From: an uncultured Croceicoccus sp.
Lineage (GTDB): Bacteria > Pseudomonadota > Alphaproteobacteria > Sphingomonadales > Sphingomonadaceae
NCBI RefSeq assembly: GCF_947496385.1
Contig: NZ_CANMCP010000015.1
Coordinates: 1 to 33,691 of the forward strand
Length of the DNA: 33,691 nucleotides
Direction of reading: 5' to 3'
Shown: positions 1 to 33,691 of the stretch, piece after piece
How positions within the stretch are numbered: the stretch's first letter is position 1
Layout of the letters: every line of letters starts with the position of its first letter
Notes under the pieces: model-generated
Databases searched by the model: none
Seen by the model: only the letters and a program-made list of their open reading frames with translations
Told to the model about the DNA's origin: nothing
Made by a program: the position numbers and the translations under genes

Positions 1-36
1 CCTTCGTCACTACGACGAAGCCCAAACCCTCCTTAA

Positions 37-1034
37 TTACAACCTCAAATCTGTGCCATGGGTGCTGACGGGGAACAGCTGATAGGCCTTGCTCAGCTCT
101 TCCTTGCGGATGCGGGCGATTTTCTCCTTTAGCTTGCGCGCCAGAACGAACCGGCAGCGCATCAGTGTGGTGAGCGGGATGTTACGTTTGCCAGTCAGGA
201 AATTGACCACATCGGTCAGCCAACGGATCAGTTCGCCCTGGCCGATGAACTGGTCCCGCACTTGCCGGTCCAGCAGGTGGACAAGGCCCGCTTCGGTCCA
301 GCCATCGACCGGCACATCCAGCATCAGCTGGTCGCTCTGATCGTGGTGGCGCACCATCAGGCTATCGCCCTCCAGATCGATTTCGAAGCCGTCCGATGTC
401 TGTTTGACCGAGAATTCGGCCTCGCTCAACTGGTACTCCTTGTCGGCCAGCGACCAGTCAAAATACTCGCTGATCAGGTCCGTATCGGCGAGCACCAGTT
501 CGCCTTGCACCCAAGTCATCAGCCGCGGGACGATGAAGGGCTTGCCCAGCTCCGCGGCCGATGCCTCATGCTGGATTTCGGCGTGGAACTTCGCCACTTC
601 CTCTCGCACGCGATTGCCCTGATCCTCTGGCAGGGCGGCGGCTACGCGCTCAACCTCTTCTTCGCGCATCGGGCCGGTGACCTTGATCGCTGCCTCGCCG
701 CGTTCGTTGGTCTCGATGGTGATTTTCTCGGGCGCAGCAGCCTTTGCGGCAGCAAGCTGTCCCTCGTCGGCCTTTACCGGAATGCTCACTGAGGGCTTGG
801 GCCGTTTGCGAACACCGAACAGCCCCTCTTCCAGGGACTTCTGAGGTGGCGCCTCGATATTGGCTTCTGCCTCCTGCTCTTCAAATCCCATATCGACCAG
901 ACGGTCACGCAGGGTATTGGCCGCTTCCGCGAAGGACTTCGACACCAGATTGGCATAGGCCCGGTTCAGCGCACCCGATTTGCGCCGCTTGGCATAGGGC
1001 ATCCGCAACACCCGCCCCAGCAACTGCTCCGCAT
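37..1034 (-). pseudogene. 3' remnant of a type III restriction Res-like SF2 helicase gene, cut by IS6
   Basis: The frame stays open from the IS border to a TAA at 37-39. It begins HAEQLLGRVLRMPYA, which matches helicase motif VI (Q..GRVLRMP) of SF2 DEAD/DEAH proteins of the type III restriction R-subunit kind. Everything upstream of motif VI (Walker A, DExx and the rest of the motor) is missing, because the IS6-family inverted repeat begins at 1035, exactly where homology stops. About 330 C-terminal residues remain; they are charged, and I see no clear PD-(D/E)xK nuclease motif in them. The internal TTG or ATG codons at the left end are therefore unlikely to be real starts. The remnant is probably non-functional and was part of the host replicon rather than of the catabolic cargo. 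It could equally be a DEAD-box helicase of another defence system. Confidence 0.72.
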
Positions 1035-1874
1035 GGCGCTGTCAGAAGGATTGTACCTCTGGCAAAAACCTCGGTGCAGGGTAGGGGAAGCGTATGCCCC
1101 GAGCCAAGAAACCAGCCAACCCGTTCCGGTATTTCCATTCTTCGCCGGAGGTGATCCGCCTCGTGGTAATGATGTATGTTCGATTTCCGCTTAGCCTGCG
1201 GAACGTCGAAGACCTACTGTCGGAACGCGGCATCGACATTTGCCATGAAACGGTCCGGCTTTGGTGGAACAGGTTTGGCCCGATTTTCGCATCGGACATA
1301 CGGCGTCAGCGGGTTAGCCGAATGCACGGTTTTCGCCATTGGCAATGGCACTTGGATGAAATGTACGTCCGCATCAATGGCGAGATGGTGTATCTGTGGC
1401 GTGCCGTCGATCACGAAGGTGAGGTGCTTGAAAGCTACGTCACCAGAACCAGGGACAAGGCCGCCGCCCTACGCTTCATGAGGAAAGCGCTGAAGCGTCA
1501 TGGTTCGCCCGAAGTCATTACGACGGACGGTCTGCGGTCCTACAAAGCTGCGATGTCCGACCTCGGAAATTCGACGAAGCAGGACACCGGCCGCTATTTG
1601 AACAACCGGGCTGAAAACTCACACCTGCCATTCCGACGAAGGGAACGAGCGATGCTGCGCTTCCGGCAAATGAAATCGCTGCAGAAATTCGCCTCGGTTC
1701 ATGCCTCCTTCCACAACCACTTCAATTCCGAACGTCACCCCGTTGATCGTCAAACTTACAAAGCCCGCCGCTCAGCTGCCCTCGCTGAGTGGCAGAACCT
1801 CATGGCCTGAGGAATAGCCGGTGAAGGGCGCACTTTGCAAAACGGAGAGCGGTTTGCATCCGACTGACAGCTCC
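1035..1874 (+). mobile_element. IS6-family insertion sequence, complete left copy
   Basis: The element is about 840 bp, a normal size for IS6 family members, and carries one DDE transposase. The left end reads GGCGCTGTCAGAAGGATTG. The right end, read on the other strand from 1874, is GGAGCTGTCAGTCGGATGC, so the two ends form imperfect inverted repeats. The eight bases outside each end (CTCCGCAT on the left, CATTCGAC on the right) do not match, so there is no target duplication around this single copy. That fits a copy formed by cointegration or recombination, with the true duplication, if any, outside the whole island. Confidence 0.88.
1094..1810 (+). CDS. IS6-family DDE transposase
   Basis: This 238-aa protein has the normal length for IS6-family (IS26/IS6100-like) transposases. 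It has an N-terminal helix-turn-helix region (about residues 15-65, including LLSERGIDICHETVR) followed by the DDE core: Asp in WHLDEMYVRING, Asp in TTDGLRSY and Glu in NRAENSH. A basic C-terminal region follows. It catalyses replicative transposition to form cointegrates. The reading frame is intact and all catalytic residues are present, so this copy is probably active. It starts at the ATG 59 nt inside the left inverted repeat, the same start found in all the copies at the right end of the window. The exact IS name is not assigned. Confidence 0.93.
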   Translation: MPRAKKPANPFRYFHSSPEVIRLVVMMYVRFPLSLRNVEDLLSERGIDICHETVRLWWNRFGPIFASDIRRQRVSRMHGFRHWQWHLDEMYVRINGEMVYLWRAVDHEGEVLESYVTRTRDKAAALRFMRKALKRHGSPEVITTDGLRSYKAAMSDLGNSTKQDTGRYLNNRAENSHLPFRRRERAMLRFRQMKSLQKFASVHASFHNHFNSERHPVDRQTYKARRSAALAEWQNLMA

Positions 1875-1903
1875 CATTCGACCGACAGATCCCTGATCAA
1901 TCA

Positions 1904-2686
1904 TCAGCGCGGTGCCATTCGGATGGCACCGTCCAGGCGGACGTCCTCGCCGTTGAAATAGCTGTTTTCTATCATCACGAGTGCAAGCGCTGCGTATTCA
2001 TCCGGTTTACCCAGCCGTTTGGGATAGGGGACGGATGCACTAAGCGATGCAAGCGTCTTTTCAGGTAGACCCATCAGCAGGGGAGTCTCGAAAAGACCGG
2101 GCAGGATAGTGTTCACACGAATGTTCTCGGACATGAGGTCACGCGCCACGGGGAGCGTCAGGCTCACCACACCGCCTTTCGAGGCAGAATAGGCAGCCTG
2201 CCCGATCTGACCGTCCTCGGCCGCTACGGAAGCTGTGTTGACGATGGCACCGCGATCTCCGTCAGGCAGCGGGCTGAGGTCGAGCATGCCGGCCGCACTC
2301 TTCGCAATGCAGCGGAAGGTGCCGATCAAATTGACCTGCACGACCTTCTCGAATGCATCGAGAGGGAAATGTCGGATGCTGCCGTCTTCCCTGTCGCGGC
2401 TTGCGGTCTTTATGCCGTTGCCGATGCCCGCACAATTGACGAGTACGCGTTCCTGGCCGTGCGTGTCGCGCGCCCTTTTGAAACCTTCGTCTACGCTGGC
2501 CTCGTCGGTAACGTCGACATCGCAGAAAACTCCCCCGATTTCGTCCGCCACGCGCTGTCCACCGTCGCCATCCCGATCGAAAATGGCGACGCGAACACCC
2601 TTCTTGCCAAGGGCGCGGGCCGTGGCGGCACCGAGGCCGGATGCGCCACCGGTCACGACGGCTGCGATGGAAGAGTTTAGTATCAT
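1904..2686 (-). CDS. SDR-family 3-hydroxyacyl-CoA dehydrogenase-like protein (HSD17B10 type)
   Basis: This is a 260-aa classical short-chain dehydrogenase. From the ATG at 2686 it has the cofactor motif TGGASGLG (about residues 12-19), NCAGIG (84-89) and the active-site set N119, S153, Y166 and K170 (YSASK). Asp at the end of the second strand (IFDRD) suggests NAD(H). Overall it resembles type II 3-hydroxyacyl-CoA dehydrogenases, which oxidise 3-hydroxyacyl-CoA to 3-ketoacyl-CoA in beta-oxidation. An in-frame TTG lies 12 nt upstream, but the ATG at 2686 is the better start. It lies 38 bp downstream of the CoA-transferase B gene and is probably cotranscribed with it. Its 3' end is only 29 bp from the IS6 right end. 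Substrate unknown. Confidence 0.85.
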   Translation of the reverse strand: MILNSSIAAVVTGGASGLGAATARALGKKGVRVAIFDRDGDGGQRVADEIGGVFCDVDVTDEASVDEGFKRARDTHGQERVLVNCAGIGNGIKTASRDREDGSIRHFPLDAFEKVVQVNLIGTFRCIAKSAAGMLDLSPLPDGDRGAIVNTASVAAEDGQIGQAAYSASKGGVVSLTLPVARDLMSENIRVNTILPGLFETPLLMGLPEKTLASLSASVPYPKRLGKPDEYAALALVMIENSYFNGEDVRLDGAIRMAPR

Positions 2687-2724
2687 GGAAAATCCCAATT
2701 CATGTTTGTCGGATTATCGGAAGG

Positions 2725-3384
2725 TCAGGCCGCTGCGAGAGCTTCGCTCACGGCAAAGGGCGCTTCGGTTTGCTGCTCGATCTCCTCGATGGTCACGCCC
2801 GGTGCCAGTTCGAGCAGGGTCAGGCCGCTGCCGCCCTCACGATCGCAATCGAAGACGCCGAGATTGGTGATGATGCGGTCGATGGCGCGCACGCCTGTAA
2901 GAGGAAGCGTGCATTCCTTCAGGATCTTGGGGCTACCGTCCTTGCTGGTGTGATCCATCACCACGACCACGCGCGGCACGCCGGCCACGAGGTCCATCGC
3001 ACCGCCCATGCCCTTCACCACCTTGCCCGGAATGGTCCAGTTGGCAATATCGCCATTCATGGCCACTTGCATTGAGCCGAGAATGGTCAGATCGATATGA
3101 CCACCGCGCACCAGGGCGAAACTGTCAGCCGAGGAGCAATAGCTCGTACCCGGCAGCTCGGTTACGGTCTGCTTGCCCGCATTGATGATGTCGGGATCTG
3201 CCTCTCCCTCGAAAGGGAAAGGGCCGATGCCGAGCATTCCATTCTCGGAATGCAGGCTCACGGTGATGTCGTCCGGAATGTAGTTCGCGACGAGCGTGGG
3301 TATGCCGATGCCAAGGTTCACATAGTCCCCATCGGCGATTTCGCGCGCAGCTCTCCGGGCCATCTGTTCCCTTGTCCAGGCCAT
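2725..3384 (-). CDS. 3-oxoacid CoA-transferase, subunit B
   Basis: The 219-aa protein has the size and motifs of subunit B of family I CoA-transferases (ScoB/AtoA/PcaJ type): NLGIGIPTLV near residue 25 and SENGMLGIGP, with the catalytic glutamate at residue 47 that forms the glutamyl-CoA thioester. The enzyme moves CoA between succinyl-CoA or another donor and a 3-oxoacid or fatty acid. Two ATGs are available; the one at 3384 is preferred because AGGAG ends 6 nt before it, whereas the ATG at 3390 directly abuts the AGGAG. Subunit A is normally the adjacent gene. Here the only subunit A in the window is some 24 kb away (27719-28429). The gene is divergent from the acyl-CoA dehydrogenase across a 142-bp region holding an operator. 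Confidence 0.93.
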   Translation of the reverse strand: MAWTREQMARRAAREIADGDYVNLGIGIPTLVANYIPDDITVSLHSENGMLGIGPFPFEGEADPDIINAGKQTVTELPGTSYCSSADSFALVRGGHIDLTILGSMQVAMNGDIANWTIPGKVVKGMGGAMDLVAGVPRVVVVMDHTSKDGSPKILKECTLPLTGVRAIDRIITNLGVFDCDREGGSGLTLLELAPGVTIEEIEQQTEAPFAVSEALAAA

Positions 3385-3455
3385 GCCCATCTCCTTTCAT
3401 CCACCAAAGACATAGGCACTTCACGGGGATGCGAGCAAGCACTTTCTTCGCAATA

Positions 3456-3481
3456 GAGAATGCCATTCTCAAAAGTTGACG
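3456..3481 (+). promoter_or_regulatory. Predicted IclR-type operator plus -35 element (copy 1)
   Basis: GAGAATGCCATTCTC (3456-3470) is a 15-bp dyad with perfect arms. Five bases later comes TTGACG (3476-3481), a plausible -35 box for the gene starting at 3527. A -10 element is not convincing; TTAGTG sits 17 nt further on. The same arrangement with the same 5-nt spacing recurs three times in this window. The site lies between divergent genes, so it could also act on the CoA-transferase B gene. Confidence 0.7.
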
Positions 3482-3526
3482 ATTGCTCGCGGGTCCGGTT
3501 AGTGCGGGTTCCTGCAAGGAGAGAGT

Positions 3527-4717
3527 ATGATCGAGATTTCCCGGCGGGCGCGCGATATTGGCGGCGAGGTGGAGCGCTTCGTGCGCGATGTCATCGTTCC
3601 ATTCGAAACTGACGGGCGCCGCGACCACCACGGGGCGCCGACCGAGGAACTGGTGCGCGAAATGCGCGATCTGGCGAATGATGCCGGGCTGATGACGCCC
3701 CATATTCTGGAGGACGGCAGCCACCTGACCCAGGTCGAAACCGCGCATGTGCTCATCCGGTCCGGGCTCTCCCCGCTTGGCCCGCTGGCGCTCAACACCA
3801 ATGCGCCGGACGAAGGTAATATGTATTTGCTCGGCCATGTCGGCAGCGACCATCTGAAGAAAAAGTTTCTGGGTCGGCTGGTGTCGGGCGAGGAGCGCAG
3901 CGCCTTCTTCATGACAGAGCCCGCCGAATGGGGCGGGGCGGGGTCGGATCCTTCGATGATGAAGACCACCTGCCGCAAGGATGGCAATCATTGGGTCGTG
4001 AACGGGCGCAAGGTGTTCATCACGGGTGCCGATGGCGCCGGCGTCGGTATCGTGATGGCAAAGGCCGAGAGCGTAGAGGAGGGGGGCGGTGCTTGCATGT
4101 TCATCGTCGACCTGCCGGATCCCGCAATTCGTATCGAGCGCGTTCCCAACACGATCGACAATTCGATGCCGGGTGGACACGCCAGCGTGGCGATCGAGAA
4201 CCTTCGCGTTCCGGCTGACCAGATGCTTGGCGAGGCCGGCGAGGGTTTTCGCTATGCGCAAGTCAGGCTCAGTCCTGCGCGCCTTTCGCACTGCATGCGC
4301 TGGTTGGGTGCGGCGATGCGCTGCCAGGAAATCGCCATCGATTATGTCTGCCGGCGCGAAGCGTTCGGCAAACTGCTGATCGATCACGAAGGGGTCGGTT
4401 TCATGTTGGCGCAGAACCAGATCGACCTGAAACAGGCGGAATTGATGGTCTTCTGGTGTGCATCGATACTTGACTCCGGCGATCTGGGCACGACCGAGAG
4501 CTCCATGACCAAAGTCGCAGTGTCGGAAGCCCTGATGCGTGTTGCGGACAATTGCGTGCAGGTTCTGGGCGGGACGGGGGTGACCGACAAAACGGTGGTC
4601 GAACAGGTGTTTCGCGAATTGCGCGCGTTCCGGATCTATGATGGCCCGACGGAAGTCCACAAGTGGTCGCTCGCGAAAAAGATCAAGAAGGCGCAGCAGA
4701 GGAAAGCTGTGCCGTGA
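3527..4717 (+). CDS. Acyl-CoA dehydrogenase, ACAD10/11-like clade
   Basis: This 396-aa flavoprotein has the full acyl-CoA dehydrogenase fold: an N-terminal helical domain, a beta domain with FFMTEPAEWGGAGSD and WVVNGRKVFITGA, and a C-terminal helical domain with VQVLGGTGVTD. At the position of the usual catalytic Glu (YEGT in MCAD) it has YDGPTEVH, so Asp372 replaces Glu. This (A/Y)DGPxEVH form is typical of ACAD10/ACAD11 and related bacterial enzymes. The start is the ATG at 3527, with AAGGAGAG 4-11 nt upstream. It overlaps the next gene, a phosphotransferase, by 4 bp (GTGA). The pairing of dehydrogenase and kinase is the same as in ACAD10/11 and in levulinate catabolism (LvaA and LvaC). A predicted operator lies just upstream. 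Confidence 0.9.
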   Translation: MIEISRRARDIGGEVERFVRDVIVPFETDGRRDHHGAPTEELVREMRDLANDAGLMTPHILEDGSHLTQVETAHVLIRSGLSPLGPLALNTNAPDEGNMYLLGHVGSDHLKKKFLGRLVSGEERSAFFMTEPAEWGGAGSDPSMMKTTCRKDGNHWVVNGRKVFITGADGAGVGIVMAKAESVEEGGGACMFIVDLPDPAIRIERVPNTIDNSMPGGHASVAIENLRVPADQMLGEAGEGFRYAQVRLSPARLSHCMRWLGAAMRCQEIAIDYVCRREAFGKLLIDHEGVGFMLAQNQIDLKQAELMVFWCASILDSGDLGTTESSMTKVAVSEALMRVADNCVQVLGGTGVTDKTVVEQVFRELRAFRIYDGPTEVHKWSLAKKIKKAQQRKAVP

Positions 4718-5778
4718 GCACCTTGGGCCAGGAGAATACCGGCACGACAGCAGTGCGCGAGGGATACGAAATCGATCGCGACGCTCTCAATGCATGGATG
4801 GGCGAGAATATTCTCGATTACTCGGGACCGCTCAGGATCGCGCAATTCAAGGGCGGCCAATCCAATCCGACCTATCGGCTCGCATCGCCCTCCGGTCGTT
4901 ACGTCCTGCGCCGCAAACCGCCCGGCGAAATCCTGAAAGGGGCTCACGCGGTCGAGCGGGAGGCCCGCGTCATGGCGGCGCTGGGCGAAACCGAATTTCC
5001 CGTGCCGCGAATTCTGGGCCTGTGCAACGAGGATACCGTCCTAGGAACGCCATTTTTCGTGATGGAGATGGTCGAGGGCCGGATATTCTGGGACGCAAGC
5101 TTTCCCGACGTCGGGCGTGACCAACGGCCTGCCTATTTCGGCGCAATGAATGATACGCTCGCGCGGCTCCACTCGGTAGATTTCGAGGCCGTCGGCCTTG
5201 GCGATTACGGGAGGCCGGGAAACTATTTCGCGCGTCAGATCGGACGCTGGTCAAAGCAATATCTCGCCGACGAGGAGGCCGGGCGCGATCCCGAGATGGA
5301 TGCGCTGGTCGAATGGTTGCCGCGGAATATCCCGCCTGGCGACGAGACCACGATCGTTCATGGCGATTGCCGGTGCGACAACATGATCTTTCACCCCACC
5401 GAGCCGCGCGTGCTGGCCGTGCTCGACTGGGAGCTTTCCACGCTTGGCCATCCGCTCTCCGACTTTTCCTATAATGCCATGATGTACCGCATGCCGCCCC
5501 ATATCGTGCCCGGATTGCGCGACGCTGATTTGAATGCGCTGAATATCCCGACCGAGCGCGAATATATCGACGATTACTGCCGCCGCACGAGGCGCGATGG
5601 CATCGCCAATTGGGATTTCTACATCGCGTTCAACTTTTTTCGCCTGGCGGCAATTTTCCACGGGATCAAGGGACGGGTCATTCGCGGAAATGCCTCCAGT
5701 GCCCAAGCGGCTGAGAGGGCAGCGGATTTCCCTCAGCTGGCGAGACTTGCCGGCGATGCGATGCGCGCCTGCTCCTGA
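4714..5778 (+). CDS. APH/ACAD10-11-type kinase, putative hydroxyacyl-CoA kinase
   Basis: This 354-aa protein is of the aminoglycoside-phosphotransferase superfamily. It has a kinase-like N-lobe (FKGGQSNPTYRL, then YVLRRKPPG), the catalytic loop VHGDCRCDN (Asp about 218, Asn about 223) and the metal-binding segment VLDWELSTLGHPLSD (Asp about 238). The kinase domains of ACAD10/11 and LvaA belong to this group and phosphorylate the 4-hydroxyl of hydroxyacyl-CoAs, after which the partner dehydrogenase removes the phosphate. An upstream in-frame ATG exists at 4663. The GTG at 4714 is preferred because it overlaps the preceding stop (GTGA) and has AGAGGAAA about 8 nt upstream. It is almost certainly translationally coupled to the dehydrogenase. 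Antibiotic resistance is unlikely given this context. Confidence 0.88.
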   Translation: MSTLGQENTGTTAVREGYEIDRDALNAWMGENILDYSGPLRIAQFKGGQSNPTYRLASPSGRYVLRRKPPGEILKGAHAVEREARVMAALGETEFPVPRILGLCNEDTVLGTPFFVMEMVEGRIFWDASFPDVGRDQRPAYFGAMNDTLARLHSVDFEAVGLGDYGRPGNYFARQIGRWSKQYLADEEAGRDPEMDALVEWLPRNIPPGDETTIVHGDCRCDNMIFHPTEPRVLAVLDWELSTLGHPLSDFSYNAMMYRMPPHIVPGLRDADLNALNIPTEREYIDDYCRRTRRDGIANWDFYIAFNFFRLAAIFHGIKGRVIRGNASSAQAAERAADFPQLARLAGDAMRACS

Positions 5779-5803
5779 AACAGACAGAGGAAAACCCCTT
5801 CTC

Positions 5804-6964
5804 ATGAATGAAGCCTATATCGTTGAAACACTGCGTACACCCGGCGGTCGCCGCAAGGGAGCGGCCTCGCACTGGCATCCGGCGGACATGGCCGCTGAAG
5901 TCATCAATGCCTTGCTCGACAAGACAGGCATCGACCCCGCGGCGGTGGATGACGTGATCCTCGGTTGCGTCACCCAAGCGGGCGAGCAGAGCAACGCCTT
6001 TGCGCGTAATGCGGTGCTTTCGTCCAGATTGCCGCAATCGGTGCCGGGCGTTACCATCGACCGCCAGTGCGGCAGTTCGCAGCAATCGATACATTTCGCA
6101 GCGCAGTCGGTGATGAGCGGCATGCAGGACATGGTGATTGCAGGCGGCGGGGAGAGCATGACGCGGGTGCCGATGTTTTCGAACCGCAAGCTGCATGACG
6201 AGGCGGGCCTTGGCGAAGGGCCGTACAGCCGGCGTGTCCTTGAACGGTACGGTGTCGACGGGTTCAACCAGTTCACGGGCGCGGAAATGATGGCCGCGAA
6301 ATATGGCTTTTCGCGTGAGGATCTCGACAACTTCGCGTTGATGAGCCACCGCAAGGCGGCCGTCGCTTCGCGTTCCGGAGCCTTCGACGCGGAGATGGTG
6401 CCGCTCACGGACAGCGAAGGAACGCATACGCAGGACGAAGGCATTCGCTTTGATGCTTCCCTGGAGGCGCTGGCCGATCTCAAGCCTCTTGTGGAGGATG
6501 GGGTCATTACGGCAGGCAATGCCAGCCAGATCTGCGACGGGGCGTCGGGCTTGCTGATCGTGGGAGAACGCGCGCTAAGGGATCATGGCCTGACGCCCAT
6601 TGCGCGTATCGCCGGCATGACCGTAACGGCAGGCGATCCGGTCATCATGCTGGACGAGCCGATCAATGCAACGCGCCGGGCGATGGAGCGGGCGGGTATG
6701 AACCTGGATCAGATCGACCTTTACGAAGTCAATGAGGCGTTCGCACCCGTGCCGATGGCTTGGCTGCAACAACTGGATGCGGATCCGGACAGGCTGAACG
6801 TCAATGGCGGTTCGATCGCGCTAGGCCATCCGCTGGGCGCGACGGGCGCCAAACTCACGGCAACGTTGATCCACGCCCTTAGATCGCGGGGTAAACGCTA
6901 CGGCCTGCAAACGATGTGCGAGGCAGGCGGCATCGCGAACGTCACGATATTCGAGGCGCTCTGA
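5804..6964 (+). CDS. Acetyl-CoA C-acyltransferase (thiolase)
   Basis: This is a 386-aa type II thiolase with all catalytic residues: nucleophile Cys89 in DRQCGSSQQ, His342 in NGGSIALGHPLGATG and Cys372 in MCEAGG, plus the VNEAFA motif. It cleaves 3-ketoacyl-CoA into acetyl-CoA (or propionyl-CoA) and a shortened acyl-CoA. The open frame extends upstream, but the ATG at 5804 is chosen because the protein then begins MNEAYIVETLRTP, the normal thiolase N-terminus. It follows the kinase gene after 25 bp and is the third gene of this plus-strand unit. It ends 8 bp before the convergent SDR gene; a short GGCGTT/AACGCC dyad spans the junction but is too small to call a terminator. Confidence 0.93.
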   Translation: MNEAYIVETLRTPGGRRKGAASHWHPADMAAEVINALLDKTGIDPAAVDDVILGCVTQAGEQSNAFARNAVLSSRLPQSVPGVTIDRQCGSSQQSIHFAAQSVMSGMQDMVIAGGGESMTRVPMFSNRKLHDEAGLGEGPYSRRVLERYGVDGFNQFTGAEMMAAKYGFSREDLDNFALMSHRKAAVASRSGAFDAEMVPLTDSEGTHTQDEGIRFDASLEALADLKPLVEDGVITAGNASQICDGASGLLIVGERALRDHGLTPIARIAGMTVTAGDPVIMLDEPINATRRAMERAGMNLDQIDLYEVNEAFAPVPMAWLQQLDADPDRLNVNGGSIALGHPLGATGAKLTATLIHALRSRGKRYGLQTMCEAGGIANVTIFEAL

Positions 6965-6972
6965 TCACGGCG

Positions 6973-7743
6973 TTACAACGCCTGACCATCGTCGATCGTG
7001 ATAGTCGAGCCCGTTACATAGCGCGACGCATCCGAAGCGAGGTAGAGGGCAATATCGTCCAGCGCATCGATATCCATGAGGTGGCGGCGATGCCAGCTCG
7101 CGATCTGTGCCTTGCCAGCGTCGCTTTCGAACCATTCGTCTCCCATCTCGGTGCGAATATAACCTGGCTGGATGGTGTTCACATTGATGCCTTGCCGCAC
7201 CCATTCGCGGGCAAACTGGCGTCCAAGATGCGCGACGCCTGCCTTGCTGGCGGCATAGGCGGCGTCCCCCTGATTGGTCATATCCGCTGTGACGGAGCCG
7301 ATCAGGACGATGCGTCCCCGTGCAAGCGCCCGCATGTTCGATGCGATCATCCGCCCCGCACCCTCACGCACGGTCAGATAAAGGCCCAGCAGGTTTGTAT
7401 CGAACACGGACCTCAGCGCATCTGCCGATACATCGGTCGAGCGCCCCGCGCGCGAGACGCCCGCATTTGCAAAGATGGTATCGACCCTGCCGAACTCATC
7501 TTCGGCTAGATCGTAGGCGTTGCGCACCGATGCTTCGTCAACCACATCGAGCGGGACCGCCAGCGCCTTACCACCGCCTTCGTTGATCTTGTCGGCGAGC
7601 GCCATCGTGCGATCGGTCCGCCGGGCACCGAGCACCAGCTTTGCACCGGCCTGCGCCAGCTTAATTGCGAGATGCATGCCGATGCCGGACGATGCCCCAC
7701 TGACGAGCGCGATGCGGCCCTCGAGAGAATGATTGCGTGTCAT
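6973..7743 (-). CDS. Short-chain dehydrogenase/reductase
   Basis: This 256-aa classical SDR has GASSGIG (about residues 16-22), FANAG (91-95) and the catalytic set N117, S150, Y163 and K167 (YAASK). The second-strand end, GARRTDR, has basic residues, which leans towards NADP(H). Its start overlaps the stop of the upstream GMC gene by 4 bp (ATGA), so the two are probably cotranslated, and it may oxidise or reduce the product of the GMC enzyme. The exact substrate cannot be told. It resembles general SDRs annotated as 3-oxoacyl-ACP reductase-like or glucose dehydrogenase-like proteins. Confidence 0.88.
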   Translation of the reverse strand: MTRNHSLEGRIALVSGASSGIGMHLAIKLAQAGAKLVLGARRTDRTMALADKINEGGGKALAVPLDVVDEASVRNAYDLAEDEFGRVDTIFANAGVSRAGRSTDVSADALRSVFDTNLLGLYLTVREGAGRMIASNMRALARGRIVLIGSVTADMTNQGDAAYAASKAGVAHLGRQFAREWVRQGINVNTIQPGYIRTEMGDEWFESDAGKAQIASWHRRHLMDIDALDDIALYLASDASRYVTGSTITIDDGQAL

Positions 7744-9323
7744 GCTCGCTCCTGTTCAAGATCATGTTCGATAAGGTCGGATGCCCTCCAAGCCATCGCG
7801 CAGACAGGCGCAAACGTGTTCCCCGAAGGCATGACTGGCGCGATGGAGAGGTCGACGACGCGCAGGCCTTTGATTCCGCGCACGCGGCATCGCGGATCGA
7901 CGACCGATTCCTCGTCCACGCCCATGCGGCAGGTGCCTGCGGCGTGATAGGCAGGCGTTCCCAGCATCCGGTAGGCCTCGATGATGGCATCATCGCTTTC
8001 CGCCTCAGCGCCCGGCCGCGTCTCCTCCACGATGATGTCGCAGAGAGGCTTCGTAAGGGCCAGCGCACGTACGTAGCGGACCGTCCCTATCAGCTCCCGC
8101 CGCTCCTGCTCGTTCGAGAAAAAGTCGAGGGCACCCTCGGGCAGCACAGCGGGATCGCGCGAGACGATGTGAACATGGCCGCGCGCGCGAGGGCGGAGGG
8201 GGTAGATCACCGCCTGAATGCCGGGGAAGCTTTCCATCGCCATCTTCGCGCTGGAACGATCAATGCTGTGCGGTGCGAACAGCAATTGGGCATCGGGACG
8301 ATCGGCATCGGCATGACTTCGAAACCAGCCGATGACATCGAAAGTGCCACTCGCGAGCGGACCTTCATGCTTCAGGTAATATTGCGCAGCATTTTTCAGC
8401 AGGCGGAGGCCTGAATATTCGCGGTTCAAGGAATAATGCGGCCGCGTGCGCCATTGGAGCGTGATGCCGCAATGTTCGAAAAGATTGTCGCCTACGCCTC
8501 TGTTCTGGGCAACCAGAGGAATGCCCAGTTGATCGAGATATTCCGGATCGCCAATGCCCGAGCGTTCCAGGATTGCCGGCGAGCCGAAAGTGCCCGAAGC
8601 GAGAATGATTTCGTGCGCCCGCCAGACCTCCTCCTTGCCGTTGCGCAGCCCTGCAACACCCGTCGCGCGGCCATTCTCGAACAGGACCCGATCGACCGTC
8701 ACGCCGGTTTCGATCGCCAGATTGCCGCGGTTCTTGACGGGATCGAGAAAGGCGGCCGCAGCGCTCTGGCGTCTGCCATGCCAGACGGTCTGGGGACAGT
8801 ACCCTATCGCCTCCACGGCGTCCGGATCGTTGGGATTGCCACGCCGCGACAGCCCCAGCGCCTCGCCGGCCTCTATCACCGCGTCCATTTCCGGACGGGG
8901 AGGCGGGACGGATGTCCGAAGGCCGTTCTCCCCTTCCAGAGCGTCGAAAGCCTGTGCGATATGCTCCCATGCCCAATCATCGCCTGCCTTTTTGGCAAGC
9001 GCATCGTAGTCTGCGGGCTTTCCGCGAACATACATCATGCCGTTGGTGGAGGACGAGCCGCCAAGCGTCTTCCCGCGTACCCAGAAGCCGGCCGGCTCGT
9101 TGTTACCGGCGCGGCCTGAAATGCGAAAAGGCCAGACATAAGCAGAATTGGCCAACACCTTGCCCACACCCTTGGGCATATGGATCATCGGATTCCTGTC
9201 GGGCGGTCCGGCCTCCAGCAGGAGCACCTGTCGGTTCGGACTGGCGCTCAGACGGTTGGCGAGAACACACCCAGCCGCACCACCCCCGACGATGATCACA
9301 TCTGCGATTTGCCCGTTTGCCAT
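7740..9323 (-). CDS. GMC-family FAD alcohol dehydrogenase/oxidase
   Basis: This 527-aa flavoprotein is of the glucose-methanol-choline family. It has an N-terminal dinucleotide fold VGGGAAGCVLANRLS, the GMC signature around GKTLGGSSSTNGMMYVRG, and a second signature including ASGTFGSPAILERSGIGDP. The C-terminal active-site pair is His460 (YHAAGTCRMG) and Asn502 (PSGNTFAP). No signal peptide is seen, so it probably acts in the cytoplasm. It resembles choline- and polyethylene-glycol-dehydrogenase-like enzymes that oxidise primary alcohols to aldehydes. Start ATG at 9323 with GGAAAGG just upstream. It overlaps the downstream SDR by 4 bp and is divergent from a thiolase-like gene. Confidence 0.92.
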   Translation of the reverse strand: MANGQIADVIIVGGGAAGCVLANRLSASPNRQVLLLEAGPPDRNPMIHMPKGVGKVLANSAYVWPFRISGRAGNNEPAGFWVRGKTLGGSSSTNGMMYVRGKPADYDALAKKAGDDWAWEHIAQAFDALEGENGLRTSVPPPRPEMDAVIEAGEALGLSRRGNPNDPDAVEAIGYCPQTVWHGRRQSAAAAFLDPVKNRGNLAIETGVTVDRVLFENGRATGVAGLRNGKEEVWRAHEIILASGTFGSPAILERSGIGDPEYLDQLGIPLVAQNRGVGDNLFEHCGITLQWRTRPHYSLNREYSGLRLLKNAAQYYLKHEGPLASGTFDVIGWFRSHADADRPDAQLLFAPHSIDRSSAKMAMESFPGIQAVIYPLRPRARGHVHIVSRDPAVLPEGALDFFSNEQERRELIGTVRYVRALALTKPLCDIIVEETRPGAEAESDDAIIEAYRMLGTPAYHAAGTCRMGVDEESVVDPRCRVRGIKGLRVVDLSIAPVMPSGNTFAPVCAMAWRASDLIEHDLEQERA

Positions 9324-9345
9324 GCCTTTCCAACCTTTTTCTTGC

Positions 9346-9369
9346 GAGAATGATCTTTCGCATACAGAA
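9346..9369. promoter_or_regulatory. Candidate regulatory site GAGAATG-N8-CATACAGAA (copy A)
   Basis: This site lies in the short gap between the divergent GMC and thiolase-like genes. The two blocks GAGAATG (9346-9352) and CATACAGAA (9361-9369) recur with the same 8-nt spacing at 30082-30105, in the other divergent region between the MFS and TonB receptor genes. The first block equals the left half-site of the GAGAAT-N3-ATTCTC operators. This is pattern evidence only. Confidence 0.35.
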
Positions 9370-9376
9370 TAGTGAG

Positions 9377-10879
9377 ATGACTGACCAGCCTGAATTCGAC
9401 CCCCGACAATGTCCGGTTATCATCGGCGCAGGGGAACTGGCCGATCGACCCGAAAATCTGGCCGACGCGCTTGATCCGGCAGGTTTGATGGTCGCTGCCC
9501 TTCGGTTGGCGGAGCGCGATGCGGATTGTGAAAACCTTCTCGCCCGGCTCGATCGACTTGATATCATCAACGAAATCTCGTGGCCGTATCCGGATCCGGA
9601 GGCTGAACTGCGGCGTCGATTGGGGCAGTCTGAATTGCAGACCCGCTACTGGCCAGTCGGCGGGCAGACGCCGATCACGGCGCTGCACGAGGCAGCGCTC
9701 GATATTCAGGCCGGTAGGGCGCGGATAATCGCCGTTTGCGGAGGCGAGGCTGAGGATAGTGTACGCCGGGCGCGCAAGAGCCAAGCCGCCCTGAATTGGC
9801 CCGAGCGGGATGAGGGTTTCCGCCCGGTGCGCGGCGGGGATTATCAGGGCAGGGTTGCAAAGACACTGGGATTGACGAGCCCTGTTAACGTCTATCCGCT
9901 TTATGAAAATGCGAGCCGCGCGGCATGGCGACAGAATTTTGATACCGCGCAGCAAGAGAGCGCCCGCATCTGGTCGCGCAATTCGCATATTGCCGCTGCA
10001 CGCGATGCTGCATGGCTCAAAAGCGCCGTCGATCCCGAGACGATACTGTCAGGCGATGGCGGCAATCGCCTGATCGCCTGGCCCTACCGTAAGTTGATGG
10101 TTGCCAATCCGATCGTGAACCAGGGCGCGGCGTTTATCGTGACCAGCTTGACGATGGCGCGCGAGCTCGGCATTTGTGAAGATCGCATGATCTTCATTCA
10201 CGGCGGCACGGCCGCTGACGAGCCGCGCGACATCCTTGCGCGGCAAGACTACAGCTTTTCGCGGGCCATGGAGGGCGTGCTTGGACAAAGCGCGAAGCTG
10301 GCAGGCGACAAATTCGCTGTCGAACTGTACAGCTGTTTTCCCTGTGTTCCGAAAATGGCGCGGCGCGTACTCGGCTTGTCCGACCACGATGCGTTGAGCG
10401 TGACAGGAGGGCTTACCTTCTTCGGCGCGCCGCTTAACAACTTCATGGGACATGCCGTGGTCGCGATGGTGCACCATTTGCGACGGCAAAGCGGCTGGGG
10501 CCTGCTTTACGGCCAAGGTGAATATGTGACGAAGCATCACGCGGTGATGCTCGGCACGAAGAAACCCGAACGGGCCTTGCCGCAGCATTACCGAATGCGG
10601 GATCTGGAAAAAGACATCGAACGCGCCGCTCCGCGCCTTGACCAGTCCCATCGCGGACTGGCGAGGCTGGAAACCTACACCGTAGTGTTCGATCGCAATG
10701 AAGACGTACGCCAGGGCATAGCTATTGCCCGTGCGCCGGATGGCAGCCGCGTTGCCGCTCGGGTGGAGGCCGACGATGCTTGCACGCTCGAGAAACTCAT
10801 GAGCGAAGTCGATCTGGTCGGTCGCCAAGGTGAGATTGGAATAGGCGCGGATGAATTGCCACACTGGTGCTTTATCTAG
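9377..10879 (+). CDS. Thiolase-like acetyl-CoA acetyltransferase with extra C-terminal domain
   Basis: From the ATG at 9377 this is a 500-aa protein of the thiolase superfamily subgroup that carries an added C-terminal domain. Recognisable features are PVIIGAGELADRP at the N-terminus, AVCGGEAEDS, ANPIVNQGAAFIVTS, VELYSCFPC and GGLTFFGAPLNNFMGHA, then GLLYGQGEYVTKHHAVMLG. The last 90 or so residues form the extra domain. Members are annotated as acetyl-CoA acetyltransferases, but few have been studied. Which Cys and His act here is not certain; the CVP and HAV positions are candidates. Alternative starts exist upstream (ATG at 9350 and at 9317); 9377 is preferred because the domain begins soon after, although no strong ribosome site is visible. 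It stands alone, divergent from the GMC gene, and is followed by an IS relic. Confidence 0.82.
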   Translation: MTDQPEFDPRQCPVIIGAGELADRPENLADALDPAGLMVAALRLAERDADCENLLARLDRLDIINEISWPYPDPEAELRRRLGQSELQTRYWPVGGQTPITALHEAALDIQAGRARIIAVCGGEAEDSVRRARKSQAALNWPERDEGFRPVRGGDYQGRVAKTLGLTSPVNVYPLYENASRAAWRQNFDTAQQESARIWSRNSHIAAARDAAWLKSAVDPETILSGDGGNRLIAWPYRKLMVANPIVNQGAAFIVTSLTMARELGICEDRMIFIHGGTAADEPRDILARQDYSFSRAMEGVLGQSAKLAGDKFAVELYSCFPCVPKMARRVLGLSDHDALSVTGGLTFFGAPLNNFMGHAVVAMVHHLRRQSGWGLLYGQGEYVTKHHAVMLGTKKPERALPQHYRMRDLEKDIERAAPRLDQSHRGLARLETYTVVFDRNEDVRQGIAIARAPDGSRVAARVEADDACTLEKLMSEVDLVGRQGEIGIGADELPHWCFI

Positions 10880-10888
10880 GATCGGGAC

Positions 10889-11506
10889 TCATCGGAGCAG
10901 CGAGAAGATGACAATTGCCGGGATGCGCATGGAGGGCATAAAGCTATTTTTGATTTGACGGGTTTCATGCGGTGAGTTTTCCGCGAGGCTATAGCCCTTG
11001 TCGGCGAGCAGTGCGCTGCCGCGGGGCAGAGCGTTGACTATCGATGCCGCGCTTTCCAAACCGCTCGTCTGCCCCCCGCTTAGTAGCATGACCAGAGGTG
11101 GTCCCTGACAATTGCTTCTTGCCTGAAGCCTGGAGTGAAGCTTGCGCTCCAGGCCGACCTTGGCACGCCCACTATGTTGAGAAAGAGGCCGTTTTTAATA
11201 AACCTGACCGCTAAGTGATGAGCTTTCAATCGGTGCATCAATCATCGGTTCATTCGGCTCTCCACCTTTCGCAGCGAGCGCAGCAGAGATCTCTGCGGAC
11301 ACACCCAGACCGCTCCACCTAAGGAACCGATTGGAAATGGCCTTTCGCTTGGCCCACTCCGCGAAGGCGTCACGCCAGCGCAGACCCTGGCGGATTGATC
11401 AGATAATCCCGCTGACTATCCGCCGGCCACCGATCCGCGGCAATCCATGTTACACGGGGAAATGCGGCTCGATCCAGCGCATCGGCGCCTCAGGCAACCC
11501 GATCAT
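10889..11506 (-). pseudogene. Decayed IS5-type transposase
   Basis: The 709-bp gap between the thiolase-like and enoyl-CoA hydratase genes is mostly a dead transposase. One continuous frame, read from 11506, gives LPEAPMRWIEPHFP, a stop, HGLPRIGGRRIVSG, a stop, then RQGLRWRDAFAEW, NRFLRWSGLGV, AALAAKGGEPNEPMIDA, a stop, GRAKVGLERKLHS, LVMLLSGGQTSG and ALLADKGYS. These are the ordered landmarks of IS5-family (IS427-like) transposases, including the first two catalytic Asp. In-frame stops lie at 11450-11452 (TAA), 11399-11401 (TGA) and 11195-11197 (TAA). The C-terminal part after DKGYS is lost and the frame ends at 10889. Clear terminal repeats were not found. It is older than the IS6 copies, judging by its decay. 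Confidence 0.85.
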
Positions 11507-11588
11507 ATCAATCGTGACGACGACGACTCAGGATTGCCGATGGTTCCAATCATCGCGCGTTTTGGAAACCTTGTTACGCATCATGCGC

Positions 11589-12413
11589 TCAGCGGCCCTT
11601 CCAGATAGGCTGCCGCTTTTCAGCGAATGCTTTGGGTCCTTCCCGATACTCTTCCGAGCCTAGCATGACATCGAGCGCCTCGTTATCGCGCTGGCTGAGA
11701 AAAGCCTGCTCCAGTGACGCTTTTTCGAGACCCTTGCGGGCGATGCTTTTCGCAGCGCGAATGGCGAGCGGGCTGCCCTGCAGGATCATCTCCGCCCAGC
11801 GGCGTGCCTCGGCGATCAGTTCCTCGGGAGATACGACACTGTTCACAAATCCCATCTCGCGGGCTTCGTGTGCCGATACCCGGCGGCCGGTCAGGATCAT
11901 GCCCATCGCCTGCTGCCAACCGATCGTGCGAGGCAGGCGATGCAACCCGCTTGCAAGCGCTGCCATCCCGACCCGTGGTTCGGGCAGGGCGAAGATTGCA
12001 TCATCCGATGCGATCACGATGTCGCATGACAGGGCAATCTCGCACCCGCCGCCAAGCGCCAGCCCGTTCACGGCCGCGATGATCGGCTTCTCGCAGTCGA
12101 ACCGTCCGGTCAGGCCGCCGAAATCGCTGTCGGGTCGGTCGAGTCCGCCCCCTTTTGCCTGGAACTTCAGATCGTTTCCGGCGCTGAAGGCGCGCCCCTC
12201 GCCAGTGATGATGGCAATCCACTGCTCCGGATCTGCTGCAAACTCGTCAAACACACGGGCAAGTTCGAAATGCGCGTCGGTATGAAGCGCGTTGAGACAA
12301 TCCGGGCGATTGATCTTGACGATCGTGAGCGGCCCTTCACGCAGAACTTTGCAGTATTGCGTCGGCGCGGCGGCGCCGTCCTGTCGCGTTTCCCCTGTCT
12401 GGTTAGTTGTCAC
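11589..12413 (-). CDS. Enoyl-CoA hydratase/isomerase family protein
   Basis: This 274-aa crotonase-fold protein has the oxyanion-hole segment AFSAGNDLKF and NGLALGGGCEIAL, and both acid residues used by hydratases are present (Glu in GGGCEIAL and Glu in ALPEPRVG). The ALPEPRVGMAALASGLHRLPR stretch is closer to carnitinyl-CoA dehydratase-like members than to classical FadB. It probably hydrates an enoyl-CoA to a 3-hydroxyacyl-CoA. It starts at a GTG (12413) preceded by GAGG about 9 nt upstream. It is 40 bp downstream of the ADP-forming synthetase gene. A synthetase plus hydratase pair of this type is known in sphingomonad ferulate breakdown (FerA/FerB), but this is only a parallel in layout and family, not evidence for ferulate. 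Confidence 0.88.
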   Translation of the reverse strand: MTTNQTGETRQDGAAAPTQYCKVLREGPLTIVKINRPDCLNALHTDAHFELARVFDEFAADPEQWIAIITGEGRAFSAGNDLKFQAKGGGLDRPDSDFGGLTGRFDCEKPIIAAVNGLALGGGCEIALSCDIVIASDDAIFALPEPRVGMAALASGLHRLPRTIGWQQAMGMILTGRRVSAHEAREMGFVNSVVSPEELIAEARRWAEMILQGSPLAIRAAKSIARKGLEKASLEQAFLSQRDNEALDVMLGSEEYREGPKAFAEKRQPIWKGR

Positions 12414-12453
12414 GGTTCAGCGCCTCACATCGAACATAGTCATTATCCACGGG

Positions 12454-14583
12454 TCACGCAGCCGCTTGCCCATTCTGTATCACCGGGTTTTCGTTCTCAG
12501 GGATGATCAGCGCGTCGAGCGCCACCGCACCCTTGTGCTCTTCGAGCAAGAGCAGGGGGTTGATTTCCACTTCGAGAATTGTGCCGCGATGTCGGGCAAT
12601 GAAGCGGCTCATCGCCGCCATTGTCTCTGCGGCAGCGCGTATATCGACGCGAGGTTTCCCGCGCATGCCGTCGAGCAGAGGGAACCCGCAAAGGGACCGG
12701 ATGAGTTCGAGCGCCTCATTCGCGTCGAGCGGAGCAAGACCGATCGCGACATCATCGAGAAGCTCGGTAAAAATGCCGCCCATGCCGACCGACACGACAG
12801 GACCGAAAACCGGATCAATCCGGGCGCCCAGTATGAGTTCGGCAACACCCCTGATCATCGGGGCAATCAGAACGCCGCGTATCTCTGCCGCGGGATGCGC
12901 ACGGCCTACGTCAGCGAGTATCTTGGAGGCGGCATCTGCGGCCTGATTTCCAGGATCGACGGCGAGGCGAACGCCGCCGGCATCGGATTTGTGCTGCACA
13001 TCCGGGGATATCACCTTGATGGCGAGAGGGCCATCGAACTGGCGACTGATCGTTCCAGCTTCCGCGGAATTGCGCGCCGTTGTGAAGGGCATCGTGGGAA
13101 TGCCGGCGTCCGCCAGTGCGGCAAGGGCTTCAGCCTCGTCAAGGCGAACGAAACATTTGGTGCTCGTATCGGGCAGCGTTGGCACGCATGCGGGAGCACC
13201 CGATATTGCGCGCCCTGCGGTTGCAGCATGGGCAAGCGCCGTGACGGCGAATGAGGGGTCCTCGAAGACCAGCAGTCCTGTCCCCTCGTACTCGCTTACC
13301 GTGCGCGGCCCTGCGTTCATGCATATGGCGAAGGGCACCTCGCTGCCGCTTTCCAGTCCCTGCTGAATCGCTTCGCGGAGAGGTGGGCCGAGCACCGGGC
13401 TTTCCGGCCAATTCATGAAGAACGCGACGACCGCATCGTAATTACCCTGGCGCGTTACGATCGATACCGCATCGCGGACGAGCGAAGCATCGCTCATCGC
13501 CTGCGCGGTCGTATCGACAGGGTTGGCGGATGAGCCGAGCGGTATGCGCGCGTCCAGGTCCGCCCGTGCCGGTTCAGGCATGCTGGCGATATCGAATCCG
13601 GCTGCTTCTGCCGCGTCCGCCATCAGTATGCCGGCGCCCCCCGATACGGTGAGGATCCCGAGGCGATTGCCCGCCAGTGGCCCACGGCGCGTCAACACGT
13701 AGAGAGTGTCCACCAGCTCTTGCGTGGTTTCGACCCGAACGGCGCCGGATCGGCCTATGATCTGGTCGAGAGTGCGATCGTCTCCGGCGAGACTGGCGGT
13801 GTGGGACTGGGCGGCTTTCTGGCCGGAACTGGACGTGCCGACTTTCAACAGGATGACGGGTTTGCCTGCCAGGCGTGCCACCTCGACAGCGCGAAGAAAG
13901 GCACGGCCATGCCGGATACCCTCGACATAACAGCCGATGACTTTCACGTTGATGTCGGCTGCCGCTGCTTCGATCAGATCGGCAACGCCGATATCGCACT
14001 CATTCCCGGTAGCCGCGAAGCTGGCGAGCCCTATTCCCCGGCGGCGCGCCAGCATGGCAATATGTGCGCCATAAGCGCCCGACTGCGAAACAATGGCGAG
14101 CTCCCCTTGGGGGGGAGGGCCGTCTTCCAGGAGGCTGGAAAACGTTGCGGCTATTCCATCACCCGCTTTGTAAAAGCCAAGGCAATTCGGGCCGAGCAAG
14201 CGGATGCCAAGCTTCCTGGCGGTGGTCAGCATCTCGGCTTCCAATGCCGCGCCTTTTTCCCCTGTTTCCGAGAAGCCGGAAGTGAGGACCACCGCGGCAC
14301 GGACATTTTTCGCACCCGCTTCCGCGAGGACCATCGGGATAGCCTTGGGCGGAACGGCGATCACCAGCAAATCAACTTCGTCGGCAGGTATTGCGCCGAT
14401 ACTGGGAAATGCTTTCAGGCCCTGCACCTTATCGCGGGACGGATTTACGGAATAAATCTCACCTTCGAAGCCATCGCGAAGGCAATAGTGCAGGGGGCGG
14501 CCGCCTATGCGGGTGGGATCGTTCGATGCACCGATGAATGCGATGCTTCGCGGTGCAAACAATGCATCTAGCGATTTTGCCAT
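12454..14583 (-). CDS. ADP-forming acyl-CoA synthetase (acetate-CoA ligase family)
   Basis: This 709-aa protein has the domain order of NDP-forming acyl-CoA synthetases: an N-terminal CoA-binding Rossmann domain (SIAFIGASNDPTRIGGRP), a succinyl-CoA ligase-like domain with VSQSGAYGAH and the phosphohistidine segment QSHTASLAGDD, and a C-terminal ATP-grasp domain (PLAIKVISPDVQHKSDAGGV through GGIFTELLDDVAIGLAPL and LEVEINPLLL). It activates a carboxylic acid to its CoA thioester, yielding ADP and phosphate. FerA of Sphingobium belongs to this family. Start ATG at 14583 with AGGAAAGAG about 9 nt upstream. A perfect 6-3-6 dyad lies 41 bp upstream. It is chemically distinct from the AMP-forming ligase at 23066-24598, so the island has two types of acid activation. 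Confidence 0.92.
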   Translation of the reverse strand: MAKSLDALFAPRSIAFIGASNDPTRIGGRPLHYCLRDGFEGEIYSVNPSRDKVQGLKAFPSIGAIPADEVDLLVIAVPPKAIPMVLAEAGAKNVRAAVVLTSGFSETGEKGAALEAEMLTTARKLGIRLLGPNCLGFYKAGDGIAATFSSLLEDGPPPQGELAIVSQSGAYGAHIAMLARRRGIGLASFAATGNECDIGVADLIEAAAADINVKVIGCYVEGIRHGRAFLRAVEVARLAGKPVILLKVGTSSSGQKAAQSHTASLAGDDRTLDQIIGRSGAVRVETTQELVDTLYVLTRRGPLAGNRLGILTVSGGAGILMADAAEAAGFDIASMPEPARADLDARIPLGSSANPVDTTAQAMSDASLVRDAVSIVTRQGNYDAVVAFFMNWPESPVLGPPLREAIQQGLESGSEVPFAICMNAGPRTVSEYEGTGLLVFEDPSFAVTALAHAATAGRAISGAPACVPTLPDTSTKCFVRLDEAEALAALADAGIPTMPFTTARNSAEAGTISRQFDGPLAIKVISPDVQHKSDAGGVRLAVDPGNQAADAASKILADVGRAHPAAEIRGVLIAPMIRGVAELILGARIDPVFGPVVSVGMGGIFTELLDDVAIGLAPLDANEALELIRSLCGFPLLDGMRGKPRVDIRAAAETMAAMSRFIARHRGTILEVEINPLLLLEEHKGAVALDALIIPENENPVIQNGQAAA

Positions 14584-14624
14584 CTTCGCAAACTCTTTCC
14601 TGTAACACGCTGACCGGGTGGGAA

Positions 14625-14639
14625 ATCTTCTTTGAAGAT
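14625..14639. promoter_or_regulatory. Perfect 6-3-6 dyad upstream of the ADP-forming synthetase
   Basis: ATCTTC-TTT-GAAGAT is a perfect inverted repeat in the 106-bp gap between the ALDH stop and the synthetase start. It has the same 6-3-6 geometry as the GAGAAT-N3-ATTCTC sites but a different sequence. A second small palindrome, AAGAATTCTT, lies at 14650-14659. A T-run typical of a terminator does not follow on the minus strand, so an operator is more likely than a terminator. Confidence 0.35.
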
Positions 14640-14689
14640 ACCGCAGAACAAGAATTCTTTACCGAGAAAGTAATTCGGAATCGGGTGAA

Positions 14690-16156
14690 TTACTCACCGA
14701 GTTCGAGCCAGATCGCTTTCGACTTCATGTATTTTTCATAGCCCGCTCGACCCATGTCCTTGCCGATGCCCGACTTCTTGTAGCCGCCAAACGGCGCGGT
14801 CAGATCGGTTCGGCGGCCCCAATCGTTGAGCCAGACCGTGCCGCTTTCGATGCGCTGGGCCGCCTTGAACGCCCGCGTAATGTCCGCTGTATGCACCGAT
14901 GCCGTGAGTCCATAATCCGGATGGTTTGCAAGAGCGATGGCTTCGTCAAAATCCTCGAATTCCTGCACGGCCAGCACAGGGCCAAAGATTTCCTCGCGAT
15001 AAGCGCGATTTTCGGTGGTGACGCCGCGAAGGACAGTGGGCTGAAAGAATAGCGCCGTGTCGTGATCGATCCGGCTGCCGCCGATCAGGATTTCCGCTCC
15101 GTCCGAGACACTGTCGCGCACGATGCTGTCGATGCGCTCGATCTGCTTTTCATTGATGATGGGCGGGATGCTCGTTTCCTTCGACCAGGTCTCGCCGGGC
15201 TTCAGTCCCGTCATGGCATCGGCGACCAGGTCGATGAACCTGTCGGCGACGGATCGCTCCACGACGAGCCGGGACCCGGCAAAACACACCTGCCCGCTAT
15301 TATAGGTGATGCCACGGGCCACCGTCCGCGCGAGGCGTTCGATATCGGGTGCGTCGGCAAAAACCACCTGTGGTCCCTTGCCACCAAGCTCCAGGCTCAC
15401 CGGCTTGAGCCCGGACATGGCGGCATCGGCCATGATGCGAGAGCCGGTCGCGCTTGAGCCGGTGAAGGTGACGTAGTCGACCTCCGGATGTTTGACGAGC
15501 GCGGATCCTGCGTTCCCGTCGCCGTTGATGACATTGAATATGCCTTGCGGAACGCCCGCCTCCACGGCCAGCTCTGCCAGACGCAGCGTGGCGAAGGGGG
15601 TCAGCTCCGAAGGCTTGAGCACCACGGCATTGCCAGCGGCAAGTGCGGGCGCGAATTTCCATGCCGCCAGAATCAGAGGGAAGTTCCACGGGGCAATCGC
15701 CGCGACCACGCCGTATGGTTCGTGCACGACCATGGACAGGGAGCTTCGAGACGTCGCGGTCACCTGGCCTTCAACCTTGTCCGCGTACTCTCCGAAAAAG
15801 CGCAACGTACCGGAAACGACCTTTACATCGCGAGCCGTTGCCTCCGAATAGATGCGCGCCGAGGCGATGGCTTCCAATGCGGCAATCTCGGCCGAATGAG
15901 CGTCCACAAGGTCGGCAAACCGATACAGGATCTTCGCCCGGTCGCGGGGCGCCATCGTGCCCCAGCCACTGTCTTTCCACGCATGCCGAGCGGACATCAC
16001 CGCTTCATCGACCTGACCTTGCGATGCCCATCCGGCATCCAGTCTGATCGAAGAATCCGACGGGCTTGCAACCTGCCGCGTTTCGGCGCCGGCGACGCGC
16101 CTGCCGCCGATGAAAAGCCCCGGCGAAGGGCGAACAGACCTGGGATCAAAGAACAT
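14690..16156 (-). CDS. Aldehyde dehydrogenase (NAD(P)+), Rieske-linked
   Basis: This 488-aa ALDH-superfamily enzyme has the cofactor and active-site motifs in order: PWNFPLILAAWKFAPALAAGN, TFTGSSATGSRIM, LELGGKGPQ (general-base Glu), NSGQVCFAGSR (nucleophile Cys) and EEIFGPVLAV. It oxidises an aldehyde to the acid. The open frame reaches 16261, but that would overlap the Rieske gene; the ATG at 16156 gives MFFDPRSVRPSPGLFIGG, a normal ALDH N-terminus, with GAGAGG about 10 nt upstream. It is 22 bp downstream of the Rieske oxygenase gene and surely in the same operon, so its aldehyde may be the Rieske product or a derivative. This is the first of three ALDH paralogues in the window; they are clearly divergent from each other. 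Confidence 0.9.
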   Translation of the reverse strand: MFFDPRSVRPSPGLFIGGRRVAGAETRQVASPSDSSIRLDAGWASQGQVDEAVMSARHAWKDSGWGTMAPRDRAKILYRFADLVDAHSAEIAALEAIASARIYSEATARDVKVVSGTLRFFGEYADKVEGQVTATSRSSLSMVVHEPYGVVAAIAPWNFPLILAAWKFAPALAAGNAVVLKPSELTPFATLRLAELAVEAGVPQGIFNVINGDGNAGSALVKHPEVDYVTFTGSSATGSRIMADAAMSGLKPVSLELGGKGPQVVFADAPDIERLARTVARGITYNSGQVCFAGSRLVVERSVADRFIDLVADAMTGLKPGETWSKETSIPPIINEKQIERIDSIVRDSVSDGAEILIGGSRIDHDTALFFQPTVLRGVTTENRAYREEIFGPVLAVQEFEDFDEAIALANHPDYGLTASVHTADITRAFKAAQRIESGTVWLNDWGRRTDLTAPFGGYKKSGIGKDMGRAGYEKYMKSKAIWLELGE

Positions 16157-16178
16157 GGAATGAAACCTCTCGTGCCTT

Positions 16179-17384
16179 TCAGGAAGCCGGCTTGGTGTCG
16201 GCCAGCAAGTGGCTTTCGAGTTGATCGTAATAGGTCGGAATGGTGTTCTCCATCCCGCCATAGGTCAGCTTGCCGAGGCCGCCTGACGCAAGCCCTTCAT
16301 GCGCGGTCTGCGAAGCGCGGAAATCTTCGTTTCCGAACACATCCAGAACCAGGTCATAGGAGCGCTTCGCGATGTCCTTGGCCTTGTCGGTCACAGGCTC
16401 CTCGGGCAGCAGCATGTAGTAATCGACCAGCGTGCGATCTGGCGCTCTGGGCATCAGCACCATCATCGAGATATAGTATGGACTGGTGATCAGGACCGCG
16501 TTCGGAAAAATCTGATAGGCATGGGTGACGGTCTTGTGGATGTTCTCATCCCGGTTCTCGATCATTTCCGGCTCGAACTGGACTTTGCCCGCGACCTTGC
16601 GCTGATGAGGGCCCAGCTTGCTGACGATGACGGGCATGTCCCTGAACAGGTCTCCGATCGAATCCCTGTGCAGCCGCGTCACGTGGTAACTTTCCATGAA
16701 AGGCTCGAGCACGAGCTTCCAGTTCGCCTTCAGATCGAAACGCTTTGTATCGTACAAATAGGCATCGGGTACGCCCAGATGCTGCATGTCTATGGCAAAG
16801 CCTTCGTCCATTCCGCTCCAGTCGGGATCGATCGCGCGATCGAGAACACCCCAGATGATCCCCGCATGCTCGCGCACCGGCAGCGTCGGCAGGTGGTATT
16901 CCGATTTGTCGAACTCTTCGAAAAGCTCGCTTCGCGCGGCGCCCAGCAGCTTTCCGTCCAGAGCGTAGGTCCAGCTGTGATAGGGGCACACAAGCCGGCT
17001 GAGCTTGTGGACCTTGCAATCCTCGATCAGCTTGGAGCCCTTATGCTGGCAAGCGTTGTAGTACAGTCCGATCTGGCCTTCCTTGTCCCGAACGACCAGT
17101 AGCGCCATGCCATAGCCATCGAAGGCGACGGCGGATCCGGGCTCGGGAAGGCGCGAAGAAGGCATGAGCGGCACCGGCAACCGGCGGAAAACGGAGCGTT
17201 GCTCGAGATCGAAATGCTTCTGATCGAGAAAGATGGAGGCCGGACGTGTCTTCTTTATCACCGGCTTCAGCCAGTCCGCGATCGGCACCGGTTCATGCCC
17301 CGCATCATGGGCAGGTATCTTGCGAATGTCCTCGATCTGGCTTGGGCTCAGATCGTTCAATGTTGGTTTCCTAGGTGTTCCCAT
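16179..17384 (-). CDS. Rieske non-heme iron oxygenase, alpha subunit
   Basis: This 401-aa oxygenase has an N-terminal Rieske domain with C112-x-H114 (ACQHKGS) and C133-x2-H136 (CPYHSW) as [2Fe-2S] ligands. The catalytic domain has NWKLVLEPFMESYHVTRLH, where His234 and His239 bind the mononuclear iron and Glu231 takes the place of the usual bridging Asp. A later acidic segment (NEDFRASQTAHEGL) probably supplies the third ligand. The family does dihydroxylation, monooxygenation or demethylation, and the substrate cannot be inferred. Of two ATGs, 17384 is preferred because GGAGGGG lies 6-12 nt before it. No ferredoxin, reductase or beta subunit gene is present in the window. It is the first gene of its operon and a predicted operator lies 72 bp upstream. 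Confidence 0.92.
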   Translation of the reverse strand: MGTPRKPTLNDLSPSQIEDIRKIPAHDAGHEPVPIADWLKPVIKKTRPASIFLDQKHFDLEQRSVFRRLPVPLMPSSRLPEPGSAVAFDGYGMALLVVRDKEGQIGLYYNACQHKGSKLIEDCKVHKLSRLVCPYHSWTYALDGKLLGAARSELFEEFDKSEYHLPTLPVREHAGIIWGVLDRAIDPDWSGMDEGFAIDMQHLGVPDAYLYDTKRFDLKANWKLVLEPFMESYHVTRLHRDSIGDLFRDMPVIVSKLGPHQRKVAGKVQFEPEMIENRDENIHKTVTHAYQIFPNAVLITSPYYISMMVLMPRAPDRTLVDYYMLLPEEPVTDKAKDIAKRSYDLVLDVFGNEDFRASQTAHEGLASGGLGKLTYGGMENTIPTYYDQLESHLLADTKPAS

Positions 17385-17455
17385 CGGGTTCCCCTCCATA
17401 TTCCGCGGTTATTCTTGAATTTATGGGCTATGGAATGGCGAAGATTGCGCACCAA

Positions 17456-17481
17456 TGTCAATCATTGAGAATAACATTCTC
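17456..17481 (-). promoter_or_regulatory. Predicted IclR-type operator plus -35 element (copy 2)
   Basis: Read on the minus strand, GAGAATGTTATTCTC (17481-17467) is followed after 5 nt by TTGACA (17461-17456). The Rieske gene begins 72 nt further on. The site lies in the divergent gap with the IclR gene, so it could serve both the catabolic operon and autoregulation. On the plus strand a separate TTGACC is present at 17502-17507 towards the IclR gene. No strong -10 is visible. Confidence 0.7.
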
Positions 17482-17539
17482 GATAGAAAATATATTGCGC
17501 ATTGACCGGAGTGGCGGACCGCAATAGCTCTCGCGCATC

Positions 17540-18298
17540 ATGTCCGCCCCATCAGAAAAACCAAAAGGCAAGCCGGTAGGAGCTGTGGTGCAGACCATCA
17601 GGCTTCTGCGAGCCTTGTCGGAATCAGACGCCCCGTTGGGCGTGAGCGCCGCAGCGCGCGCGGCCGGGATCAACACCTCCACGGCATTCAATGTTTTGCG
17701 CACTCTGACAGCCGAAACTTTGACGGTGTTTGACGAGCCGACGAAAACATATTCGCTTGGGCCGGGCTTGCTTGATCTGTGCGGCGCCTTGCGGCAACCG
17801 AGCCTTGCCGAGAAGATACGTGCGGAGCTGCCCGAACTCGCGGCGAAAACCGGCCGGCTGATCGCGCTCTGGGAAGTCATGGGGACGCGGCTTATCCTGC
17901 TCGATCGCGCGCAGAGCGATCGTCCCGTTCGTCTCGACCTTGATCTCACGCAGCGCATGCCGCGTTATCTTGGTGCTGTGGGCCGTGCTGCCGCAGCGGC
18001 GGATGGTCTTGGAAAGGCTGCGTTGAAAAAGGAATTCGGCAAGCTTCGCTGGGCAGGCGACATTTCCCCGGCGGATTACGTTGAAAGCGTCGAACTTGCC
18101 CGACAGCAGGGTTACGGCGTTGATCGTGGGGCCCTTTACGAAGGTATTGTCGCAATTGCCTCGGTAGTGACGGATACAGAAGGCAAGCCCGTGCTTGGCC
18201 TGTCTGCGATCGAATTCGCCGAGCGGCTGAACGAGGACGATATAGCTGCGACCGGCAAGATGCTCGCCGACGTTACGCGGCATTATTCCGCCGACTGA
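17540..18298 (+). CDS. IclR-family transcriptional regulator (first)
   Basis: This 252-aa protein has an N-terminal winged helix-turn-helix (about residues 14-65; VSAAARAAGINTSTAFNVLRTL is the HTH core) and the C-terminal IclR effector domain (TGRLIALWEVMGTRLILLDRA, YLGAVGRAAAAADGL, QGYGVDRGALYEGIVAIASVV). These regulators bind palindromic sites and respond to small aromatic or carboxylic ligands. It is divergent from the Rieske/ALDH operon, with a GAGAAT-N3-ATTCTC dyad between them, so that operon is its likely target. It is clearly paralogous to the second IclR at 22269-23045 along its whole length. Its last 16 bp overlap the convergent ALDH gene end. No good ribosome site is seen before the ATG. 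Confidence 0.9.
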   Translation: MSAPSEKPKGKPVGAVVQTIRLLRALSESDAPLGVSAAARAAGINTSTAFNVLRTLTAETLTVFDEPTKTYSLGPGLLDLCGALRQPSLAEKIRAELPELAAKTGRLIALWEVMGTRLILLDRAQSDRPVRLDLDLTQRMPRYLGAVGRAAAAADGLGKAALKKEFGKLRWAGDISPADYVESVELARQQGYGVDRGALYEGIVAIASVVTDTEGKPVLGLSAIEFAERLNEDDIAATGKMLADVTRHYSAD

Positions 18299-19776
18299 AC
18301 CGCGGCGGTCGGCGGCGCATCAAGCAGAAGCGTTTTTGTTTCGAGAAAACTGCGCAGTCCCTGCTCCCCGCCTTCGCGTCCGATGCCTGATTGCTTGAAA
18401 CCGCCAAAGCCAATGGAAAAGTCCAGTTTCAGCCCGTTCTGGCTCATCGTGCCTGTTCGGACCTGTCGCATGATACGATAGGCGCGTTCCGCATCGTTGG
18501 TGAATACGGCGCCGGCCAGGCCGAAGTCGCTGTCGTTCGCGATACGCAAAGCGTGATCCTCATCGTCAGCCGGAATGACCGAGAGAACAGGGCCGAAAAT
18601 CTCTTCGCGCGCGATAGCCGCCGAATTGTCCACATTGCCGAAAACGGTCGGTTCCACATACCATCCGCGGTCGACGTGGCCCGGTCTACCACCCCCTGTG
18701 GCGGGAGCATACCCATCCTTGATGGCTCGTGCGATATGGCCTTCCACCTGTTCGCGCTGCCGCCGGGTTGCAAGGGGCCCCATGCCGGTAGAGCGATCAA
18801 AAGGATCGCCCACCTTCACGCTCGCCATCTGACTGGCAAGAGCGTCCACGAAATCATCGTGGCGACCGCGAGGAACGATGAGCCGTGTAAGCGACGCGCA
18901 CACCTGTCCCGTAAGAGCGCAGGCGCGCATGCCAAGCGTTTCGGCTGCTTTTGCGAAGTCATAATCCTCGCAGATGATGGCGGCTGATTTCCCGCCGAGC
19001 TCCAGGGTCTGGCGCCCAATTCGTCCGCCCATGATCGACCCGATCTTTCGTCCAGCCGCGGTCGAGCCTGTGAAGGCAATCTTGTCCACCCGAGGATCGC
19101 GCACCAGTTTTTCCGACGCTTCTCGATTGGCGGTAAGCACGTTGATCACGCCGGCTGGCAAACCGATTTTATCCGCGATTTCGGCCATCAGCAGCGCATG
19201 GCCAGGCGCCTCGGGAGAAGCTTTGATGATGACGGTACAACCTGCGAGCAGCGCAGGCGCAACCTTGTGCGCGATAAGGGAAATCGGGCCATTCCAAGGT
19301 ATGATCGCGCCGACGACGCCAACCGGCTCGTGCGCGATGAAGGCTGCATCGGCCATGGCGCTGCTTTTCGGTTCCAGAAACGCGAAGCTGTGCGCCAATT
19401 CGGCGTAAGCGCGGTAAATGTCTCCGATCGATCCGGCAAAAGCCTCCGCGAGTTGATGCGTGATGCCCATCTCGTTTGGCCAGATCGCAGCGACGTCGGC
19501 TGCGCGTGCGTCGATTTCGCGTGCGATCAACATCAGGTAATCGGCGCGATCTTCGGGAGAGAGGCGAGGCCAGGGCCCATCGTCAAACGCTGAGCGCGCC
19601 GCGCCGATAGCGTGATCGATATCGTCGACGCCGGCCTCCGCCACCTCGCAATAAGGCATTTCCGTCGCGGGAGAGATCACGGTGATGCGCCCTCCTTGCC
19701 GCGGCGCGATCCATTCGCCGTTGATGTAGAGCATGTCGGGCCGCGCGAGAGGGTGACGATCGAAATGCATTGTCAT
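18283..19776 (-). CDS. Aldehyde dehydrogenase (NAD(P)+), P450-linked
   Basis: This 497-aa ALDH has IPWNGPISLIAHKVAPALLAGC, AFTGSTAAGRKIG, LELGGKSAAII (Glu base), ALTGQVCASLTR (nucleophile Cys) and EEIFGPVLSV. It is the last gene of the minus-strand run that contains the P450 and aldo/keto reductase, 54 bp after the latter, so it probably oxidises the aldehyde made in that branch. Two ATGs are close together (19776 and 19770); AAGGA lies closer to ideal spacing for the second. Its 3' end overlaps that of the convergent IclR gene by 16 bp, so transcripts of the two genes collide. It is more like general or betaine-type ALDHs than the succinate-semialdehyde type at 26256-27692. Confidence 0.9.
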   Translation of the reverse strand: MTMHFDRHPLARPDMLYINGEWIAPRQGGRITVISPATEMPYCEVAEAGVDDIDHAIGAARSAFDDGPWPRLSPEDRADYLMLIAREIDARAADVAAIWPNEMGITHQLAEAFAGSIGDIYRAYAELAHSFAFLEPKSSAMADAAFIAHEPVGVVGAIIPWNGPISLIAHKVAPALLAGCTVIIKASPEAPGHALLMAEIADKIGLPAGVINVLTANREASEKLVRDPRVDKIAFTGSTAAGRKIGSIMGGRIGRQTLELGGKSAAIICEDYDFAKAAETLGMRACALTGQVCASLTRLIVPRGRHDDFVDALASQMASVKVGDPFDRSTGMGPLATRRQREQVEGHIARAIKDGYAPATGGGRPGHVDRGWYVEPTVFGNVDNSAAIAREEIFGPVLSVIPADDEDHALRIANDSDFGLAGAVFTNDAERAYRIMRQVRTGTMSQNGLKLDFSIGFGGFKQSGIGREGGEQGLRSFLETKTLLLDAPPTAAVQSAE

Positions 19777-19830
19777 GTCCTTGCCATGGTATCGACCAAG
19801 CCTGTGTTGAGCGAGCCGGGGATCGCGCGC

Positions 19831-20907
19831 TCACTCATCACGGCCAGCGCGACGATCGCGCGCCTCCACCACGGCGTCACCGAACAGTCGCTCCTGCACG
19901 CGTGCAGCCAGAAGGCCGTGCGGAAAGCCAAGATCGATGGCGCTCACCTCGTCCAGACGGGTGAGCACGTCGGCTGTGAGTTCTACCTCAAGAGCGCCGA
20001 GGTTCTCACGCATCTGATCTACGGTCCGCGCGCCAATCACCGGCGCCGTTATGGCTTCATCACGCATCGTCCAAGCCAGAGCGATCTGCGCAGGCGTGTG
20101 ACCCAGCTCTTCGGAAATTTCGCTTACCACTTCCGCGATGGCAAAGGAGCGTTCGGTAAGCCGCTTGCTACTGCGGTTAATCTGGCCGCGCCCTGTTAGC
20201 GCATCCGCATCCTTGTCCAATTGCCTGCGCGAGTATTTTCCCGTCAGGACCCCGCCCGCGAGCGGCGACCACGGGAGCACCCCGATGCCGAGTTTGCGAC
20301 ACATGGGGATCACATCCCGCTCCGCCGTTCTTTCGAGAAGATTGTATCCGGCCTGGTATCCTGCGAACCTTGTCCAGCCGCGCAGTTCCGCAATGGCCTG
20401 CATCCGGCTCGCCTCCCAGGCTGGAGTGTCCGAAAGGGCGATGTATTGCACCTTTCCGGCGCGGATAAGATCGTCGAATGCGCGCAGGATTTCATCCGCC
20501 GGAGTGCGGAAATCCCACATGTGCAGATAGAGCAGATCGATGTGATCGGTCCCAAGAGAGCGTAAACTGGCTTCGACAGATCGGATCATGGAAAGGCGGT
20601 GATTGCCGCCCGAATTCGGGTCGCCTTTCTTCCGCGCCACCGCGTATTTCGTGCCGACGACCATAGTGTCGCGCCGATCCTTGAGCCAGCGCCCTACGAG
20701 ACGCTCACTCTCCCCGTCGCCGTAGGTATTTGCGGTATCGATGAAATTTCCGCCCGCCTCGGCATAGGCGGAGAGCATGGTCTCGGTCTCGCTCTCCTCG
20801 GCTCGCCAGTCTGCAGCAGCACCGAAAGTCATGGTGCCAAGGCAGAGCGGCGATACGCGAAGTCCGGAATGCCCGAGCAGGCGGTAATGATCCAGGCGGG
20901 TCGACAT
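19831..20907 (-). CDS. Aldo/keto reductase
   Basis: From the ATG at 20907 this is a 358-aa AKR of the YajO/Tas-like type with the (beta/alpha)8 signature residues: Asp in FIDTANTYGDGESERLVG, Tyr in the same block, Lys in VGTKYA and His in DLLYLHMWD. It reduces carbonyls or oxidises alcohols with NADP(H). The open frame reaches further upstream, but MSTRLDHYRLLGHSGLRVSPLCLGTM is the natural N-terminus and the ATG lies just 11 nt after the P450 stop. The gene is therefore coupled to the P450 and may oxidise the hydroxylated product or reduce a ketone in that pathway. Confidence 0.9.
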   Translation of the reverse strand: MSTRLDHYRLLGHSGLRVSPLCLGTMTFGAAADWRAEESETETMLSAYAEAGGNFIDTANTYGDGESERLVGRWLKDRRDTMVVGTKYAVARKKGDPNSGGNHRLSMIRSVEASLRSLGTDHIDLLYLHMWDFRTPADEILRAFDDLIRAGKVQYIALSDTPAWEASRMQAIAELRGWTRFAGYQAGYNLLERTAERDVIPMCRKLGIGVLPWSPLAGGVLTGKYSRRQLDKDADALTGRGQINRSSKRLTERSFAIAEVVSEISEELGHTPAQIALAWTMRDEAITAPVIGARTVDQMRENLGALEVELTADVLTRLDEVSAIDLGFPHGLLAARVQERLFGDAVVEARDRRAGRDE

Positions 20908-20918
20908 GATCGACTTAC

Positions 20919-22148
20919 TCACGCTTTTCCCGGAACTTCCCATTCCAGCGGCAGGCTTTCCAGCGACATCACCACGCCCGCGCGCCAATCTTCCTCGAAA
21001 CCGGATTTCACGCGAAAGCGAGGAATGCGAGTCAGGAATTCTTCGATGAAAATTCGCACCTCCGCACGCGCCATCCAATGCCCCAGACACAGATGCGGCC
21101 CGGTCGAGAAGCCGACATGCTTGCGCCCCTTGCGATCAATGTCGAACTCGGTGGGATTGTCATTCACCTCCGGATCGAGCCCGGCGAGCGTCATGGGTGC
21201 GACGATCATTTCACCGGCTTTCAAATGAGCGCCGGCGAGTTCCATGTCCTTGCGGATCAGGCGGACCCCATTGGTGACAGGGAAGCGACGCATGCTCTCG
21301 TCGAAGAAATCCTTGATATCATCAGGATTCTCCCGGAGCCGGTCTTGGAGAGCGGGATTGTGCGCCAGATGGTTGAAACCGAAGGTCAGGGCATTCGCCA
21401 CCGTATCGAGACCCGCCACGAACAGAAGGAAGCCGATCGAGAGAAGCTCGTCCTCCGTCAGCGGTCGTCCGTCAATTTCCTCGTTCACGAGCTTCGTAAA
21501 GAGGTCATCCTGCGGGTTTTCGCGGCGATCGTCGAAAACAGCCTTCAATTCCGAGAGCATCTTGCGCTGCAATTCAATGCGGCGCTCCCTGGTTATCTGG
21601 CCGAAGAATTCGGTCACCAGATTGCGGAACTCGACATAGCGGTCCAGCGGCAGGCCCGCCATCTCCATGAAGATCGTCACGGGGTAAAGCGCGCCCAGTT
21701 CGGTGGCGAAATCGCACGCGCCTCGATCCTGCACCTTGCCAATCAATTCCTTCGACCAATGATGCATTTTGTCCTCGAGGCCGGCGATCACCTTCGGGGT
21801 AAAGTGCTTCATCAGCATCTTGCGGTAGGGGGTGTGCGCTGGCGGATCCAGGTTGATGGGGATGGCCCGGATCGGGCTCTCGGTCTTGGGTACTTCGATC
21901 TCGTTGTTCGAGAAACTCTCGTGCTCGCTAATGACCTGAGTCACCAACTCGTAATTCGTCACCAGCCAGTGCCCGCCATTGTGCGGGGTATAGAAAATTT
22001 CGGGAGCCTCCCGCGCCATCTCGAAATATCCGAGATGAGGATTTTTCAGCAGACGTTCGTCTTGATAGATGTCGAACTCGTAAACCTGATCTGCACGCAC
22101 ATGCGCCGGGATTTCGACCTTCTGCCCGCTTGCTCCACCACCTGACAC
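20919..22148 (-). CDS. Cytochrome P450, CYP101-like
   Basis: This 409-aa class I bacterial P450 has the I-helix oxygen-activation motif AGLDTV (Asp248, Thr249), the ExxR motif at Glu284-Arg287 and the heme loop FSTGPHLCLG with thiolate Cys354. Segments such as HNGGHWLVT, FVAGLDTVANAL, EEFLTRIP and VVMSLESLPLEW align readily with P450cam (CYP101A1), so a CYP101-type relation is likely; members oxidise monoterpenoids and norisoprenoids. It starts at a GTG (22148) with GGAGAG about 8 nt upstream. No ferredoxin or ferredoxin reductase gene lies in the window, so electrons must come from proteins encoded elsewhere. It heads a P450-AKR-ALDH block and has its own operator-promoter module upstream, although it also lies downstream of the second IclR gene. 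Confidence 0.93.
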   Translation of the reverse strand: MSGGGASGQKVEIPAHVRADQVYEFDIYQDERLLKNPHLGYFEMAREAPEIFYTPHNGGHWLVTNYELVTQVISEHESFSNNEIEVPKTESPIRAIPINLDPPAHTPYRKMLMKHFTPKVIAGLEDKMHHWSKELIGKVQDRGACDFATELGALYPVTIFMEMAGLPLDRYVEFRNLVTEFFGQITRERRIELQRKMLSELKAVFDDRRENPQDDLFTKLVNEEIDGRPLTEDELLSIGFLLFVAGLDTVANALTFGFNHLAHNPALQDRLRENPDDIKDFFDESMRRFPVTNGVRLIRKDMELAGAHLKAGEMIVAPMTLAGLDPEVNDNPTEFDIDRKGRKHVGFSTGPHLCLGHWMARAEVRIFIEEFLTRIPRFRVKSGFEEDWRAGVVMSLESLPLEWEVPGKA

Positions 22149-22243
22149 TGCTTTCTCTCCAATCGCTTGCTCTTGGTGCCGCGTGAAAATCGGCGGCCCG
22201 TAGCCTATGTTTTGATGGTCAGAATCACAGTGTGGAAGCGATC

Positions 22244-22269
22244 CGTCAATATTTGAGAATAATATTCTC
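22244..22269 (-). promoter_or_regulatory. Predicted IclR-type operator plus -35 element (copy 3)
   Basis: On the minus strand GAGAATATTATTCTC (22269-22255) is followed after 5 nt by TTGACG (22249-22244), 95 nt before the P450 GTG. Its first base is the last base of the IclR stop codon (TAG), so operator and gene end overlap. GATTCT 17 nt after the -35 box is a weak -10 candidate. The site gives the P450-AKR-ALDH block its own control within the longer run of genes. Confidence 0.7.
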
Positions 22270-23045
22270 TATTCCGAATTATCGGAAGGAAATCCCGAGA
22301 AGCGAATGGCAAGCTCTCGCAAGTCCTTGCCCAGTTCCTTCAGTCGCTCCCGATCCAGCCTGTGCGCGATGTCGCTGGCGGTCAGGCCGTGGGTAACCGT
22401 CCCGTCGCTGTCCACGATCACGGCAGCCACCGTAACGATGCCCGGATGCAAAGCACCCTCGTCAATCGCGTATCCGGCCTCGCGCGCCATCTGCACCTCG
22501 GCGATGTAGCGCTCGCCATCGAGCGGTCCGTCCCAGCGGATTTCATCGAAGCCATCTCGAAGCTTTTCGTCGGATAGACCTTGGGCCGCAGCCCAGGCGC
22601 GCCCCACCGCCCCGGCAAACGCAGGCAGTTTCTGATGGATCTGCATGTCGAGCCGCACCGGGCTTTTTGCCACGGCCCGCTCGACCAGTTGCATCCTGCC
22701 ATTGGTCGATTGCCAAAGGCCCACAAGGCAAGTCGTCCTGTCGGCGATGCGCTGCAGATCGCCGACCATTTCCTGCTCCAGGGATCGCGCCGCCATACCG
22801 CCGCATATTTCGAGCAAGCCGCGTGACAGGGCGTAGGTTTTGGTACGCTCGTCGAATGTTACCGCGTTTTCAAAAACAAGCGTTCGCAAGATATTGAACG
22901 CAGTCGACGGATTGACATCGGCGGCCCTGGCCAGAGCCGTCACGCCGCGTGGTGGGTCCGCTCGGGCAAGTATCCGCAAAAGGGCGAATGCCTGCGTCAC
23001 GGCACCCACCCTTTTGGCCAACTTCCCTGTCTTTGCGCCGTCCAT
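22269..23045 (-). CDS. IclR-family transcriptional regulator (second)
   Basis: This 258-aa protein has an N-terminal winged HTH (VTALARAADVNPSTAFNILRTL) and a C-terminal ligand-binding IclR domain (TTCLVGLWQSTNGRMQLVERA, FAGAVGRAWAAAQGL, AGYAIDEGALHPGIVTVAAVI). It is paralogous to the regulator at 17540-18298, with which it shares long stretches of the recognition helix region (NPSTAFNILRTL against NTSTAFNVLRTL). The two may therefore read the same or very similar operators. It lies 20 bp after the AMP-forming ligase gene in the same direction, an unusual place for a regulator: it would be made with the pathway it may control, and its stop codon abuts the P450 operator. Confidence 0.9.
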   Translation of the reverse strand: MDGAKTGKLAKRVGAVTQAFALLRILARADPPRGVTALARAADVNPSTAFNILRTLVFENAVTFDERTKTYALSRGLLEICGGMAARSLEQEMVGDLQRIADRTTCLVGLWQSTNGRMQLVERAVAKSPVRLDMQIHQKLPAFAGAVGRAWAAAQGLSDEKLRDGFDEIRWDGPLDGERYIAEVQMAREAGYAIDEGALHPGIVTVAAVIVDSDGTVTHGLTASDIAHRLDRERLKELGKDLRELAIRFSGFPSDNSE

Positions 23046-23065
23046 CCCGACCCTTTCGTCAGCTT

Positions 23066-24598
23066 TTATCCGATGCCGGACCTTAGTCTGTCGCGTCTGT
23101 TGGAAACGGCGGCATAGGTTCGCTTGAGTTGTTGTCGATCGACTTTTTCATTTGCAAGCCGCGGGAGCGGTTTATCCGTTAATTCCACATATCGCGGCAG
23201 CTTGTATCCTGCCATCCTTTCCGCGCACCAATCGAACAATTCCTGTTCTTCCAGCGCAGCATTGCAACGCGCGCAGGCGAAAATTGCTTCTGCGTAATCG
23301 GCATCCTGCACGCCGAAAACGGCGACCTCGGCAATGGCGGGATGCTGCGAGATGATGCCTTCGATCTCGGCGGGAGAAACGTTGAAGCCGCCAGACTTGA
23401 TCATCTCTTTCGACCTGTCGATGAAATGGAAATATCCTTCCTCATCGACCATGCCGATATCGCCTGTATGCATCCATCCGTCCTGCAATGCAGCGGATGT
23501 CTCTTCGGGCTTGTTCCAGTATGCTTTCATCAAACCCGGTCCGGTGAGCAGGATATGCCCCGCTTCGCCAGGATCGCATGGGCTCCCGTCGTCACGCTGA
23601 ATGCGGAAGCGCGACAGAGCGAGGCCGCGGCCGCAACTGTCGGGCCGGGCACGTGCTTCCGCTTCGCTGGCGATGATGGCACCTCCGCCAACCTCGGACA
23701 TGCCGTAGAGCTGGCGCAGGGCGATGCCTTTTTCCATCCAGCGCGCGAGCGTTTCCCTGGTGGGTGTGGCGCCGCCGATGCGGGCGAAAGTCAAATGCGA
23801 TAGATCCGCATCGGCGAATTGAGGCAGATCGGCCAATTGATCATAGATCATGGGCACGCCAATGAAGAATGTGATCCGCTCCTGAGCGAGCAGTCGCAAA
23901 TTTTTCTCGGCCGAGTATTTCTGCGTGAAATACAGCGTTCCGCCGACCATGGTCGTGAACATCTGGCCCCAGGGCAGTCCGGGCGACGAATGAAGACCGA
24001 AGGGCATCAGTGATCGGGTTTCGGCGCCGATGCGATTGTCGAGCAGCAGCATCTCGGTGAACTTCAGGAGATAACTCCCGTGCGTCATCATGGCTCCCTT
24101 GGGCCGGGAGGTGGAGCCGCTGGTGAAAATGATCATCGCCACATCTTCGCTCTCCCGGCGGACCTGCTGCCATCCGTCGGTGGCGCCGCCGCGAAATTGC
24201 GAGACATGGTCGATGGGCATGATGGTTGCGGTCACGCCCGCTTTCACCATTCGCTCGGCGCGCTCGGAATCCGCGATTATCAGGCGCGGATCACTGTCCG
24301 AGGCGAGGTAGTGGAGTTCCAGTCCCACAAGCCGGTCATTGAATGGCACGATGATGCCGCCGGACTTGGCAATGGCAAAGGCGCTGGCGATCCATTCCAG
24401 CGAGTTGGCTGCTGCAATTGCTACGCGGTCTCCCGGCCGGACGTCCTGGCTCTGCAAATGCTCCGCCAGACCGTCGCTCCATTTGGCGAGCTCGCCGTAG
24501 GTGAGGGCATCCTCCCCGTCGAACGAGAAGGCCATTTTTTCAGGGGTGCGCCTCGCCCAGTAGTCCAGCCCGTCATGTATCAATCCCATCTGGCTCAT
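23066..24598 (-). CDS. AMP-forming acyl-CoA ligase
   Basis: This 510-aa adenylate-forming (ANL) enzyme has the ATP loop IIFTSGSTSRPKG (about residues 156-168), LYGMSEVG, the hinge region GWMHTGDIGM and DRSKEMIKSGGFNVSPAEIE, and a C-terminal catalytic Lys at about 485 in LPRLANEKVDR (families usually show GK rather than EK there). It activates a carboxylic acid through an acyl-AMP to the CoA thioester. Its start is separated by one base from the stop of the SCP2-thiolase-like gene, so it is cotranscribed. It would supply the CoA ester for the neighbouring thiolase-like/DUF35 pair. Substrate chain or ring size cannot be told. Confidence 0.92.
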   Translation of the reverse strand: MSQMGLIHDGLDYWARRTPEKMAFSFDGEDALTYGELAKWSDGLAEHLQSQDVRPGDRVAIAAANSLEWIASAFAIAKSGGIIVPFNDRLVGLELHYLASDSDPRLIIADSERAERMVKAGVTATIMPIDHVSQFRGGATDGWQQVRRESEDVAMIIFTSGSTSRPKGAMMTHGSYLLKFTEMLLLDNRIGAETRSLMPFGLHSSPGLPWGQMFTTMVGGTLYFTQKYSAEKNLRLLAQERITFFIGVPMIYDQLADLPQFADADLSHLTFARIGGATPTRETLARWMEKGIALRQLYGMSEVGGGAIIASEAEARARPDSCGRGLALSRFRIQRDDGSPCDPGEAGHILLTGPGLMKAYWNKPEETSAALQDGWMHTGDIGMVDEEGYFHFIDRSKEMIKSGGFNVSPAEIEGIISQHPAIAEVAVFGVQDADYAEAIFACARCNAALEEQELFDWCAERMAGYKLPRYVELTDKPLPRLANEKVDRQQLKRTYAAVSNRRDRLRSGIG

Positions 24599-24599
24599 G

Positions 24600-25778
24600 T
24601 CACAGCGTCTCCTCGCTTCCGAACAGCGCCGTGCTGGTCACGGAGTCTCCAGGCCCGCCTGCCATCAGTGACAGTTTCGCGTTGGGCACCTGATTTGTCG
24701 ATGTCCCGCGGATCTGACGGACCGCTTCGAGCACCAGCCCCATTCCGTGAATGAAACCGTCTGCGATGTTTCCGCCCGACGTGTTGATCGGCAAGGCGCC
24801 GGACGGTGCAGTCAGATTGTCCAGTGTGATGAACGCCCCTGCGTTTTCGTACGTGCAAAAGCCGTGATCGATGATCGAGGCCACGGCCATGCCGGTGAAG
24901 TTCTCGTAGATCTGGGCAACGTCCACGTCTTCGGGGCCGTATCCTGATTCCTCCCACAGGCGCTTGGCAAGATGGATCATGCCGACACTGACGTAGGGCT
25001 CGTGATTGTCCTCCAGCGATCCCGATGACGACTGCGCTTCTGCACCCATCGGGCAGGACAGGAGGAAGGCGGGTTTCTGCTTCATGCTCCTCGCCCGTTC
25101 TGCGGAAACCAGTATGACGGCGGCCGCGCCGTCGTTCTCGCGGGAGCAATCGAACAGGTGCAACGGTTCGGAAATGAAACGCGATGCCTGGTATTTCTCG
25201 TGACTCAAGGGCTGCCCGTGACCGGCGGCGCCCGGATTGTTCCGCGCGTGATGGTATCCGGCGCGCGCGATCGCCTCCAGCGTAGAGGCGGGGACGCCGT
25301 GGTGCTCGATGAGCCGCTGGCTGCGCATGGCGGAACGCTGCAGGACCATATCGATCCCGTTGGCCAGAAACTGTGCCGGCGTATCCCCCTGCGTCACGGC
25401 GACCTGCAAGCGCTGGTTACTCTGCTCCGCCATCGCGCGATAAACGACGACGGCTTCGGCCTGGCCTGAATGAATGGCCTGCGCGGCCAGCAACAAGGCG
25501 GCGGGAATGCCGCCACCATGCGTCCATGCGAGTGCCGCGAAGCGCATATCCTTTGTGCCGAGCGCGGGCATGAGTTTCTGGCCGGTATTGCGCTCCGACC
25601 CGTAGGATACGAAACCGTCGATGTCCGCCGGATCCATCCCGGCATCCTCGGCTGCGGCTATGATGGCCCGGAGCGCCAGCTTCGTTTCGCCATCGGGTGA
25701 CGTTCCGCGCTTGTAATACGGTGTCTGACCGATACCGACGACAGCGGCGGCTCCTCGAAATGCGTTTGCGGTGTTCAT
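24600..25778 (-). CDS. SCP2-type thiolase-like lipid-transfer protein (Ltp), possible aldolase
   Basis: This 392-aa protein has the thiolase fold of the SCP2/Ltp group: AAVVGIGQTPYYKRG at the N-terminus, CSRENDGAAAVIL, DVAQIYENFTG (Tyr291) and NTSGGNIADGF. Where thiolases have their nucleophile Cys this protein has THGGG (87-91), and the GHPxG histidine loop is altered to GFIHG. It thus probably does not do Claisen cleavage. In steroid side-chain breakdown, Ltp2-type proteins of this kind work with a DUF35 partner as retro-aldolases, using a Tyr in the (I/V)YxxFT motif. The DUF35 gene here overlaps its start by 4 bp (ATGA), which supports the same complex. The aldolase role is inferred. Confidence 0.85.
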   Translation of the reverse strand: MNTANAFRGAAAVVGIGQTPYYKRGTSPDGETKLALRAIIAAAEDAGMDPADIDGFVSYGSERNTGQKLMPALGTKDMRFAALAWTHGGGIPAALLLAAQAIHSGQAEAVVVYRAMAEQSNQRLQVAVTQGDTPAQFLANGIDMVLQRSAMRSQRLIEHHGVPASTLEAIARAGYHHARNNPGAAGHGQPLSHEKYQASRFISEPLHLFDCSRENDGAAAVILVSAERARSMKQKPAFLLSCPMGAEAQSSSGSLEDNHEPYVSVGMIHLAKRLWEESGYGPEDVDVAQIYENFTGMAVASIIDHGFCTYENAGAFITLDNLTAPSGALPINTSGGNIADGFIHGMGLVLEAVRQIRGTSTNQVPNAKLSLMAGGPGDSVTSTALFGSEETL

Positions 25779-26212
25779 GCACGGTTTCCTTCCGCAAGAT
25801 GCCAGACCACGGTGGCGTAGCCTTTCGACTTTTCGTCACCCGGCCTGATACGACCCGTAAGCCGGGCGCCGATCGCCAGACCGTCTTCATCGCCTTCCAG
25901 CACGCCGGGAATACGGATCGAGCCCGCCTGCGGAAGCTCGACGAGAAGCGTTACGAAAGGCGTGTCCTCACGGCGTTCCTTCACCACTTCGGATACAGCA
26001 TGGTTGCGCGTCCAGGTGAAAAGCGTGCCCGTCATCTCGATCTCTTCCCAATCGAGATCCCAGGATCCACATTTGCCGCACCGGTAATGCGCGGGCCACA
26101 TCCACTGATGACACGAGGAACATTTCGGTGCGACGAAACGGCCTTCTTCGAGTGCATCCCAGAAGGGATCATCGGCGCCGATGCCTCCGGCGATGCGTGG
26201 TTGGTCTGTCAT
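25775..26212 (-). CDS. DUF35 OB-fold zinc-ribbon protein, partner of the Ltp protein
   Basis: This 145-aa protein has the DUF35 layout: an N-terminal helix (DPFWDALEEGRFVAPKC), a zinc ribbon with Cys31, Cys34, Cys45 and Cys48, and a C-terminal OB fold (GTLFTWTRNHAVSEVV, FVTLLVELPQ, GARLTGRI). Such proteins bind acyl-CoA and form complexes with SCP2-type thiolases or aldolases. It starts at an ATG with GGAGAGAG 5 nt upstream and overlaps the Ltp gene by 4 bp, the strongest coupling in this operon. It is 43 bp after the ALDH gene. Confidence 0.92.
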   Translation of the reverse strand: MTDQPRIAGGIGADDPFWDALEEGRFVAPKCSSCHQWMWPAHYRCGKCGSWDLDWEEIEMTGTLFTWTRNHAVSEVVKERREDTPFVTLLVELPQAGSIRIPGVLEGDEDGLAIGARLTGRIRPGDEKSKGYATVVWHLAEGNRA

Positions 26213-26255
26213 GATCTCTCTCCTGTCCTGCGCTGGTCGTCTGGTGCCGAGCGGG

Positions 26256-27692
26256 TCATTTCATGTGAAATGTCTTGGTAACCAGGTGAGCCATTACCCC
26301 TTCGGGTCCATCTTCCGATCCGAAGCCGCTGTCCTTCATCCCGCCAAACGGGCTGTCGGGCCAGCTCAGGGCCAGCTGGTTCACAGCAATCATTCCCGCC
26401 TCGATCTCGTCGCCCAGGCGGTTCTGGCGGCGGCCGTTTTCCGTGAAGCAATAGGCTGCCAGGGCGTAGGGCAGGCGGTTGGCTTCGGCTATTGCGTCAT
26501 CGTCGCTCGCGAAGCGGCTTATCATGGCGACCGGACCGAATGGCTCGTCGTTCATGAGCCTGGCAGTCATGGGCACGTCGGTCAGCACGGTCGGCTGGTA
26601 GAAAAAGCCGCGCCCGTTCGCGCCGCGCGTTCCTCCGGTGAGCACTGTCGCACCTTCGGAACGGGCATTCTCGACCATGGCATCGATTGCTTCGGGCCGG
26701 CGCGCATTGGCCATCGGCCCCATTTGCGTTTCGCTCTCGAAACCGGATCCGACCCTCAGCGCGCTCGTGCGCTCGGCAAAGCCGCGCGCGAATTTTTCGT
26801 AAATACCTTCCTGTACGTGGAAACGGGTCGGCGAGATGCACACCTGTCCGGCATTGCGGAATTTGTGCGGAACCAACATGTCCAGAGTCTTGTCCAGATC
26901 GCAGTCGTCAAACACCAGTACCGGCCCGTGCCCACCCAGTTCCATGGTGGAGCGCATGACCGTGTCCGCCGCGAGCTTCATCAGATGCTTGCCCACGGGC
27001 ACCGATCCGGTGAAACTCAATTTGCGGGTGACGGGGGGGGCAAGCAGGTGGCGCGAAATCGTGTCAGGCACGCCGAACACCATCTGCGCGACCTTGCCGG
27101 GAAGGCCGGCATCCTCAAAGCAACGCATGATCGCGATCGCACTCCCGGCGGTCTCCTCGCTTGGCTTGAGGATGATCGAGCAGCCCGCCGCCAGAGCCGG
27201 GGCAAGCTTGCGCGCCGGGTTGAGTATGGGAAAGTTCCAGGCACAGAATGCTGCCACCACGCCGATCGGCTGGTGCAGTACGAGCGAACGGGAGCCCGTC
27301 GGACGAGGCAGGACGCGGCCGTAGATGCGCTCCGCTTCGCCAGCATGGAATTCGATCAGCGATGCGGTCAGGCCCAGCTCGCCCTTTGCCTCGGCCACCG
27401 GCTTGCCCTGTTCCATGGTCGCGATGCGGGCGATGTCGTCTGCCCTTTCACGCAAGAGCGCGGCGGCTTTCCGCAGGACATTGGCCCGCTCCGTTCCGGA
27501 GGTGTCGCGCCACTGCGCAAACCCTTCTTCGGCGGCCTGCAGGGCGCGGTCCAGATCATCATGGCTGGCGCTCGGCAGTTCACCGATCACCTCGCCGGTG
27601 GCCGGATTGCGGGGTTGCGTCGTGTCGCGTCCCCCGGGGCCGAGCCATTCGCCGCCGATGTAGAGGCCGAGCTTGCTGGAATAATCGTTCAT
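26256..27692 (-). CDS. Aldehyde dehydrogenase, succinate-semialdehyde-dehydrogenase-like
   Basis: This 478-aa ALDH starts MNDYSSKLGLYIGGEWLG at the ATG 27692; the longer open frame upstream runs into the CoA-transferase gene and is not used. Motifs: AWNFPILNPARKLAPALAAGC, SFTGSVPVGKHLM, MELGGHGPVLVF (Glu base), NAGQVCISPTRFHV (nucleophile Cys) and NDEPFGPVAMIS. The last motif and the overall form resemble GabD-type succinate-semialdehyde dehydrogenases, which are usually NADP-preferring. It is 26 bp downstream of CoA-transferase subunit A and upstream of DUF35. A short semialdehyde from ring or chain cleavage is a possible substrate, but this is only a guess from family resemblance. Confidence 0.9.
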   Translation of the reverse strand: MNDYSSKLGLYIGGEWLGPGGRDTTQPRNPATGEVIGELPSASHDDLDRALQAAEEGFAQWRDTSGTERANVLRKAAALLRERADDIARIATMEQGKPVAEAKGELGLTASLIEFHAGEAERIYGRVLPRPTGSRSLVLHQPIGVVAAFCAWNFPILNPARKLAPALAAGCSIILKPSEETAGSAIAIMRCFEDAGLPGKVAQMVFGVPDTISRHLLAPPVTRKLSFTGSVPVGKHLMKLAADTVMRSTMELGGHGPVLVFDDCDLDKTLDMLVPHKFRNAGQVCISPTRFHVQEGIYEKFARGFAERTSALRVGSGFESETQMGPMANARRPEAIDAMVENARSEGATVLTGGTRGANGRGFFYQPTVLTDVPMTARLMNDEPFGPVAMISRFASDDDAIAEANRLPYALAAYCFTENGRRQNRLGDEIEAGMIAVNQLALSWPDSPFGGMKDSGFGSEDGPEGVMAHLVTKTFHMK

Positions 27693-27718
27693 GGTCTGGG
27701 TATCCTGTAATCTTTGGG

Positions 27719-28429
27719 TTAGGCGCTTTCCCGAGTTCGCTCGGTAAGACGCTCGATGCGCTTTTCGTTTATTGTCGCCATCACGATGCGGTCGACATGA
27801 ATGCCGGGCACGTGGATGAAATCGGGGTCGAGCGAGCCGGCCTCGACCAGTTCCTCCACCTCGACCACCGTGACCTTGCCGGCGGTGGCCATTATCGGGT
27901 TGAAATTGCGAGCGGTCTTGCGGAAAACCAGGTTTCCTTCCGGGTCTGCGCGCCAAGCTTTGACCAATGCAACATCCGCTCTGAGCCAACGTTCGCGGAC
28001 ATACTCGATCCCGTCAAAAACCTCGGTCGGCTTTCCCTCGGCCGCCACTGTGCCGACACCGGTCCGGGTATAGAATGCCGGAATGCCGGCACCCCCTGCG
28101 CGAATGCGTTCCGCCAAGGTGCCTTGTGGATTGAGTTCAAGCTCGAGCGCGCCGGAAAGATAAAGCTGCTCGAACAGCTTGTTCTCTCCGACATAGGAAG
28201 AAATCATTTTCTTCACCTGCTTGTTTTCGAGCAGCGCCCACAGGCCGAAGTTATCGGCACCTGCATTGTTGGAGATGACGGTCAGGGATTTCACCTGCGA
28301 TGCGCGAACAGCCTCGATCAGGGTTTCGGGATTGCCGCATAGCCCGAACCCGCCCGACATCAGCGTGATGCCATCTTTCAACAGATCGCTCAGCGCATTA
28401 TCGGCGCTGTCCATTACCTTGTTTCTCAT
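27719..28429 (-). CDS. 3-oxoacid CoA-transferase, subunit A
   Basis: This 236-aa protein has the subunit A signature [15 protein letters not shown] near the N-terminus (CoA-binding glycine-rich motif), then [12 protein letters not shown] and [16 protein letters not shown]. It has the length of ScoA/AtoD/PcaI-type alpha chains. These work only as a complex with a subunit B, usually the next gene. The next gene here is an ALDH, and the only subunit B is at 2725-3384. It starts with an ATG that overlaps the MFS stop (ATGA), so it is coupled to the transporter. With subunit B it would activate a 3-oxoacid or other acid using succinyl-CoA or acetyl-CoA. Confidence 0.93.
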
Positions 28430-29979
28430 AATTGTTCTCCGGCTTGCCGGGCTCTCTCGACGAGGGTTTCCTCAGCTTTTGGCAAGCGTAAGTACAAGAG
28501 GACGAACATCAGGATCGATACGGGTAGCACCGCCATGAGCGAGAGAATGGCCGTGGACATGCTACCGGTGGCCGAAGAGATGGCTCCAACCGAATAGGGA
28601 CCAAGGGCCAGACCGATCATGGTGAGTGATAGAAGGAACGTCGCAGATGCCAATCCGCGCATGCGTGGAAGCACCAGATCCTGCGAGGTGGCCCCTGCCG
28701 CCGGCAAGGTGATGCTACCGAAGAGGATCATCGGAAAATAGAGGACGTAGAACACGCCAAGACTTCCGGTGGTGAAAATCACGGTCAACGGGACGAACGG
28801 AAGGATCGCGCCCGCGATCATCACCATCACGCGGCCCGAGGGATGGCGTTCCCTCAGGAAATCGGCGAAGCGTCCCCCGAAAATCAGGCCAACGAAGCCC
28901 GCCACCGCGCCAGCACCGCCGATAAAAAAGGCGGCCTCGGCGCGGTCCGCACCCAATTCACTTTCGACGTAAGGCAATGACCAGAAGATCACCGCATAGT
29001 TCACGAATGATGTCAGTCCGTGGCCGATGGTGAGATAAAGAAAAGACGGCGTCTTCCATATGAGCGTCCATGCAGGACGGTCACGGCTCTTGAGGGCGGC
29101 AACCCAGCTAAAGATAGCATATACGCCGATACCAACGGCGACCCATTGCAGCTTGTCGCCGGTCCATGCGATCAGACCCAGTGCTATCAACGAAATGAGC
29201 GTGGCCGCGGCAATGTTGACCAACAGCGGTCCGCGCCCGCGGCGCGCCGCCGTGAACAGGCAGAACGGTGGGACCATGGTCAGCAATTCATCGAGGAAAC
29301 CGCGAAAGGGACGCTCCACGGGAGGCTGTTCGATCCCATCCGACAGGCCGCGAACCGGCTCCCTCAACGTGGCGACCAGGCATGCGAGCGCAAGACCGGG
29401 CAGTCCGACTGCCATGAAGGCAGCCTGCCACCCGACGATCCCTTGCCAGCCTTCGGGAAATGCGTCGTTCCATACCTCGACAATCTTCGCGCCGATGAAC
29501 AGCGACGCGCCCGATCCGATATACATTCCGGCGGTATAAAGCGCGATCGCGGTCGCGCGCCGATTCTTCGGAAAGTAGTCGGAGATCAACGAATATGCGC
29601 ACGGCGACGCGGTTGCTTCCCCGACACCCACGCCGATGCGGGCGAGCGTCAATTGCACTCCGGTACGGGCGAAGCCCGACAATGTCGTCATCAACGACCA
29701 GAACGCAAATCCGATCGTAACCAGGCGAATCCTGTTCCAGCTATCGGCAAGGCGACCCATGGGGATGCCGAACAGGGCGTAGAACACGCCGAACGCTGTT
29801 CCGTACAAGAAACCGAGATCGGCATCGGAAAGGCCAAGGTCGCGTTTTAGGTCGAGAGCGAGAACGCTGATGATCTGCCGATCGATGAAGTTGAGCGCGT
29901 AGATCAGCGAAAACACACCCAGCACATAGTTGCGATAGGCGGTCGAAGGATGCTCGCGCGAGATTTCACCGAACTTCAT
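28426..29979 (-). CDS. MFS transporter, spinster-like
   Basis: This roughly 517-aa inner-membrane protein has about 12 hydrophobic segments. MFS landmarks are [33 protein letters not shown] in helix 1-2, then GRLADSWNR (the loop 2-3 motif) and [23 protein letters not shown] in helix 4-5. This is the 'spinster' type often seen in sphingomonad catabolic clusters. It probably moves the substrate or an acidic intermediate across the inner membrane. The frame allows a GTG at 29994; the ATG at 29979 ([11 protein letters not shown]) is chosen. It heads the long minus-strand operon and is divergent from the TonB receptor, a sensible pair for outer- and inner-membrane uptake. Confidence 0.9.
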
Positions 29980-30081
29980 GCGGCCATCCACCACAGGATG
30001 ATCTGACGATTCAGCCGCCGTCGGGCGCTATTCCTTGTCATCTGCCTCTCCCCGGTGACGCCGCTCTTTCCATTCGGAATA

Positions 30082-30105
30082 GAGAATGGTGTTCATCATA
30101 CAGAA
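30082..30105. promoter_or_regulatory. Candidate regulatory site GAGAATG-N8-CATACAGAA (copy B)
   Basis: GAGAATG (30082-30088) and CATACAGAA (30097-30105) are separated by 8 nt, exactly as at 9346-9369. The site lies 103 bp before the MFS start, in the 299-bp divergent gap with the TonB receptor gene. The first block equals an operator half-site; the right half (GTTCAT) of a 6-3-6 dyad is poor. Apart from this site and the one at 30175 nothing else was recognised in the gap. Confidence 0.35.
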
Positions 30106-30174
30106 GTTCATCCCCGTGTAAACCTTGGAGATGGCATCCTCCTCCACGGGCGGCGCTCACCTGAATTCTCTATA

Positions 30175-30200
30175 AAGAACGATATTCTCAAATGTTGACA
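30175..30200 (+). promoter_or_regulatory. Predicted IclR-type operator plus -35 element (copy 4, degenerate)
   Basis: AAGAACGATATTCTC (30175-30189) has a perfect right half (ATTCTC) and four of six bases in the left half. After 5 nt comes TTGACA (30195-30200), 78 nt before the TonB receptor ATG. A further GAATTCTC lies just upstream (30163-30170), so a second half-site is available. The conserved 5-nt spacing to TTGACA makes this a convincing member of the set. Confidence 0.6.
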
Positions 30201-30278
30201 GGCGGGTCGGGGCAGGCAATCGTGGCATCACAAAACGGCGGTCCGTGAAGGCTGCGGTGTCAGAAGGAGAGAGAAAAC

Positions 30279-32717
30279 ATGAGAGCATTCACCAGAACTT
30301 TGCTGCTGTCATCCGCTGGTTGCTTCGCGCTAACGGCACTCCCCGCGGCAGCGCAGGTTTCCGAATCCGAAGCGGTTGATCCAGAAGCGGAAGTCGGTCG
30401 GTCGAATGGTTCGTCAAACGCCATCATCGTCACGGCCCGCCGACGCGAGGAAACCAGCATCAACGCGCCCGTGCAGATCCAGGCCATCAGCGGCGACCAG
30501 TTGCAGGCGCGTGGGATCAATTCGGTCGATTCGCTGGCGCAGGCGGTTCCGACCCTCATTACCAGCGAAGCCACGTCCTCGCCGCAAGGCGGCATTGTTG
30601 CGATACGCGGCCTGTCCGGCGTCGATGCCAATCCGTTTGCCGATCAGGCCGTCTCGTTCAATATCGATGGCGTGCCCGTTGCGCGGTCCTCGGTGCGTCG
30701 TCTTGGCCAGTTCGACGTGGCCCAGATCGAAGTGCTGAAGGGGCCGCAGTCGCTGTTCTTCGGAAAGAACAGCCCCGCGGGCATCATCACGACCCGCACG
30801 AACGATCCCAAAGGCTATTTCGAAGCCGGCATCATCGCCGGTTATGAATTCGAAGCCGACGAAATTCGTACAGAAGGCTACGTCTCCGGCCCCGTCACCG
30901 ATACGCTCGGTGTGCGGCTCGCAGGTTTCTATAGCCATTCCGAAGGTGACATACGCAACGTCGCGCCCGACGGCGGCGCCAACGTATTCGTGCCCTTCGA
31001 TCGCCGCGTGCCCAATGGCGATGAATACGCTGCCCGCGCCACGGCGCTGTTCGAACCCGGCGACCGTTTCGATGCGCGGTTCAAGGTGGCGCATAACCGT
31101 TCGAACACATCGGGTTCGACGGATGTCCTGCAATTCGTCGACTGTCCGCTCGGAATACCGCAGGGAACGCCGGCTGGCTACGATACGCCGGAAGATTGCG
31201 TGGCCGATGGCCGGGTCACGGCCACCGACAACATCGGACCCAACTTTCAGAATTTGGACAGCCGTTTTGGCGAGGAAACGTATCTGAAGAGCCAGCAAAC
31301 TCTCGCCAGTCTCGAGATGAATTACCAGCTAAGCGACGCCTTTACCCTGTCGTCGATCACCGGCTTCTACGATGCGGGTAATAGTTATGTCGGAAGCTTC
31401 ACCGCGAATTTCCTCGAGAATGGCATTCCGCTTACGTTTCTGCCGGCATACGCAGACCTCGAAATTCGCGAAGTGACCGAAGAGATCCGGTTGACCTCGG
31501 ATCTTGACGGGCCTTTCAATTTCCTCGTCGGCGGACTCATCCAGGATTCACGAGGCGAAGCGCAGGCGCTGGTATCTTTCAACGCTTATAATCCGTTTCC
31601 GCGCTCGAACTATCGTTACGTTCAAAACGGCACCGCCTATTCGATCTTCGGCCAGGTTTCCTATGAGTTCCTAGATTCCTTCGAGCTATCGGCAGGTGCG
31701 CGATATTCCAAGGAAGAGAAATCGCTGCCAGTGTTCGAGTCCGCATTGTCGAGCGATTTCGACAACCTCCTGAATATCGAAGCGCCGCGCGAGATCGAGT
31801 TCGACAATGTCTCTCCCGAGGTCACGCTCAGCTATCGCCCCTCGCGGGACCTGACCATCTATGGGTCATACAAGGAGGGCTTTCTGTCGGGTGGCTTCAA
31901 CGCGACCAACCCGAATACGACCTCGTCGATCAACGCGCGCGGCAATCTCGAAAGCCTGATAGATCCGCGCTACGGGCAGCAGGAGATCGCCGGTTTCGAA
32001 GGGGGTGTGAAGGCGGCACTGCTGGATGGCGATCTGCTCGCCAATTTCGCGGTTTTCGATTACGAAACGACGGGTTTGCAAGTCGCGGTCTTGGTCGGCG
32101 TGACGCAGGAACTTCGCAATGCGGGTGAAGTGCGGACTCGCGGAGCGGAATTCGACTTCACCTACCGCACGCCCCTCGATGGATTGTCGCTCAATGGTGC
32201 GTTGTCCTATCTCGACGGCGAGTACACCGATTATCAGAGCATCTGTTATTCCGGCCTGCCGGCGCCGGAGTGCCAGGTTCAGGTAAACCGTTTCACCGGC
32301 GAAGCTGCCTTGTTGACGGACCTGTCAGGCACCGAGCTCGTCCGCGCCCCGGATTGGACCGGCACTTTCGGCGTTAACTACGAAACGCCCGAATTTTCCG
32401 GCATGCGCTTTGAATTGCTTGGCAATTTCTTCTTCACCGACAGTTTCTTCACGGATGTCATCAGCTCGCCGGGCGGACGCCAGCCAGCTTATCAGCTGTT
32501 CGATGCCGGCCTGACGCTGAAGGATGCTGGTGAAACGTGGGAACTGTCCCTGCTCGGCCGCAACCTTACCGACGAACGGTATTTCACGCGCTCAGCTGGG
32601 AACCCCTTCTCGGGCAGCGCGCCCGGTGGTACGGGAACCGTGCTTGCGGACACAGTGGCGGTTACCAGTCGTGGTCGCCAAGTCTGGCTACGCGCGACAT
32701 ATCGCTTCGGAAATTGA
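30279..32717 (+). CDS. TonB-dependent outer-membrane receptor
   Basis: This 812-aa protein has a Sec signal peptide (MRAFTRTLLLSSAGCFALT, then ALPAAAQ, cleavage likely after AAA), a TonB-box-like start NAIIVTARRREE, a plug domain (APVQIQAISGDQLQ, then IRGLSGVDANPF, VLKGPQSLFFGKNSPAGII) and a beta-barrel to the C-terminal strand WLRATYRFGN. It imports a substrate across the outer membrane using TonB energy; in sphingomonads such receptors commonly accompany catabolic clusters. Start ATG 30279 with AGGAGAG about 8 nt upstream. It is transcribed away from the MFS gene and has an operator-like site 78 bp upstream. It ends 41 bp before the first IS6 fragment, with no terminator hairpin visible. 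Confidence 0.94.
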   Translation: MRAFTRTLLLSSAGCFALTALPAAAQVSESEAVDPEAEVGRSNGSSNAIIVTARRREETSINAPVQIQAISGDQLQARGINSVDSLAQAVPTLITSEATSSPQGGIVAIRGLSGVDANPFADQAVSFNIDGVPVARSSVRRLGQFDVAQIEVLKGPQSLFFGKNSPAGIITTRTNDPKGYFEAGIIAGYEFEADEIRTEGYVSGPVTDTLGVRLAGFYSHSEGDIRNVAPDGGANVFVPFDRRVPNGDEYAARATALFEPGDRFDARFKVAHNRSNTSGSTDVLQFVDCPLGIPQGTPAGYDTPEDCVADGRVTATDNIGPNFQNLDSRFGEETYLKSQQTLASLEMNYQLSDAFTLSSITGFYDAGNSYVGSFTANFLENGIPLTFLPAYADLEIREVTEEIRLTSDLDGPFNFLVGGLIQDSRGEAQALVSFNAYNPFPRSNYRYVQNGTAYSIFGQVSYEFLDSFELSAGARYSKEEKSLPVFESALSSDFDNLLNIEAPREIEFDNVSPEVTLSYRPSRDLTIYGSYKEGFLSGGFNATNPNTTSSINARGNLESLIDPRYGQQEIAGFEGGVKAALLDGDLLANFAVFDYETTGLQVAVLVGVTQELRNAGEVRTRGAEFDFTYRTPLDGLSLNGALSYLDGEYTDYQSICYSGLPAPECQVQVNRFTGEAALLTDLSGTELVRAPDWTGTFGVNYETPEFSGMRFELLGNFFFTDSFFTDVISSPGGRQPAYQLFDAGLTLKDAGETWELSLLGRNLTDERYFTRSAGNPFSGSAPGGTGTVLADTVAVTSRGRQVWLRATYRFGN

Positions 32718-32758
32718 GGTGCCGGCATAGGGCTTTGGTGAGATCATCTTCCGGGACG

Positions 32759-32832
32759 GGCAACGTCAGAAGGATGGTACGTCTGGCAGATTATGGTGGG
32801 CAGGGCAGGGTAGGGGAAGCGGATGTCCCGAG
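32759..32832 (+). mobile_element. IS6-family left-end fragment 1 (74 bp)
   Basis: It begins GGCAACGTCAGAAGGATGG and runs through the leader GGGTAGGGGAAGCGGATGT to CCCGAG, where the next IS6 left end begins. It corresponds to the left inverted repeat, leader and first codons of the transposase gene. The sequence is more diverged from the other copies than they are from each other, so it is probably the oldest. Confidence 0.75.
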
Positions 32833-33425
32833 GGCACTGTCAGAAGGATTGTACCTCTGGCAAAAACCTCGGTGCAGGGTAGGGGAAGCGGATGCCCCGA
32901 GCCAAGAAACCAGCCAACCCGTTCCGGTATTTCCATTCTTCGCCGGAAGTCATCCGACTGGTCGTGATGATGTATGTCCGTTTCCCGCTTTCGCTGCGAA
33001 ACGTGGAAGATCTTCTGTCGGAACGCGGAATCGACATCTGCCACGAGACGGTGCGGCGTTGGTGGAACAGGTTTGGTCCAATGTTCGCAGCGGACATCCG
33101 CCGCCAGCGGGTAAATCGGATGCGCGGCTTTCGCCATTGGAACTGGCACCTCGATGAGATGTACGTCCGCATCAATGGCGAGATGATGTACCTCTGGCGT
33201 GCCGTCGATCATGAAGGTGAAGTGCTCGAAAGCTACGCCACGAAAACGAGGGACAAGGCCGCCGCTCTGCGTTTCATGAAGAAAGCGCTGAAGCGCCACG
33301 GTTCGCCCGAAGTCATCACGACCGACGGACTTCGCTCCTACACGGCAGCACTGACCGAACTTGGAAATTCTGCAAAGCAAGAAACAGGCCGCTTCGCGAA
33401 CAATCGAGCCGAAAACTCACATCTG
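32833..33425 (+). mobile_element. IS6-family fragment 2 (593 bp, left end to catalytic Glu)
   Basis: It starts GGCACTGTCAGAAGGATTG, includes the full leader, and carries the transposase frame up to NNRAENSHL. It is then cut by the next left end. Its leader is nearly identical to that of the complete copy at 1035, but its coding part is clearly diverged at synonymous positions from about codon 19. Confidence 0.85.
32892..33425 (+). pseudogene. Truncated IS6-family transposase
   Basis: About 178 codons remain of 238. The helix-turn-helix and the three catalytic residues (WHLDEMYV, TTDGLRSY, NRAENSH) are present, but the last 60 residues are missing because another IS6 left end is joined at 33426. 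The frame runs on into the following IS leaders, giving a 259-aa hybrid with a meaningless tail (GTVRRMVPLAKAAVRGRG and on). It is unlikely to be active. Confidence 0.85.
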
Positions 33426-33551
33426 GGCACTGTCAGAAGGATGGTACCTCTGGCAAAAGCCGCGGTGCGGGGTAGGGGAAGCGTATGCCCCAAGCCAAGA
33501 AACCAGCCAACCCGTTCCGGTACTTCCATTCTTCGCCGGAAGTCATCCGAC
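33426..33551 (+). mobile_element. IS6-family left-end fragment 3 (126 bp)
   Basis: It starts GGCACTGTCAGAAGGATGG and includes the transposase ATG at 33485 and its first 22 codons (to SSEVI-like SPEVIR). It is then cut by the next left end at 33552. Its coding bases (CGGAAGTCATCCGAC) match fragment 2 rather than the copy at 1035. Confidence 0.82.
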
Positions 33552-33691
33552 GGCACTGTCAGAAGGATTGTACCTCTGGCAAATTGTGGAGCGCAGGGTA
33601 GGAGAAGCGGATGCCCCGAGCCAAGAAACCAGCCAACCCGTTCCGGTATTTCCATTCTTCGCCGGAGGTGATCCGCCTCGTGGTAATGATG
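33552..33691 (+). mobile_element. IS6-family element 4, left end, runs off the window
   Basis: It starts GGCACTGTCAGAAGGATTG. The leader differs from the others (AATTGTGGAGCGCAGGGTAGGAG). The first 81 coding bases are identical to the complete copy at 1035-1874. This may be the full right-hand IS of the composite, but its right end is outside the window. Confidence 0.82.
33611..33691 (+). CDS. IS6-family transposase, 5' part (cut by window end)
   Basis: The first 27 codons (MPRAKKPANPFRYFHSS and on to VVMM) are identical at the nucleotide level to the transposase at 1094. The rest lies beyond the window, so whether it is intact cannot be judged. Confidence 0.8.
   Translation, partial: MPRAKKPANPFRYFHSSPEVIRLVVMM

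Follow-up and report, generated by a model that had tools for sequence, protein, structure and literature searches.

Seven predicted four-box operators may place an IS-flanked catabolic island under its own IclR-type regulators

Two types of operator motif have been described for regulators of the IclR family, GKTYCRYW3-4RYGRAMC in group 1 and TGRAACAN1-2TGTTYCA in group 2 (Suvorova and Gelfand 2021, PMC8222616). In the same paper, three-box sites are reported for 32 orthologous groups and tandem sites, spaced 18-22 nt, for 94; it also notes that dual-role IclR proteins are known, and describes Arg52 of TtgV as a direct DNA contact. The DNA examined in the present study, hereafter the window, is contig C15 in full (33,691 bp); the draft genome to which it belongs totals 3,341,467 bp in 55 contigs. 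A sequence-only reading of this contig had proposed that four transcription units share a module consisting of the dyad GAGAAT-N3-ATTCTC followed at a fixed distance by TTGAC, with two IclR proteins of the same island as its readers, and knew of no described IclR operator of this sequence.

Perfect dyads are present at 3456-3470, 17467-17481 and 22255-22269 on the strands given in that reading, and the fourth, at 30175-30189, which had been described as degenerate in its left arm, carries two mismatches. TTGAC lies exactly 5 nt 3' of the dyad in all four modules, giving the hexamers TTGACG at 3456 (A) and 22255 (C) and TTGACA at 17467 (B) and 30175 (D), and is always oriented towards a gene. 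The perfect dyad has three copies in the genome, all of them inside the window. A whole-genome scan for the dyad, 5 nt and TTGAC with up to three mismatches found only the four window places (reversed-pattern control, one per strand). Allowing one mismatch, four of 197 genomes (this one included) matched, and exact modules were found among the 197 only in this genome and in that of a congener (G009). One-mismatch module matches in G125 and G139 sit within coding frames whose translations read as ClpX-like and VirD4-like, and their four-box letters do not exceed 11 of 16 (see below); a one-mismatch match in the present genome (L004) also lies in coding sequence, ClpX-like by eye. A dyad-like match at 3232-3246 (one mismatch) was left out of the site count because it lies inside a CoA-transferase gene and has fewer than 12 of 16 box letters.

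Taken alone and with mismatches, the dyad is a motif hardly above chance: at up to three mismatches the window holds 19 matches against a shuffle mean of 12.55, a number reached in 4 of 100 shuffles. As the loose dyad barely exceeds shuffles, a four-box model was adopted instead. It takes the dyad as the centre of an extended predicted operator, ATTC-N8-GAAT-N3-ATTC-N8-GAAT, with half-sites of alternating direction that form two palindromes 19 bp apart. With at least 12 of 16 letters matching, this pattern occurs at seven places in the window (Table 1). The four modules proposed earlier are all real, but the count becomes seven sites, each made up of three or four boxes rather than of one dyad. 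Markov shuffles lead to an expectation of approximately 1.2 such places, and 18 stretches taken from elsewhere in this genome (360 kb in all) contain three, or 0.28 per window length; a Poisson estimate made by hand for seven or more per window is about 2e-8. Under 63 other spacer combinations, 0 to 4 window places reached the same threshold. Site 30072 (D2) is the only place in the genome with at most two mismatches to the four-box pattern, and at three mismatches there are five places in all, two of them in the window (reversed control, one).

Table 1 Predicted operators and associated genes in the window. Box letters are matches to the four-box pattern; PWM, position weight matrix
Feature	Coordinates	Strand	Location	Box letters	PWM score	Module or basis
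Operator A	3446..3480	+	Between CoA-transferase B (-) and acyl-CoA dehydrogenase (+)	12/16	22.4	Module exact; boxes CTTC-GAAT-ATTC, then TTGAC as box 4
Operator 9336 (new)	9336..9370	.	Between GMC oxidoreductase (-, ATG 9323) and thiolase-like gene (+, ATG 9377)	12/16	15.0	
Operator 14654 (new, weakest)	14654..14688	-	Upstream of ATP-grasp CoA ligase (-)	12/16	9.7	
Operator B	17457..17491	-	Between Rieske oxygenase (-) and iclR1 (+)	12/16	23.6	Module exact; TTGACA points to Rieske gene
Operator C	22245..22279	-	Upstream of P450 (-)	13/16	28.0	Module exact
Operator D2 (new)	30072..30106	-	Upstream of MFS...iclR2 run	14/16	31.7	Best four-box match of the genome
Operator D	30165..30199	+	Upstream of TonB receptor (+)	12/16	22.9	Module with two mismatches; TTGACA faces receptor
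Acyl-CoA dehydrogenase	3527..4717	+				Pfam
Rieske oxygenase	16179..17399	-				Pfam
iclR1 (likely reader)	17540..18298	+				Pfam IclR_C 57.5 bits, HTH_IclR 33.3 bits
CYP101-like P450	20919..22148	-				Pfam; best PDB sequence CYP101J2 (5kyo), E 5.5e-83
iclR2 (likely second reader)	22269..23045	-				Pfam IclR_C 51.5 bits, HTH_IclR 42.1 bits
MFS transporter	28426..29994	-	First gene of run ending in iclR2			Pfam
TonB-dependent receptor	30279..32717	+				Pfam

A symmetric position weight matrix (PWM) was built from 16 sites outside the window, which were chosen by hand for a core first seen inside it. The matrix recovered the four sites noted earlier together with 30072, 9336 and 14654; these seven are its top ranks in the window, where no other position scores 3 or more. 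That the sites arose by chance, or as copies of a mobile repeat, could appeal to the modest excess of the loose dyad over shuffles, but has a negligible probability given that within the genome only the island carries the module, that the bases between the boxes vary from copy to copy, and that a matrix trained outside the window finds the same places. Site 14654 could itself be a chance match, since in the 360-kb background, where nine positions score at least 3, the best two reach 14.7 and 8.4. The former of these (L079:8457-8491) has TTGAC nearby and lies in the gap that follows a TonB receptor frame and precedes a beta-glucosidase-like frame; it is possibly a site of another regulator. Relative to G009, 1 of 245 site bases differs (in 14654, 1 of 35), and the gaps around the sites differ at 8 of 842 positions, a degree of conservation too high to test constraint.

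Based on our own gene calls, with runs defined by a single direction or by separating gaps, the island comprises ten gene runs between IS6-type transposases, and all ten have one of the seven sites in their upstream gap. Runs 1 to 5 are SDR/CoA-transferase B (-), acyl-CoA dehydrogenase (+), SDR/GMC (-), thiolase-like (+) and ECH/CoA ligase (-); runs 6 to 8 are aldehyde dehydrogenase/Rieske (-), iclR1 (+) and aldehyde dehydrogenase/aldo-keto reductase/P450 (-); and runs 9 and 10 are MFS...iclR2 (-) and TonB receptor (+). The proposal of one regulon over several transcription units is supported. The distal 11 bases of operator C overlap the end of iclR2, and iclR1 is the only IclR gene with a site directly upstream of itself. 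Upstream of the MFS gene, operator 30072 shares bases with an open frame of 39 codons (30147-30028, -), which may or may not be a gene.

At each end the island is bordered by a transposase frame of the IS240/IS6 type (Pfam DDE_Tnp_IS240), at 1094-1810 and 32892-33671. The G009 island is 98.5% identical over 32.4 kb and has related IS copies at both ends, and a 6-kb chromosomal stretch of the present genome found no match in G009. The two 3-oxoacid CoA-transferase subunits, B (2725-3390) and A (27719-28429; both NCBIfam), are encoded 24 kb apart, each downstream of an operator. A short frame at 10889-11089, by eye like a fragment of another transposase, lies in a 0.7-kb gap between convergent genes. 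P450 and Rieske oxygenases require electron donors; the 30 Pfam-scanned frames of the window, a set that includes part of the short frames, gave no match to a ferredoxin or ferredoxin reductase family. CYP101J2, the closest PDB sequence to the island P450, hydroxylates 1,8-cineole (PMC5598857), and a terpenoid-like substrate for the pathway would be a guess.

The seven sites are very probably operators of IclR proteins encoded by the island itself (IclR1 and, probably, IclR2), which would make the IS-flanked island a single regulon. Both proteins exceed the Pfam family cut-offs (22 for HTH_IclR, 24 for IclR_C) and they are 42% identical to each other; a search of the genome with IclR1 at E<=1e-20 returned only these two (6 of 10 first-look candidates scored). 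They reach 52.9 and 60.2 bits against the PcaR/PcaU/PobR model TIGR02431 (cut-off 284.75), and 69.2 and 63.2 bits against the BhcR model NF045644 (cut-off 350), and are assigned to neither. Since the motif STAFN is common to the recognition helices of IclR1 and IclR2, both may read the sites; binding, and which protein would bind where, we infer from sequence.

The core GAAT-N3-ATTC recurs upstream of distant IclR homologues, as GAGAATATTATTCTC exactly in Bordetella petrii (L043) and as GCGAATAGAATTCGC in Paraburkholderia xenovorans LB400 (L044), with similar sites in several further relatives, other alphaproteobacteria included. The LB400 site matches all 16 four-box letters. Based on simple ORF calls, one of the two best LB400 sites adjoins the IclR gene and an AMP-binding ligase and the other precedes a thiolase C-terminal domain gene, while in B. 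petrii one of the two best adjoins the IclR gene and the other precedes an enoyl-CoA hydratase gene. Upstream regions (-400 to +20) were scored for 41 homologues; at least 12 of 16 letters are matched in 18 of them and at least 14 in 10. For the same regions the two counts are at most 5 and 0 once the outer spacers differ from N8, at most 4 and 0 once the boxes are altered, and 7 and 4 in an N8-N4-N8 layout. Four loci have N4-centre four-box sites (L021, L022, L023 and L031, with 16, 16, 16 and 15 of 16 letters), from which it appears that the clade tolerates two inner spacings. The operator is not universal in the clade, as 23 of the 41 regions remain below 12 of 16, including that of L017, the closest homologue outside the island (42%). 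Thirteen loci (L047-L059) were retrieved only once the pattern had been settled; four of these have 15 of 16 letters (L048 and L049 being the same site), and a CAAT version of the operator is found at L055 (16/16), L056 (15/16) and L058 (14/16).

Asn51 of IclR1 aligns with the Arg of S-T-x-Q-R in TtgV, i.e. Arg52. We surveyed residue 51 against box sequence in the 41 homologues, scoring GAAT at 13 or more of 16 letters with an N3 or N4 centre, in counts that ignore kinship. The GAAT box accompanies Asn in 9 of 13 homologues, Ser in 3 of 3 and Tyr in 6 of 9 (2 more with GAAC), compared with 0 of 11 for His, of which 4 have CAAT (one tied with TAAT), and 0 of 5 for other residues. In three of the Tyr members CAAT also scores 13, though less than GAAT does. 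IclR1 and IclR2 both have Asn at this position, as do GAAT-box members. In this alignment, residue 51 of the predicted recognition helix covaries with the sequence of the box.

As a control, related clusters were identified in five other genomes of the family (L093-L104; 224,494 bp, found among 396 genomes), carrying in varying sets a Rieske oxygenase, CYP101-like P450, AMP ligase, DUF35, SCPx-type thiolase, GMC and TonB receptor. No relative of IclR1 or IclR2 was detected in these 224,494 bp at E<=1e-3, and only two positions score 8 or more with the PWM, at 12.1 and 8.0; the former (L094) lies between Rieske and GMC matches, though no IclR relative is present there. This suggests that the related clusters represent a wider catabolic pathway under other control. 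A reader other than IclR1 and IclR2, belonging to another family and encoded elsewhere, would accord with the use of A/T-rich dyads by other regulators too; it is nonetheless quite unlikely, as the sites recur upstream of IclR homologues, the box covaries with residue 51, and strong sites are missing from the related clusters that lack IclR genes. The same three observations bear out the choice of IclR proteins made by the sequence-only reading, and the predicted IclR reading of the sites is well supported.

In the arrangement we propose, an IclR dimer of dimers, a putative tetramer, would occupy the row of alternating half-sites with its two palindromes 19 bp apart. At A to D only one of the four letters of the fourth half-site is kept and TTGAC is retained in its place. 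It is plausible that TTGAC is a -35 box with activation from directly upstream, as the sequence-only reading had it: with such a box in place of box 4, RNA polymerase would have the bound protein immediately upstream of it and would be activated. The best -10 candidates at A to D match TATAAT at only 2-3 of 6 positions at spacers of 15-19, in a group whose -10 boxes may be loose, and weak -10 boxes are expected of activator-dependent promoters. A promoter scan of 3300-22400 found five candidates (shuffle mean 6.0) and nothing useful at A, B or C. From these sequence features, activation at A to D has in our estimate slightly better than even chances. Site 30072 has the geometry of repression. 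This operator covers the -10 box TATGAT of TTTACA-N16-TATGAT (10/12; 30122-30095), apart from which 29900-30400 contains no promoter-like site (shuffle mean 0.2). It is the predicted promoter of the MFS...iclR2 run, and an IclR protein bound over it would repress the run.

Repression throughout, with one DNA-binding domain of an IclR protein lying over the -35 region or core promoter at all seven sites until a putative inducer releases it, is a serious contender that nevertheless falls short of probable. At A to D box 4 and the -35 box fall on the same place, 30072 covers a -10 box, site 9336 lies within 15 nt of both flanking start codons, and the sphingomonad IclR-family protein PheR is a repressor that binds from +23 to -21 (PMC13273656). 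Against this, box 4 is degraded at A to D while TTGAC is kept, and no good -10 box is present there. It is unlikely that TTGAC is part of the operator or the site of a second protein rather than a -35 box. Its fixed spacing in four of the seven sites (9336 and 14654 lack it) and the weak -10 boxes would fit such a role, but it always faces a gene, and none was seen at module distance beside the strong homologue sites that were compiled. More speculatively, on the reading of IclR-dependent activation at A to D, the state of the fourth half-site may decide between the two signs: an operator whose four boxes lie across the core promoter (30072) would repress, and one with a -35 box in place of box 4 (A-D) would let the same protein activate. 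If so, a single operator design would allow a mobile island to wire a whole pathway, the gene for its second regulator included, in both the positive and the negative sense, and related pathway clusters elsewhere would do without such wiring.

For the IS-flanked catabolic island as a whole, the analysis provides a defined predicted operator, the proteins that likely read it and a contact residue open to testing. The island suggests how a single local regulator can take charge of an acquired pathway, and such a pair of operator and regulator could find use in sensing a substrate. Existing knowledge of IclR proteins is not overturned.

Among described systems, PheR of Sphingobium sp. SHPJ-2 (PMC13273656) likewise represents IclR-family control of a sphingomonad catabolic operon, with TonB receptors responding, but has the core GCAACG and a 44-bp footprint and acts as a repressor. 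TtgV (PDB 2xro; PMC8222616) shares the fold by sequence (E 2e-8), and the S-T-x-x-x of the recognition helix aligns with its DNA contacts; it differs in operator sequence and regulates efflux. PcaU and PobR operators (PMC8222616) resemble those of the island in combining a palindrome with an extra external half-site at catabolic genes, but their boxes are of the GTTCG/CGAAC type and the island proteins score far below the corresponding model cut-off. Our literature search found no paper printing an ATTC/GAAT operator sequence, the supplement of PMC8222616 lying outside its scope, so the earlier statement that no such IclR operator is described stands for the letters but not for the general form, which that paper already describes. 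The island operators agree with its tandem palindromes, having alternating half-sites in an N8-N3-N8 layout with centres 19 bp apart (published range 18-22), and as in its operators one pair is group 1-like (TTC-N8-GAA) and the other group 2-like (GAA-N3-TTC). Compared with the group 1 consensus, the inner TTC...GAA and the spacing fit, while the first letter pair is AT and not GT/GG. Differences from the types described there are the ATTC/GAAT boxes, the TTGAC fused at a fixed distance, and the seven copies over one island. The architecture of the predicted operators is thus that of a published IclR type.
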